The notes beneath the pieces were generated by a model that made no database searches, was not told the origin of the DNA, and worked only from the letters and a program-made list of their open reading frames with translations. 64,000 nt of DNA from Terramyces sp. JEL0728 (Eukaryota; Chytridiomycota; Chytridiomycetes; Rhizophydiales; Terramycetaceae), in assembly GCA_027603945.1 (NCBI GenBank), contig JADIIU010000035.1, positions 53,915 to 117,914 of the forward strand. Direction: 5' to 3'. Shown here in pieces: positions 1 through 64,000 of this stretch. Positions within the stretch are counted from its first letter, which is position 1; the number at the start of each line of letters is the position of its first letter. Both the position numbers and the translations under genes were made by a program.

Positions 1-1700
1 CTGCTGGTGCTGAATGGGTTCAAGTCGACGAACCAATTCTTTCTCTTGACAGATCTGCTGAATACAAAGCATACTTTGCAAAAGCATACGCCGCCCTTAC
101 TGCTGCTGCTCCACAATTGAAGTTCTTTTTGGCCTCTTACTTTGGAAGATATTCAAGCAACTTGGACTTTGTTGCCGACCTTCCTATCCACGCTATCCAC
201 ATTGATGCCGTCCGCGCACCAGCAGATGTTGATGCTGTTGTTTCCAGAGTCCAAGGAAAGACCCTCAAAGTTTCCGTCGGTGTTGTTAACGGAAGAAACA
301 TCTGGAAAAACAACTTGGCTCAGTCCATTGCAACTGTAAAGAAGGTTATTGCTGCCGTTGGTGCTGACAGAGTCATCGTTGCTCCATCTTGCTCCCTTCT
401 CCACACCCCACACTCCCTTGCTTCTGAAAAGAAGATGGATGCTCAAATCAAGAACTGGATGGCTTTCTCTGTTGAAAAGCTCCACGAAATCGCGACCATC
501 GTAAAGGCTATCACTGCTCCAGGATCTGTTGATGCTGTCCTTGCTGAAAACGCTCACGCTCACGAACTCAGAAAGACTTCCGCTCTTATCCACAACCCTG
601 AAGTTCAGGCTGAATTGAAGGCTATTGTTCCAGAAAACTTTAGACGTTTAAGCAAGTTTGAAGTTCGTGCTCAAAAGCAGCAACAAAAACTCAACCTCCC
701 ACTCTACCCAACCACCACTGTCGGATCTTTCCCACAAACCAAGGAAGTCCGTGTTGCTCGTCAAAAGTTCAAGAAGGGAGAAACCACCCTCGAACAATAC
801 AATGCTTTCATCAACAGCGAAATCCAAAAGACTGTCAAGTTCCAAGAAGAAGTTGGTCTTGATATGCTTGTACACGGTGAATTCGAAAGAAACGATATGG
901 TTGAATACTTTGGTGAAAACTTGAAGGGTTACGTCTTTTCCGAATACGGATGGGTTCAATCTTACGGATCTCGTTGCGTCAAACCACCAATTATTTTCGG
1001 GGATGTTTCCCGCCCATATGCCATGACTGTTGAAACCTCAGTCTACGCTCAATCCCTCACCAAGCTCCCAATGAAGGGTATGTTGACTGGCCCAGTTACC
1101 ATGCTCCAATGGTCTTTTGTTCGTGACGATCAACCAAGATCCGAAACCACCTACCAAATTGCTCTTGCTCTTAGAAAGGAAGTTTCCGACCTTGCAAAGG
1201 CAGGAATCCCAGCCATTCAAATCGACGAACCTGCTATCCGTGAAGGCCTGCCACTTTTGAAGGAAGATCAAGATGCTTATCTTGACTGGGCTGTCAAATC
1301 ATTCTTGTTGGCCACCACCAATGTTCCAGACGAAACTCAAATCCACACCCACATGTGCTACTCTGATTTCAACGATATTTTCCCAGCTATCCAAGCTTTA
1401 GATGCCGACTGTATCACCATCGAAAACAGCAAGTCTGATCTTAAACTTTTACGTGCTTTCGAAAAGTATGGATATACCAACGGAATTGGTCCAGGTCTTT
1501 ACGACATCCACTCTCCTCGTGTTCCACCTGCTGATGAAATGAAGAGCCGTCTTTCTGCCATCAACAAATACATCAAGACCAACCTTTTGTGGGTTAACCC
1601 AGATTGTGGTCTTAAGACTAGAGGATGGACTGAAACTGAAGCTGCACTTAGAAACATGTGTGAAGTTGCTAAACAAGCACGTTCTGCTCCAATTGCTTAA
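1..1700 (+). CDS. MET6: Cobalamin-independent methionine synthase, 3' part (copy 1)
   Basis: Transfers a methyl group from 5-methyltetrahydrofolate polyglutamate to homocysteine, the last step of methionine synthesis, in the cytosol. The gene runs off the left edge; the reading frame is open from base 3 (AGAEWVQVDEP) to the TAA at 1698-1700. The C-terminal catalytic barrel is complete: the zinc-site residues sit in THMCYSDFND and in NPDCGLKTRGW, with IQIDEPAIREG between. It is nearly identical to the complete copy at 21804-24129; one difference is Thr for Val in RGW(T/V)ETEA. Family identity is certain. The missing part is caused only by the window edge. Confidence 0.97.
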   Translation, partial: AGAEWVQVDEPILSLDRSAEYKAYFAKAYAALTAAAPQLKFFLASYFGRYSSNLDFVADLPIHAIHIDAVRAPADVDAVVSRVQGKTLKVSVGVVNGRNIWKNNLAQSIATVKKVIAAVGADRVIVAPSCSLLHTPHSLASEKKMDAQIKNWMAFSVEKLHEIATIVKAITAPGSVDAVLAENAHAHELRKTSALIHNPEVQAELKAIVPENFRRLSKFEVRAQKQQQKLNLPLYPTTTVGSFPQTKEVRVARQKFKKGETTLEQYNAFINSEIQKTVKFQEEVGLDMLVHGEFERNDMVEYFGENLKGYVFSEYGWVQSYGSRCVKPPIIFGDVSRPYAMTVETSVYAQSLTKLPMKGMLTGPVTMLQWSFVRDDQPRSETTYQIALALRKEVSDLAKAGIPAIQIDEPAIREGLPLLKEDQDAYLDWAVKSFLLATTNVPDETQIHTHMCYSDFNDIFPAIQALDADCITIENSKSDLKLLRAFEKYGYTNGIGPGLYDIHSPRVPPADEMKSRLSAINKYIKTNLLWVNPDCGLKTRGWTETEAALRNMCEVAKQARSAPIA

Positions 1701-1765
1701 TTAAATAAATTGCATATGATATTGAATCGCTAGTTTTTCTTTTTTTCAAAAAAGTTCGAATCAAA

Positions 1766-2617
1766 ATGCAGGAAGAGGAAGACTTTTACGAAAGACAGGA
1801 GCAGGAATTAAAGTCAAAAACCAAAAAAAAAGATTCTCGATTTGTTTTAGACAATGACAGTTTGGATTCTGATGAAGACGCTCACTTTTTAACTGAAGAA
1901 TTCTCTCACCCAGAAGATATAGACGAAGATTACGACTTTGGAGAAGAAAATGCCAGAGCATTAAAACCATTAGACGAGAAAAGCTTAAAGGATTTCCAAG
2001 CCAAGATAGAAAAAACTGGCGTTTGTTACATGTCTAGAGTACCTCCATTCATGAAGCACACTAAATTGCGCTCCATGCTATCAAAGTACGGTGAAATTGG
2101 ACGCATTTATCTGAATCCAGAAGATGCAAAAATCGCAGCAAGAAGAAAGAAATACAAGCATAATAAGAGACAAAATTTTGTTGAAGGATGGATCGAATTC
2201 ATGGACAAGAAGATTGCCAGAAAAGTTGCTGCTTTGCTTAACAATACCAACATGGGGGGGAAAAAGAGAGGATACTACTATGATGATATTTGGAATATTA
2301 AATACCTTCCAAAATTCAAATGGAATCATTTGACTGAGCAACTCGCTTATGAACTCAAAGTCAAAGAACAGAAACTACGAACTGAAATGGATCAAGTCAA
2401 GAGAGAAAACAAAATGTATCTCAAGAATGTCGAAAAGGCAAAGATGTTGGAAGCAATTAGCAAACGTAAGGGAGAATCTCTGCAACACAAGAATCAAGAG
2501 GAGCCAAAACGCAAGAATGAAGAAGAGCCAAAGCGCAAAGTCAAGCAGCGTAAAGTTATTGAACAGAAACCAGAAACTGGCACAAAGAAAGGATTTTATT
2601 CCAAAATATTCTCCTAA
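1766..2617 (+). CDS. ESF2: ESF2/ABT1-type pre-rRNA processing factor (copy 1)
   Basis: Nucleolar protein expected to act in the small-subunit processome during 18S rRNA maturation. 283 residues, no intron. An acidic N-terminus (about 1-70) is followed by a divergent RRM (about 86-190) with GVCYMSRVPPFM as the first RNP-like strand and NFVEGWIEFMDKKIA as the second, then the family block GYYYDDIWNIKYLPKFKWNH. The tail is a highly charged helix rich in Lys and Glu. It starts 65 bp after MET6 on the same strand. Identity rests on the conserved RRM plus KFKWNHLTEQL block. Confidence 0.9.
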   Translation: MQEEEDFYERQEQELKSKTKKKDSRFVLDNDSLDSDEDAHFLTEEFSHPEDIDEDYDFGEENARALKPLDEKSLKDFQAKIEKTGVCYMSRVPPFMKHTKLRSMLSKYGEIGRIYLNPEDAKIAARRKKYKHNKRQNFVEGWIEFMDKKIARKVAALLNNTNMGGKKRGYYYDDIWNIKYLPKFKWNHLTEQLAYELKVKEQKLRTEMDQVKRENKMYLKNVEKAKMLEAISKRKGESLQHKNQEEPKRKNEEEPKRKVKQRKVIEQKPETGTKKGFYSKIFS

Positions 2618-2632
2618 TATAAATTATCATAT

Positions 2633-2889
2633 TCAGTTATCCCTCTCAATAAACGATATATGTGCATTCCACTTGTCTTTATCGGCTCCAGATTGCTCCA
2701 TTCGATCAAATTCGGTTTCCAGTTCGTCGTCAAACAACTGCGGCTGGTCTTCAGTTTTAATAATCACGTCTACATGAATCTGGAAATACCATCCTTGGGA
2801 AGTTTTTCTGCAAACCATTTCTTGTCTATTACATCTATTATTTTTGGATTCCCATGTAATGTAAGTGAAAAGTGGTGATCTGTTCTCAT
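2633..2889 (-). CDS. APC13: Anaphase-promoting complex subunit 13 (copy 1)
   Basis: Small APC/C subunit that supports assembly of the TPR subunits of this ubiquitin ligase. Two exons with a 20-nt intron (2770-2789) give 78 residues; the core KIIDVIDKKWFAEKLPKDDV matches the APC13 signature (ILDLIDDAWREDKLP.EDV in animals, from memory). A downstream KDKWN resembles the EMKWTDL region. The seven base differences I found between this copy and the one at 25074 are all synonymous in the spliced frame, which independently supports both the strand and the intron. Its start codon is 29 bp from that of EME1 on the other strand. Confidence 0.82.
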
Positions 2890-2918
2890 TCAATCTTGGA
2901 AAAACTTAATCTTGCATA

Positions 2919-4485
2919 ATGGAAATCATTGTACTGCCATATTAATAAAGGATATTGACTCTGATTTCGAAGTAACTCCCGCTCCATTGAAAGACAAGAT
3001 GGTTCCAAACAATGTGGTGATTTTGGACTCTGATGATGATTTTGCCCCGCAGGGTTTAGCTATCAATCCAACTCCTGAGAAACGACTATTTTTTTGGGAT
3101 TCAGGCGACAAAGGGTTGGACTTTGAAACCAAATACCAGTATCAAGAAAAGTCAAAGGAATATCAAGTGAGTATTGATTCTGAAGATTCAGACTTTGAAT
3201 CTTCAGTAAATAACTCACAACCGACCTTTAAGTCGGAGCAGCAATTATTGCAAAAGGAGCAGGAGTTGTTGCAAGAGTCCGAAATGCCAGATATATCTAA
3301 AATGTTGGAAAAGGAAAGGAAAAAGAACGAAAAGGCAAATCAGTTGAAAATAGAGCGGCTGCAGAGACAGATGAAGAAAGAACAGGAAAAGAACATTCGA
3401 CTGGAGAACAAACTTAAATTAAAGCAAATTAGAGAAGAAGAAAAGGAAGAAAAAAGGAGAGAAAAACAAAAGGAAAAGGAAACTCAAGACTTGGAATCCG
3501 TTGGGAAGAAAGCAATCCAGACTGCAAATAAATTGCGACAAAAGATCGAATGTGCCAGGGAAGTTATTGCGCATCTGTGCAAAAACTGGAACCAAAATGA
3601 CCCTTTTCTTAATACATCCCTCAAAGAAGTCGGTGTAGAAACTAGAATCGAAACCACAGCAGTCAAAAATTCAATGACTCTGACACACAAAGTAGATCGG
3701 ATTTATGATTTTGAAAATTCAATATGGAATCCCTGTTCGCTCCGACTTGAGAAATTACCTTATATTCTAATTATGCTTTCGGCCATGGACATTGCAGAAA
3801 TCCTAAAAAGCGATCAGAGTCTCATGAATTACTTTACCGATTGCACCTCAAAATATAAAGGAGATACTATCATTTTTCTAGTTGTCGGACTGCCAGAGTA
3901 CTACAAGGCATTCAGCAGCGCACAAACAGCAATTCGAAACGATGAAATTAGAGAACAGCTTACAAGTGAAAAAAGAAAGAAAAGAAAGGCAAATGATATT
4001 TTGGATGGTCCTGACAAGAAAACAATAGAGCGAGAGTTGATCTTGCTGCAGATATTTGGCAAGGGTAAATGCAAAATACATACCTGCAACAAAGTAGATA
4101 TCCACGGTTTCATTGTATCCTTTATACAACAGATTGCTCTATTTCCAGACATGTAGTAATTCTTGTTTAATCCAGTATCAAATCATCTGAATACAATCAA
4201 TTGGCATTTGGAGATTCCATCAAATCTGGGAAAGATGGGCAAGACACTTGGATAAAGATGATTGAAAAGATACCAGGCGTGACCGAACGAATGGCCATTG
4301 GAATAAGCCAAAGGTACTCTAATTTAGGAAGGCTAATGACACTGGTAGAGAGTTACAGAGATCTAGTGGGTATTCCATATCAGACAAATATGGGCAGTAG
4401 AGATTATAGAATAGGTGAAAGTGTAGCCAAGCGCATATACTCTGTTTTCTTTGGCCAAGATCCAAATATGCCTGTAATCAATTAG
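2919..4485 (+). CDS. EME1: Crossover-junction endonuclease subunit EME1/MMS4 (copy 1)
   Basis: Non-catalytic partner of MUS81 that resolves branched DNA during recombination and fork repair in the nucleus. 507 residues after removal of introns 2931-2950 (20 nt) and 4153-4175 (23 nt). ATG 2919 was chosen because the first intron then joins MEII to DIDSDFEV. The N-terminus is acidic with DSDDDF and DSEDSDFE repeats, followed by a Lys/Glu coiled coil (about 125-195), an ERCC4-type nuclease fold without the usual catalytic ERK..D motif, and a C-terminal helix-hairpin-helix region (IEKIPGVTERMAIGI). Divergent with APC13; convergent with MED16, 24 bp away. Confidence 0.85.
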
Positions 4486-4509
4486 TGCGGTTATTTATAA
4501 ATATATTCT

Positions 4510-6950
4510 TTATTGGCTTGCTTCAGGTGCCCAATGTCCCCCGCAAAAACAGATGTCCTGGTAGGCATTTTGCCAGGGAGGCATATTCTGGAAAATTGCA
4601 AAAGATTCATCCAGCTCAATGTCGGCCTGTGTGTGTTGTAGACAGCGTGTGCAGCGATTCAGTTTGGACGTACTGCGGATATTGTGTTTGGTAATGACAT
4701 CTATTTTGCTCAGGTGTCTTTTTGGCCCGTTAATGAGAATAGTTAGCGTTTCGGCTTCAGGCTTTTGATACAGCTTTTCAAACATTGATTTGAATCGCGG
4801 CTTAATTGAATCCATCGACGGTTTGAAGTGCGGATCAACAGCAGCTTGTAGCAAGAGTATAGATTCTGCACGGAGTAAGGGCTGGGAATCACTAACAAGG
4901 GCATCTAAAGAATTAAATTCCAGGAAAATGCCTATCATAGAATCCAAATTAGGTCTGTCTTTCTTCAGCGCTGCATCAATTCGTTGCAGGTATGCATTTC
5001 TGCTGTGAGCCTCAACACTCGATGAACTAATTGTGATGTTGGCAAATTGTTTGTTGATTGCTTCCAGATTGAGCTGGAACAGTTTGACAAAGTACAACAG
5101 CTGCAGTACTAGCCTTCTGCAATTTCTGTTTAATGCAAATATTAGCGGCGACCCGTCTAAATTAATAAAAGAATACTTTTAAAGTCTGGCTCTTTTCTAG
5201 TCAAGTAGGAATACAAGTGCATTACCACGCAGGATGTAAAGTCTTGTACCCAGAGAGCTAACGGAACCATGTGATGGATCGCTCCTTTCTGGAATTGCAA
5301 ATCAGGTTTGTTGTGGAAATCTGCTATTTGGGTAATCTTGTTGGAAATTTGCGAATCTTCATTAGTACTTTTTACTTGTCCATTCAAGAGCTTTGAATTG
5401 GTTAACCAGAGAGCGGCAAAATAAATCTTTGATCAAACAAAGCTCAAGGATGTTGAACGAGTTGCGTAAAGGCCAAGAGTTTGGTTGTAGAATTCTGGAT
5501 TAGCTGTTACTTACTTGGTGGTGTAAAATAGTAGCTGGAATACCTCGATATGCTCTTCCAAAGTGTGGATTTTACTGAACGGGATTGGACTGCTGATTTC
5601 CTGCATTTCTTCGTATTTAATGATCACGCTATTGATGAATTTCTCTGCAAGGTCTGGAATAAATAAATAGTTACCAGGCTTAATTGATTCTCTAATTAAT
5701 ATCGACACATCCAACAAATCGTGCTTGTTTAATGCACTGCAAACAACCAGCGCTGCAAGGCTGTTCAGGTTTTTATCAGCCAAACCAGGATTCAAGGCAA
5801 ATCCCTTGATCTTTTCTTTGCTTACTACAAGTAACTCTGATTTTCCAAACACGTCTACTCCTAGTTGAATTGTATGAATTCCATTTGGAGACAATATAGG
5901 CAATACCGGTTTGTAATTCATTTTAAATAATTGGGTTTTATCAACGGACGGGTATTTTGGCTCATTACTAAAGAAATTGCTAAAGACGTCAATCTGCATG
6001 TCATCCTTGAGGTCATCCGGAGGTAGCGTATCAGGGACTAGTATATTTCCCATCTCCTTCACATCCAATGACGGCAACATCCTGTACTCATTTAACCCAT
6101 CCAGGTATCCAATAAATAAATAATTCTTCATCGCCATCACACACGAGATATTAGAAACATATTTTTCGGCAACTAGTTTCCATCCACTTGAATTTTCGTA
6201 GACGTGGATTAAACTTTGGTCCATAAGATCGGATACAGTAACAAAATGATGGGTTGATAATTCTATAAACTTAATTGGCTGTTGGTATGGAACTTTGTCT
6301 ATATGTTGGATGGAGACTTTTTGATTCGCCAGGTCAATAGCGACAGTCGCAATGATGATTTCTGAAGAAACTCCAATTACGGATACAGAGTTTTCTGGAA
6401 TAAGAAAAATCTACCTTTGACCAATGCCTGAGCCATTGCTAATTCAACTGGTAAACTGCACGATATACAAGTAAACTCTCCTTCCATAGTATCAAAATAT
6501 ACAGAGATTGCTGTTTGCCCAACTGAAATGAAGGCATAACTTCCAAACAATAAATCTGGACCCTGCTGAAACAGACCAGTCGGAGAATACTACATAAAAT
6601 GTTGGGTACCTGCTTGATGGGTTGATACCAAACTAGCTTATGAGGGAATTCTTGCAGCTTTACTTGCTTTACCATGTTGAAATTCTGAATGGTCTCTCCT
6701 AGCTTGAAAATCCCAAGGTCGAGTTTCTCATCCAAAATCATCAAGTAATTCCCGGTATAATCCCATTTTATCTGTATAATCTTTGAGTATCCTGTAGATA
6801 TAATCGAGTAGTTCAACTGACTTTTACAATGGAATACAATTACAGTATTTGTCCTGAGTTATAAATAAAGTACTTTTTCAGTAGGAATTCGTCGAATATG
6901 GTGTCTTGATCTGCGATGAGAGCAATTATATTCTTTACACTCCAGTCCAT
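4510..6950 (-). CDS. MED16: Mediator tail subunit 16 (copy 1)
   Basis: Tail-module subunit of Mediator that relays activator signals to RNA polymerase II. Seven exons; six introns of 19-20 nt at 5157-5176, 5357-5375, 5495-5514, 6395-6414, 6590-6609 and 6854-6873, giving 773 residues. The N-terminal half is a WD40-type propeller starting MDWSVKNIIALIADQD; the middle is helical; the C-terminus has the family's zinc-binding pattern, CTRC followed by CFCGGHW near the end. Every splice junction restores frame and reads through. All six acceptors are AG in this copy, unlike copy 2. Divergent with the Cys-rich gene at 7134. Confidence 0.85.
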
Positions 6951-7073
6951 AGATTCCGATTCGATTTTTGAAAAGCGGAAAATAACACTTTGAAAAAACA
7001 GGAAATCTTTTTAATACTGAACCAATGATTCAACCTACCCATCTATCATGCCAGCCCGTCCTTTTGTTTACTG

Positions 7074-7081
7074 TCACGTGA
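7074..7081. promoter_or_regulatory. E-box palindrome TCACGTGA
   Basis: A perfect 8-bp palindrome lies in the 183-bp divergent promoter of MED16 and the Cys-rich gene at 7134, 53 bp before the latter's ATG. It is the classical core site for bHLH factors such as Cbf1/USF types. The same site is kept in copy 2 at 29515-29522. Function is inferred; the window also encodes two bHLH proteins. Confidence 0.45.
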
Positions 7082-7133
7082 TCTTGTTCTGTTAAGGTTT
7101 GAACGTTGAAGCGTTTTTTACTATTTGTTGCAA

Positions 7134-7368
7134 ATGACCTCACCAAACTCAAGCCCAATAATGACCACTCAACCAACTGCTCAAACTGTAGTGATGACTA
7201 CTGATCCTCAAAGATTACGTGGTGGAAGAAAGTACTTGGATTTAACCTAGGAAGCACCCGCTCTGCTGTGAATGTATGGAGTGCTGTCTCGACTGTTTCT
7301 GTATTGCATGTATATGTGAATGCCTCGCATGCTTTGAATGCTGCCAAATTACTGAAGAAGCCTTTTAA
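7134..7368 (+). CDS. Small Cys-rich tail (CYSTM-like) protein 1 (copy 1)
   Basis: 71-residue protein found only after removing a 19-nt intron (7232-7250), which joins RGGRK to KHPLCCECMECC. The N-terminal half is Thr/Gln/Ser-rich and probably disordered. The C-terminal third is a dense Cys run (CCECMECCLDCFCIACICECLACFECC in three overlapping blocks) ending QITEEAF. This layout is that of fungal CYSTM-type proteins, which are thought to sit at membranes and respond to stress or metals. Function here is inferred. Alternative: a metal-binding peptide. Conserved in copy 2 with one Ile-to-Val change. Confidence 0.7.
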
Positions 7369-7734
7369 TAATCCTTATGTTGGAATAAACGTTTTAGGTT
7401 TCAATTGCGAGGCTTTATTTTATCAGAGTTTGTTTGATTGCAGTGTACCTTTCCAAGTATATCTCTGGACTGCGTCGATAATTGTGGACTGCGGTAACTT
7501 GACTTTAACGCTTGAATCAGATCTGATATTGTTGAGTATCATTAAATTGAACATTACGAGAAACTACACGTATCTGAAAGATCAGTTGGGCGGATTACAG
7601 CTTGATGCTAGGTGATTACTAATCAATCCTCCTGGGAAAATCACGCTTTTCTTGTAATGAGCATAGCTAAATCAAATCCATTAATAATAGCCGATTTGGG
7701 TCCCAAACAAAACACCAGGTTCTTGGAACCGCAG
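7369..7734. other. Spacer between the two Cys-rich genes
   Basis: No convincing gene. A long + frame crosses it from 7268, but the duplicate at 29810-30179 has an indel that breaks that frame (near 29955), so it is not under coding constraint. No structured RNA was recognised. Confidence 0.5.
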
Positions 7735-7929
7735 ATGTCTAATACTCTGGGACCTACTACAATAGCTAAACCCCCTGATAAGCAAGAGAGGTAAACGCGT
7801 TGGTAATCTAGAAAAGGTGATGAATGCTGTGATAATTGTGGAAATGCAATGCGATGTATGACCCCTTGTTTCGAAATAATGTATTGCTGCGGTACTGTTG
7901 TTGAATTCTTTTTTCTTTGTTTCAGCTAA
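7735..7929 (+). CDS. Small Cys-rich tail (CYSTM-like) protein 2 (copy 1)
   Basis: 57 residues in two exons with a 21-nt intron (7791-7811). MSNTLGPTTIAKPPDKQER leads into KGDECCDNCGNAMRCMTPC and a hydrophobic Cys-containing end, EFFFLCFS. The pattern of a polar, Pro-containing N-terminus and a Cys-rich hydrophobic C-terminus resembles the gene at 7134, suggesting a tandem pair of related tail-anchored proteins, although sequence identity is low. Its stop is only 23 bp from the duplication breakpoint. Function unknown. Confidence 0.6.
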
Positions 7930-7994
7930 TATATTATACCACAACTTGCATTGCAGCCTTGAATGCACAGGAAGAAGAGAGAATACGGAAAGAG

Positions 7995-8244
7995 ATGACT
8001 GAAAAAGCTCGGGCCAAATGCACAAAATATTTAGATGGTAAGCCGGGATTAACCAGAATTATTCGCTTGCACAAAGCACAAAACAGTATCGCTAATCTGG
8101 AATTGTAAGAAGGAGGTTCGTGCTGCTAATGAATGCGTGAAGCAGTACACAAAGCATGAGGTGCACAAGAAAATGAGGATGGATATGCTGAACGATAAGA
8201 CTGAATATTATAAAAAGAATGGGAGGTATCCAACTGAAGAATAA
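7995..8244 (+). CDS. CMC1: CMC1-type mitochondrial twin CX9C protein
   Basis: Intermembrane-space protein of the cytochrome c oxidase assembly pathway (copper delivery and Cox1 stabilisation in the family). Removal of a 19-nt intron (8038-8056) gives AKCTKYLDELFACTKH and NCKKEVRAANECVKQY, i.e. two exact C-x9-C motifs, followed by a charged tail like that of animal CMC1. The first in-frame ATG is 7995, giving 76 residues; the frame stays open upstream (ALNAQEEERIRKE) without an ATG, right up to the duplication breakpoint at 7952. The natural first exon may therefore have been lost or replaced there. Confidence 0.75.
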
Positions 8245-8343
8245 ATGCTATTTAATTGGAATTTGATCCGGAAACCATAGCAATCTTTGTGATATGCGTT
8301 CCAGCGTGTATTGTAATCTTGGCTTTTATTTTTCTTGCAAATA

Positions 8344-9753
8344 ATGAACCTGCAGAAATTCATAAAACCAATAAAATTGAATCCGCTTTTAATCAAACAA
8401 TGGAATGAAACCAAATTCAAGCAAGTCAAGAGTGAAATACCTTATGTAATGATGAACGTAAAGGACTCACTCGCACTGTACAATCTAGACAAATCCAAGG
8501 ATCAGTCAGATGCAATCCTCAACAATTTGTTAAAGACAAACGTAAAGACTGGATATACTTTTGCGAAATTGATTATTGAAAAACACCAGATTCATCCACT
8601 GCTATTCAGTGTGATGGTGCAGTCGGTGTTGGATTCGAAATCATTGCAATTTATTGAGCCAATGATATCTGCATTTTTAAAAAGAGAGTCGCTTTCAGGA
8701 AACGATAAAGCAAATCTAGCTGCTACCTGGCTGCCGTTCGTAATTAGAAAGGCACACAAAGAATCACTGCATTACATCAACGGCAAAATTTCAAAATACA
8801 TTACTGGAAATAAATTAGAGCTGGACCAGTCGACGATGGATTTATTAATCGACTCATTAGCGCAAAGAAAGGAATATTTCAAGTTGAAAGGTATGCAAGT
8901 TGACGACGATAACAATCTGAAATACCAGACTATAATGGTATTGTGCCTGTACAGAAACAAATTAGCGAGCTCATACCACTTGATTAACTTGTACAATGAC
9001 TTGGAACTGGGATTTCGCAAAAGTTATACACCAAATGTGGAGTCTCAGTTGAAATACAAGCACGACAAGCTGAACAGTTTGTTATTTGGAGGCGATATAT
9101 CTGAAAAACAAAACCAGAAAATACAAGAATATGTGAGTAGAAAATCAAAGCTGGAGGAGTGTTTTGAAAGAATAATGGAGTATCTATTATATAGACTGGA
9201 TGATGAATTTGCCTTTGAGCAGTTTATCCAAAATAGAAAGCTCTCCCTAAAGCAATCTACTATCGCGTTGAAATATTTCTGCAAACAAAAGAATATTGAG
9301 TTGGTCCGCAAGTACTACCAACCAAGCCCTGAAAATACCCCAATCTACTTTAGATATCTCCTGCAGAATGGGCTAAAGGAAAGGGCAAAGGAGATTCTGA
9401 ACGTTGAAAAAGAGAGTGAAACAAAGCAGGAACTGGCTTTCGAGTACAACATCCACAGTGGCAACTACTATTATCATTCTGATCTGCAAAAACGTAAATT
9501 GTTTAGATATTTTTACAGAAACAAGCTGTACCCTCAACTAATACAGCTTTGCACGGAAGAGGAATTGGTTACAAAGGAACCAATCAAAGAAATGGCTGGA
9601 AAGGACTATGCAAGGCTGATCGACGCACTGTGCTACATGAACCATGACTATTCAACAGTAACAAAGGTTATAACCGATAATAACTTGGATGCATCGCTGT
9701 ACACCAAACTTCTAAGAAAGCATTCCAAAACTGAAACACCTGCCAATAAATAA
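8344..9753 (+). CDS. Helical-repeat protein, probably mitochondrial
   Basis: 469 residues in a single exon, starting at the first ATG (8344). The N-terminus MNLQKFIKPIKLNPLLIKQW is basic and lacks acidic residues, consistent with mitochondrial import. The rest is almost entirely alpha-helical, Lys/Leu/Tyr-rich, with loose repeat-like helical pairs (for example about 330-440) of the kind seen in fast-evolving fungal mitochondrial PPR or translation factors. I recognise no specific family. It is convergent with the Cys-rich gene at 9766, 12 bp apart. Confidence 0.6.
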   Translation: MNLQKFIKPIKLNPLLIKQWNETKFKQVKSEIPYVMMNVKDSLALYNLDKSKDQSDAILNNLLKTNVKTGYTFAKLIIEKHQIHPLLFSVMVQSVLDSKSLQFIEPMISAFLKRESLSGNDKANLAATWLPFVIRKAHKESLHYINGKISKYITGNKLELDQSTMDLLIDSLAQRKEYFKLKGMQVDDDNNLKYQTIMVLCLYRNKLASSYHLINLYNDLELGFRKSYTPNVESQLKYKHDKLNSLLFGGDISEKQNQKIQEYVSRKSKLEECFERIMEYLLYRLDDEFAFEQFIQNRKLSLKQSTIALKYFCKQKNIELVRKYYQPSPENTPIYFRYLLQNGLKERAKEILNVEKESETKQELAFEYNIHSGNYYYHSDLQKRKLFRYFYRNKLYPQLIQLCTEEELVTKEPIKEMAGKDYARLIDALCYMNHDYSTVTKVITDNNLDASLYTKLLRKHSKTETPANK

Positions 9754-9765
9754 CAACACATTGTA

Positions 9766-10184
9766 TTATAACAAGAGACCTGTCAAAATTGAAATTCCGA
9801 CATAGAACAAATTGTTTGTGACGGTTTGTAAAGATACTGAAGGGCTTTGTACCTTTGCTACATAAGGATCATACCTCTTCTCAACATCTACTCTGTCATC
9901 ATACACTGGTCGATTCCAGACTGGTGGTGGTAAATTCTTGTAATCCAATCCTGCTTTGACGCACAGCGAATCATCGAATTCATAATCGCATTGGTGGCAA
10001 TATCTATATTAGCAGAACGCACTTTACATATACGCTGTTGTAACATTCGCATTCGTTTCGGAATTCCGTTTTCAAGCAAGTGCTGGTTAATGACATGTTA
10101 CTTTAGATAGAATAATTCTGATTGACGGATGCATTCGGTATTTATACATCCGGCAAGAGCATATTGGATAAGCAACAAATACAT
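9766..10184 (-). CDS. Secreted Cys-rich protein with C-terminal membrane anchor
   Basis: 126 residues from three exons; introns 10004-10022 and 10083-10101, both 19 nt. MYLLLIQYALAG is a likely signal peptide. The ectodomain carries regularly spaced cysteines (C-I-N-T-E-C, N-T-C, N-E-C-E-C, Y-C-H-Q-C, S-L-C), then a Pro-rich stretch, and the chain ends in a hydrophobic segment (NNLFYVGISILTGLLL) with no cytosolic tail, as in GPI-anchored proteins. A cell-surface or wall role is inferred; no family recognised. Total length is divisible by three only with both introns removed. Confidence 0.7.
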
Positions 10185-10258
10185 TTTGGAAAATGACGTG
10201 AGTGCAATTGGAATAAATGAAGCGTTCAATAAAGACCAACTTTAAGAATATTTTTATA

Positions 10259-10882
10259 TTAAAATCGCTCCTTCATTCTGGTGCTAATAGTACGCAACTT
10301 GCTATACACTTTGCCTGGGCTGCTTCCCAAAATCAAGTGGACGATTGCGTCTCTTGCAATTTTGATATTCTGGAACGAACCAAGGATGTGTATCTTTGTA
10401 TCTGCGACTACTATTCTCGTGCGGCTGGTGTTTTCAATTGTGAATTTCGTTTTGCCGTCCTTTCCTACAATTCTACCAATGGCACGGGAGAGGTTGTCCC
10501 CAGACAAGGTCTTGACATCCTTGATTTCAAAAGTGTCGATATACAAATCATCCAAACGCAATAATGATATAGCATCGTTGATATCAAAGCCCAAATTATA
10601 AGCTTTAATGAAATCAGCAGCTTTTTGTATGGCTCCGATATCTTCTGTTTCGTCGCTGGTTTTTAAATCGATTGACTTTTTTTTCAAATTCATTCTTATT
10701 TGCAATTTCAAATGTTCTACCAGCGGAGTGTATATTTTCAACCAGTCTTTTTTCAAAGGAGTGAGTCTGTGGGGTGGAATTGGGATTCTTCTGGATGTGG
10801 ATTTACCTGATGCCAATTCACTAGGTTTGAGAGCTTCGAATTCCATTTCTTCATCATTTTGAGGTTCTTTGAATTCAGACAT
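10259..10882 (-). CDS. PNO1: PNO1/DIM2 KH-domain ribosome assembly factor
   Basis: Pre-40S factor that binds near the 3' end of 18S rRNA together with the Nob1 nuclease. 207 residues, single exon, beginning MSEFKEPQNDEEMEFE. The family block RRIPIPPHRLTPLKKDWLKIY is present, followed by the KH fold with GRIVGKDGKTKFTIENTSRTRIVVAD and the terminal GSSPGKVYSKLRTISTRMKERF. Somewhat shorter than the human protein because the acidic N-terminus is short. An A/T-rich 108-bp spacer separates it from VID27 upstream. Confidence 0.95.
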   Translation of the reverse strand: MSEFKEPQNDEEMEFEALKPSELASGKSTSRRIPIPPHRLTPLKKDWLKIYTPLVEHLKLQIRMNLKKKSIDLKTSDETEDIGAIQKAADFIKAYNLGFDINDAISLLRLDDLYIDTFEIKDVKTLSGDNLSRAIGRIVGKDGKTKFTIENTSRTRIVVADTKIHILGSFQNIKIARDAIVHLILGSSPGKVYSKLRTISTRMKERF

Positions 10883-10990
10883 TTTATTTTTTTTTGAAAA
10901 AAAAATATCTCTGGAATATCCCCCATAAAAGTAATTTCTGAGTGGCAGGAGTCTAGAGTCCAATTGAAAATACAAAAAACTTTATTCAAA

Positions 10991-13289
10991 TTAATAAGGA
11001 GAGTTGACAATATTGGAGCGAGATTTTAGTAATTTCACTGGGGTGCTAAGGTGGTTCTTTTTGACCATTTCAACATTACTTGGAAGTGCAACAATGATAT
11101 CTCTATCTTGGCCGTACTTGAAATTATCTGCCACGACTTTTTCAGTGTATTCTTTGATGGTGTAATTGTAGTACTTTCCTAGCTTGACTTCTCTGAAATT
11201 CCAACTGATAATGAATTTGCCTGTGGACGTAATTATACGTTTTTCGCGTCCTCCTTGTTCAGCATTGAATTTAGCTGGAGTAAATGAAATATTTGGTCCA
11301 AGCCAAGCTAAGTTAGTCTAATATTACCTGCATGCTCAGGTTTGAGAGTTAGTCTTCTCGGAGTTGGCTTAATTGATTTTTCAAATGACGACCTTTGTTC
11401 CCCTTTCACTGTGGTTTGAATAAGCAGCAAATAGGTTTTGCAAGTCGCCAAGACATAGTCCCCATTTTCAGTAGTGTCAATACCAATGATTGGATCTCCA
11501 AGGCCTGGCAACGATGTTTTGGCAATCTTACCAAGTTTGTCGTAGAGTCGGATTTCACCCTTTTCTGACCCAACAACCATTCGCCCATCTCCAGTAGTAG
11601 CAATGGTGGAAAATTGCAAATTGGTACTGTAAATCTTGGAGGTATCTTGAACAACCTTGGATTGGCTAAGACGAGGATCAATCTTGAACATTGATTTTTG
11701 ATTAATACCCAAAACAGTCTGTTCATTTGTAAGTTGTGCATATTTGGCTTCTGGAGCAATTTCAGTAACAGAGATGTTTTCATCCACATTCCATTCTTCG
11801 ACTACTTTTCCAGTTTCCAAGTCCATCCTGTAGACATTTCTGTTATCATCAGGTTTCATCATCAAGAGTGAAGAATCTTGCTGGTGCAACATAACTTTTC
11901 TAGGAGAAAAGAATTGTCCGTTTAGTGTCCCGATATTGCTAAATTAGAGATTCTTACTTGATTGTGGTTGCAAATTCTAGATCTTCTTCTTCTCCATGTT
12001 TGAAAACGCCGATTTTATTTCCTCTTACCACGAATGAGCGGTTATGCTTGTAGCCAACTGCCAACAAGCTATTTTCAGATTTGTCATTGAATGGATTTTC
12101 TTGTTCTTTCAGTGGTGCTACATCCTCTTCATCTTCTTCTTCTTCTTCGTCTGATGGTGGTCGTTCATCGTCAATTTCCATATCTTCAAACATGTTTTGA
12201 ATGAATTCCTGTTCGATTTTCTTGGCTTTACTAAACAGAGATTTGTTGGTAGATTCGTAAAGGCAGTTACTGAACCAGTGGTTGAATTCTTGATAAATTT
12301 CCTTGTCATTCTTATCAAACTTTAAAGACCACGAGACTGGATTGTCTGAGATGGTATTCCAAATGAAAGCCAACTGTTCACTATCAAAGAACGGACAAAT
12401 ATCATTCCTTAATTCTTGAACAATGCTTGCACTGCCATCAATGTACACTACATATTGGTATTTGAATTCCTCTTCCTGCGATTTTATCAATTCCACTCGA
12501 ACAGCCGGAAAGCATTGGATGAAAGTGGTTGAAACTACATCATATATCCATAGTTCGCAATTCATTTTGATTAGAACCTCTCCCTTCTCAACTTTGACAG
12601 GTTTGAGGATGCCTCTTACTCTTTTTTGAACAGAAGAGATATCTGTTGGTGCCAGGTTAGTTTCAGGCTTGACAGGAGTGTTGCTTTGTTGTGTTTTTTT
12701 AGGAGTCGTGGACTAGTGTTAGTTTCTCGATTACCTTCCAAGCACCAATGGAAGTTTGCGCAACTCTTTCTCGGTAGTGCTGAACGTATCTGGCATACTC
12801 GTTACTAGTAATTTCATCTTTGGGTTTTTTGAATTGACGCTCCATCATGGAATAGTGCACTGCTTCTTCAAAAAGATCAACATTGCTTCCAGGTATTGTT
12901 GAATCAACGTTATACTCCCATCCACAAACACCGGATTCGTCTTCAATGTCTGCCCAAATTATTCTGAAACGATCTCGCTTGAGCATCAACTGCGCATCAA
13001 TTAAAAAAGAAGCTTCAAAATCATTTAGTTCGTGGTCGTCATCTGCATGATTATCCGAGTCTTCTGATTTCGTAATCAATAGTTCGTAATTGAAAGGCGT
13101 GCCAGTTGATTTTACGGCAATTGTTGCGTCATTGTAAATCAATTTTTTGGATTCATTTGAAGTAGGATCCAAGTAAAATAGCTTCCCTGATGGCAACGAA
13201 ACTACTGTCCCGTCTCCCTGTCCAAACACCAAGCTTCCTACTACTTTCAAAAGAAACATTTTTGTGATCGAGTCAGAAAGTTCGAACAT
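10991..13289 (-). CDS. VID27: VID27-family protein
   Basis: Cytosolic beta-propeller protein linked in yeast to vacuole import and degradation of gluconeogenic enzymes. 745 residues after removing introns 11308-11327, 11939-11957 and 12713-12734 (20, 19, 22 nt). A PH-like N-terminal part begins MFLLKVVGSLVFGQGDG (the first Met, 11 residues earlier, is also possible). A central Glu/Asp run (EEEEEDEED) precedes the C-terminal VID27 propeller, with RRLTLKPEHA, NISFTPAKFN and IITSTGKFIISWNF. The stop lies 108 bp upstream of the PNO1 start on the same strand. Confidence 0.93.
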
Positions 13290-13315
13290 GGAAAATCAAT
13301 TTATTACAAATCCTA

Positions 13316-13926
13316 CTACCAGCAAGCACCAAATATGGGTTGGCATCCAGTCCCGCAATAATCACTGGAGTCTCCGCAGGAATTTGACCGACCACAACAC
13401 CTTCCTACTGCGTCTGCACACATAAACTTTGCTGAAGCACCACAACTACTTCCATCAGGAGAAATTGGGTACAGAGGTATTGGTGGTGGATGTCTAGCTG
13501 GTCTACACTGGCCATACCCAGCTTGGCATCCATTAGAGCAATGCAGCTCATCAAACCCTGTATTAATAACCAAATACCACACTTTCCAAACGCTGAACAG
13601 CAACTATGAGGAACTCCACAGCTTGTTCCATAATCTACCCCGCAATTACCATCAGTTGATAACGGATAGCTGTAAGATGGTTGACAATAATTATTGTTTG
13701 GCGATTGATCTTGACATACACATTGTTGATTGGAGAACGAGAATGGCAGTTGGCATCCTCTTCCACAAAACTCTTTTGTGAAACCGCAATATCCATACTG
13801 TGAACAACAGGCGTCTTGCACCGAACATGTGCCTATATTTGGGCCACAAGTTCCGTCTGATGTACCTGATGGCTGTTGGCAGTCGGATGCGCATAATCCT
13901 GTTAATAGTAGATTCAAAACAATCAT
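13316..13926 (-). CDS. Secreted protein with three hevein-type chitin-binding modules
   Basis: 196 residues, one 20-nt intron (13558-13577). The signal peptide is MIVLNLLLTGLCAS. Three ChtBD1 (CBM18) modules follow, each with the eight-Cys hevein pattern: DGTCGPNIGTCSVQDACCSQ..GYCG, DGNCGVDYG..CCSAFGKCGFDE, and DGSSCGASAKFMC..GRCCGRSNSCG. The splice junction falls inside module 2 and is needed to keep its cysteines in register. No enzyme domain is attached. It probably binds chitin in the cell wall or shields it. The stop is 26 bp from the start of VID27. Confidence 0.88.
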
Positions 13927-14105
13927 TGAATCGAAAAAGAAACAGGACGCGTTTTGTTGACTGCAACTCCGACTTGAAAGGTACGCACTCAGTCTGGCAA
14001 TGGTCCACAAAGAACACCAAATACATAATTTATTATTTAATTTACAATCAATTGCACCTTGAGGATCAACTTGGAACAAAAAATTATTCGCAGATGATAC
14101 GACTG

Positions 14106-14513
14106 TCAAAATCCAGAGAAATGGAATTGCAGACTTGCAGGTTCCAAACACTTAATTTCATCAAATATTCTAAAGTAATCGGGCTCTTCCAATTGGGTAG
14201 CAAATAAAACATCCGGCGAAACGCTTCCTGGAAACTGTGGTATGCTGGAAGGTGATGCATTCGTGTGGACATTTACCGACAGAGTGGATTCCATGCTCCG
14301 GTATATCTCTGAATTGATTTTGCTCGATTGAGTAGTTTGATCCTGTAAATCGTGCGCAGACATATCAATATACGATAGCCTCACTTTCAAAGGTTCATTA
14401 ACCCACAACTCGAGGACTTTTTGGTGAATTTCAGCTTGGTTTCGTAGATTGAGCTGTTTTGCAATATCCTGTTGCTTCTCATTCTTGTACAGCGCAAAGC
14501 TGTTGGCTGCCAT
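14106..14513 (-). CDS. HMG-box-like DNA-binding protein
   Basis: 135 residues starting MAANSFALYKNEKQQDIAKQ, which resembles the first helix of an HMG box (NxFxLYRxEKQ), with continuing helices NLRNQAEIHQKVLELWVNEP and KVRLSYIDMSAHDLQ corresponding to helices 2 and 3. The C-terminal half is Ser/Pro-rich and shows no domain. The classical basic N-terminal arm (RPxN) is missing, so an additional 5' exon upstream of 14513 is possible; I could not define it. Sex-locus HMG factors have similar boxes, but there is nothing here to assign that role. Confidence 0.55.
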   Translation of the reverse strand: MAANSFALYKNEKQQDIAKQLNLRNQAEIHQKVLELWVNEPLKVRLSYIDMSAHDLQDQTTQSSKINSEIYRSMESTLSVNVHTNASPSSIPQFPGSVSPDVLFATQLEEPDYFRIFDEIKCLEPASLQFHFSGF

Positions 14514-14646
14514 CGCTGAAGCATAGCGCTTGATAGGTATTTATTAATCGGTAATTGACACCTCATGACTTTACAGACTCGGGTAGTGAACCAAAGCGAG
14601 GCTTCTTTGAAAGCAATACAAAATTCCAAAATTTGTATAATCATTA

Positions 14647-15285
14647 TTAATTATTCCATTTAGGCACAGCTATAGGCGCATCGTCATCAAATGCATCCGC
14701 CCAGCTGGAAGAATTTTGGAGAATTTCGCTGACATCTTTTTCTACGACTTTACTTTTTGCTTTTACGAGTTCTTCCACGTGCTTTCCATGCGACTCTTTA
14801 CGATTAACTTTAACTTTGGCAACGGGTCTGATATCTGCGCTCTTATCAGTTGCCTTGTCTCCCAGCCGGTCAAAAACGGATGGCTTTGTAATTTGTATCT
14901 TTGCGGTTTGTGTTGGTTCCTTCTGTGGAGTATCTTTCAGTTTAGGCTTGGGCCCCAACCTATCAAATACTGACGGTTTCTCTTCTGGTTTAGGCGCTTT
15001 GTGATACTTTTCCTCCTCTATTTCTATCCGCTCCTTGTATTTACCCTCATCTTTATCCTTTCCTGCTTTGCGACTAGCTGGCTTCTCTCCTAATCTATCA
15101 ACTACTGATGGCGTATCTTTAGGTTTGTCTTTTTTATTGTGGTGTTTTGATTTTCGTTGTGGGGATTTTTGTCTTGGTTTTGGCTTTACTTTCTCCGCTT
15201 CTTCAGTTTCCCAAGCATGCGGGGTTTTATAGAAGGAAGGGTCTACGCTGGGCAGTAACTTTTTCGCTGCGTCTTTGTTTTCCAT
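14647..15285 (-). CDS. Charged protein with three SV(F/V)DRLG repeats
   Basis: 212 residues, no intron, about one third Lys, Glu or Asp and probably disordered. A seven-residue motif occurs three times: PSVVDRLGEKP, PSVFDRLGPKP and PSVFDRLGDKA, each following a basic linker. The end is WADAFDDDAPIAVPKWNN. Short SVxDRLG motifs occur, from memory, in several metazoan mRNA-processing and export proteins, so an RNA-related adaptor is a guess. No family is recognised with confidence. It is encoded 38 bp downstream of pantothenate synthetase on the same strand. Confidence 0.6.
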   Translation of the reverse strand: MENKDAAKKLLPSVDPSFYKTPHAWETEEAEKVKPKPRQKSPQRKSKHHNKKDKPKDTPSVVDRLGEKPASRKAGKDKDEGKYKERIEIEEEKYHKAPKPEEKPSVFDRLGPKPKLKDTPQKEPTQTAKIQITKPSVFDRLGDKATDKSADIRPVAKVKVNRKESHGKHVEELVKAKSKVVEKDVSEILQNSSSWADAFDDDAPIAVPKWNN

Positions 15286-15323
15286 CCAGATATTTCAAAA
15301 AAAGTTTAAAAAATAAATGGAGT

Positions 15324-16324
15324 TTATATAAATTCCTTCTCCATGCCGAGCAGAACATTATCAATAATCCTAGTATTTCCAACTTTGATAGCACCGCTGA
15401 GGATAGCACCTTCTTTGCCTACAGTCTCTACTTCAGTTAGGGACAATGGTTCGGCGATAGAAAGGTATTCCAATTTGATATTCTTTTCTTGTAAAATCAC
15501 TTGCTCTGCTTTTCGAATCAATTCCTTTCTGTCTCGTACCCCAGCTCCAAATGCCGCAATGGCTGCTTGCATTCCCTTGTACAAAATTGGTGCTAATTCT
15601 CTTTCCTGTGGAGAGAGATATCTGTTACGGGAACTCATGGCTAATCCATCTGATTCTCTTTTTGTTTCTGCAACAACAATTTTCAAATTAAAGTGCAAGT
15701 CGCGAACCATAGTCCTGACTACTGAACATTGCTGAACATCTTTTTGGCCAAAGAAAGCATGAGTTGGTTGAATGATATTGAACAATTTGGTAACTACTGT
15801 TGCAACTCCTCTGAAAAAGTGTGGTCTGATGCTTCCTTCCATCTGATGCGACTTTCCTAATACTTGGACAAAAGTTCCCGCTTGCTGGTCCACTTGTAAC
15901 GGAATTCCAGCAGGGTACATTTCAGCTACACTCGGAACAAATACGACATTGGTGTTTACTTTAGCCAGCAAGTCCAAATCTGACTCCAAGGTCTTTGGAT
16001 ATTTATTCAAATCTTCGTGTGGAGCAAACTGTGCTGGGTTTACAAATATAGATGCGACTGCAACATCACAGTTGGATTTTGCCAATTCAGCTAAACTGGT
16101 ATGTCCAGTATGTAATGCCCCCTTTGTAAATAAAAGAATACCATGGTTGGGACAAATCCAACGGTTTTTCCTTGTTTGTACCACTCATTTCTCAGCTGCT
16201 GGTATTCTTTGATGGTATGTACTACTTTTGGCCTTGAACTGAGTTTTCGAATTTGGATTGCGAGTCTTTGCATCTTGGAAAATTTAGGCGGTTGGATCGG
16301 CACGCATATCTGTTGCATTAGCAT
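15324..16324 (-). CDS. PAN6: Pantothenate synthetase
   Basis: Condenses pantoate and beta-alanine with ATP to make pantothenate (vitamin B5, coenzyme A precursor). 326 residues; a 20-nt intron (16122-16141) joins VGFVPTM to GALHTGHTSL, restoring the HIGH-type nucleotide-binding motif. Other family marks: IFVNPAQFAPHEDLNKYP, the pantoate region HFFRGVATVVTKLFNI, FGQKDVQQ, and SSRNRYLSP for the KMSKS-like loop. An N-terminal extension before KVVHTIKEYQQL (MQRLAIQIRKLSSRP) looks like a mitochondrial presequence. Presence of this gene implies endogenous vitamin B5 synthesis. Confidence 0.95.
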
Positions 16325-16393
16325 ATGATCTGGGAACGCCCGTCAGTTTCCAGTCACAGTAAGGCTGCTGGCTAATTCAAAATTAATAATTAT

Positions 16394-17350
16394 TTATTGG
16401 GTAACTACAACTTGAATTGGCATCTTGAAAATAGCGTAATCATCAATATCCGTAAACCGTAGCGATATCCTCAGATAATGGGATACAGACAAGAGTTTGC
16501 CACTAGTCGGCTGATGAATTTGTTTTGCATCTGTTAGATCATACAAATCCAGCAGACAGGGTTCATCCCAAGTGGGAGTATCATACACCGCTGCACGTAT
16601 GATTTCGGTAGAATTCTTTGCCGTGTATTCAATGCCCAAGTTGTTTTTCTTTTTGTATTTCACTTTCTCAACCAAAGTATACTGCACCTGCTCTATTTCA
16701 AACACGCCAATATCTGGGGAACACTCTTGCGAAAAGGTTACTACTGGGCGGAATGATGATATCAAGAATTGAGAGTCTTCCAACGTGTGAACCAACAGCA
16801 TTCGCGAGCCGCTGGATGATACAGTGATTGGCCATTTGTTGACTGTCCAATCTTCGCCGAATGATACCAATTGTTTCGCATTAGGTCTGTACACTAATGG
16901 GACGCTGGTTGTGCAAACGGATCGTGGACAGTTGGGCTGCTCTATATTTGCATTGATTTCATATGAAATACTTCCGAAATCGCCAGAGAAGGCATCCGGA
17001 CACTGCAATGCAGACAATTCTATTTCAAATGGTATACAGGTTGATTGATCTGAATTGGTACCTGATAACGCAGTCGATTTCTGCAGGAATTGGAACGACT
17101 TTAAATATCTACCATCCCCAACCATCTCTGTGCCAACAATCGTCAATATAATCCGGTAAGGAGCAGGGATTGCTAATTGAACGGTTCCTTGAATACAAAA
17201 TCGGGCATTAGTAAAAGCCGTTGTAGCTTCTAAACTATTCTTTATGAAATGAGGTATAAATTTTTGCAATGGACTGAGTTGAGCCATCGGAGGTCTGACT
17301 ATATGGAAATCTGTTGATAATCGCAATTCCGGTCTTGAGAAATTGGGCAT
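16394..17350 (-). CDS. Arrestin-like domain protein
   Basis: 318 residues, single exon. The fold is all-beta with an N-terminal arrestin-like half (PELRLSTDFHIVRPPMAQL; FCIQGTVQLAIPAPYRI) and a C-terminal half (WPITVSSSGSRMLLVHTLEDSQ; LLSVSHYLRISLRF), typical of fungal alpha-arrestins that recruit Rsp5-type ubiquitin ligases to membrane transporters. No PPxY motif is visible, so ligase recruitment, if any, must be indirect. The assignment rests on fold-like sequence patterns rather than a strong motif. Confidence 0.6.
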   Translation of the reverse strand: MPNFSRPELRLSTDFHIVRPPMAQLSPLQKFIPHFIKNSLEATTAFTNARFCIQGTVQLAIPAPYRIILTIVGTEMVGDGRYLKSFQFLQKSTALSGTNSDQSTCIPFEIELSALQCPDAFSGDFGSISYEINANIEQPNCPRSVCTTSVPLVYRPNAKQLVSFGEDWTVNKWPITVSSSGSRMLLVHTLEDSQFLISSFRPVVTFSQECSPDIGVFEIEQVQYTLVEKVKYKKKNNLGIEYTAKNSTEIIRAAVYDTPTWDEPCLLDLYDLTDAKQIHQPTSGKLLSVSHYLRISLRFTDIDDYAIFKMPIQVVVTQ

Positions 17351-17601
17351 AGGAGGTGTGTGTTTGGTGATCCCTCGCCTTAAATATTTAATTTAGCGTC
17401 TGATGCAGGGTTACACAGTGATCGATCAGGCTCAATATTTCGGAACCAGATCAAAAGGCAAGGATAGTTGCACAGAGCTCTGTGATTCGCATGAGATACT
17501 GAAAGATGCCGCCGGATGTTCTCGCATTCATTGGATGGATGGTGGGTCAATATCCTTCCACCAAAGGCTCTTTCTATGAAACATGCCGAATTGAGAATTT
17601 A

Positions 17602-18225
17602 TTACAGTGAACCAATAGTGCTAATCAAATTGTCGCTAAAGTAGTCTTCGACGTGAGTGCCATTCACTTGGATGTACGGAACCCCATGAATACCACGCAA
17701 TTGTGCTTCCCCACATTCCTTGTTTACTTGATCTTTTCCTTCATCCGAATTCAAGTATTCAAGGGCCTTGTCTTTGCTACCACCAGCTCTTGCATAGCAT
17801 TCGCCTAGTACTGCAAAGTCACCAATATTTTGAGCCTTTTCGTGGTAGGCAGCCAACAGTTCGCTCTTGACTTGAGAAGCGATTCCATTCTGGCCGGCTA
17901 GATGAATCAAACGATGTGCATTCAGCGTATTTGCGACCAGCCCGGCATGATTGAATTTAATTCCAAGCGGTTCGCCAACTTGCTTTATTCTGGCCGACAT
18001 CATTTGAAACCGATCTTTTCCAAATCGCTGCTCATACATTTCAACCTTATCCTTTCCTTCTATGGGAAGAGCTGGGTTGAGTTGGAAAGGGTGGTAGCGA
18101 ACATCAAATTGAATATCGGGGAAATTCTTCATTGCGGTTTCCAAGTGTTTCTTTCCTACATAACACCAAGGACAGATTATATCTGATGTGAAATCGATTC
18201 GAACTGTTTTCATTTTGGATAACAT
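17602..18225 (-). CDS. DsbA/FrnE-like thioredoxin-fold oxidoreductase
   Basis: 207 residues, no intron. The thioredoxin strand VRIDFTSDIICPWCYVG carries a CPWC redox motif at residues 18-21; an inserted helical domain follows (to about 165), and the cis-proline loop is GIHGVPYIQVNG. This is the DSBA-like family that includes FrnE and 2-hydroxychromene-2-carboxylate isomerase. Both cysteines are present, which favours a thiol oxidoreductase over an isomerase. No signal peptide, so probably cytosolic. A second Met at residue 5 could be the start. Confidence 0.85.
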   Translation of the reverse strand: MLSKMKTVRIDFTSDIICPWCYVGKKHLETAMKNFPDIQFDVRYHPFQLNPALPIEGKDKVEMYEQRFGKDRFQMMSARIKQVGEPLGIKFNHAGLVANTLNAHRLIHLAGQNGIASQVKSELLAAYHEKAQNIGDFAVLGECYARAGGSKDKALEYLNSDEGKDQVNKECGEAQLRGIHGVPYIQVNGTHVEDYFSDNLISTIGSL

Positions 18226-18294
18226 TGTGTGCGGGATTTTTCCGCATATCTAAACAATAACTTAATGCGTCAGAATCGATTGGAATAATTTTTA

Positions 18295-18800
18295 TTAAGC
18301 AAAATAGCCTAGTAGAGCGATAAAGGGACCCAAGGCATAGCTGTACTCGGAGGCAGAGTTTTTAACTTGCTGGACGATGGCGGTTGGTGTGCTGGTTGCT
18401 GAAGTAGCTGCCGATGCGGAATTTGGGGATCCAGCCTTTGCCGTGATTGTATGGGTTTGTTGGAAAAATACTTGCCATGCAGGAGGGACCGGGAGATTGA
18501 GTGCATTTAGTCCGACTGATGCGCATAAGCTATTCATCTCAGGCACAACATTATTTTCCAAATCTTGCTGGACAGTGACATTTCCAGGACACTGTTGATA
18601 GCACAAAGATTGATGGTACATTTGATAGCACAGGCATTGGTTGTAATACGTAGGGCTGCTGGTTTGAATCATGGCACATGTGGTTTCCTTGTAGTTTTCA
18701 ATAATGTCCAAACACGGTTGAAAGTTTGTCAACGAGCAATCTTGGGATCTTGCAACTGAAATTAAAGCGAATTACCAGCAATCAATAATGCAAATATCAT
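18295..18800 (-). CDS. Putative GPI-anchored Cys-rich surface protein
   Basis: 161 residues; a 20-nt intron (18756-18775) splits the signal peptide MIFALLIAVARS. The mature N-terminal domain has regularly spaced cysteines (QDC, QPC, TTC, QCLC, SLC, QQC, SLC), followed by a Ser/Ala/Thr-rich stalk (GSPNSASAATSATSTPTA) and a hydrophobic C-terminus (YALGPFIALLGYFA) fitting a GPI signal. This is the usual layout of fungal wall or plasma-membrane anchored proteins. No family recognised. Together with the genes at 9766 and 13316 it makes three predicted surface proteins within 9 kb. Confidence 0.72.
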
Positions 18801-19424
18801 TTGTTTATTCAAAGAGGTTTGCTTATTTATATTATTTGTGTACAATGTAAACAAAACTGGTATTATCACGCGCGATTAATCAAGGAGTATCATTGAGAAA
18901 CAAACTCTTTCTGAACAGTGCGCAGGCAATTATTGGCACTCTGCTGTCCGGGATAAGAGCACTCATTATGGCTATACAAGTGAAAATGACTGAATAATCT
19001 GCTTTAATGCAATAGGTTGATAACAAAAAGGGATCAGAACTTCTTAGAGATTCGCAAGTCATTGGCCGAACACATGGTGTTAGCCTGCAAGTTAACTGTT
19101 CATCACTTCCCAGGGAGAATTCACTTTACTTGCAATAAACCTTGTATCTTGAAATTTTGATTTGTTGTGATCAGATTCGCCTTGATCTCGCGCAGAGAGA
19201 CACTAATCTGTAGACTGGCCTCTGGCGGTTACAAAAGATATCATCACTTCAAAGACTTACTGTATGTAAAGCGAATTCACAAGGAATTTTGGCACATCTT
19301 TGCTTGAAATACAAGGGTTAGGGCTAGAATGTGGCGCATCATTAGAAAAAAAAACGAGCAGCGAACGATTGGCCAAAAAACCGCGAGAATCGATTGGTTG
19401 AAGCAAATTTAAGCTACAGACAAG
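18801..19424. other. Intergenic region between the GPI protein gene and HAP3
   Basis: 624 bp forming a divergent promoter. Short frames occur on both strands (for example 18880-19062 minus), but none has a recognisable motif or splice-compatible extension. I see no tRNA or repeat in it. Confidence 0.5.
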
Positions 19425-19943
19425 ATGGGAAAAGGAACTGAAAGCGAAGAACAAGACAGACTACTCCCTATAGCAAACGTAGCTCGAATAATGAAAAGAG
19501 GTCTACCTGAAAATGCCAAGATTGCCAAAGATGCAAAAGAGTGTATACAGGTACCTGGCTGCTTAATCTAGGAATGTGTATCAGAATTTATATCATTTGT
19601 AACATCTGAAGGTACTCGTTCCTAATTCAGCCAGCGATAGGTGTGTCCATGAAAAAAGAAAGACTATAAATGCAGAAGATATCTTGTGGGCTATCCAATC
19701 TCTAGGATTTGATTCCTACCACGATACATTGAATTTATATTTGGTGAAATACCGTGAAGTAAGTGAAATTAATACCAGTCTTTAAAGTCTGATAAGCCAA
19801 AGGAAGAAGAGACACATGCTAAGCCGAGTATGGATCTATTGCGGGCGATGCAGAACCAGCAACTGGCTGCACGATTGCAGGGGCAGCTGGATGGACAGCA
19901 GTTTCAGCTAAATCGAAATGATCCGCAGAATTTCAATTACTAG
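19425..19943 (+). CDS. HAP3: HAP3/NF-YB histone-fold subunit of the CCAAT-binding factor
   Basis: Subunit B of the heterotrimeric CCAAT-binding transcription factor. Four exons; introns 19551-19571, 19612-19630 and 19759-19778 (21, 19, 20 nt) give 152 residues. The conserved core is complete: [78 protein letters not shown] Gln-rich tail ([19 protein letters not shown]) follows. Without removing the three introns the core is unreadable, so this gene is one of the clearest proofs of ultra-short introns in the window. Confidence 0.97.
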
Positions 19944-19971
19944 TGCAATAAATACCTATCTCTTTATTAAG

Positions 19972-21291
19972 TTAATCCCAGTCTGGAATCACTTTTTGAT
20001 CACTATGGCACATTTTCTGGTATTCTTGCTCTGTCAAAGACATTTTCTTTGCCTGGTTCATGAAGGCTTCAAAAGTACACAATGATAGATCATTTCTATA
20101 GTGATCTTTAGGTGCTTTACAAGCGGGGATTGTTATTGATTCGCCATTGTACTTCATTTGGACGTAGCCTTTTGATTTGGATGAGGGATATGGCTTCTTT
20201 TCTTGGAAATATTCAAATGTAAGTGACGATCCAAATCCAGGGTACGGATAGTCGCCATCGAATGCTCTGAAGGATATTAATAGTGGGATGATGGTCCTTG
20301 TTTTAGTTTGAATTACGAGTCATGTCCAGAAAAGATTGCCATTTTTGGAGTGTTTGGAATGGCATTCCTCATATCTTCCATAGGTTTAAATAGTTCTGGA
20401 ATGAATCGTCCAATCGCTCTTTTCGTGAAATTGTCATCCTTTTCATATAAGCGAGCCCTTGGATTATTAGGATATTACCACAAATCAATAGTCAACCCTT
20501 CCAACTTACCATGATCATCTTCAGTAACTCCTTTGGGCAATTCAATGCCGTTGCCGACCATGCAGCTGAACACATCGTACAGTCGATACACTTGGTTTTC
20601 GTTGGATTTAGTGCCATGCATCGTGTGCCAAAACGACAATGGGTTCAGCACGCTAACTAGTCTCTGTTGGTGTTTCTTTGCGAAAAGATCCCTTAATATC
20701 TTTGTGTCGTATACCATGGACGAACACGCATCGTGGGGATACATGGTTTCATGTTCGGTGTCTTTAACAAGGACCTTTGGACTTCCAATAGTGTCCTTTT
20801 TCGGATATAAACCATGTAATAAATATTGTAGCGATTCAACAGTCCTTAAATAATTGGTGGAACGAAGTGCAATTTCAGTTGATTCTGTATTCCAAACAGG
20901 AGAGAGTAATTTGCCAAGATAATGCTCTCGCAACCATTTACCGACATCTTGCATTCCATTTTTCCCAGCATCAGTCAACTGTCCTGAAAAGCAACGTTTA
21001 ATACGTGTTTACCATTGGTTGTGTTTTACCTTTTCCAATTGTTTTTGCAATTCATCCTTTCCACTTTGTCCAAATTCAAAATCCAATTCGTGATTGTTTT
21101 CTGTTGTCAATGTCAGTTACCGTGTACTTTATGGAACGCTGCATAGAAGCTGGGTAGGACATTGCATAATTTCCATTGCGGAGCACTTGGGAAATGACTG
21201 GTTGAAAACACTGGGGATCTTGCCCCTTTATTATTTAATAATTACCATGTCTGTGAATAAATAGGACTTGCTGTAATTCGAGATTGTCCAT
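19972..21291 (-). CDS. Histidine acid phosphatase (branch-2 histidine phosphatase)
   Basis: Phosphomonoesterase of the acid phosphatase/phytase clan. Six exons: introns 20297-20316, 20458-20478, 20995-21012, 21101-21120 and 21226-21245 give 406 residues. The catalytic motif FIHRHGARSP spans residues 11-20 and is formed across a splice junction; CFSGQLTDAG and the proton-donor motif FSGHDS (also across a junction) are present. No signal peptide, suggesting an intracellular enzyme. The intron at 20995-21012 is abnormal: 18 nt, beginning gt but ending cg, as if one A of an acag acceptor had been lost. If it is not spliced, the protein is truncated. Confidence 0.8.
20995..21012 (-). other. Atypical 18-nt GT-CG intron in the phosphatase gene
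   Basis: Read on the minus strand, the segment starts gtaaacacg and ends ttaaacg. Removing it is the only way I found to keep frame between the LEKVKHNQ region and the conserved CFSGQLTDAG motif. Using the next AG (after ttttcag) would delete the Cys motif and shift the frame into a stop. Either a non-canonical acceptor, a one-base deletion, or an assembly error. Confidence 0.55.
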
Positions 21292-21803
21292 TTCAACTTT
21301 AGACAAAATAAATTTACATGCATGCCGATTAGATTCCAGATGAAAATTGCTCAAAGAATCAGCAATACGGATACTCAATACGGTTCAAGACATTGCAACT
21401 GCTTTCAGGACCATCTTGAGACTTGTGTGGAACAACTTGCTCCCAGTGTGGATTTAGTATAGTTACTGCAGCTCTCAGTCCAATAGCTTTCCCTAGATGG
21501 CTGCTTACCTAATTGCGGGAAAAGGGGTATACGAGATGCTTACATAATCCATCTTTTTCAAAGTTGCTTAGCTAATGTGGCGCGAACCAGTCCTTGAAAT
21601 ATTGCATATCAAGTGCTAGCTGCAGATAAGAAGCATTACAAAGCCGGCAAAATTAAGACACCCCTACTCCAAACTACTTGCTTCCACTTTTTCCGGGCTG
21701 AATTCATGCATTAACTAATCTTTGACTTTAACATTGATAGCTGTGGCGCAAATCACTGATTTTGTATAAAATGCTCGAAAAAACTGAATCGAGTCAACTA
21801 ATA
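21292..21803. other. Divergent promoter between the phosphatase gene and MET6
   Basis: 512 bp with no gene-like frame. It holds the MET6 TATA-like element at 21765 and runs of A/T near both starts. Nothing else recognised. Confidence 0.5.
21765..21770 (+). promoter_or_regulatory. TATA-like box of MET6
   Basis: TATAAA lies 33 bp before the MET6 ATG (21804). The position relative to the start codon is tight, consistent with a short 5' leader. Motif match only. Confidence 0.45.
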
Positions 21804-24129
21804 ATGGTCTCCTCATCTAACCTCGGATTCCCACGTATGTCTGCCAACAGAGAGCTTAAAAAGCTCGTCGAAGCCTACTGGGCAGGCAAAGTAGATCACC
21901 AAGCCCTAGTTAACGGTGCCAAGGTAATATTATAATTGACATCAGGAATTGCGTGCCCTCCACTGGAAAATCCAAAAAGATGCTGGAATTGAATCCATTC
22001 CATCCAACGACTACTCTCTCTACGATCACGTTCTTGATCACTTGTTTGTCTTTGGTGCAATTCCATCCAGATATGCAAACATCCCAAGCGCTACCGACAA
22101 ATACTTTGCCATGGGCCGTGGTCTTCAAAGACCAGCTGAAGGTATCGATGTGCCAGCTATGGAAATGAAAAAATGGTTCGACACCAACTACCACTACATT
22201 GTCGGTGAATTCTCTCCTTCAACCAAATTCCACCTTCAAGATACCAAGCCAGTAGACCAATATCTTGAAGCAAAGGCTCTTGGAATCCAAACCCGTCCAG
22301 TTGTTCTCGGACCTGTTTCCTTCCTTGCTCTTGGTAAAGAATCCAGCGATGCTCCAGCTGGATTCGACAGATTGTCTCTTTTGGACTCTCTTCTTCCTGT
22401 ATATGTTGAATTACTCACCAAGTTGCAAGCTGCTGGTGCTGAATGGGTTCAAGTCGACGAACCAATTCTTTCTCTTGACAGATCTGCTGAATACAAAGCA
22501 TACTTTGCAAAAGCATACGCCGCCCTTACTGCTGCTGCTCCACAATTGAAGTTCTTTTTGGCCTCTTACTTTGGAAGATATTCAAGCAACTTGGACTTTG
22601 TTGCCGACCTTCCTATCCACGCTATCCACATTGATGCCGTCCGCGCACCAGCAGATGTTGATGCTGTTGTTTCCAGAGTCCAAGGAAAGACCCTCAAAGT
22701 TTCCGTCGGTGTTGTTAACGGAAGAAACATCTGGAAAAACAACTTGGCTCAGTCCATTGCAACTGTAAAGAAGGTTATCGCTGCCGTTGGTGCTGACAGA
22801 GTTATCGTTGCTCCATCTTGCTCCCTCCTCCACACCCCACACTCCCTTGCTTCTGAAAAGAAGATGGATGCCCAAATCAAGAACTGGATGGCTTTCTCTG
22901 TTGAAAAGCTCCACGAAATCGCAACCATCGTAAAGGCTATCACTGCTCCAGGATCTGTTGATGCTGTCCTTGCTGAAAACGCTCACGCTCACGAACTCAG
23001 AAAGACTTCCGCTCTTATCCACAACCCTGAAGTTCAAGCTGAGTTGAAGGCTATTGTCCCAGAAAACTTTAGACGTTTAAGCAAGTTTGAAGTTCGTGCT
23101 CAAAAGCAGCAACAAAAACTCAACCTCCCACTCTACCCAACCACCACTGTCGGATCTTTCCCACAAACCAAGGAAGTCCGTGTTGCTCGTCAAAAGTTCA
23201 AGAAGGGAGAAACCACCCTCGAGCAATACAATGCTTTCATCAACAGCGAAATCCAAAAGACTGTCAAGTTCCAAGAAGAAGTTGGTCTTGATATGCTTGT
23301 ACACGGTGAATTCGAAAGAAACGATATGGTTGAATACTTTGGTGAAAACTTGAAGGGCTACGTCTTTTCCGAATACGGATGGGTTCAATCTTACGGATCT
23401 CGTTGCGTCAAACCACCAATTATTTTCGGCGATGTTTCCCGCCCATATGCCATGACTGTTGAAACCTCAGTCTACGCTCAATCCCTCACCAAGCTCCCAA
23501 TGAAGGGTATGTTGACTGGCCCAGTTACCATGCTCCAATGGTCTTTTGTTCGTGACGATCAACCAAGATCCGAAACCACCTACCAAATTGCTCTTGCTCT
23601 TAGAAAGGAAGTTTCCGACCTTGCAAAGGCAGGAATCCCAGCCATCCAAATCGACGAACCTGCTATCCGTGAAGGTCTGCCGCTTTTGAAGGAAGATCAA
23701 GATGCTTATCTTGACTGGGCTGTCAAATCATTCTTGTTGGCCACCACCAATGTTCCAGACGAAACTCAGATCCACACCCACATGTGCTACTCTGATTTCA
23801 ACGATATTTTCCCAGCTATCCAAGCTTTAGATGCCGACTGTATCACCATCGAAAACAGCAAGTCTGATCTTAAACTTTTACGTGCTTTCGAAAAGTATGG
23901 ATATACCAACGGAATTGGTCCAGGTCTTTACGACATCCACTCCCCTCGTGTTCCACCTGCTGATGAAATGAAGAGCCGTCTTTCTGCCATCAACAAATAC
24001 ATCAAGACCAACCTTTTGTGGGTTAACCCAGATTGTGGTCTCAAGACTAGAGGATGGGTTGAAACTGAAGCTGCACTTAGAAACATGTGTGAAGTTGCTA
24101 AACAAGCACGTTCTGCTCCAATTGCTTAA
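21804..24129 (+). CDS. MET6: Cobalamin-independent methionine synthase (copy 2, complete)
   Basis: Same enzyme as at 1-1700, here complete: 767 residues, equal in length to yeast Met6. Exon 1 (21804-21923) encodes MVSSSNLGFPRMSANRELKK..LVNGAK; a 22-nt intron (21924-21945) is followed by ELRALHWKIQKDAG. The N-terminal barrel has the folate-binding RELKKLVEAYW region and the C-terminal barrel carries the catalytic zinc ligands. Codon choice is strongly C-ending compared with neighbouring genes, as expected for a highly expressed gene. Its intron lies very near the 5' end. Confidence 0.98.
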
Positions 24130-24194
24130 TTAAATAAATTGCATATGATATTGAATCGCTGGTTTTTCTTTTTTTCAAAAAAGTTTGAATCAAA

Positions 24195-25058
24195 ATGCAG
24201 GAAGAGGAAGACTTTTACGAAAGACAGGAGCAGGAATTAAAGTCAACAACCAAAAAAAAAGATTCTCGATTTGTTTTAGACAATGACAGTTTGGATTCTG
24301 ACAAAGACGCTCACTTTTCAACTGAAGAATTCTCTCACCCAGAAGATATAGACGAAGATATAGACGAAGATTACGACTTTGGAGAAGAAAATGCCAGAGC
24401 ATTAAAACCATTAGACGAGAAAAGCCTGAAGGATTTCCAAGCCAAGATAGAAAAAACTGGCGTTTGTTACATGTCTAGAGTACCTCCATTCATGAAGCAC
24501 ACCAAATTGCGCTCCATGCTATCAAAGTACGGTGAAATTGGACGCATTTATCTGAATCCAGAAGATGCAAAAATCGCAGCAAGAAGAAAGAAATACAAGC
24601 ATAATAAGAGACAAAATTTTGTTGAAGGATGGATCGAATTCATGGACAAGAAGATTGCCAAAAAAGTTGCTGCTTTGCTTAACAATACCAACATGGGGGG
24701 GAAAAAGAGAGGATACTACTATGATGATATTTGGAATATTAAATACCTTCCAAAATTCAAATGGAACCATTTGACTGAGCAACTCGCTTATGAACTCAAA
24801 GTCAAAGAACAGAAACTACGAACTGAAATGGATCAAGTCAAGAGAGAAAACAAAATGTATCTCAAGAATGTCGAAAAGGCAAAGATGTTGGAAGCAATTA
24901 GCAAACGCAAGGGAGAATCTCTGCAACACAAGAATCAAGAGGAGCCAAAACGCAAGAATGAAGAAGAGCCAAAGCGCAAAGTCAAGCAGCGTAAAGTTAT
25001 TGAACAGAAACCAGAAACTGGCACAAAGAAAGGATTTTATTCCAAAATATTCTCCTAA
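24195..25058 (+). CDS. ESF2: ESF2/ABT1-type pre-rRNA processing factor (copy 2)
   Basis: 287 residues, four more than copy 1, because a 12-bp acidic unit (IDED) is repeated in tandem near residue 52. Other changes cluster in the acidic N-terminus (for example Lys-to-Thr and Glu-to-Lys). The RRM and the KFKWNH block differ only at an Arg/Lys position. The frame is intact, so both copies could be functional. Confidence 0.9.
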   Translation: MQEEEDFYERQEQELKSTTKKKDSRFVLDNDSLDSDKDAHFSTEEFSHPEDIDEDIDEDYDFGEENARALKPLDEKSLKDFQAKIEKTGVCYMSRVPPFMKHTKLRSMLSKYGEIGRIYLNPEDAKIAARRKKYKHNKRQNFVEGWIEFMDKKIAKKVAALLNNTNMGGKKRGYYYDDIWNIKYLPKFKWNHLTEQLAYELKVKEQKLRTEMDQVKRENKMYLKNVEKAKMLEAISKRKGESLQHKNQEEPKRKNEEEPKRKVKQRKVIEQKPETGTKKGFYSKIFS

Positions 25059-25073
25059 TATAAATTATCATAT

Positions 25074-25330
25074 TCAGTTATCCCTCTCAATAAACGATAT
25101 ATGTGCATTCCACTTGTCTTTATCGGCTCCGGACTGCTCCATCCGATCAAATTCGGTCTCCAGTTCGTCGTCAAACAACTGCGGCTGGTCTTCAGTTTTA
25201 ATAATCACGTCTACATGAATCTGGAAATACCATCCTTGGGAAGTTTTTCTGCAAACCATTTCTTGTCTATTACATCTATGATTTTTGGATTCCCATGTAG
25301 CGTAAGTGAAAAGTGGTGATCTGTTCTCAT
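25074..25330 (-). CDS. APC13: Anaphase-promoting complex subunit 13 (copy 2)
   Basis: Intron 25211-25230 (20 nt). The spliced protein is identical to copy 1: all seven nucleotide differences I found are silent in this frame, although they alter residues in the other frames. This is a strong sign of purifying selection on a small subunit that is easily missed. Confidence 0.82.
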
Positions 25331-25359
25331 TCAATCTTGGAAAAACTTAATCTTGCATA

Positions 25360-26927
25360 ATGGAAATCATTGTACTGCCATATTAATAAAGGATATTGAT
25401 TCTGATTTCGAAGTAACTCCCGCTCCATTGAAAGACAAGATGGTTCCAAACAATGTGGTGATTTTGGACTCTGATGATGATTTTGCCCCGCAGGGTTTAG
25501 CTATCAATCCAACTCCTGGGAAACGACTATTTTTTTGGGATTCAGGCAACAAAGAGTTGGGCTTTGGAACCAAATACCAGTATCAAGAAAAGTCAAAGGA
25601 ATATCAAGTGAGTATTGATTCTGAAGATTCAGACTTTGAATCTTCAGTAAATAACTCACAGCCGACCTTTAAGTCGGAGCAGCAATTGTTGCAAAAGGAG
25701 CAGGAGTTGTTGCAAGAGTCCGAAATGCCAGATATATCTAAAATGTTGGAAAAGGAAAGGAAAAAGAACGAAAAGGCAAATCAGGTGAAAATAGAGCGGC
25801 TGCAGAGACAGATGAAGAAAGAACAGGAAAAGAACATTCGACTGGAGAACAAACTTAAATTAAAGCAAATTAGAGAAGAAGAAAAGGAAGAGAAAAGGAG
25901 AGAAAAACAAAAGGAAAAGGAAACTCAAGACTTGGAATCCGTTGGGAAGAAAGCAATCCAGACTGCAAATAAATTGCGACAAAAGATCGAATGTGCCAGG
26001 GAAGTTATTGCGCATCTGTGCAAAAACTGGAACCAAAATGACCCTTTTCTTAATACATCCCTCAAAGAAGTCGGTGTAGAAACTAGAATCGAAACCACAG
26101 CAGTCAAAAATTCAATGACTCTGACACACAAAGTAGATCGGATTTATGATTTTGAAAATTCAATATGGAATCCCTGTTCGCTCCGACTTGAGAAATTACC
26201 TTATATTTTAATTATGCTTTCGGCCATGGACATTGCAGAAATCCTAAAAAGCGATCAGAGTCTCATGAATTACTTCACCGATTGCACTTCAAAATATAAA
26301 GGAGATGCTATCATTTTTCTAGTTGTCGGACTGCCAGAGTACTACAAGGCATTTAGCAGCGCACAAACAGCAATTAGAAACGATGAAATTAGAGAACAGC
26401 TTACAAGTGAAAAAAGAAAGAAAAGAAAGGCAAATGATATTTTGGATGGTCCTGACAAGAAAACAATAGAGCGAGAGTTGATCTTGCTGCAGATATTTGG
26501 CAAGGGTAAATGCAAAATACATACCTGCAACAAAGTAGATATCCATGGTTTCATTGTATCCTTTATACAACAGATTGCTCTATTTCCAGACATGTAGTAA
26601 TTCTTATTTTAATCCAGTATCAAATCATCTGAATACAATCAATTGGCATTCGGAGATTCCATCAAATCTGGGAAAGATGTGCAAGACACTTGGATAAAGA
26701 TGATTGAAAAGATACCAGGAGTGACCGAACGAATGGCCATTGGAATAAGCCAAAGGTACTCTAATTTAGGAAGGCTAATGACACTGGTAGAGAGTTACAG
26801 AGATCTAGTGGGTATTCCATATCAGACAAATATGGGCAGTAGAGATTATAGAATAGGTGAAAGTGTAGCCAAGCGCATATACTCTGTTTTCTTTGACCAA
26901 GATCCAAATATGCCTGTAATCAATTAG
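25360..26927 (+). CDS. EME1: Crossover-junction endonuclease subunit EME1/MMS4 (copy 2)
   Basis: Introns 25372-25391 (20 nt) and 26594-26617 (24 nt, one T longer than in copy 1, which leaves splicing signals intact). Coding length equals copy 1. Amino acid changes concentrate in the disordered N-terminus (PEKRLFF to PGKRLFF and nearby charges), while the nuclease fold and the helix-hairpin-helix end are nearly unchanged. Confidence 0.85.
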
Positions 26928-26951
26928 TGCGGTTATTTATAAATATATTCT

Positions 26952-29392
26952 TTATTGGCTTGCTTCAGGTGCCCAATGTCCCCCGCAAAAACAGATGTCC
27001 TGGTAGGCATTTTGCCAGGGAGGCATATTCTGGAAAATTGCAAAAGATTCATCCAGCTCAATGTCAGCCTGTGTGTGTTGTAGACAGCGTGTGCAGCGAT
27101 TCAGTTTGGACGTACTGCGGATATTGTGTTTGGTAATGACATCTATTTTGCTCAAGTGTCTTTTTGGCCCGTTAATGAGAATAGTTAGCGTTTCGGCTTC
27201 AGGCTTTTGATACAACTTTTCAAACATTGATTTGAATCGCGGCTTAATTGAATCCATCGACGGTTTGAAGTGCGGATCAACAGCAGCTTGTAGCAAGAGT
27301 ATAGATTCTGCACGGAGTAAGGGCTGGGAATCACTAACAAGGGCATCTAAAGAATTAAATTCCAGGAAAATGCCTATCATAGAATCCAAATTAGGTCTGT
27401 CTTTCTTCAGCGCTGCATCAATTCGTTGCAGGTATGCATTTCTGCTGTGAGCTTCAACACTCGATGAACTAATTGTGATGTTGGCAAATTGTTTGTTGAT
27501 TGCTTCCAGATTGAGCTGGAATAGTTTGACAAAGTACAACAGCTGCAGTACTAGTCTTCTGCAATTTCTGTTTAATGCAAATATTAGCGGCGACCCGTCC
27601 AAATTAATAAAAGAATACTTTTGAAGTCTGGCTCTTTTCTAGTCAAGTAGGAATACAAGTGCATTACCACGTAGGATGTAAAGTCTTGTACCCAAAGAGC
27701 TAACGGAACCATGTGATGGATCGCTCCTTTCTGGAATTGCAAATCAGTTTTGTTGTGGAAATCTGCTATTTGCGTAATCTTGTTGGAAATTTGCGAATCT
27801 TCATTAGTATTTTTTACTTGTCCATTCAAGAGCTTTGAATTGGTTAACCAGAGAGCGGCAAAATAAATCTTTGATCAAACAAAGTTCAAGGATGTTGAAC
27901 GAGTTGCGTAAAGGCCAAGAGTTTGGTTGTAGAATTCTGGATTAGCTGTTACTTACTTGGTGGTGTAAAATAGTAGCTGGAATACCTCGATATGCTCTTC
28001 CAGAGTGTGGATTTTACTAAACGGGATTGGACTGCTGATTTCCTGCATTTCTTCGTATTTAATGATCACGCTATTGATGAATTTCTCCGCAAGGTCTGGA
28101 ATAAATAAATAGTTACCAGGCTTAATTGATTCTCTAATTAATATCGACACATCCAACAAATCGTGCTTGTTTAACGCACTGCAAACTACCAACGCTGCAA
28201 GGCTGTTCAGGTTTTTATCTGCTAAACCAGGATTCAAGGCAAATCCCTTGATCTTTTCTTTGCTTATTACAAGTAACTCTGATTTTCCAAACACATCTAC
28301 TCCTAGTTGGATTGTATGAATTCCATTTGGAGACAATATAGGCAATACCGGTTTGTAATTCATTTTAAATAATTGGGTTTTATCAACGGGCGGGTATTTT
28401 GGCTCATTACTAAAGAAATTGCTAAAGACGTCAATCTGCATGTCATCCTTGAGGTCATCCGGAGGTAGCGTATCAGGGACTAGTATATTTCCCATCTCCT
28501 TCACATCCAATGACGGCAACATCCTGTACTCATTTAACCCATCCAGGTATCCAATAAATAAATAATTCTTCATCGCCATCACACACGAGATATTAGAAAC
28601 ATATTTTTCGGCAACTAGTTTCCATCCATTTGAATTTTCGTAGACGTGGATTAAACTTTGGTCCATAAGATCGGATACAGTAACAAAATGATGGGTTGAT
28701 AATTCTATAAACTTAATTGGCTGTTGGTATGGAACTTTGTCTATATGTTGGATGGAGACTTTTTGATTCGCCAGGTCAATAGCGACAGTCGCAATGATGA
28801 TTTCTGAAGAAACTCCAATTACGGATACAGAGTTTTCTGGAATAAGAAAAATCTACCTTTGACCAATGCCTGAGCCATTGCTAATTCAACTGGTAAACTG
28901 CACGATATACAAGTAAACTCTCCTTCCATAGTATCAAAATATACAGAGATTGCTGTTTGCCCAACTGAAATGAAGGCATAACTTCCAAACAATAAATCTG
29001 GACCCTGTTGAAACAGACCAGTCGGAGAATACTACATAAAATGTTGGATACCTGCTTGATGGGTTGATACCAAACTAGCTTATGAGGGAATTCTTGCAGC
29101 TTTACTTGCTTTACCATGTTGAAATTCTGAATGGTCTCTCCTAGCTTGAAAATCCCAAGGTCGAGTTTCTCATCCAAAATCATCAAGTAATTCCCGGTAT
29201 AATCCCATTTTATCTGTATAATCTTTGAATATCCTGTAGATATAATCGAGTAGTTCAGCTGACTTTTACAATGGAATACAATTACAGTATTTGTCCTGAG
29301 TTATAAATAAAGTACTTTTTCAGTAGGAATTCGTCGAATATGGTGTCTTGATCTGCGATGAGAGCTATTATATTCTTTACACTCCAGTCCAT
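26952..29392 (-). CDS. MED16: Mediator tail subunit 16 (copy 2, damaged splice site)
   Basis: Same exon plan as copy 1, with introns at 27599-27618, 27799-27817, 27937-27956, 28837-28856, 29032-29051 and 29296-29315. The acceptor of the last intron (27599-27618) has changed from AG to GG. If this intron is retained, its 20 nt shift the frame soon after DFKSILLLIWTGRR, and the roughly 200 C-terminal residues with the zinc motif are lost. All other splice sites and the upstream frame are intact. It may be a recent pseudogene or encode a truncated tail subunit. Confidence 0.75.
27599..27618 (-). other. Broken 3' splice site in MED16 copy 2
   Basis: Plus strand reads gtccaaattaat where copy 1 (5157) reads gtctaaattaat. 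On the coding strand the acceptor AG becomes GG. No alternative AG nearby keeps the frame: the next ones lead to a shift or a stop. Confidence 0.85.
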
Positions 29393-29514
29393 AGATTCCG
29401 ATTCGATTTTGAAAAGCGGAAAATAACACTTTGAAAAAACAGGAAATCTTTTTAATGCTGAACCAATGATTCAACCTTCCCATCTATCATGCCAGCCCGT
29501 CCTTTTGTTTACTG

Positions 29515-29522
29515 TCACGTGA
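29515..29522. promoter_or_regulatory. E-box palindrome TCACGTGA (copy 2)
   Basis: Same palindrome as 7074-7081, kept between the divergent MED16 and Cys-rich genes although neighbouring bases differ (a C/T change follows it two bases later). Retention is weak support for function. Confidence 0.4.
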
Positions 29523-29574
29523 TCCTGTTCTGTTAAGGTTTGAACGTTGAAGCGTTTTTTACTATTTGTTGCAA

Positions 29575-29809
29575 ATGACCTCACCAAACTCAAGCCCAGT
29601 AATGACCACTCAACCAACTGCTCAAACTGTAGTGATGACTACTGATCCTCAAAGATTACGTGGTGGAAGAAAGTACTTGGATTTAACCTAGGAAGCACCC
29701 GCTCTGCTGTGAATGTATGGAGTGCTGTCTCGACTGTTTCTGTATTGCATGTATATGTGAATGCCTCGCATGCTTTGAATGCTGCCAAATTACTGAAGAA
29801 GCCTTTTAA
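29575..29809 (+). CDS. Small Cys-rich tail (CYSTM-like) protein 1 (copy 2)
   Basis: Same two-exon structure as at 7134, with a 19-nt intron at 29673-29691. The only coding change noticed is Ile-to-Val in the N-terminal half (SPVMTTQ). The Cys-rich end is unchanged. Function unknown, probably membrane-associated. Confidence 0.7.
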
Positions 29810-30179
29810 TAATCCTTATGTTGGAATAAACGTTTTAGGTTTCAATTGCGAGGCTTTATTTTATCAGAGTTTGTTTGATTGCAGTGTACCTTTCCAAGTA
29901 TATCTCTGGACTGCGTCGATAATTGTGGACTGCGGTAACTTGACTTTAACGCTTTGAATCAGATCTGATATTGTTGAGTATCATTAAATTGAACATTACG
30001 AGAAGCTACACGTATCTGAAAGATCAGTTGGACGGATTACAGCTTGATGCTAGGTGATTACTAATCAATCCTCTTGGGAAAATCACGCTTTTCTTGTAAT
30101 GAGCATAGCTAAATCAAATCCATTAATAATAGCCGATTTGGCACCCAAACAAAACACCAGGTTCTTGGAACCGCAGAAG
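29810..30179. other. Spacer between the Cys-rich genes, copy 2
   Basis: Counterpart of 7369-7734 with several small indels and substitutions, including a frame-breaking T near 29955 and three extra bases just before the next ATG. It behaves as non-coding DNA. Confidence 0.5.
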
Positions 30180-30374
30180 ATGTCTAATACTCTGGGACCT
30201 ACTACAATAGCTAAACCCCCTGATAAGCAAGAGAGGTAAACGCGTTGGTAATCTAGAAAAGGTGATGAATGCTGTGATAATTGTGGAAATGCAATGCGAT
30301 GTATGACCCCTTGTTTCGAAATAATGTATTGCTGCGGTACTGTTGTTGAATTCTTTTTTCTTTGTTTCAGCTAA
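30180..30374 (+). CDS. Small Cys-rich tail (CYSTM-like) protein 2 (copy 2)
   Basis: Same 57-residue product as at 7735, with a 21-nt intron at 30236-30256. The three bases inserted just before the ATG do not alter the frame. The stop is 23 bp from the end of the duplication. Confidence 0.6.
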
Positions 30375-30497
30375 TATATTATACCACAACTTGCATTTGT
30401 GAATTCGTTTTTAGTTGATTTAGATGATTTCGGCCCAACCAGAATCACACGACTCGATGGCCGATAATATAAAGCATCAAGTTTAATCGATACACTA

Positions 30498-31493
30498 ATG
30501 CTGGCAGAGGCAACAGATATCGATATTGGTTCCGGCTATTTCAATTCTATTCCTACCAAAGTGGGAAACTGTGCAATTAAAGATTATTCAATAAACTATG
30601 AAATCCACGGTGATGAATCCAAAGAAAAAATCCTGTTGGTAATGGGGTTGCTGTCTTCAATGGCAGGATGGGCATCTATCATCAATTATTTCAACGACAG
30701 TTTTCCATCAGAGTACTGTTTTCTGGTGGTGGATAACAGGGGAATAGGAAAAAGCACTTCTGGATCATTCGCAAGGTATTTGGCTGCTAAAAAGATACAC
30801 CACGAAAGGAATGGCGGAAGATATCAAGTGTGTGCTTGAACATTCTCAATGGACCGATGACAGGTCTGTTCATCTGGTGGGGATTTCAATGGTAACTGGT
30901 TTTTATACTAGGGAGGATTCATTTCTCTCGAGTTGGCATCCTTGCTTCCAAGCCAGTTCAAGTCAATGACTCTATTAGTTACGGCTGCCAAATTCAAGAA
31001 ACCGCCAAAGTACCACTGGCATACTGAAAAGCAATTACTTAAATACAGACCAGGCCATAACATTATTGAAAGTATCTTCAGCCCTAATTTAGCTTTTATC
31101 GAGATTTGCTTTTCAGACATTGATTATCTCAATCAAGTAAACAAAGAAGGAATCACAAACAAGGAAGCCTTGACGAAGCAGCTAGAAGGGATGGCTGGTA
31201 ATCATCGACCAAATATCTACACCATTTTCGGACAGAGTGCCGCTCTACGAACTCACAATGTTGACAATGAAAGGTTGCGTGAAATTGGTAAATGCATCCC
31301 AGATACGGTAGTTATTGGCGCAGAAGAAGACAAATTAATCGACCCAGAGAGCAGTAACCACCTAGCACAATACCTGGACTGTAAATCAGTCATTGTCAAA
31401 GGTAAAGGGCATGCAATTATAATGGAAGGAAGGGACGAGGCTGTAAATGAAATGATTCAAGTGTTTGAATTGGGAAATAAACGCTGGTTGTAA
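30498..31493 (+). CDS. Alpha/beta hydrolase
   Basis: 318 residues; introns 30776-30794 (19 nt) and 30892-30911 (20 nt). The fold is recognisable: LLVMGLLSSMAGW (oxyanion strand), FLVVDNRGIGKST, the nucleophile elbow GISMGG formed across the second intron, the acid in VIGAEEDKLIDP and the histidine in VKGKGHAIIMEG. The complete Ser-Asp-His triad implies an active esterase, lipase or epoxide-hydrolase type enzyme; the substrate cannot be read from sequence. It starts 100 bp after the duplication end and is followed 8 bp later by the PPR gene. Confidence 0.85.
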
Positions 31494-31501
31494 TTTTTTT
31501 T

Positions 31502-33816
31502 ATGAAATTCAAATTTCAAATCAGACTCAGATATTATTCTACAACGACAGAGCTTCCAAATTGGAAATTAAAAGTGCAGAAAAAGAAAATAAAGCAACTG
31601 GCATCCCTCAATTTCAGCTTATACGAGGATTTCCCAGAAACTGATCCAATACTCACTATCCCGTCGACCACCAAAGAGAATAATGCGAAAAGCATTAAAC
31701 ACTTTGAACGTATTGGAGATAACCACTTTCAGTCGTTTTACTTGTTCAGCACGATTAATGACTATACCTTCAAAAGGGGGCATTTGGTTGATTTGATGAA
31801 CAAAATGTCCAACTCTAAAGTGATGCATCCCGCTACCAGATTGTTTCGGACAGAGCTGGTTTACCAAACTTATTTAAAAGACAACCTGCCCTCTTTGTAC
31901 GTTTACACTATCCTTGCAAGAGCGGCACAGCATACATTTATTGATAATCGTTGTGTAGAGAAATTTATAAGGCGAATGGAAATGGATCGTATCAAAGTAG
32001 ACGGCAGTCACAATACGTATTTCATTCTTGGCTTACTTGAAAATGGCAATTTTAATGATGCATTGGAAAGGTGCACATTGCCCAATGAATTGAATATCTC
32101 CAGCTATTACTTTATTGAAGGGTATTTAAAACAAGGAGACTTGAATGGAGTTCGCCGTATTTTGACGTATATGGAGAAAAACTCTGTGCTTTTAGGTATT
32201 TAGCATTAACAACAGGCGTTGCTACTGCAAACCAGATCCTGGGAAAACTTGCGTTAAATTTCAACTTGGAATTGCTCGATCATGTACTGTTAAAATTGGA
32301 AAAGGAGGGATCAGAGTGGAACACTGGAACAGTGCGTGTGTTGCACCAGATATATTCCAAGTATTTGCCAGATAGATTGCCGGTGCTGGAAGAGCAGACT
32401 CGCGAAAAGTACGATCTGGAACAGGTGAAAATAAGGAACATGATTTTGGAGAGCTGCCAGAGAGGGGATTTAGAGGATATTGACAAAAAATACGACCTTT
32501 ACGCTAGAGCTGGTACTATTATTGATCCTTTAGTAATGAATAGGATTGTTGCTATGATTGTAAACAAAGTTGATCATAAGCCGGAAGACACTGGTTACTT
32601 GATGGCAAAGGCAAATTTATATCACATGCGAATAGTGCAAGCAAAGCAGTACTCTTACGAATCAACATATTTATCCTTGTTGCGAATGTTTGCTGAGACC
32701 GGGAATTACGACAGAACTGTATCATTGATCAAACAGCTTACAAGGAAAAATTTCAATGTTTCTGCAGAACATTATTACTACTTGGTGGATGCTCATTGTA
32801 AACGGGGATCAGTGATACGAACAAAGGAAGTGATCAAAGAAATGCTCGAATCAAAAATCAAACCAACAATTAAAATTTACAATCGCCTGATCCAATGTTA
32901 TCTCGATCAACATATTTCAGGCCAGGCAAACCCAAACTGGGCAAAAGCATTCCAGTATCTGAATGAAATTAGAGGCTGTAGACTGCCGCTAATGCCGAGT
33001 ACCACCAAACTTTTTATTGATACGCTGCAAAAAACAAATAATCTAATTCAAAGCCAAAAATTTTACGAAGAGCTGGAAAAGTTTGGAGATATACAGGATA
33101 TACAGATATTCAATCACATGATAAAGATACATAACCAGCAAAAACAAGATTATCTTCAAGAGGTCGAAAACTACTATGATTTGTTGCTTGTAAACCAAGT
33201 ACAGCCAGATTCTTCTACCTATGAAAATATGATTGTTGCATATAAAAAGAATGGCGACATGGAAAACTGTCAAAAAATGTGGGAAGAGGCGGTAGCAGGC
33301 AACAATCTGATAACTCCTGTTATGGTGGATGTCATGTTTGATGTTGCCACCGATGCAAATGATGTAGCGATGGCAAGGACTATTTGGGATGCCATCAGGG
33401 AATCACCAGTGGGAGAGGCTTGCGCGAATCGCTATGTCCAAATACTTGCGAATTTAGATGACTATAAAAGTGCAAAGGCGATATACAGTAGGATTCAACA
33501 CCCTGATATCAAAGCAAGTGCGCTGATGACTGCCAAATATCCAGAATTACTCGACAATCTTCCTCAAAAGAATCCCTATAATTGGAAGTACCTCACTCAG
33601 AATACTATCCCAGAAGACTCACTCGGCAGTAAGGCTTTGCACAAAATCCAGTTAAAGATTCACTTTGAAAACGCTGTCATTAGAAGGGAGAGTAGAAGGA
33701 GAGCACGTGATGTTCGGATGGATAATATTCAGTATAAACGACATGGCAGAGAATTGCCAAATCCAATTGATTTGAACCAGCTGGACGAGTTTAAGACTGT
33801 GGAAGATTTACTTTAA
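31502..33816 (+). CDS. Pentatricopeptide-repeat mitochondrial RNA-binding protein
   Basis: 764 residues after removing intron 32195-32214 (20 nt). The N-terminus MKFKFQIRLRYYSTTTE is a mitochondrial presequence type. Degenerate PPR units are visible in the C-terminal half, for example around YDRTVSLIKQLTRKNFNVSA, TKEVIKEMLESKIKPTIKIY and VQPDSSTYENMIVAYKKNGD, with more helical pairs upstream. A role in mitochondrial mRNA stability or translation is likely; I cannot pick an orthologue. It lies 27 bp before the carboxylase gene on the same strand. Confidence 0.78.
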
Positions 33817-33843
33817 TAAAATTGTCAATTTTTCACCATAAAA

Positions 33844-35462
33844 ATGAACATCTCAAGGAGGAGGTATTTTACTTTGGAAAAACTAAATAATTTAAGACTG
33901 CAGACGCAGCAAGGAGGAGGGCATTTGAAGCAACTCCAGCAACATCAAAAGGGAAAGCTGACGGCAAGAGAACGGATAAATTTATTACTGGATCAAAAAT
34001 CATTCGTAGAGTACAACTCATTTGTCCAACACAATTGTTCAGATTTTGGAATGGCTGAGAATAAAGTATTTGGAGATTCTATCGTTACTGGATACGGAAA
34101 GATCAACGATAGGCTTGTATTTGTGTATGCCCAGGATGCAACTGTATTTGGAGGAAGTGTGTCTAAAGCGCATGCGTTCAAGCTATGTAAAGTTATTGAA
34201 CAGGCAATGCAAGTCGGTGCGCCTGTTATCGGCATTAACGATTCTGGTGGTGCCAGGATACAAGAAGGGGTAGATTCTTTGGCTGGAGTTGCGGACATAT
34301 TTTTCAAAAATGTAGAAGCCTCTGGAGTTGTACCACAGATATCGTTAATTATGGGGCCTTGTGCCGGTGGAGCAGTTTATTCGCCTGCACTGACTGATTT
34401 TACTTTTATGGTTAAAAACACCTCATATATGTATGTGACTGGACCGGAAGTTATCAAGGCTGTTACTAATGAATTAATTACCCATGAAGAGTTGGGTGGT
34501 TCTGACGTTCACACAACTAAATCAGGAGTAGCACATTTAGCGTTCAATAACGAATTGGAAGCATTAGAAAATATCAGAGAGTTTGTCAATTACTTGCCCT
34601 TGTCAAGCAAGGATTCTGCACCTGTCAAACCAACACAAGATTCGCCGTATTTTGATTTTAACTTAGTCATCGAGAATGTTCCTCATTAGATTACTTTGTA
34701 CCAACTGACTCTTCCAAAGCATATGATATGAAATATATTATACACGAGGTAAGGCAACCTAACGAAAAGATTGTTGATGAATCCATTTTCTACGAGCTAT
34801 CTCCTGATTATGCTTCAAATATAATTACTGGCTTTGCTAGATTTGATGGAGCCACTGTTGGGATAGTAGCGAACCAGCCGATTGAATTATCTGGCTCTTT
34901 GGATATCAATGCTTCAATTAAAGCGGCAAGGTTTGTTCGGTTTTGTGATGCATTCAACATTCCCATAGTTACACTAGTTGACGTGCCAGGGTTTTTGCCA
35001 GGCGTGCAGCAGGAGCATGGAGGTGTTATTAGGAACGGAGCAAAGCTGCTGTATGCTTATGCTGAAGCTACCGTGCCAAAAATCACTGTAATCACTCGCA
35101 AGGCGTATGGAGGTGCTTATGATGTAATGAGGTATATTATCGCTAAAAAGCTCAAAACATTTGAAAGCAGACGCAAATTATGCCTGGCCAACGGGTGAAA
35201 TTGCAGTGATGGGAGCCAAAGGTGCAGTCGAGATTATATTTAGAAACGTTGAAGATAAAAGTATAAACTAGCTAATGTAGCCAAAATTGAAAATGACTAT
35301 GCAAACAAATTCTCTAATCCGCTACCTGCTGCGATAAAAGGATATTTGGATGATATTATTATTCCGTCCCAGACTCGAATTAGAATTATAAACGATTTGA
35401 AGATGCTTGCAAGAAAGACTATTACCAAACCAGCAAAGAAACATGGAAACATACCTCTGTAA
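33844..35462 (+). CDS. PCCB: Propionyl-CoA carboxylase beta subunit (carboxyltransferase)
   Basis: Mitochondrial carboxyltransferase that moves CO2 from biotin to propionyl-CoA, giving methylmalonyl-CoA. 512 residues; introns 34647-34666, 34749-34769, 35132-35150 and 35261-35280 (20, 21, 19, 20 nt). The 21-nt intron has no stop and keeps frame, but removing it restores the family reading [12 protein letters not shown]. Landmarks: presequence [62 protein letters not shown] and the terminal HGNIPL. Methylcrotonyl-CoA carboxylase is an alternative, but the ending and the YDMK block fit PCCB better. Confidence 0.9.
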
Positions 35463-35559
35463 GCGATTTAGAATAAATGCCATTTACAATCTTACACCGA
35501 CCAGTATTAACAAGATTCATATGGTTATTCGAGTTTCTCCAAGATCGCAATTTTTTATA

Positions 35560-35667
35560 TTAGTCGTAAAGGGTTTCCGGAGCCTTGAATAAGACCAAGG
35601 CGAAGCCGCCGATTGCCAAAAGAAACCATCCAATGTTTGTTGTCATAGCCAGTGTCAATATTTTCAT
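35560..35667 (-). CDS. Possible 35-residue single-pass membrane peptide
   Basis: MKILTLAMTTNIGWFLLAIGGFALVLFKAPETLYD (written here only as its two halves MKILTLAMTTNIGW and FLLAIGGFALVLFK plus tail APETLYD) is one transmembrane helix followed by a short polar tail. The rest of the 0.9-kb spacer has no other candidate. No family recognised, and its size gives little statistical weight. Confidence 0.25.
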   Translation of the reverse strand: MKILTLAMTTNIGWFLLAIGGFALVLFKAPETLYD

Positions 35668-36400
35668 CGCGCAATTGAAATTGGTTGCAAAATTGTTTGA
35701 GCGATTTACTATTCAAACCGACTAAATAAACAGTCATTCATATGCGTAGGATTGCAAGGATTGTGTTTTCCAAGATTAAAAATTGGTTCCTGGGGATGCT
35801 TAAGTGTGTGCTGGTGGATCTAGTTTAGTGATTAAATGGTATGTATAATGAATCCCTTTTGGTTTATCGGTAACAAGGTAACTTAGTGCTACTTTCCGAA
35901 TCGAACAGAGTTGAATAATCGGTCTAGGCGAGTTTGGTCTATGAAACGGATTAAGGTACAATGCATTGTCCACACTTGAAATAACTTATCCAATAAACAA
36001 TACAAGAATCACTTGATCAGATTTTGTACTCCTTTGTATGTTAATCGTCTTTTTATTGCGGAAGAACCACGTCCAGTACGATAATGCAACTTTGCTATAA
36101 AGACAGTTAGACAGAGGAGCGCACTATAAATTCACTCTAAATACATCCGGATTGGAAAATTGATATCGTTTTCATGATTCTGTCGATATACTTTATTGCC
36201 TATGAATTATCCATTTTAACAAATCAATTCGTGGCGTGAAACTAGTATCCGCTGGTTGAATTTGAATGCAGCTTGCTCTAGAAACTATTCTCTATTAATT
36301 TAGGGCTGAATTGGCAAGGGGATTGGTAAATCTTGAAAATTAAAGGAGGTTACCTCGGATTTTTTTCCACCAGAAAATCAAAATAGGAAATTGATTCCAT
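35668..36400. other. Upstream region of the first velvet gene
   Basis: 733 bp, A/T-rich, with no supported gene. It opens the loose, regulatory-looking part of the window, where spacers exceed 300 bp instead of the usual tens of bp. Confidence 0.5.
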
Positions 36401-36981
36401 ATGAATTACAACTTCTCCATAAGACAACAGCCAAAGAAAGGGAAGGAAGCTGGGTTGACCAAGCCGTATATTAAGAGTCAGATGTAAAGCTGTTGAATAA
36501 TCATAGATGTCCTATGCCAATCTTGCAGTTAGGTTTCGAACAAGAGTTTTCCAAAAGTCAAGTAGGTTTTAGTTGACATTAGCTTCAACGCATGACGTTC
36601 CTATGCAATATTATACTGGTTGGCGAAGATAACCAGACCGAACACACATTAGTCGGTAGTGTCTCGGCGATTAAAAGATACCAAGAGAACATATTCGGCT
36701 CTACTATTGTTCAAGGTGTGGTTCTCAAAGACCCAGAAGATGGTAAATTACGAATATTCTTTATATTCCATGATTTATACATTAAAACTCCAGGTAACTA
36801 CCACTTTTGCTGCCATCTAATTGACTTGAATTCGCCCAATATTATTTCTCACCAGCTAAAGACTGGCTCTTTTCAAATATTTAAGCTAAAAGAATTTACA
36901 AAAGAAAGTACTTCCACAATGCTAACGCGGTCCTTTGAACTTCAAGGAATCGAGTTCAAAACCAGAAGGAATAAGAAATAA
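36401..36981 (+). CDS. Velvet-domain regulator, paralogue 1
   Basis: Velvet proteins are fungal DNA-binding factors with an Ig-like fold that control sporulation and secondary metabolism. 178 residues; introns 36484-36506 (23 nt, phase 2, within an Ile codon) and 36562-36582 (21 nt, phase 0, after Gln). Motifs: FSIRQQPKKGKEAGLTKPYIKS, PILQLGF, CNIILVGEDN, KRYQENIFGSTIVQG, LKDPEDGKLRIFFIF, DLYIKTPGNYHF. The chain consists of little more than the velvet domain, like small VelB/VosA types without extensions. It is closest to paralogue 3 (39118). Confidence 0.9.
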
Positions 36982-38295
36982 GCCGGCCTCATCGTTATTG
37001 ATTAATAAATTTGAATTTTTTGATTTAATGGTTTTCTTTGAGTTGCATTTCTCTAACCGACTTGTGCTTCACTGACAATTTTTTTTTCACGTTGGTCAGA
37101 TTAAAATAAAGAGTGCCTCTGCAATAATCGGAATAATCGGTTATCATATGAAATAAAGGTGCACGGACATTATTTTCTGAGTATTGGTTTAATAAGCGGC
37201 CAGTCTGCGGTAGGTGTTACCGATTAATTATTACCCTTGAACTGGCTCCTGGACCAAAATAACAAACTGAAGCATCTGTGATTAATAAAATTTGACAAAA
37301 ATGTAATCAGAGAACATATATTAGCTATCTGGTATATTGGCGTATGATCTATGATCTATGGGCTGAACCTATTTATGGATGCGTCACCACGAATATAGAG
37401 CAGTTACTGCATTAGTATCCATCAGCAAGAGGGTCGTTAATGTTTGACGAGCTCAAGCATTTGTTTCTTGTACTCCAAATTTCGGATTTAGCCTAATTTC
37501 TGTCTCCATTCTTTAAATCCCACGAGACTCTACTGTCAGCAGACTCGAAGCATATCCGTTTGATTATGCTCGCCTTGTGTGTGGGTTTCGGCATCTATTA
37601 ACACCGATATCTCCGGGTGTTACTTGCAAGCAGTCTGTGCAGTAGATTACTATATGAAGCCAACATAGCAGAGTACAATTAGTCACTGCTAGTGTATGAT
37701 ACTTGTTAGTCTGCTGCTATTGCTGTTCCAGTTGCTACCTTGTGTTTGTTTTCATCTGAGAGATAAAAATTTGCCAAATTTTGAATAAAATTAGTGGAAC
37801 AATTACAAATAATTTGTCATTATTGAGCTGCGGCCGCCATATTTCAATAGTGATTTCTCGATGTTCAACAGCAAAAGAGCTTTAATCATCCATATTGGCC
37901 TGAAATTGAATATAAATAGCATCCAAAATGCTTGTATTATACTATGCCTTGATCATTATTTCAATATTAGGAGCCAAAGTTTGATTTATCCATATATTCC
38001 TGCATCTGCGTCGTGTCATCAAATAATTATGCACTTCGGAATTTTAACCCGCAATAAAAAGCAAGTTGAAAATAATTGAATGATAATTCAAATAATCTAT
38101 GCGAGATAGATAGTAATCGATTGTGCTGACTTTCAAGCAACAATCCTTAATTATTACTTTTAAAAGTAGAGATCTATATCGAGCCTTTTGGAACGAATTA
38201 TTAATGATTTATCAATCACTCCCATATTATTTATTTCACAATGTATTAAAATAAAGCAGGTTTTTACGTTTTTCCTTTTGCATAATTTTCGCGGA
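36982..38295. other. Long spacer between velvet paralogues 1 and 2
   Basis: About 1.3 kb, the longest gene-free stretch in the window. One 72-codon + frame at 37861 has no recognisable feature and no splice-compatible extension. A NotI-like gcggccgc lies near 37832. No RNA gene seen. It may hold regulatory sites for the flanking genes. Confidence 0.5.
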
Positions 38296-38872
38296 ATGAA
38301 AACAAACTACGAATTCAAGATACGACAGCACCCTATAAAAGGAAAGGAAGCTGGATTAACGAAGCCATATGTTAAATCTCACATGTAAGCATTCTTGACG
38401 ATAGTCATCCAATGTTGATACTCCAAGTCCAGTTTGACCAAGATTTGACCAAAGGACAAGTATCCCGTATCTAACTTAGCTGGAGCAATTGCGGTTCTTT
38501 TGCAACATCATCTTGCTGGGCCAAGACAAAAATACAGAGCATTTCCTGGTTGGAAGCGTTGCTGCATTAAAAAGATACCAAGAAAATGTGTTTGGCGACA
38601 CTATAGAAGAAGGGACTGTTCTCAAAGACCCAGAAGATGGGAGATGGAAACTCTTTTTTGTATTCAACAACATCTATATTAAAACTCCGGGGTTTTATAG
38701 TTTCCGATGCCAGCTACTAGATTTTAACTCCACTGCGGTAAGGGTTCAAGAAATTGAAACTGATCAATTTCAAATCTTTGGAATCAAGGGATTTGTACGT
38801 GAACGATCGTTGACGATGCTAATGCGATCTTTCGAAAAACAAGGAATATGTCTGAATAAAAAAGTGTGCTGA
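38296..38872 (+). CDS. Velvet-domain regulator, paralogue 2
   Basis: 178 residues; introns 38385-38404 and 38460-38479, both 20 nt, at the same codon positions and phases as in the other three paralogues. Exon 1 encodes YEFKIRQHPIKGKEAGLTKPYVKS; the core has CNIILLGQDKNTEHFLVGS, KRYQENVFGDTIEEG and LKDPEDGRWKLFFVFNNIYIKTPG. It is convergent with paralogue 3, 245 bp away. The C-terminal extension is minimal. Confidence 0.9.
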
Positions 38873-39117
38873 AATAGTGCAAATTGCAGCGAGTAGTTTT
38901 CACTGACAGACTGAATTCTGGCAATTGATCAAATTCCGCCAATTTATCTCTTGATGGTATTTTCGATCCCTGCGGAAAATTGTTGGTAATTAGAAATTTT
39001 CTGCACAAATCTCCCACCGCGAAAAAAAAATTTGACCCCCCGGAGTTTTCAGCCGCCAATATAGCCAACCAAGGCGTTACAATTGCAAAACTAAAATAGA
39101 AAGTAAATAACAGTTTA

Positions 39118-39709
39118 TTAGTACCAAGAAGAAGCCTGCTTTCGCTTGGGTTTCATTTCCACACCTTGAAGCTCAAAAGCCCTTGTCAGCATCGTGGAGG
39201 AGCTTTCTTTTATAAAAGCCTTGAGCTGGTAGATTTGAAATGGGGCCGTTACAATTTCATGCGACATTACATCTGCCGCTGTCAAGTCGATTAGCTGGCA
39301 TCGAAACCGGTAGAATCCCGGTGTTTTAATATACAAGTCGCTAAAGATAAAAAAGATGCGCAGCCTTCCATCTTCCGGATCTTTTAATACAACCCCCTCC
39401 ACTATTGTTTTTCCAAATATGTTTTCCTGATACCTTTTTATCGCCGACACACTTGCTGCCAGCGTATGCTCCGTCGTGTCGTCTTCTCCAAGCAAGACCA
39501 AATTGCAAAGATGCCGCATTCGAAGCAGCTAAATTAATATTGGCTACTTGCTCTCTCGATTTATCTTCCTTGAATTCCAGCTGTAAAATCAATAATGGAG
39601 TTCTAAGATTACTAGAGTATTACATTAGACTCTTGATATACGGTTTGGTTAAACCCGCTTCCTTTCCTTTCTTTGGCTGTTGTCTAATAGAAAATGTAAA
39701 ATCACCCAT
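39118..39709 (-). CDS. Velvet-domain regulator, paralogue 3
   Basis: 183 residues; introns 39529-39547 (19 nt) and 39603-39623 (21 nt), conserved in position. Exon 1 encodes FTFSIRQQPKKGKEAGLTKP, almost the same as paralogue 1. The core CNLVLLGEDDTTEHTLAASV, KRYQENIFGKTIVEGVVLKD and the C-terminal STMLTRAFELQGVEMK are also closest to paralogue 1. It is on the opposite strand, so the array arose by more than simple head-to-tail duplication. Confidence 0.9.
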
Positions 39710-40043
39710 CCTCTCTTTTCTGGACACGCTGGGAAAAAATACCCACCTTTACGCACAGCCTGTTTTATATCGGGCCCTTATTTCTTTAATACAGTGTAAC
39801 CTGCGGAAAGTGACCCTTGGGTCTGATTCCACCAGGAACACGGGTTATTATTCATTTGATTTACTAATAATGAAAATGAGCGGACCCGCGGATTTGTGTT
39901 GCGCTTCATTAAAATCAACAGTTTAATCTTACTCTTGAATAAACAAAGTGCTGCTAGTGCTACAAAGTCTCGCGGATGAATTTCCACCTCTCAACAGGCT
40001 TTTGTAATATCTCTATATTTAAAACCATTATTAAATAATTTAT
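39710..40043. other. Upstream region of velvet paralogue 3
   Basis: 334 bp between the velvet start and the 3' end of PrimPol. Frames here are short and lack motifs. Presumed promoter. Confidence 0.45.
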
Positions 40044-41334
40044 TCAATAATTTAACATATAAAAGAGATCATCATCCATCTCAAAGTAACTATTATCGGG
40101 CTCAACAGCTTGTACGATCTGCTGATCACTTATATCAAAGTAATCATCCAGTTCAAAATCTACAGATGGTGATCTATAATTGCGGCAATCAGGGTCAAAA
40201 CAGCGCTGATGAAAATTCATCAATTTCAAGTCGGCAATGTAGTAAACGCTGTTGGATTTATGGTCTCTCTGTAATCGGTGGCAGTACCTTGACCCACTTA
40301 TCACATACATTATCTTTTCTTCCAGGATAAAAAATGATTTGATGCTGGCGGTATTTCTTGAAAATCGATGGATATACGAGAGGATAGAATATTCAATTTC
40401 AGGGTAATTTGAATTTCCAACAATTGTGCAAATATTTGAAGATTTCCTAGTTTCAGCACCAATACACAGACTGGGTTTAATCGAATCACCATAGTCAATC
40501 AATTCTGTGGAGCCTCGATCATCAACTACAAGCGTGTCCAAAAATATTTCAAACCTAGGAGTCGCGTTTTTAATATCCAATATCGTGTCTTTCCCAATTT
40601 TGCTCGATAAATACAATCTAAAATTTCTATTTTTTGTGTATACTCCATGATCAATAAATACCTTGTCTTCCTCTTTCGTCTTGATAATAAATAAGTTGTT
40701 GTCAATCAGCTTCTTGTAGAATTTATTCACGAATATTCCGCAATGCTGGTTGTTTTTAAATTTGCTGTGTTGGAATCTAACAATCAAGTGGTGCGAGTAT
40801 TTCTTGTTGTTTGAAGAATCCAAGTCTATTATTTTGAAATTTTCTATTCCTAATAAATGGAGCTCTTGCTTTAGGACTTTAATGAAATCGTTGATGCTGA
40901 TTTCTAGCCGCTCATTAGATTGGTTTGCCAGTTTTAAACTTTCTCTGCCATCGGATTGCAGACTATCGCCATACGTCGCAATCTTGGATGTGCTGAACAA
41001 TGGCTCTTCCGCATCATTTTTAATCATATTATATTCATACTCGTATTCCAAATCGAAATACAGGTTACATGGATCATCTTCTCTAATCAATTCATAAAAG
41101 TGTTTGTTCTCCATTTGGATATAAGTATCCCAAAAATCTCTTGTTTTGCTGACAATGAACTTTCGCTTCCCAGGCTTGTCTATATCATATTCATAAGAAA
41201 ATATTCGAGTCCCAGGAATTTGAGCTTGGCGCTCAAAAGCTTGCGACTGGGTAGGGTAGCTTTCATCTTCATTAGTTGATATTACATACGGTAAAATATC
41301 TCTTTCCTACTAATTTTGGTTGGATCGTGGTATT
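40044..41334 (-). CDS. PRIMPOL: PrimPol-type primase-polymerase (5' end unresolved)
   Basis: DNA primase-polymerase of the AEP superfamily that re-primes stalled replication in nucleus and mitochondria. The main exon (40044-41266) joins through a 23-nt intron (41267-41289) to at least KISRKEIFYHESYPTQSQAFERQAQ. AEP motifs: CNLYFDLEYE (metal-binding Asp and Glu), SHHLIVRF (SxH), and GVYTKNRNFRLYLSSKIGK. The UL52-like zinc module is RYCHRLQRDHKSNSVYYI followed by CFDPDCRNY. The first coding exon with its ATG was not found; it should lie upstream of 41334. Confidence 0.85.
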
Positions 41335-41649
41335 GTAAAATTGCTGTGGAGAGATCATTTTATTTTAAAACTAATTTCGGACAACGCAACCGAATATGAA
41401 CTACCATTGGATATTTTAGTAATAATTTTCATTTGTTCTGAACAAACAATTGTGCCAGAGTAATAGTCGGTTTAACATATTCAAATCGGCTCTTGGACAA
41501 CTTTCCAGATACTGTTGTGTAACATATCTGATGGCATATTCTGTGATTCTTATTCATTATGACATTGAGTATGTCATTATCCACTCTATTTTTTTCGCGT
41601 GGTTTTTTCTTCCTAAAACGCGGTAAAACTATTCCAAGCATAAGCTGGA
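41335..41649. other. Divergent region between PrimPol and velvet paralogue 4
   Basis: 315 bp that must contain the missing PrimPol start. A 70-codon minus frame (41429-41641; basic N-terminus RFRKKKPREKNRVDND) lies here. It might be a small gene or an upstream exon, but no splice path to PrimPol in frame was found. Confidence 0.35.
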
Positions 41650-42215
41650 ATGGAGTACAATCTCAAAATTAGGCAGGAACCGCTAACGGGTAAGGAGGCT
41701 GGACTTACCAGACCTTACACGAAAAGTCACATGTAATCCAAAGCTAAACCCAGAGGACCCATTTTGATACTACAGCTTAACTTTGAAAATCAGATGAGCA
41801 GGACACAAGTATGTTAGTTTTAAATTAGTTACAATCGATGCTGTTCTTTTGCAACGTGGTGTTGGTTGGGGAGGACGATTTCTTTGAACATTTTCTAGTC
41901 GGGAGCAGAGCTGCACGAAAATGCTATCAGGAGAATCTTTTCGGAAATACGGTAGTCAAGGGGGAAGTTTACAGAGATCCCGAAGATGGCCAACACCGAA
42001 TATTCTTTGTATTTAACGATTTGTTTATCAAAACGCCTGGGAAATATCGATTTAAATGCAGTTTAATTAGCACGTGTAAAAATAATCAATTCGCACAGCA
42101 AGCGAGCACTTCATTATTTGAAATCTGCAAAAGTAGAGATTACAAGCCTGTAAATAACTCTACAAATGTAACCAGGTCTTTCCAACTACAAGATGTCGCT
42201 TTCTTCTCAAAATGA
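41650..42215 (+). CDS. Velvet-domain regulator, paralogue 4 (most divergent)
   Basis: 174 residues; introns 41733-41753 (21 nt) and 41809-41828 (20 nt), again at the shared positions. Exon 1: YNLKIRQEPLTGKEAGLTRP. The core is CNVVLVGEDDFFEHFLVGSR, KCYQENLFGNTVVKGEVYRD, PEDGQHRIFFVFNDLFIKTPG. It departs more in the C-terminal third (STCKNNQFAQQAST) and has RKCYQEN where the others have KRYQEN. Convergent with VPS52. Confidence 0.9.
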
Positions 42216-42323
42216 GCTGGCGGCTGCAGCTGCACATTTTATAAATATTTGATTTTTGGATCCTTAATTTTTAAGGTGTCAAAAAATTTTGTTCATTGGG
42301 TGCAAAACTTTATTCAAAAACTA

Positions 42324-44557
42324 TTAGAAAGTGCTCTTGTATTTTTTGATTTCAACCAAGATTGACTGAATCCCCACGGGCTGTACTTTGCTTTTTACGC
42401 TCTTGAAGCAGACTTCCCAGATACCCAGGAATCGCTTGTACCAGAGCACAAAGGCGGTAAGAGTCTGTTGAAGTACTTTTTGACCATTGGTGAAGTTAGG
42501 GAATATTTGCATGATTGTATCGTTGAATTTCTGGATGTTTGACTTCCAACTGTTATTGAAATCTTGGGCCAACATTTCAAGCGTATCTGGTCAGAAATCA
42601 AGTACCTTTGTTAGTTGCTGATTGCTTCGATTCAACTTTTACGATATAATCCATCATGGACTTTAGATAAGGGGATAGCTGCCATTCTACAAACTCGTCC
42701 AGCTTTTGTTTCATTAAATCTTCAAAATACAGCTTTTCCTGGTCCAAAGACGGCGAGGTATGTTCATTCATAATAGTTTGGATTAAATCAATATTGTTAA
42801 TCCAGAACGCGAGTGAAACCTTTTTGTCTGGGAATTCTGCAGCCAGTCTGTACATTAAAGACTCCAATTCGGTGCGAAGTCGAGATAAACTTGTTAAAGT
42901 GAGGATACCTGTTAATCAATAACGCATCATCGTATCCTTCGTTTAATGTCAAGACTGATGCACTGAACTCGGCATATCTACGGATGATCTGTTATAAGAG
43001 ATGAAATACATAATGCGGCTGCGGTTCTCTGACAGACAGCAGTTTCCGTGGCTCTGCTTTCTTTAAGCTGTCGATATGCAACCCCATAATGGTCTGGAAT
43101 CTTGGCCACAGCATTATATTTACCAAATTCAAAAAGTTTTCCAGGCAAGGGATCCTTCTAAGCTGCAAAAGTCTGATATTCAGCGTGTTCAATCTAATAC
43201 AAACCAATATACTGATAGCATCGTGTGTTTGATCAATGTACTGCTTGAAAAATGTTTGGATTATCTTCAAGGTTGGATCAAAGACTTCATTAAAGAACGA
43301 CATTGATTCCGAGCTTGTTTTGATTGATTTTTCTTGAAAGAATTCGTTTGTAAATATATACTCTGAACTAGCGTTATCTAGCACTAGTCTGGAAACCGAC
43401 TTGAAGATCTGCTCAAAAGTAAATTTCTGGTTCTTTTCTTCTGCCAAATGGGGAACAATTATGCCAGTATCATTTCCAATTAAAAGATTGATTCGATCTA
43501 ATTAAAAGAGTAAAGAACCTCCCATTGTGTACAGGTTTGTAGTATCTTTGACTGTCCTGATGCCAAACAGCCCTCTTTTTGATCCATCATCAGAGCCAAT
43601 AACATCATTTTTGTCAGCAATGCTTGTTTGCAACTTATTCATCACTTTAACATATTTGTCAAATGCGGTTGAAAAATATGTGCTGACAATCACGATATAA
43701 TTTGCGTGTATTTCCAATCCTACCGGGGTAAATCGCTCCATCAAAAACCAAAACAGCTCCTTGTATTTCAAAAGTGCATTTTGCTGTATCAGCGCTATGT
43801 TTGTATTTGGAGCTTTCAAAGATTCTATTTTCTTTAGCAGAAACTCCCTAATCTTATCAGCTGCCTGAGTCAAAATTGAGAAACCTTTATCCTTAATCGT
43901 TCCAACTCTGGGCCAACGTTCTTTAACGCTTTGACTTGTTTATCCTCGTTTGCTACAACATATGCCATCTTCACGTTCAATTCATGCAGATGATGGATGA
44001 AAAATTCATTAATTTCCCCCTCGCAAATCTTTCTGATATCAGTACAAGGCACCTTATAATATCCGGACCGACCACTATTCCATCAAGCAATTCGTTTGAA
44101 TATTTCACAGCATTCTGAATTAAGCACTTTTACTTTTCTGTTTTCCAATTTGATTCCCAGTTCTTTTGAATCTTTCTGAATATTTTCAATCTCATGATTC
44201 ATTTTCTGCAAATCCCGCTTATACCCTCCTAATAACCCATCGATATCCCCCAAAACTTTGTCCATTTCATCCAAGATATTGTTTAATTCTAAAGTTTCGT
44301 GGACCTGTTTTAAATGTTGATGAGCAAGCGATTCTTGGTGGGTCGCAAGCTCTGCCTGAATTTGAATCGAATAGGTTCGGAGTGGAATGTTGTTTTGCAA
44401 AGCCTGCTTTACAAACGGGTCCTGTTGGAAAGAGGAAATCCTGTCTATGTTACGAAAATGTACCATCTACTTCTTCAAATGATATATCGCTGGCCCATGT
44501 ATCTTCCAATTGGCTGTCTACTTTTTGTAACAGGATGAAGGACGCGAATGTGGCCAT
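42324..44557 (-). CDS. VPS52: GARP/EARP tethering complex subunit VPS52
   Basis: Tethers endosome-derived vesicles at the Golgi. Nine exons and eight introns of 19-21 nt (42587-42605, 42890-42908, 42989-43009, 43498-43518, 43865-43884, 44033-44052, 44115-44133, 44445-44463) give 691 residues. The N-terminus has the DPFVKQALQ block and a coiled coil (about 60-130), followed by the VPS52 core IRKICEGEINEFFIHHLHELN, KIREFLLKKIESLKAPNTNI and QQNALLKYKELFWFL. The ATG at 44557 continues in frame (MATFASFILLQKVDSQLEDTWAS). Divergent with the DUF1748-like gene. Confidence 0.88.
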
Positions 44558-44658
44558 TTCAAAAAAAGTCAAACTCGATCAATCTAGATTTCTCATGCGT
44601 GTTAAACTAGTGGTACTCGGGTTGTTAACAATGATACGTACGTCATCCAACTTTGCGA

Positions 44659-44999
44659 ATGAGAGTGATACCAATCGTAACAGACGTTGCGATTTTATCA
44701 ACTGCGCTAGCAGGTATTAGGAGAGCTGGAAATTTTGGTAATATTTGACTCATAAAGAATACCCAACAGATAGAATTCAAAACGCGACTTTGAGATGGGT
44801 AAGCAAAAAAATACTGCAGCTTGGAGAGTTTCTTATTGACGTTACTGTAGATATTGCAAAGAATAATCCCAAAGTATTCACGCCAATTGAAGACATAGAC
44901 CACACCAGCAATGAGAAGGTTGTCAAAAGTTTAATTGGGATGCTGGCAAAGGAGAATGTTTACTTGGCCGTCAAAGCCAATGACCAAATAAAGGAATAA
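44659..44999 (+). CDS. DUF1748-like small protein, probably mitochondrial
   Basis: 106 residues; intron 44738-44757 (20 nt). The N-terminal block TDVAILSTALAGIRRAGNF followed by a LGEFLIDVTVDIA segment follows the pattern of the fungal DUF1748 family (ADAxLISAxLAGIRRxTGL ... LGExVFD), small proteins associated with mitochondria. The C-terminal extension (FTPIEDIDHTSNEKV onward) is not typical. Function unknown. It shares a 101-bp divergent promoter with VPS52. Confidence 0.65.
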
Positions 45000-45024
45000 A
45001 GATATTCAGATTTGTTTATTGGTG

Positions 45025-46285
45025 TTAACGATAGAATTCCAAATCAAGATCAGGTTTCTTGACGCTGCTAACATACGCCTTTTCGATATCCTTTGACAAT
45101 ACGACATATCGGTTTGCCTGAAATTAGTTTGTTATTACTCTGACGGCATACAACCCAGCTGCTTGAACAATAGATGCCATTTCTGCACCAGATAACTTGT
45201 CTGGTCTCGAGACAACTGTTGATTAATCAAAATTTACAATCTTCTAAATCAACTTCTTCGGACAGGTTCATTTTTGCAGTTAAAGTGGTCAATATTAAAC
45301 GCTTTTGTCTTCTATCTGGAGTAGGGAATTCAATTTTACGATCCAATCTACCAGGACGCAACAATGCAGGGTCAAGCGTATCTGCCCTGTTGGTAGCCAT
45401 AATAACCTGAAATTAATGCAAGATCACTTTGACATTTGAGCCTTGGTCGAAACCATCCATTTGAGTGAGCAGTTCCAAAAGAATACGTTGCACTTCACGA
45501 TCAGCACCAGTTTGCGCATCAAACCGCTTTGTTGCAATTGCATCAATTTCATCAATAAAGATAATCGAAGGTGAGTTTTCACGGGCAAGTCTAAAGACAT
45601 CTCTCACCATTCTTGGACCTTCACCTAGATATTTTTGTACAAATTCAGAGCCGTTTACTCTGATAAATGAAGCAGTCGTGTGATGCGCAACAGCTTTGAC
45701 AAGCATAGTTTTGCCGGTACCAGGAGGCTATTATTAAAAACCACATACTCCATATAGCAGGACACCTCTTGGAGGATCAATACCAATTTGACGGTACAAA
45801 TCAAAGTTGGTTAATGGCAATTCCACTGCTTCTCTAATTTCTTGCTTTTGTATATCCAAACCACCAATGTCGGAATAAGTCACATCAGGCTTTTCATTAT
45901 CGCCCAACAATGAAATTGAAGAATCCGCTTCTGGTGGTAAAATGTCGACAAGAGCGTTTGAGTGGCGGTGTAAAGCTACTGACGATGATGGTTTCAATAA
46001 TTCCCTATCAAGAGTCGATAAAATTGAAACTAAATAGTTACTTCCGGTAGTTGACGACACAATCCCGGTATTCTCGTCAATTGGTTCAAGAAATTGTCCG
46101 ATAACAAGAGGAACTGATTGAATTCTCTTGACTTCCTCTTGTGCCCTTACTAATTCCCTTTTTAGATTCTTTAGTTCATCCTTGATATATTCTTCCTGCA
46201 GAGTTAAAAATTCGGCATGTTTGGATAGCTTCTTTAGCTTGAGATAGAGGTCTTCTTCAGACTGTTGTTAATGTTTTTGTACCAT
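45025..46285 (-). CDS. RPT3: 26S proteasome AAA-ATPase subunit RPT3
   Basis: One of six ATPases that unfold substrates for the 20S core. 384 residues; introns 45118-45138, 45216-45237, 45407-45427, 45728-45748 and 46262-46282 (21-22 nt). The last of these begins immediately after the ATG, so the first coding exon is the start codon alone. Motifs: coiled coil [34 protein letters not shown] (RPT3-specific), Walker A PPGTGKT (formed across a junction), Walker [10 protein letters not shown], arginine finger [10 protein letters not shown], and a C-terminal FYR of the HbYX type that docks into the 20S ring. Confidence 0.97.
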
Positions 46286-46563
46286 TTTGAGATTTCCAAA
46301 AAATTTGCAAGGGTTTTCTTAGCGTGTTAAACACTCTGAAAAGCTGTCGTTCTTGGAAGAAACAGAGTTTGAAAGACTGCTGAATAATACTGAGAGAGAG
46401 AAAGAGCAGGGTAGCAACTTTTCAAATTTTGAATTTCACGATTTCATTCCACTATGGGGAATAGTAAAGACACTCAGAATTTGCACTTCAAGTTCTCGGA
46501 ATAGCATTATCAAGAGTTGATCCAAGATTGGTGCTGACAAAAATCTTATTTTTGATCTGAAAA

Positions 46564-47562
46564 ATGTTTGAGCAGTTGACATTGGAATTATTACAGTCGA
46601 TGGGAGCTTCCAAAGTATTCAAAGAGAACACCAGGCCAATAAATGCAATTGATTTTGACGACCAAGGCGGATTTACACTCACCAGTTCGGACGATGAATC
46701 CATGAGAATTTACAATGCAAATTCTGGAAAGTAAATTTGAATTAATCAAGATTGCAAAATACAGTTTACAGCAAAAAATATGGATGCTCATTAGGTAGAT
46801 TTACTCACAGGTCAAACAATATCCTGCACTGCTCCACAAAGAACGATGATTCTATTCGCTACATGTCGTTCCATGACAACAAATATTTATCGTACTTTAA
46901 AGCGCACACGGATAAAGTTATATCCTTGGAAGTTTCTCCCCAAGATGACACGTTTGTTTCCTCTTCAATAGACAAGACAGTCAGGTTTTGGGACTTGAAT
47001 ACACCCAACTGTGCTGGATTTATAAACACAGAGTCCGCGATAAACCCATTGGTCGCATTTGATCCGTCAGCCCAAGTCTTAGCCCTTGGCACAGGCAATA
47101 GCACAATAAGAATGTATTCTATGAAGAATTATGGACAGGGACCATTCTTGTCTCAGTTACTGGAAGATACGCTGGTTGCAGTGCCTCCACAATGGACTAG
47201 ACTGCAGTTTTCAAACGATGGCAAGTATATTTTAATTTCCACAAACTCTAATGTGTTGTATCTGGTTGATGCGTACGATGCAGTGATTGTTCATAGACTT
47301 ATGGGACATTCAAATCCACTAAACATACCATTGGAAGGGTGCTTTACCCCTGATGCAAAATTCGTGATGTGTGGTATTTTATAAAGTAATTTTAGGCTCC
47401 AGCGACGGAAAGATCCACCTATGGGATATCAAAACTGGTCAGAAAGTGCATGATTTTGTATATCATAAAGATCTGCCTCGTATTGTTAAATTCAGTCCGA
47501 GAACCTGTCTGTTTGCCAGTTCAGATACCAACTTTGTGTATTGGGCCGCACCTCCAAAGTAA
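46564..47562 (+). CDS. SWD2: SWD2/WDR82-type WD40 protein
   Basis: WD40 propeller shared by COMPASS (H3K4 methyltransferase) and by 3'-end processing/PP1 complexes. 318 residues; introns 46731-46750 (20 nt) and 47374-47395 (22 nt). Marks: FKENTRPINAIDFDDQG, KKYGCSLGRFTHRSNNI, DDSIRYMSFHDNKYLSYFKAH, WDLNTPNCAG, and GSSDGKIHLWDIKTGQKV after the second junction. The KKYG..RFTH and SFHDNKYLSYF blocks are specific to this family. Divergent with RPT3 across 278 bp. Confidence 0.9.
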
Positions 47563-47613
47563 AATATTCATCTGCCAACTTTTTTCATTCTATTTTTGAG
47601 AATTACGCGTTAA

Positions 47614-49998
47614 ATGGACAAGGCAGATTCCGATTTTATACAGCACTTGTTTAAAGAAAACAATAAGCTGAGAGCTGCCATTACAAGCATGCACCGTGAA
47701 GTAATATCATTTTGATTTTAGCTGCATAATGCAAAAATGGCATTAGACGAAGCTGACGCAGAGCTTAAAGCGCTAAAACTAAAGGAGACACCGGCAAGAG
47801 CGGAAGTGAAAACAGTAATTGCCATTTAAATTAGCCTGGATTGGTTCAGGCTCCTTCAGTGTCGAATTCGAATGTCAAGGTCACCGAAGACAAGTCTTCT
47901 GCAGGAAGAGACACGGGGGAAATGAAATTTATAGTCGAAAGACAGGAAGCAGAAATATTTCAAATGGGAGAAGAATTGTACAAATTGCGGGCTGATTTAG
48001 TCAAAGAGACTGAAAAGGAAACTCAATCTTCAAACTTGGCTGCTGAGATGACAGCAGAGCTACAAGAATTAAGAGAATACAAAGAACAAAGAATAGCGGA
48101 GGATGAATTGTTAGCAGCGCAAGGTTTGTGCGTACTAATTCAGCAAATGATGCCGAAGTATTGGATGAAGAACAATTACTTCAAAAACTGCACGATGCTG
48201 AACAAATGTGCGGAAATTATAAATTGCAAATGATTAATCTCGCCAATGAAGCCAATACGATCCAAAATGCCCAGCAAAATCAACTTCAAAGCGTTGAAGG
48301 ATTGATTGAAGGCATAAGGGATGAATACGAAGAGTTTATTTCTATTACCAGAGTAGAAAATGAATCTTTCCAAGCACGACAAAAGCTAGAGTATGATCAA
48401 CTCAAGGAAGAATTTGAAAATCACAAGAACCATAGTTTTGAAGAAAAGAAACGAACAATGATGGAATACCAGGTACCCGCTGTTGACATAGAATATTCTT
48501 TCCTCGATGCAGTCTCAATTTGATGAATATCGAACTACTACTGAAATATTGTTCAATGTTGAGATGGTAAAGTTGGAAGAAGAAATAGCCTCGCAAGCTA
48601 CAAGATATGAACAGGAAATTATGTATGTGATACAAGCAAAAGATAAATTCTATATGGATATGATGATCACTAAGGATGCAAAGATTATGGGTCTGATTGA
48701 AGGATCAGATTTACAAAGCATCATGCAAAAGCATGAATTGGTACCCGACAACTTAGTTTAGGATATTGAAAATCTACGTAAAGAGCATGCCAAGGATGTA
48801 GAAAGAGTAAAGTCGGAACACGAATCGGAAAGCAAAAACGTAATGTTGTTGCTGCAGCGTCAAAATGTCTCGCTGGAATCCAAAACCGAAAAGTTGCAAA
48901 CTCATTTGAAAAATATTGAAGGGAGAATGAAAGAGCTGATGAACACAATCGAGAACAAGAACAAGACTATCCAAGAAAGGGATGAGCTGAGAATTGTAAT
49001 GGAAAAAGAAAACCATGTAAGAAAACTATTTACGTTAGCAAAAAGTAGCAGATTTCACAGAAAAAATCACAAAGCTTAGTCAAGAAAAAGAGAGATTGAG
49101 ACACAAGGTTATAAGATTGAACTTAAATGCGAAAGGTGAGGGTGAAAACTCTATAGAAAATATGCTGAAACGCCTCAGCTATGTAATTGCTGTTTAATGA
49201 AGGATCTGTCCAATTTGAAGAAAGAGTTTGAGGATGTCAGCACTAAATACAACACTACGCTGGGAATCAACCAGGATTTGACCAAAAAAGTGCAAGATTT
49301 GGAAAAGAATAATATATTTTTAGAGAAAGAAATGGACCGACGGGCAATGGAATATAGGGATATGGTAATTTCTACTAAAGCAGACCAGCACGTTCGAAGA
49401 GTTTCTGGCTGGACGGGCAAAGCAAGCAAAGAAAGAAAGAAACCTTCGATTACTAGAGCTGGCACAAAGAGAGGACGAATTAAAGAGACTCCATCGAAAT
49501 CAGACTGAAAAAGTACCAACAATTACAAATTCACAAAACAAAATCATCAAAGCAGTAATTCCTGACCGAGTCGAAACTGCAAAGTCTTCTCAAGCATACA
49601 ATACGAATATGCTGGACCGAGGATACATGTACCTCAAAAGATTCAAGAACCTATCAAAGGCATTTGCTAACGGAGACTTTAGAGCTCTGCAGAATATCGA
49701 AAAGCAACAGGAAAATCAGCCGGGACCGTGGTCAAAGGTATTGCTGTGCTTACAAGATTGCTCTATACTCAAAGTTGGACGAAACCAATATTGCTGTTGC
49801 CAGGCTATACCATGAAGCCCCTAGCGATCAAAAGAACAGCACTCCGACCATGTACAACGCTGGCACTGCAGTAAGTTTTACTTATGGTAGATTGGACTCC
49901 CAGGGGTAAAAGTGTATCATGAAAAACCACACACAGGTTCGATGGATATTCCAGAGCGCGAACAAACTGCAAACCCAGCCCAATCTGTGGTAGCTTAA
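47614..49998 (+). CDS. Long coiled-coil protein
   Basis: 727 residues from eleven exons; ten introns of 19-22 nt, starting at 47701, 47815, 48124, 48473, 48741, 49017, 49183, 49365, 49738 and 49871. Nearly the whole chain is heptad-rich Glu/Lys/Leu helix, with a short Ser/Thr/Pro linker (about residues 60-85) and a non-coiled C-terminal part (after about 600: LDRGYMYLKRFKNLSKAF, IALYSKLDETNIAVARLYHE). The layout suggests a tether, golgin or cytoskeletal protein. I recognise no family. The gene has the highest intron number in the window; each junction removes a stop or restores the heptads. Confidence 0.72.
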
Positions 49999-50074
49999 AT
50001 TAATCCTAGAATCATCAAAATCTCCACATTGGTGGTAAACAGCTGTAAATGGTATTTCTAATAAAAAGTGATAA

Positions 50075-50086
50075 TTTCACGTGAAA
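50075..50086. promoter_or_regulatory. 12-bp palindrome TTTCACGTGAAA
   Basis: A perfect palindrome around a CACGTG E-box core, 59 bp before the BAR gene ATG. It fits a bHLH dimer site; fungal phospholipid-gene elements use a related TTCACATG core. Function inferred from the motif and position only. Confidence 0.4.
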
Positions 50087-50145
50087 CGCCATTGGAAGCC
50101 CCTCTTTGTGAGGGATTTATGGCTGAAACGTGGCTGTTGCAATAA

Positions 50146-51712
50146 ATGGAAAGTGGAGTGAAAAAAAATTCAACACAAACAATGTTGGGAGAAGAATTAC
50201 ACGAAGGTGACATTGGTGCAAACACTGAATATACTTATGAACCCGAAAGCGACTATGAAGAAGAAGAAGAGCAGAAATCAATGTACAAACCAGCTGCAGC
50301 AGTTGAGGAAGATCACATTCCCCTAGGGAAACAGTTCCCAAATGCATCTGTCCCTGAACCTGTAAACCCAGCTACAGAAGTTGAATATAAACCCGCTCCA
50401 GTTGAAAACGCTGTCTCCACCGCTGAAAACACAGCAGCTCCAGCAGCAGAAGTCGGAACCCCAAATGAAAAATCAAAGGCAAATAATGCGGTTGAGGGAT
50501 TTCAACTGGTCCAAGCAACTGGATTAACTGACACCAGCACACCAGCTCCAAAAGGATCCGAAATCCCAACATTTGCAACTGCTCAACCAGTGTTCAATAC
50601 TCCTCTCCCGCACTCTGCAGCACAAGCTCCAAAGTCTACACAGAATGCTCCACTACCGGCAGAGCCCACCTCCTTCAGCAGTCCGCTAGAAGATAATTCT
50701 AAATCCAAGCAATTTAATGCCCGAACAGATGTAACCTTTTACTGATTATAGTATATGATTGCTGAATTCTTTTCTAGGCAAGTAGCACGATTGACCAAGG
50801 GTGCGCCGGAGGCTCTTGACCGGAGTTATCGGTAAGATATCCCGGGAGAGTCCTTCAGATTCACCCGGTCATTAGAACAGTTACTAATTCTTTAGTGTGT
50901 TCCAACAACGGTTTAAAGAAAAATTAGGTGCACAATGGGCACATATTACTTCGCAGCCTGAAGTCGAGGAAGCTATTAAGCATGTACAGGAAATGTATGA
51001 TTACTTTGAAGGTTTGGAAAAGCTAGTTGTTCGTCAAAAGACTGGTTTAGCCAAGGTGAATGACGTTGAAACAGAACTTTCTCTTTGGTACAAGAAAGAA
51101 GGGTAAATTTGTGTTAATTACAGTGTTCAAGAATCTGCAGGTCCAATACGTGAAAATATGTTGTATTTAAGTGAATCGTACATGGGTGTCTGCAAAGAGC
51201 GTACGCTACTAATCCAAGCCTACGATCATTATGCAGCTTTCCTCGAAACCTTCCGCAAAAAGGCAATCGCCGATGCTCTTAATACTATGAAACTACAACA
51301 CACTAGTAGATTAGAGCTAGACGCATATGGGTCCAAATTGGGGCAGCTTGAAGAAAAAAAGTTAAAGTACTTTGTTATTGATGATTAGGACTTTTGCTCG
51401 TTCGCCAGGCACTTCCGAATCATCTTCTCTTGAAAAAGAATTGGTTGCTACCAGGACTACATTCCAACAAGCCAAAACCAAATACCAACAAATGAGCACT
51501 CAGTTAATCGACAAGGCTGGTTTGCTTGATTTGAAGAAAGGGGTTGACTTTGTAGCTCATATTGCCAAGATCCGCGAAGGTATTTCAAGCTAATCATAGT
51601 CCATGACTCATTCAATAGAGGCAGAGTTGGTACCGTAATTATCCCTGAAGAGGATGAAGTTGTTGACGAATACATGCAAATCCATGGTGTTCCAAACCCT
51701 GAAAAAAACTAG
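50146..51712 (+). CDS. BAR-domain protein with long acidic N-terminus
   Basis: 472 residues; introns 50731-50751, 50832-50895, 51103-51123, 51367-51388 and 51580-51599. The second is 64 nt, three times the usual size. Residues 1-200 are acidic, then Pro/Ala-rich and disordered. From FQQRFKEKLGAQWAHITSQP onward, three long helices form a BAR-like unit, with TRLELDAYGSKLGQLEEKK at the position of the family's charged R.E.D motif. Membrane-curvature binding in trafficking is inferred. The C-terminal tail (VIIPEEDEVVDEYMQIHG) is acidic. Convergent with the F-box gene, 20 bp away. Confidence 0.72.
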
Positions 51713-51732
51713 ATTGAATAATATATTATGTT

Positions 51733-53235
51733 TTAAAAAGTAGCTGATGATAAATCTCTCAATTCGGTGTAGCTTTGAATTGGGATCCTCCACCAGCAGG
51801 CATCGCACACTCCATTTCTTTCATACGTGATCCAAAAACCCATTACTCCTTCCACCGTCGGATCAATATTTGGTCTTTGTTTGGATACAGCTTTGCCTTT
51901 GCCTGGGTATAGCAGATGCAATCCGTTATGGTGGTCCCATCCAACCCACCCAAGCTCATCGTTCGTGAGTGTTAAAGCAACAGGACAATTGGGATACACA
52001 TCATTAGTAAGGTCAAGCGTATAATTGGTTTCAAATGTAGCAAGGTTAATAACCGAAAAGTAGTTGTAATTTGTGCCCTCAAGAATCCTGTAGTAAATAA
52101 CCAAATGAAATCGAGAAACAGCCGTGCATTCAATATGTGCATGTCCCCCGTGTAGATGCGGTATGGTTAGACATTTGAGTAAGTCACCTGTATTGAAATC
52201 CAAGAATAAGAACCTCGTGTACGTAAAGTCTTCTGAATTTACTTCGCAGACTACCACAGAGGAATTCAAATCTACCGAAAGTACACTAAGATTGTGATTT
52301 GTTTCCCATAATTGGACTGGAGGAGAGAAATCCGACGGTATTTTCCATAAGCTTATTTCGTCGACATTGTCCAATTGAAGAATATAGTCGCCATACAATC
52401 GTCTACTGCTCCACCCAGTATTTTTTCTAGCCATATGGGTCGAATAAGGTATTTCAAGTCCTTGTTTCCATAGCAACACCAAGTCTTCATTAAACCAGCC
52501 AATCCAGTTGGAACTGTTCGTGGTCATAGTACTAAACCGCTCCGGAATTACAGCAATAGGACGAACAGTATTTGCACAAGGATCTACTGTGCAAAATACC
52601 AAATCTTCTGGTGCATTCGGGTCATATACACTTACACATATGCAAATTGTTCCATCTAAAAGTTGCACAGGCGCGCTATTTGGAACATTCTCCGCATCCA
52701 TAGGAACGCAGTATCTGCCCTCTACATTAATAACTTTACAATCTGAGGGTAAAGCGGTTTCAAAAATATCATTTTCGTCCCCTAAAGCTGCTTTGGTATT
52801 ACGATCGTGATGAGATATATCTGAAGCTGTAAATGAACTAGTAATACTTTCTTCGTCGTCGGAATCAAACTCTGAGCCTAGCTGGTCTAGAACATTTACC
52901 AGCATGGGAGGCTGTATTTGTGATAATTCGACAAGGGGATGATTCTCAAATAAATCAGTAGAAACCGCTATATAACCATCAACTTCCCTGCCAAATTGCC
53001 TCCAGCCATGAAGCGATCTGTAATAATTAACACAGGCTTGTTTCCAGTTTGGTTCTATTAACTTTGGTGGAGAGTGTTGTGGTGATACTCTGCAAATCAA
53101 GAGTGCCCAAAGACTATTACCGCTAGTATCGGCAAGTATATCCTTCCATGATTTGCAAACTCTTTCCAATATAAACAGGTCTGGAAGGTCTAAATATGAA
53201 AAAATCGCAATTTTCAGCTCTGGAGGCAATTCCAT
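51733..53235 (-). CDS. F-box protein
   Basis: 500 residues, intronless, unusual for a gene of this size here. The N-terminal F-box is MELPPELKIAIFSYLDLPDLFILERVCKSW in pattern (LPPEL..IFSYL...DL...VCKSW, residues 2-32), the Skp1-binding site of SCF ubiquitin ligases. A Ser/Asp/Glu-rich insert (SEFDSDDEESITSS) separates it from a beta-strand-rich C-terminal region that may be a degenerate propeller used for substrate binding. The substrate is unknown. Confidence 0.8.
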   Translation of the reverse strand: MELPPELKIAIFSYLDLPDLFILERVCKSWKDILADTSGNSLWALLICRVSPQHSPPKLIEPNWKQACVNYYRSLHGWRQFGREVDGYIAVSTDLFENHPLVELSQIQPPMLVNVLDQLGSEFDSDDEESITSSFTASDISHHDRNTKAALGDENDIFETALPSDCKVINVEGRYCVPMDAENVPNSAPVQLLDGTICICVSVYDPNAPEDLVFCTVDPCANTVRPIAVIPERFSTMTTNSSNWIGWFNEDLVLLWKQGLEIPYSTHMARKNTGWSSRRLYGDYILQLDNVDEISLWKIPSDFSPPVQLWETNHNLSVLSVDLNSSVVVCEVNSEDFTYTRFLFLDFNTGDLLKCLTIPHLHGGHAHIECTAVSRFHLVIYYRILEGTNYNYFSVINLATFETNYTLDLTNDVYPNCPVALTLTNDELGWVGWDHHNGLHLLYPGKGKAVSKQRPNIDPTVEGVMGFWITYERNGVCDACWWRIPIQSYTELRDLSSATF

Positions 53236-54001
53236 TTATGCAAAGTTTTCAGCAAACCAAATGGATTAATCCTAATCGCAGATAAAATGATGCACCTATA
53301 ATTCTTTGAAATAACGGAGCGTTGATTATATGGAAGCGATCACGGCAAGATTTGGTTAGCAGCAGATTAATAGGGATGATCACGACTCTTTATTGTGTGA
53401 AGTGGTCGTCTTCCATTGTCATCTCCCACTGACCGCAATCTATTCTATCGTGGGTCATACTTGAAACTGACCCGAGATACATTGATTACTCTTCCGTGAT
53501 GTTATCAATGTGTCCAATCTCGTAGACTGGAATATGACTTTTTTGTAAACTCAAGCAAACCGTAGCTCTGCCCGTTTCGAATTTTTGACACTATACTGTA
53601 CGCAACGGCCAAAAAGGTTCAGATCACGAGCAATATTCCATTCGAAACGCATCAAAGTAAAGTGTGACTTTAATCTTAGCGCCTGTCGTTTGGTCTTCTT
53701 TTTTGACGCACAGTTGCACAACTTTTTGCGTTCGTTTTGGGGGGTGATTGACAGGTTTCCATCCAATCAATAATTTAGCCTCTTTCAAGTTAGAAATGGT
53801 TTAGGAGGCAATATGTCTCAGCAATCAAGGACAGCAATCGTTGGATAACCGCCCGTTAACACTGTGACCTGAATTTAACGGCCCTTCGCTCCAAGCTTTT
53901 TAATTTAATTAAATTGGTAGTACAGCACCTGCACTTCACAAGATCAGATGCCCATGCATCCAAAAAGGAAATAAAAAGCAGGAAATTAAACAAGCCCATT
54001 A
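53236..54001. other. Divergent spacer between the F-box and first bHLH genes
   Basis: 766 bp with no supported gene. A CCAAT box (53763-53767, within ccaatcaat) is a potential target of the HAP complex. Short opposing frames at 53551-53773 are mirror shadows of each other without motifs. Confidence 0.45.
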
Positions 54002-54481
54002 ATGACAACCAGGAAGCACGAAATTGAATTTGAAAATTATTCCATGACCAGAGACAAGCAACGAAAGGTATCACACTCCTTGACTGAAAAGATTCGACGG
54101 GAAAGGTAGCTATTTGTTAATGGCAGAATTAAAGACTGTATCAACCAGCTAAAAGATCTCGTACCGCACTCTTCCTTTCAGAATAACGTCCAAAAATTGA
54201 ACATCTTGGAAAACACTGTTCAGTATATCAAATCTGTCCAGCAGGTATTGAAGCAGAACAACATTGTCATGAACGAATCTACTGTGTATGTTGCTAATAG
54301 CATCCAAGCAGATTCAGAGACTTCCTCGCCGACATTGACAGAGTTTGTTCCTCAATCAACATTTGTAACTTTGAAAACCTCGATAATCAACAGCATAGAG
54401 TCTGCAGGCAGCCCGAAATCAATGTTGGATTCTCCTGGTAATAGCCCAAAAACGATGCAGATTGAAAATCTACTGTGCTAA
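54002..54481 (+). CDS. bHLH transcription factor, paralogue 1
   Basis: 152 residues; a 21-nt intron (54106-54126) interrupts the basic region between RRER and IKDCINQ. The bHLH spans about residues 20-80: HSLTEKIRRERIKDCINQLKDLVP, loop, NVQKLNILENTVQYIKSVQQ. The E-x-x-R-R DNA-contact pattern (TEKIRRER) predicts E-box binding. The C-terminal half is Ser/Thr/Pro-rich and ends KTMQIENLLC, matched by VDIENLLN in paralogue 2, which may be a shared short functional motif. Resembles Ino4/Max-size factors. Confidence 0.85.
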
Positions 54482-54843
54482 TCATTTTAAAATATATTGT
54501 AATTATCTTAACCACTAGCCTCACTTAGTGGGGTATTACCGGCATAGGTACAGATGCATTCCGTGAGGACTCTTTCACGGACCGTTATTAGAAACCTACT
54601 TGCAAGTTCCGCCTAATCTAACGTAATCAAGTCACCTTGGCAATTTAATCAATCCAAATAGCTGCGCCGTTAAATTACATAAAGCGGGCTCAAATCAGAG
54701 GATCCAAAATACTCAATGGAAACGTGTCTTGCATGCTTAATGAATCCAGCTTGATGGAGCAGATTGAGAGCCAAAAGCTGTCCGCACACTTTTCCATATT
54801 ATCCCCTGGTCCTATTCATAAAATGCTATGACAAAATTTGGCA
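54482..54843. other. Spacer between the bHLH paralogues, with hairpins
   Basis: 362 bp. Two close inverted repeats are visible: 54519-54533 (cctcac...gtgggg) and 54561-54580 (ccgtga...tcacgg); the first arm can also pair with gtgagg at 54563. This could be a structured leader or small RNA, or chance. A short ATG frame at 54718 can be extended by a 26-nt intron but ends quickly. Confidence 0.35.
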
Positions 54844-55122
54844 ATGGCACTTCGATTTCGAACTAAAGCTCCCCACTCTGTTACAGAAAAGATTCGCAGA
54901 GAAAAGATTAAACGGTATATGGATCAATTGAAAGCGCTGGTTCCAGCCAATGCCAGACAGCAAAATGTCCAACAACTGTATGTGTTGGAAAATACAGTAG
55001 AATATATCATTTGGGTCAATAAAGAGCTGGAGAAGCAGTCAGTCACAAGATCCCAGCACACAGACATTGCTGGTACGCCAAAGAGACGATCTTCAGTTGA
55101 TATTGAAAACCTGCTGAATTGA
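54844..55122 (+). CDS. bHLH transcription factor, paralogue 2 (intronless)
   Basis: 92 residues, consisting of little more than the bHLH: APHSVTEKIRREKIKRYMDQLKALVP, loop, NVQQLYVLENTVEYIIWVNKEL, then a short basic/Ser tail ending VDIENLLN. The site of the paralogue's intron (between RREK and IK) is uninterrupted here, so an intron was lost or gained after duplication. Dimerisation between the two paralogues is plausible but not shown by sequence. Confidence 0.82.
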   Translation: MALRFRTKAPHSVTEKIRREKIKRYMDQLKALVPANARQQNVQQLYVLENTVEYIIWVNKELEKQSVTRSQHTDIAGTPKRRSSVDIENLLN

Positions 55123-55278
55123 ATAAACCTTTTTCCTAATGCATCAAGTTTCAAGGTTCTATTCGGGAATACGCGAGCGGGTAAAAATATAAGTAAATGG
55201 CCGAAATTTTACCTTCGGCTATTCGGTCTGAGGCGCTACTATAAATCAAGGAAACTTTTGTTTGATTATAAGGCAAAA

Positions 55279-55896
55279 ATGACAGCTCCAAAAATCAAGT
55301 TAACCTATTTCGATCTTCGTGGACGCGGAGAAAACATCAGAGTGGCCCTTTCGCTCGCAAATATCCCATTTGAAGATGAAAGACTCACCAAGGAGGAATT
55401 CGCTGAGCGCAAATCCACCTTTCCTTTCCATCAGCTTCCTTGTCTCACTGTAGACGGCCAAGTATACTGCCAATCGGTATCAATCCTAAGATATATTGGG
55501 AAAATCGGCAACTTGTACCCTGAAGACCCACTGTTGGCTCTCAAGGTTGATGCCATTGTAGATTTCACTGAAGATATCAGAAATGTTGCAGCACCTTCGT
55601 TCAAAGAAACAGACGATGCTAAGAGACTGGCTATGCGTGAAGGATATGTCCAAAATGAATTCCCGAAAATGTTTGGTGCTTTGGAAAGCTACGTTGAATC
55701 TGACCAATTCTGCGTTGGGAATAGTACTACTGTTGCAGATATAGCTGTATCCTACTTGGTTTCAATGATGACTGTTGGATTCCTTAGTGGGGTTCCTAAA
55801 ACTGTGTTGGATGGATACCCAAAGCTGTTGGGAATCAAAAACAGATTCAATCAGCTGCCAGAATATCTCGCATGGGAAAATCGCTCAAAAAAATAA
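55279..55896 (+). CDS. Glutathione S-transferase, sigma-like
   Basis: 205 residues, intronless. The N-terminal thioredoxin fold has the catalytic Tyr in IKLTYFDLRGRGENIR, the glutathione-contact block FHQLPCLTVDGQVYCQS and the SVSILRYIGK motif. The C-terminal all-helical domain includes FCVGNSTTVADIAVSYLV (the conserved N-capping box and hydrophobic staple). Predicted to conjugate glutathione to electrophiles in the cytosol. Spacing to neighbours is normal and gives no operon-like hint. Confidence 0.93.
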   Translation: MTAPKIKLTYFDLRGRGENIRVALSLANIPFEDERLTKEEFAERKSTFPFHQLPCLTVDGQVYCQSVSILRYIGKIGNLYPEDPLLALKVDAIVDFTEDIRNVAAPSFKETDDAKRLAMREGYVQNEFPKMFGALESYVESDQFCVGNSTTVADIAVSYLVSMMTVGFLSGVPKTVLDGYPKLLGIKNRFNQLPEYLAWENRSKK

Positions 55897-56014
55897 ATAG
55901 CTAGGGAATATGATCAGATTGCCATTTTGTATTTTTGTGCGGAAATCACTATTCTTTACCGAATCATAATAAACTTTGCGTACCCAAGATATGAAACTGG
56001 TTTATTAAGAATGG

Positions 56015-57548
56015 CTAGCACTTGATTGCTCTAATCTGCCGGATATCACTGTAAGAATCATTGGTAATAGCAGAGATTTCTTTCATTGATTTGTCAGCCC
56101 CAAACCACACAACTTTGTATTTTTGCAACTCTTGCTGTTTTGATTTGAAAACAGTTTCAATACAGTGGTTAATTCTCTTTTCAGACATATTTGATTTTTC
56201 AACAGTGATCCTAAAAGTAGAGTATTGGGTTTTATCTTCGTAGATTCGCAGATTTACTCTTCTCCGGAAAGGATTCTTTAGTTCTTTGAGAATTCTACTT
56301 GGCCTTACCTTTTCTGGTGGAGATACTGCCTTGCTGCCGTTTTGGTCTTTAAAGGAGCCGCTCATGATGGCAGTTTCTGCCAATACATCAAGTAGAGTCT
56401 TGTTTGGAGTTTCAGTGTTGGATTGAACTGTTGCGAATGGCTTCTTTGTAGAATCGGAGAAAATATGTGTCGGAGGTCGTATTACAACATTGCCTGGTGC
56501 TAAAGGCTCGTTTGTAGCTTGCTCAGACATCTCCACTTTGTCTTTTTTAACACTTTTTGGGACGACAAATACGTTTTCCTTTTCGTCAACTTCCATATCA
56601 AGCGAGGTAGACACTTGCGGATCTCTTTCTTCGAAATCAAAATCTAATCAGACCGCATATACCTATTTTGGCTGGATTTTCATAATCCAAAAAGTCAAAA
56701 CTGTACTTGTTCTTTGACTGGACAATTGGTGAAGATAAGCAAGTGGACAATTCGGAATTCAAACTGTGGGGTTTCTTTTTTGGCATATTTTGCAACAGCG
56801 ACGCTGTTTTGTAGTAAAAGGTCAATATGGCTACTGCAGGCATACCTTCATCGGGAATGTACTCTTCGCGCATTTCCTCATCAAAGTCATCACCGCCAAT
56901 TTTCATTACTGGATTAATAATAGCTACCCCTCCAAAATGTAGCTTGGACCATGCCGCTGATTAATTCAACTGGTTGGTCAGAGTTTGAACCCCCAAATTC
57001 AAAGAGACAATCTTGTCCTCTATAAAATACCTTGTCAACACATACACCATTCTGCCTGCCAGATTTAAGGATCCAACCAGGCGATCTCTTTCCATCAACA
57101 GTTATGTCAACGCAAACGATTTCAGGATCATCTGGTGAACCTAGATTTAAATATAGAGTACGTTGTTCATACCACAAAAAGATTGAGAATGGCAGCGAGG
57201 GATCCAAGATGCCTATATTAGAAATATATACCCAAGTACATTTTGCCATTAAATTCGTTTGGTGGATATTTTGCTTTTCGCCTTTCTTTATCTTTGAATG
57301 GATATTCTGGGCAAGTCGTACCTAGCTTATCTGTATTCTCAATGTTCTGGTGGACAGTTATGCCGCATCGTTTCTTGTTGTCTCTCATTTGAGATTCAAC
57401 TTTTGGATTCAACTTTCGGACAGCGAATATGCAGTATTCTGGATATTCTTGAATGAAACTGGAGGGTAGAGCAGTGTTGATAGTTGCGGATGATCTTGAA
57501 CTGAAAATACAGAGAAATCTGCCTTCAAACTTTAATTTACATTAACAT
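56015..57548 (-). CDS. Unrecognised multi-exon protein
   Basis: 484 residues; introns 56644-56662, 56909-56927, 57213-57231 and 57519-57540 (19-22 nt). The first exon is only MLI plus two bases; the start is chosen because the 22-nt intron then reads into a long open frame, and it lies 6 bp after the ISY1 stop. The N-terminal half is folded-looking (YCIFAVRKLNPKVESQM, FNGKMYLGILDPSLPFSIFLWY, LEFGGSNSD-like strands), the middle is acidic, the third quarter disordered, and the end (YSTFRITVEKSNMSEKRIN) may be another small domain. No family recognised. Confidence 0.6.
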
Positions 57549-57554
57549 GATTTA

Positions 57555-58473
57555 TTACGCTTCTAGTCCACCCAAATACTTTTCTTCCAACTCCTTTTGT
57601 CTCTTTTTAACCATCCACTCTTCAATATCCTCAAAAGAAGGCGGTCTCTTTGGCTTGATGTAATCCAGATCAAAGCTGCCGTCATCACTCTTTACAATTT
57701 CCTTTTTTTCTACTATTAATAGCGAATACTGCTTGCTTGCAATAGCGATTCGTACCGTAGCAGCAAGCCATCTTCTTCATCTCTGAAGCCATAGTAATCC
57801 GCATCTACCCTTTGTATAAGCTCTTCTGGTGCAATCTTTTGTTGCATTTGAGCTAGCGATTAATCAGTTCATTTTGACAATAAGGATCGACTATCCAGAT
57901 CGATTTCTACATACCTGCTTGTTCAAACAACTCTTTTACACCGGGCAAGTACTTTGCCATGCCAAAGTATCTGTACCCTTTGGTACCAGGAACAGTACTC
58001 CCACCCGCTTCAATTGCGACTGTTCCGCGTTTCTAATTTAGCTGGAAAAGTACAATATAATCTGGTCCTCCGAGTTCAATAATCTTGTGTTCCCAATGTC
58101 TCTTTTCCTTGATGAGCTTGTTGATGCCATCGTTGTAATCCCTCACTTTGTATTCATCCATATTCGCTACATTAACATAATAGTACGATCTGATATTTCT
58201 TCAATTTTCTCCAATATTTCATCCACAATATCTTTTCTCCATTTCTCACACTCCTTGACTGTATTTATGCCAGCAGAGGTAAACGGTCTCTTTGGTTTTG
58301 GCGGTTCCAGTTCCGTAATGATTTTATTTCTTGTTCGATCCACACCATCGTATTTCTTCAAGATATTCGCTAATCTGTTGTTAAATCAACCGTACTTGCT
58401 AATGTTAATTGTAGTTACTCTACTGTTAATGACGAATACCTTCTTGTTTCTGTGCAAGTGTTTTTGGAGCCAT
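57555..58473 (-). CDS. ISY1: Pre-mRNA splicing factor ISY1
   Basis: Spliceosomal protein near the catalytic centre. 241 residues when introns 57710-57729 (20), 57853-57914 (62), 58033-58053 (21), 58167-58186 (20) and 58370-58439 (70 nt) are removed. Family blocks: KRPFTSAGINTVKECEKWR, INKLIKEKRHWEHKIIELGG, PDY, GYRYFGMAKYLPGVKELFE, VDADYYGFRDEEDG. The two long introns are exceptions; the 70-nt one can also be read as three ultra-short introns with tiny exons, adding DKL and giving QEDKLANIL, closer to the family N-terminus (EEKAQSML). Its start is 32 bp from that of ATG12. Confidence 0.88.
58370..58439 (-). other. Composite 70-nt intron region of ISY1
   Basis: On the coding strand this interval parses as a 20-nt unit (58420-58439, gtattcg...cagtag), one base A (58419), a 20-nt unit (58399-58418, gtaacta...cattag), three bases CAA (58396-58398), a 21-nt unit (58375-58395, gtacggt...aacag) and ATTAG. 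Each unit has the window's standard intron look. Keeping A, CAA and ATTAG adds exactly three in-frame codons; removing all 70 nt is also in frame. Confidence 0.5.
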
Positions 58474-58505
58474 TAAAAAAAATCAAACCCTGATCACATC
58501 TCAAA

Positions 58506-58778
58506 ATGAAGGAGAAGGAGCATTACAAAGTTGTAATTAGACTAAAGCAAGTGGGAAGTGCGCCAATTCTCAAGCAGCAAGTGTTTAAATTATCGTCCGC
58601 AAATACATTCCAAAAAGTAATTCAGTACATCAAAAAGGAGCTCCAGCAGTCGGTTTATGTTTACGTCAACAGCGCTTTCTGTCCCTCGCCGGATGATTTG
58701 CTTTTTGACTTGGATCAAATGTTTGGTTTGGAAGGAACGCTGATTGTGAACTACTCCACCACGCCGGCTTGGGGTTAG
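58506..58778 (+). CDS. ATG12: Autophagy ubiquitin-like protein ATG12
   Basis: Ubiquitin-like modifier conjugated to ATG5; the conjugate promotes ATG8 lipidation at the phagophore. 90 residues, intronless, short because the usual disordered N-terminal extension is missing. The beta-grasp core contains KVVIRLKQVGSAPILKQQVFKL, FQKVIQYIKKEL, VYVYVNSAFCPSPDD and LIVNYSTTPAWG. It ends with the mature C-terminal Gly, as required for activation by ATG7. Divergent with ISY1 across 32 bp. Confidence 0.95.
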   Translation: MKEKEHYKVVIRLKQVGSAPILKQQVFKLSSANTFQKVIQYIKKELQQSVYVYVNSAFCPSPDDLLFDLDQMFGLEGTLIVNYSTTPAWG

Positions 58779-58870
58779 CGTTATGTATAAAATAATTGTA
58801 TTTTATCTTGCGATTTGTTATCTGCTTTTTGAACAATGAGTCGAATCACTACAATTGAAACTTTGCCAAA

Positions 58871-59233
58871 ATGGAACAAACGCTCCATGATGACGCTTAC
58901 TTGACCCTAACCGACAAACACGTTGTCATCAAATACTTTTACTTTCCTTTAGGACTCTCGACTTACATTCCCTATGAAGACATCCAGAAAGTCGGCCTTG
59001 CAAATGAGGCTTTCGAATTGAAAGACAGAATCCAGTACAAAGCATGGGGGATGGGACTCTCTTCGGTATGGTGGAGTCTGGATATGTCTCGGGCTTTTAA
59101 ATGGCAAGGAGTTGCAGAATCTGATCATTTGGTTATTGAAACAAAGAACGGACTCACCAAAGCTGGCTGCACTTTGCAGGATCGCAAAGTCATTGAAATG
59201 ATCAAGGATCAAATGAAAGATAAGCCGCTTTAA
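58871..59233 (+). CDS. Small PH-like-fold protein
   Basis: 120 residues, intronless. Pattern of short beta strands with a C-terminal helix: YLTLTDKHVVIKYFYFPLGL, YIPYEDIQKVGL, a central KAWGMGLSSVWWSLDMSR motif, DHLVIETKNG and KVIEMIKDQMKDK. The strand order and the IPYEDIQKV segment resemble small PH-like domain proteins of unknown function found in bacteria and fungi. Probably cytosolic. No specific role can be read. Confidence 0.65.
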   Translation: MEQTLHDDAYLTLTDKHVVIKYFYFPLGLSTYIPYEDIQKVGLANEAFELKDRIQYKAWGMGLSSVWWSLDMSRAFKWQGVAESDHLVIETKNGLTKAGCTLQDRKVIEMIKDQMKDKPL

Positions 59234-59403
59234 TAAATCTTTGCTTGAATTTTCTTTCAATGTCTCTCTAGTCGCGTCATCCTTCCACTTTGAACCAGCG
59301 AAAATGTACTATTCCCTTTCAAAAACATTGCCAAGTGAAAACGCATATTTCAATACTGGCTTGATCGGAAAGCACTCAGCATAATTAAGCAAAATTGAAT
59401 AAA

Positions 59404-60402
59404 CTACTTTCTATTAGACAAGTTTGAGTCTGTTACATATTGGAATTCGAATTCCTTTTCTTCCTTTGAGAATATCTCCGTTAATGCTCTTCTGCATCTG
59501 TAATCCAGCGTCAAAAATAGTGCGGGATTAACAATAGTGTTAAGTGACACTAGAGAAGCACCGATTGCATCAAACAGCCAGTTAATTCTTGTTCCAGCAA
59601 CAATTTGATATGCGAAAATGATGGATTGAAAGTAAAATACACATGCAAAGCAACAAGATAGACCACAAGCTCGTCTAATAATCATCACATTTACATCCAG
59701 TTGCTGTCTCTCTGAGCTATTCGATGCGTTTGCAGACGACACTCTTTTGGAAGCGTATGCCTGAGGAACAAACAGCTTGTGCTTGTGAAGTTTCTTCCAG
59801 ATCATAAAGTACGAGAATGCCAAAAAGAAAGGAGTTAGGAACAGCACCCCAGATATACCATAATTGAAGAACTTTACCAATGTGGTGGTTGAATTACTGA
59901 AATCGTTCAAACAATACAAGTGAGACGGCTGGATAGTATATCTGCTGTCCACAAGAGCAATGCCGGTAGTAAACGCAGCACCTACGAGTGAAATTATCCA
60001 TATGAATGCAATAACTAGCCCAACACCCCACCATTTATCCAATCCTTTTTCCCAAACGATCGCCCTAAAGTGAAATATAGCAATCGCAATTAATGTGAAT
60101 ACTGAGGACGCAAGAAATAAATACAAAACAAATCCTTGAACTTCACAAATATTTTCCAGCGGTTCTCCTGATACTTTGATATATACTTGAGTAGCGATCC
60201 ATGTCAGACTGCAGAATAGATCAGAAATCGACAAGTTGATGTTAAGACACACATCAGCTATTCCCCGCAGATTTCTTGATTTTATAATCCCGACAATGAC
60301 TACAAAATTTAGAAAGAATCCTATAAATACGATGCTGGATGTCAGCCATTGGAGTGCATTCAGACTGGAGCTTGGGACATTGTCCAGAGTCGAATTATTC
60401 AT
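59404..60402 (-). CDS. Rhodopsin-like (class A) seven-helix receptor
   Basis: 332 residues, intronless; start at MNNSTLDN (an N-glycosylation site), because the longer frame upstream is basic and unlike a receptor. Seven hydrophobic segments are present. TM1 has FFLNFVVIVGII (conserved Asn), TM2 has NINLSISDLFCSL (LxxxD type), TM3 begins after the disulfide Cys in ENICEVQGF and ends HFRAIVW in place of DRY, TM7 has NTIVNPALFLTLDY (NPxxxF-like variant of NPxxY) followed by the basic helix RCRRALTEIF. A G-protein-coupled sensor is likely; the ligand is unknown. Confidence 0.72.
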   Translation of the reverse strand: MNNSTLDNVPSSSLNALQWLTSSIVFIGFFLNFVVIVGIIKSRNLRGIADVCLNINLSISDLFCSLTWIATQVYIKVSGEPLENICEVQGFVLYLFLASSVFTLIAIAIFHFRAIVWEKGLDKWWGVGLVIAFIWIISLVGAAFTTGIALVDSRYTIQPSHLYCLNDFSNSTTTLVKFFNYGISGVLFLTPFFLAFSYFMIWKKLHKHKLFVPQAYASKRVSSANASNSSERQQLDVNVMIIRRACGLSCCFACVFYFQSIIFAYQIVAGTRINWLFDAIGASLVSLNTIVNPALFLTLDYRCRRALTEIFSKEEKEFEFQYVTDSNLSNRK

Positions 60403-60684
60403 GTTGTGATTTGAAAGAAAAAGACCGCGATCCACTCTTTGTCTTCTGATCCGATTTGGTATGGCGTTTTTTGTTTCAGTGTTATTTTTGGGTACTAAAC
60501 AAAAGCCCAACCTGGTCCAACGAAATCTGAAGGGATTCAATTTGTAACCTGCAACGCGATTGATTTCTCTAAATTCCGAGCGGGCTGAGACGAGCACAAG
60601 CTGAATTGTCCAAACTCAATATTGTTTGTGATCGCTCCCCGCTCGATTTGGACAGGAGGCATATGCAATGGTAGTACAAATAAG

Positions 60685-61401
60685 TCAGCTTAGTTTATTA
60701 TCAAGGCGGATTCTATAATTATTCATTAAAACTATAAACCAAAAAGTACATTGGGGGATCAACTATAATTAGGTCTTTGTTACAGCTATAAGAAAAATGA
60801 GGAACGCATTGGTCAGTGTTTCCTCGCACACGGATTGCATGCTCATAGGGGTAAAGCATGGAAATAGGATGCTGTAGAATGGTCTGACTCCAGATATCGG
60901 GAGAGTAAAGATCATCACAAATACCGGCATGTCAAAATATTCGAGATTATTTGCAGTCCAATTCATGAATACTGTATACACATCCAAACCCCATCGCACT
61001 CCTACACAAAGCGCAACAACAGCGCCAAGGGCTGCATTGTCGAATTTAACAAAGTACAGACTCAGCAAGTCTGCAACCATGAATAGGAGTGGGACAACCA
61101 AGCCGTATGCCGGTACATAGTTTCCCATTATCACAAGACACAAAAAGAAAAACAACATCACATCCATCAACTACTTCAATTACATAATTACGAATGAAAA
61201 ACATCCCCAATAAGCAATGATCTTTCTGACTGTATTGGCGGCATCCGCATTATACTTGTCAGTTTCCGCGTATGGTGGAGGTGCTTGACAGCCAGCTTCA
61301 TATTCAGGGAGCTCTTCCGCATCCAATTGATCATTAATTTCCGTTGCATGACTGTGTCTGTTGCTGTATACTATTGTTGGGATATTCACTGTAAAATTCA
61401 T
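60685..61401 (-). CDS. Multi-pass membrane protein with PPPY motif, tandem paralogue A
   Basis: 224 residues; introns 60763-60783 and 61171-61191 (both 21 nt). A cytosolic N-terminus of about 65 residues carries QAPPPYAE, a PPxY-type site for WW domains (Rsp5/Nedd4 ligases). About five hydrophobic segments follow. The motif EYFDMPVFVMIFTLPISGVRPFYSILFPC is shared in pattern with paralogue B (YFDMP...P..GVR.FYS.L.PC). ATG 61401 was chosen because the longer frame begins with TTG. No family recognised. Confidence 0.7.
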
Positions 61402-61544
61402 AAGTTCCAAACGCGTCTTTGCGTAGTACTTTTACGCTGGGCAGCACCATAGTTTCAACTAGAATTCAATCAGGATCAGTTAATAATTTGGAATTTGGCA
61501 ATTGTAATAAGCAAGCATAATAATATATTCTAAACCTTGATATT

Positions 61545-62462
61545 TCATGAAAAAGTATATTCATCCAATAACCTCCAATAAACAAATATGGCTACTAGCG
61601 TTATAGCTCCAAATTGCGGAAATAACTACATCAGTCAATGCTTACTATAAATGAAAACGCGGGGTACATCCCGGAAACTATATCTCCACACTGCATATCT
61701 GGCAAATTCAAGTTGTAACAAGGATATAAAACACTATAGAATCCACGAACGCCAATCATTGGATACGTAATGCCAAATATTACGGATGGCATATCAAAAT
61801 AGTCTGTTTGTTGAATAGCTAACGAGTAAATTGCAATCGCAACATCCCCACTCCATCTCGCATACGTTACTGCTGTGTATATCCCCATCATCCTGATATT
61901 CATCGACTGGAATCCAACCATACCAATCATAGCACCAAATAAGTAAAACAGCGGAATGATAATTGACAAGTAAAATTCATCAGTTGAAGCATGCATCAAA
62001 CTAGTGGTAAAGAACAATAAAAGATTCATGATCTATGTTAGTTTAGCTTACCATATCAATTGTAACAAATATCCCCACGTATTTGCGCAGTAGTTTGTGG
62101 AGCTTGGCAGTTAGTCCTACTTTTTCTGCGTACGGCGGTGGTGGTTCTGTAGAATATGGCGGTGGTGGGATGTCAATTACTCGTGTTTCTACTAAAGTTG
62201 CAGTTGACAACATGGTGCTTGCTGATGGATACAGCTGCGCTAGCGGGGTTTCATCTTCATCTTCTGCTATTGGAATCAAGATTGCAATTTGATTAGGTTC
62301 ATAGTCGATAATTTGAATTCCACATGAATCTATTGGTGTTGCTGCTTGTATAACTGGAGTATTTGGTTCTATTATCGGCGTGATAGGCTCTATTTCATCT
62401 TCATTCGACGGCAATTGCTCTGTAGATTCCACGAAGGGCGATATGGAATTTTCTGGATGCAT
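61545..62462 (-). CDS. Multi-pass membrane protein with PPPY motifs, tandem paralogue B
   Basis: 292 residues; introns 61626-61645 (20 nt) and 62033-62051 (19 nt) lie at the same places as in paralogue A (before the first helix and before the last one). The N-terminus is longer and acidic, with two motifs, IPPPPYSTE and PPPPYAEK. The hydrophobic core has TDYFDMPSVIFGITYPMIGV and RGFYSVLYPC. The shared splice positions show that the pair arose by gene duplication. Function unknown; regulation by ubiquitin ligases is suggested by the PPxY motifs. Confidence 0.7.
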
Positions 62463-62650
62463 TAAGGAAGTTTTTAGTTGTTTGTTTTTATGCGAATTAT
62501 GAGAACGCGTCGGGCCAGTATGGACCTACCATAACCAATCCCAATAGTCAAATTAACCCAAAGTGTAATTTCAGTGTATAGTTTGCTTTATAGAATATTC
62601 GACGGATTCATTAGGCAATTCTTGATATTTCCACCATCGCAAATTTACAT

Positions 62651-62688
62651 ATGCAATAACTCGATGCTCATGCAATAACTCGATGCTC
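62651..62688 (+). repeat. Two tandem copies of a 19-bp unit at the kinase start
   Basis: The 19-bp unit atgcaataactcgatgctc occurs twice in a row. Each copy contains ATG CAA TAA, a two-codon upstream frame, and the second ends in the ATG taken as the kinase start (62683). Copy-number change here would alter the leader. Confidence 0.7.
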
Positions 62689-63986
62689 ATGAAATGTAGC
62701 ATTAATAAGCTGGGGCAACATAAATTTGTTTCAAAAATGATCAGCCATTTTGTTCAGAGAACAAAAAGATTACACCCACTCATTCGACAAACAGCAGCTA
62801 AATATGCCACCCTTCAAAATATGCGGAGCACTCATAACAAAGTCTGGCTCAACAGCCCGCTGATTGCAGAATATTCAAAATTAAACATCAACCCAGTTAC
62901 GCTGGATTATTTGCTGACACTTGAACAGGATGTAAGCGTATGTGCTTTATATGTCCACCGAGAATTGCCAATTCGTCTTGCGAGAAGAGTAAGAGCAATC
63001 GAAAAGCTTCCATTCATTGTTGGAGTTAATCCTTACATTTCACAGGTGTATGAATTATATAGGGATTCGTTTTCAAGACTGATTGAATTTCCGAACCCAA
63101 AGACTGAGGATTTGCAGAGAGAATATGCAAGTGTGTTGGCTGAACTTACCGAATCTCACCAGAGTGTAATTCCAAATTTAGCAAAAGGATTTATGGTATT
63201 GTCGGTCTAACTAAAGGAATGTGGAAAGTATATGTCGCAGTCTTCAAAACAGGAATTTCTGGATGAAATGATTCGGGCAAGAATAGGTATAAGGGTAATT
63301 GCTGAGCATTACATGTCTTTACAATCACCACGAGCAGGATGGATCGGTGTAGTTAATACTCAAGCTTCGCCCACGACGATATTAACCTCCATTTGCAATT
63401 ATGTCCAACAGTTGTGTGAATTCAACTATGGCACTGCTCCAGATTACGAAATTTCTGGATTTACCGACACTAGATTTGCCTATATCAATGTACATATGGA
63501 ATATATATTCATGGAGCTGATAAAGAACGCTATGAGAGCTACAGGTACCCTTTACTTATGGCAGTGGAAGAATCTAAAAAACTAAACCGTTTTGAACATC
63601 CTCCAATTGAAATTTGCATAGGAAGATCCAATGATGATGTGATAATTAGATTCAGGGATCAGGGCGGCGGTATTCCGTTAAAAGGTACTTGGCTATTGAC
63701 AAGACCAACCTCGAGTTTGGGAATACTCGTTTACCACGGTGGAGAAAGAAGATGATGACTTTTTATCTAGTCAAAGTAAAATGTCAATGGTTCAAGCTAC
63801 CGGCGGACCTATTGCAGGGGTAAATAGATTTAATGAAAGCTTGGCTTTGGTTTACCAATGTCCCGAGTCTACGCCAAGTATTTTGGAGGATCGTTAGAGT
63901 TTAGAAGCGTAAGTGGGCACGGAACTGACATTTTTCTGCAATTCCCAAACATTTCGAGAAACAAAGAACAGTACCAGATCAACTGA
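62683..63986 (+). CDS. Mitochondrial dehydrogenase kinase (PDK/BCKDK family)
   Basis: GHKL-fold protein kinase that phosphorylates and inactivates the E1alpha subunit of pyruvate or branched-chain keto-acid dehydrogenase. 407 residues; introns 63196-63216, 63545-63564, 63685-63703 and 63820-63839 (19-21 nt). The N-terminal helical domain contains LPIRLARRVRAIEKLPFIVGVNP; the ATP site has the N-box FMELIKNAMRAT, the G1 box FRDQGGGIP and the G2 box GLGFGLPMSR, then GTDIFLQFPN. The basic N-terminus (MISHFVQRTKRLHPLIRQ) suits mitochondrial import; the true start may be that Met at 62737. Confidence 0.92.
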
Positions 63987-64000
63987 TGTATTTCTGCGAT

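Follow-up and report, generated by a model that had tools for sequence, protein, structure and literature searches.

The window, by which we mean the whole 64,000-nucleotide stretch of DNA analyzed here from Terramyces sp. JEL0728, a chytrid (Chytridiomycota, Rhizophydiales), appears to contain genes that are broken by segments of about 20 nt. The question raised is whether these segments are spliceosomal introns and, if so, how a spliceosome might act on so small a substrate. The original prediction, made from the sequence, was that the window contains about 94 introns, nearly all of 19-24 nt, each with GT at its start, a branch motif and AG at its end.

Results

Intron Lengths Form a Single Narrow Peak

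We have studied a sample of 264 kb, comprising the 64-kb window together with 200 kb from two other contigs. Introns were called using a home-made gene finder in which GT-AG introns of 10-300 nt were allowed, with a flat length prior. With GT and AG as the sole requirement, a single peak was observed at 19-22 nt, containing 88 of the 249 introns called; each of the other lengths in the range 10-300 nt was represented by 0-5 introns. In a sham control, eleven other dinucleotide pairs were used in place of GT-AG. These gave between 7 and 21 'introns' of 18-23 nt per pair, compared with 124 for GT-AG. Because the peak appears with GT-AG and not with the sham pairs, the segments may be taken to have the terminal dinucleotides of U2-type introns.

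In a second round, donor and acceptor matrices were learned while the length prior remained flat. A length of 19-23 nt was then found for 232 of 340 introns, with 55, 104, 48, 22 and 3 introns of 19, 20, 21, 22 and 23 nt, respectively, and none of 18 or 24 nt. The final model, which is partly circular in that it includes a learned length prior, placed 374 of 391 predicted introns in the range 19-23 nt. If retained, 367 of the 374 would cause a frameshift or a premature stop, a proportion that may reflect in part the bias of the finder toward such introns.

Within the window (positions 1..64000) the final model predicts 94 introns, just as many as had been estimated. Of these, 88 are 19-23 nt long (16, 41, 24, 6 and 1 of 19, 20, 21, 22 and 23 nt), and the other six are 17, 35, 58, 64, 232 and 272 nt. 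The length range originally proposed is upheld except at its upper end, as no 24-nt intron was seen, and the suggested length histogram, built here from predicted introns, gives its single peak even with the flat prior. A narrow peak at or below about 25 nt that lacks a clear long tail is the distribution of an ultrashort intron system. The predictions confirm that the tiny introns extend beyond the window, into the two other contigs sampled. If the 264 kb are typical, extrapolation gives approximately 21,000 such introns genome-wide.

Homology Fixes the Junctions in Five Genes

Twenty-one junctions are fixed by homology in the VPS52, PCCB, RPT3, HAP3 and U2AF65 genes, and all these introns are 19-22 nt in length. 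Their removal restores a conserved protein, as expected for U2-type introns; for the first four genes this had been anticipated, and homology supports it.

The HAP3/NF-YB gene (19425..19943, forward strand) has three called introns of 21, 19 and 20 nt. The first two have the sequences GTACCTGGCTGCTTAATCTAG (19551..19571, forward strand, 21 nt) and GTACTCGTTCCTAATTCAG (19612..19630, forward strand, 19 nt). The spliced protein aligns with HapC (4g91_B) without a gap over residues 8-98, scoring 141.8 bits and covering both of these junctions. The third junction lies at the edge of the alignment and is not fixed by homology. In the RPT3 gene (45025..46285, reverse strand) there are five called introns of 21-22 nt, one of which (45728..45748, reverse strand, 21 nt) splits the Walker A sequence between GVLLYG and PPGTGK. 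After splicing, 383 residues align gaplessly with 8amz_K at 680 bits, covering four junctions.

The PCCB gene (33844..35462, forward strand) contains four introns, of 20, 21, 19 and 20 nt. The junction at intron 1 (34647..34666, forward strand, 20 nt) is ungapped in 22 of 22 orthologs. Intron 2 (34749..34769, forward strand, 21 nt, GTAAGGCAACCTAACGAAAAG) has no in-frame stop and was missed by the finder; it is translated in the public annotation, and its seven residues are absent from 38 of 38 orthologs. Intron 3 (35132..35150, forward strand, 19 nt, GTATATTATCGCTAAAAAG) was also missed, with 22 of 22 orthologs ungapped at the junction. Intron 4 (35261..35280, forward strand, 20 nt, GTATAAACTAGCTAATGTAG) was called, and is ungapped in 20 of 22 orthologs. 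The finder undercounts introns, since in PCCB it called two of the four and divided the gene between two separate models, g22 and g23. A 21-nt intron that lacks an in-frame stop escapes the finder except where coding statistics reveal it.

The VPS52 gene (42324..44557, reverse strand) has eight introns of 19-21 nt. Introns 4 (43865..43884, reverse strand, 20 nt) and 7 (42890..42908, reverse strand, 19 nt) are each ungapped in 20 of 20 orthologs, and the public VPS52 protein, P0121, lacks five residues, LLINS, at intron 7. Intron 8 (42587..42605, reverse strand, 19 nt, GTACTTGATTTCTGACCAG) was missed by the finder; its removal accounts for the gap between tblastn pieces and restores the C terminus. 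In all, three introns are known by homology alone, of 19 nt in VPS52 and of 21 and 19 nt in PCCB. The public annotation mis-splices both of the genes that were compared, PCCB and VPS52.

The window also contains a duplicated segment, in which nine of ten paired introns occupy equivalent sites. An intron of 20 nt in the first copy (4156..4175, forward strand) has a counterpart of 21 nt (26597-26617). The single-nucleotide difference lies inside the intron, and both predicted proteins have 508 residues plus a stop. We regard the sole 23-nt call of the window (27634-27656) with doubt, since this duplicated gene is spliced elsewhere in its other copy; the copy holding the call has lost the AG of one of its introns.

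Splice Signals and the Position of the Branch Site

The donor is GTAATT-like with a scarcity of G at +5, and GTAATT itself is the commonest sequence. There is one GC donor among the 391 predicted introns. The branch motif YTRAY occurs exactly in 263 of 368 distinct introns and exactly or one step removed in 354, leaving 14 without even a near match; taken with the excess of GT-AG over sham pairs, this substantiates the signals originally described. The motif is complementary to the GUAGUA of U2 and lies near the 3' end of the intron, as in U2-type introns. The consensus is strong, and not weak or lost as in the nucleomorph and Stentor introns discussed below. U12-type introns have an extended donor RTATCCTT and a branch site TTCCTTRAC, and judged by its sequence the overall consensus here (GTAATT donor, YTRAY branch) does not look like U12-type.

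The branch A lies at nucleotide 14-16 and is followed by a tail of 5-6 nt in 314 of the 368 distinct introns. The same geometry is found in 71 of 91 distinct introns of 17-26 nt that were called without a motif model. The two arms around the branch A show some dependence on each other (chi-square p 0.03), and for this reason we do not propose two independent rulers for their lengths.

We also searched 190,644 nt of spliced coding sequence for intron-like strings of 19, 20, 22 and 23 nt, finding none above the median intron score and 21 above the lower quartile. This gave no clear signal of depletion within exons, either at the lower threshold (21 sense, 27 antisense and 21.9 in synonymous shuffles) or at the higher (0, 5 and 3.1, respectively).

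Spliceosomal RNAs and Proteins

It had been suggested that the U2AF, SF1 and snRNA genes of this genome be inspected, and this was partially successful, yielding U2AF65, SF1, U2 and U5 and not U1 or U6. The U2 snRNA (140 bits) has an intact GUAGUA, and the U5 snRNA (86 bits) an intact loop 1. U5 covers all 117 positions of the model over 115 nt, and so is not shortened like that of the nucleomorph. The U2AF65 match, read through its introns, scores 251.7 bits, below the curated cut-off of 310.3 for the family. A gene for U1C was also found, although this family was matched in the E. coli control as well.

No U1 was found using RF00003 or one pattern, searches of unproven sensitivity here from which we do not conclude absence. 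The Rfam search for U6 returned two 27-bit matches only; one was inspected residue by residue, and retains ACAGAGA and not the AGC triad. BLAST with the Rfam consensus and two patterns gave nothing convincing for U6, and as their sensitivity is similarly unproven we draw no conclusion of absence. Two pattern matches taken as U6 candidates were rejected by eye as unlike U6. For RED there was no RED_N match, nor any in the controls, so that the sensitivity of this search is also unproven. When the window and 26 further loci (220 kb) were scanned with Rfam, a single tRNA was the only match.

Comparison with Known Very Short Introns

Tiny introns are already known in a nucleomorph and in ciliates; the Terramyces lengths are far below those usual in fungi. 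In the Bigelowiella natans nucleomorph the introns are 18-21 nt, and as in Terramyces the entire set is near 20 nt and spliceosomal (PMC6461891). Its branch and 5' splice motifs are not obvious and its U1 and U5 are shortened, and it is a 373-kb relic endosymbiont nucleus (PMC6461891), whereas Terramyces has a clear YTRAY and full-length U2 and U5 in a 15-Mb fungal genome. Stentor coeruleus has introns of 15-16 nt that resemble those of Terramyces in their narrow length, AT-richness and 5-nt tail past the branch A, and the commonest begins GUAAUU (PMC9505925). Its branch A is at nucleotide 10 with no strong branch consensus (PMC9505925), in contrast to nucleotide 14-16 and YTRAY in Terramyces. 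Stentor is a ciliate, while Terramyces is an opisthokont.

The type B introns of Trichomonas vaginalis, from 23 nt and typically about 25, are likewise very short, and their branch motif is CTAA-like, but there are just 24 of them beside longer type A introns (PMC12316389), whereas in Terramyces nearly the whole set is very short. Cryptococcus neoformans is, like Terramyces, an intron-rich fungus with short introns; these average 56 nt, and it is described as having the top share of introns of 60-100 and <60 nt among the fungi of that study (PMC11913375). Among the matches listed in the open-access literature we recognized no report of such introns in a chytrid or other fungus, and none naming JEL0728. 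The claim that these introns approach the lower limit for eukaryotes is well founded. Their 19-23 nt is not the record, given Stentor at 15-16 nt (PMC9505925) and the Bigelowiella nucleomorph at 18-21 nt (PMC6461891).

Longer Introns and Other Explanations

In the final model 16 of the 391 predicted introns in the 264 kb exceed 26 nt. Seven of these start with a complete intron-like string of 19-22 nt, and their sequence suggests a merging of short introns; the remaining nine, including all five of the window, have no such start. Most introns of about 20 nt might coexist with a real minority of 30-300 nt, given that 17 of the 391 fall outside 19-23 nt and that the nine include lengths of 30, 33, 35, 57, 58 and 64 nt. 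We consider such a mixture improbable, and have not adopted a real class of long introns: permitting introns of 27-300 nt gains only 38.9 nats across the whole 264 kb, seven of the 16 long calls open with a short intron-like string, and none of the 21 homology-fixed introns exceeds 22 nt.

Could the segments be false frameshifts due to sequencing or assembly errors, or artefacts of the gene finder? The finder was home-made with a learned length prior in its last rounds, and it probably erred in at least one call, that at 27634-27656. Yet the peak is present with a flat prior and no motif and absent for sham pairs, three introns emerge from homology alone, and the duplicated copies agree at nine of ten paired introns, so that this explanation is scarcely credible. 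The segments are seen in genomic sequence, and might instead be DNA or mRNA elements that are otherwise removed or skipped, by DNA excision or translational bypassing. The GT-AG ends, the branch motif matching the U2 GUAGUA at a near-fixed distance, and the presence of genes for U2, U5, SF1, U2AF65 and U1C make this very improbable.

Discussion

We conclude that the segments in the nuclear genes of Terramyces are very probably spliceosomal introns of the U2 type, reduced to roughly the minimum permitted by their signals. Removal would occur at the RNA level by intron definition, the spliceosome taking the whole intron as a single unit. Each intron may be viewed as two short arms around the branch A, with the A at about nucleotide 14-16 followed by 5-6 nt; the two arm lengths would add up to 19-23 nt, with a sharp cut-off below 19. 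YTRAY would be recognized by SF1 and U2. We suggest that U1 binds the intron first and yields to U6 either ahead of U2 docking or at the same time, because 14 nt would leave almost no space between the helices formed by U1 and U2. Poor recognition of long introns, together with deletion, would explain the absence of a long tail.

Recognition of the 5' site might also have been rewired with the shrinkage, +5G changing to T, U1 pairing becoming weak, the choice passing to a diverged U6 and U5 or to the intron as a whole, and U1 and U2 never being together on the 14-nt arm. We think this rather unlikely. If it were true, the mismatch of U1 and U6 to the Rfam models would be a sign of co-evolution.

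As both of the genes compared are wrongly spliced in the public proteins, intron statistics drawn from current annotation may overlook ultrashort introns. Terramyces sp. JEL0728 is presumably culturable, given its status as a collection strain. For efficient in vitro assembly, human spliceosomes are reported to require about 50 nt between the 5' splice site and the branch site (PMC6692369). Here, in most of the introns sampled, the branch A lies at about nucleotide 14-16, with full-length U2 and U5, and SF1 and U2AF65 retained. Such an opisthokont would be a direct test bed for the way in which the spliceosome handles minimal introns.

Intron lengths in the genomic sequence

The window covers positions 53915–117914 of contig C35, and the assembly containing it comprises 15.0 Mb in 231 contigs. 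NCBI classifies the strain, Terramyces sp. JEL0728, under Terramycetaceae (Rhizophydiales, Chytridiomycota), and the closest named relatives in a search with MetE were likewise chytrid fungi. Of the assembly, 264 kb of genomic sequence (the window, plus 100 kb from each of contigs C1 and C2) was examined closely. We used a gene finder written for the purpose, which can splice codons together over a GT-AG intron of any length within a fixed range. With no length preference, and with only GT and AG demanded, it called 249 introns in the 264 kb. Lengths of 19, 20, 21 and 22 nt were found for 17, 38, 20 and 13 introns respectively, and each remaining length from 10 to 300 nt for 0–5. When learned donor and acceptor matrices were used with length kept flat from 14 to 300 nt, 232 of 340 introns fell at 19–23 nt, with none at either 18 or 24 nt. 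No intron of 24 nt, the upper end of the range given in the original prediction, was seen. Eleven sham dinucleotide pairs yielded 7–21 calls at 18–23 nt, compared with 124 for GT-AG.

The final model, a partly circular step in that it includes a learned length prior, placed 374 of 391 introns in the 264 kb at 19–23 nt. In the window the figures are 88 of 94, in good agreement with the prediction of about 94 introns, nearly all very short. Six calls in the 264 kb are of 23 nt, and the sole example within the window is doubtful. The 17 introns outside the 19–23 nt range comprise one of 17 nt and 16 longer than 26 nt. Seven of these 16 open with a complete 19–22-nt intron-like string and the remaining nine do not; one of the seven, of 40 nt, consists of two abutting 20-nt introns. 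Permitting introns longer than 26 nt gained only 38.9 nats in total over the 264 kb. On contig C2 at 2386–2425 (locus L012, minus strand), two 20-nt GT...AG intron-like strings directly adjoin each other, leaving no intervening exon.

At small loci on contigs C7, C8, C39, C54 and C76, the length-prior model again called introns of 19–22 nt, with one exception of 46 nt. If the 264 kb is typical, extrapolation would give about 21,000 introns in the genome.

Junctions fixed by homology

It had been claimed that removal of the introns restores HAP3, RPT3, PCCB and VPS52, and homology fixes junctions in all four genes. Together with U2AF65 these provide 21 homology-fixed introns, with lengths of 19 (eight), 20 (five), 21 (seven) and 22 nt (one). 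Seven called junctions of VPS52 were compared with 20 orthologs, the alignment being judged ungapped within five residues. Six were ungapped in 19, 18, 20, 19, 20 and 20 orthologs. At the first junction only 1 of 20 was ungapped, the columns there being widened by an insertion; seven orthologs viewed in alignment showed no surplus or absent residues at this point. An eighth intron, of 19 nt, was overlooked by the finder, and its removal restores the C-terminus.

The finder split PCCB into two gene models and called two introns in all, whereas homology gives four, of 20, 21, 19 and 20 nt. Three junctions were ungapped in 22, 22 and 20 of 22 orthologs, a count that omits the JEL0728 and Boothiomyces proteins as well as a single longer protein from Globomyces. 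The 21-nt intron is stop-free, and its seven residues are absent from all 38 orthologs counted, excluding this strain's own protein, which retains them. RPT3 aligns without gaps over 383 residues with structure chain 8amz_K, spanning four junctions, one of which falls within the Walker A motif. The alignment of HAP3 is gap-free across two junctions. In U2AF65 (contig C2) two junctions lie within the aligned stretch, and a third within a stretch that is equally long in query and chain, as judged by length rather than by residue alignment.

Introns in a duplicated segment

Window positions 1–7200 and 22430–29641 are the two copies of a segmental duplication, with 98.5% identity across 7213 aligned positions; the segment carries MetE and four other predicted genes. 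Paired introns occupy equivalent sites in nine of ten cases. The predicted proteins are equally long where a 20-nt intron (4156–4175) is matched by one of 21 nt (26597–26617). In the discordant pair, the counterpart of intron 5157–5176 (27598–27618 region, minus strand) ends in GG in place of the AG of the first copy, and the finder chose another site. The second copy of this gene may be damaged or spliced differently.

In MetE of some relatives (P0003, 756 aa; P0006, 746 aa) about 11 residues are absent just downstream of the 22-nt intron 21924–21945, as if the start of the exon had been lost. Elsewhere in the window, two similar predicted proteins at 39118–39709 (minus strand) and 41650–42215 (plus strand), presumably velvet-domain regulators by their appearance, flank a predicted gene at 40044–41358.

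Splice signals and the splicing machinery

The predicted anatomy, with a GT start, a branch motif a few bases before the end and a terminal AG, describes most of these introns. Among 368 distinct introns the donor GT is followed by A (91%), A (54%), T (50%) and T (60%), with G at +5 in 19%; over all 374 introns, GTAATT occurs 52 times and GTAAGT 18 times. The branch motif YTRAY occurs in exact form in 263 of the 368, a number that rises to 354 when a deviation of one step is allowed. The branch A lies at nucleotide 14, 15 or 16 with a tail of 5 or 6 nt in 314, and 71 of 91 distinct 17–26-nt introns called without a motif model share this geometry. The shortest common combination of arms, 14 + 5 = 19 nt, coincides with the lower end of the distribution; the arm lengths are close to independent of each other, though not fully so (p 0.03). 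The introns are 69.5% A+T and occur at 1.8 per kb of coding sequence, and internal exons have a median length of 205.5 nt (n = 264).

In 190,644 nt of spliced coding sequence, no string of 19, 20, 22 or 23 nt scored above the median intron, and 21 scored above the lower quartile. Thus an intron-sized string alone nearly identifies an intron. We suggest that the whole intron would be recognized as one unit, i.e., by intron definition, with YTRAY bound by SF1 and then by U2. With the branch A at nucleotide 14, a 6-nt U1 helix and the U2 helix would almost touch; about 50 nt is reported as needed in human complexes (PMC6692369). A quick swap of U1 for U6 seems most likely; rewired donor recognition would be a bolder reading.

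Of the machinery, U2AF65, SF1, U2 and U5 were found. Both snRNA models were matched end to end, U2 with 140 bits and its GUAGUA branch-recognition sequence present, and U5 with 86 bits and loop 1 intact. U2AF65 matches solved structures of RRM1–RRM2 and of the C-terminal domain. Its gene has four called introns of 19–20 nt, and falls under the family cut-off when read through them. U1C gave a family match of 52 bits, and the same family also responded in an E. coli control; despite this the translated frame resembles U1C, with a proline-rich tail after a zinc-finger segment. The finder's own U1C gene model begins too late. Genome searches did not reveal U1, U6 or RED, the sensitivity of these searches in this genome being unproven. 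Weak U6-like matches at loci L023 and L024 (27.4 and 26.9 bits) are probably not U6; the one viewed in alignment has ACAGAGA intact but lacks the AGC triad.

Known short introns and the public annotation

Introns of 15–16 nt are described in Stentor (PMC9505925), and of 18–21 nt without obvious motifs in the Bigelowiella nucleomorph, where U1 and U5 are short (PMC6461891). Trichomonas type B introns begin at 23 nt (PMC12316389). Cryptococcus neoformans is the richest in short introns of the fungi studied in one report, averaging 56 nt (PMC11913375), and section 14 of PMC8476143, which deals with fungal intron-structure diversity, names no intron set with a mean below 63 bp. Among the matches listed, we recognized no report of such introns in chytrids in the open-access literature.

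The public protein of strain JEL0728 is mis-spliced in both genes compared (VPS52 and PCCB), a small sample. Our spliced VPS52 prediction is identical to the public protein at 599 of 604 aligned positions, and the latter is concordant with six of the seven called junctions. However, five of its residues are gone at a 19-nt intron, its authentic C-terminus is absent, and it continues as a fusion with the adjacent gene, which has a PF03121 domain. In the public PCCB the 21-nt intron is translated, 13 residues are missing around the 19-nt intron, and the start is late. Across public proteins P0121 (VPS52) and P0242, several 19–21-nt introns are mis-spliced or missed. Such mis-splicing in public proteins may help explain why tiny introns could have escaped notice.
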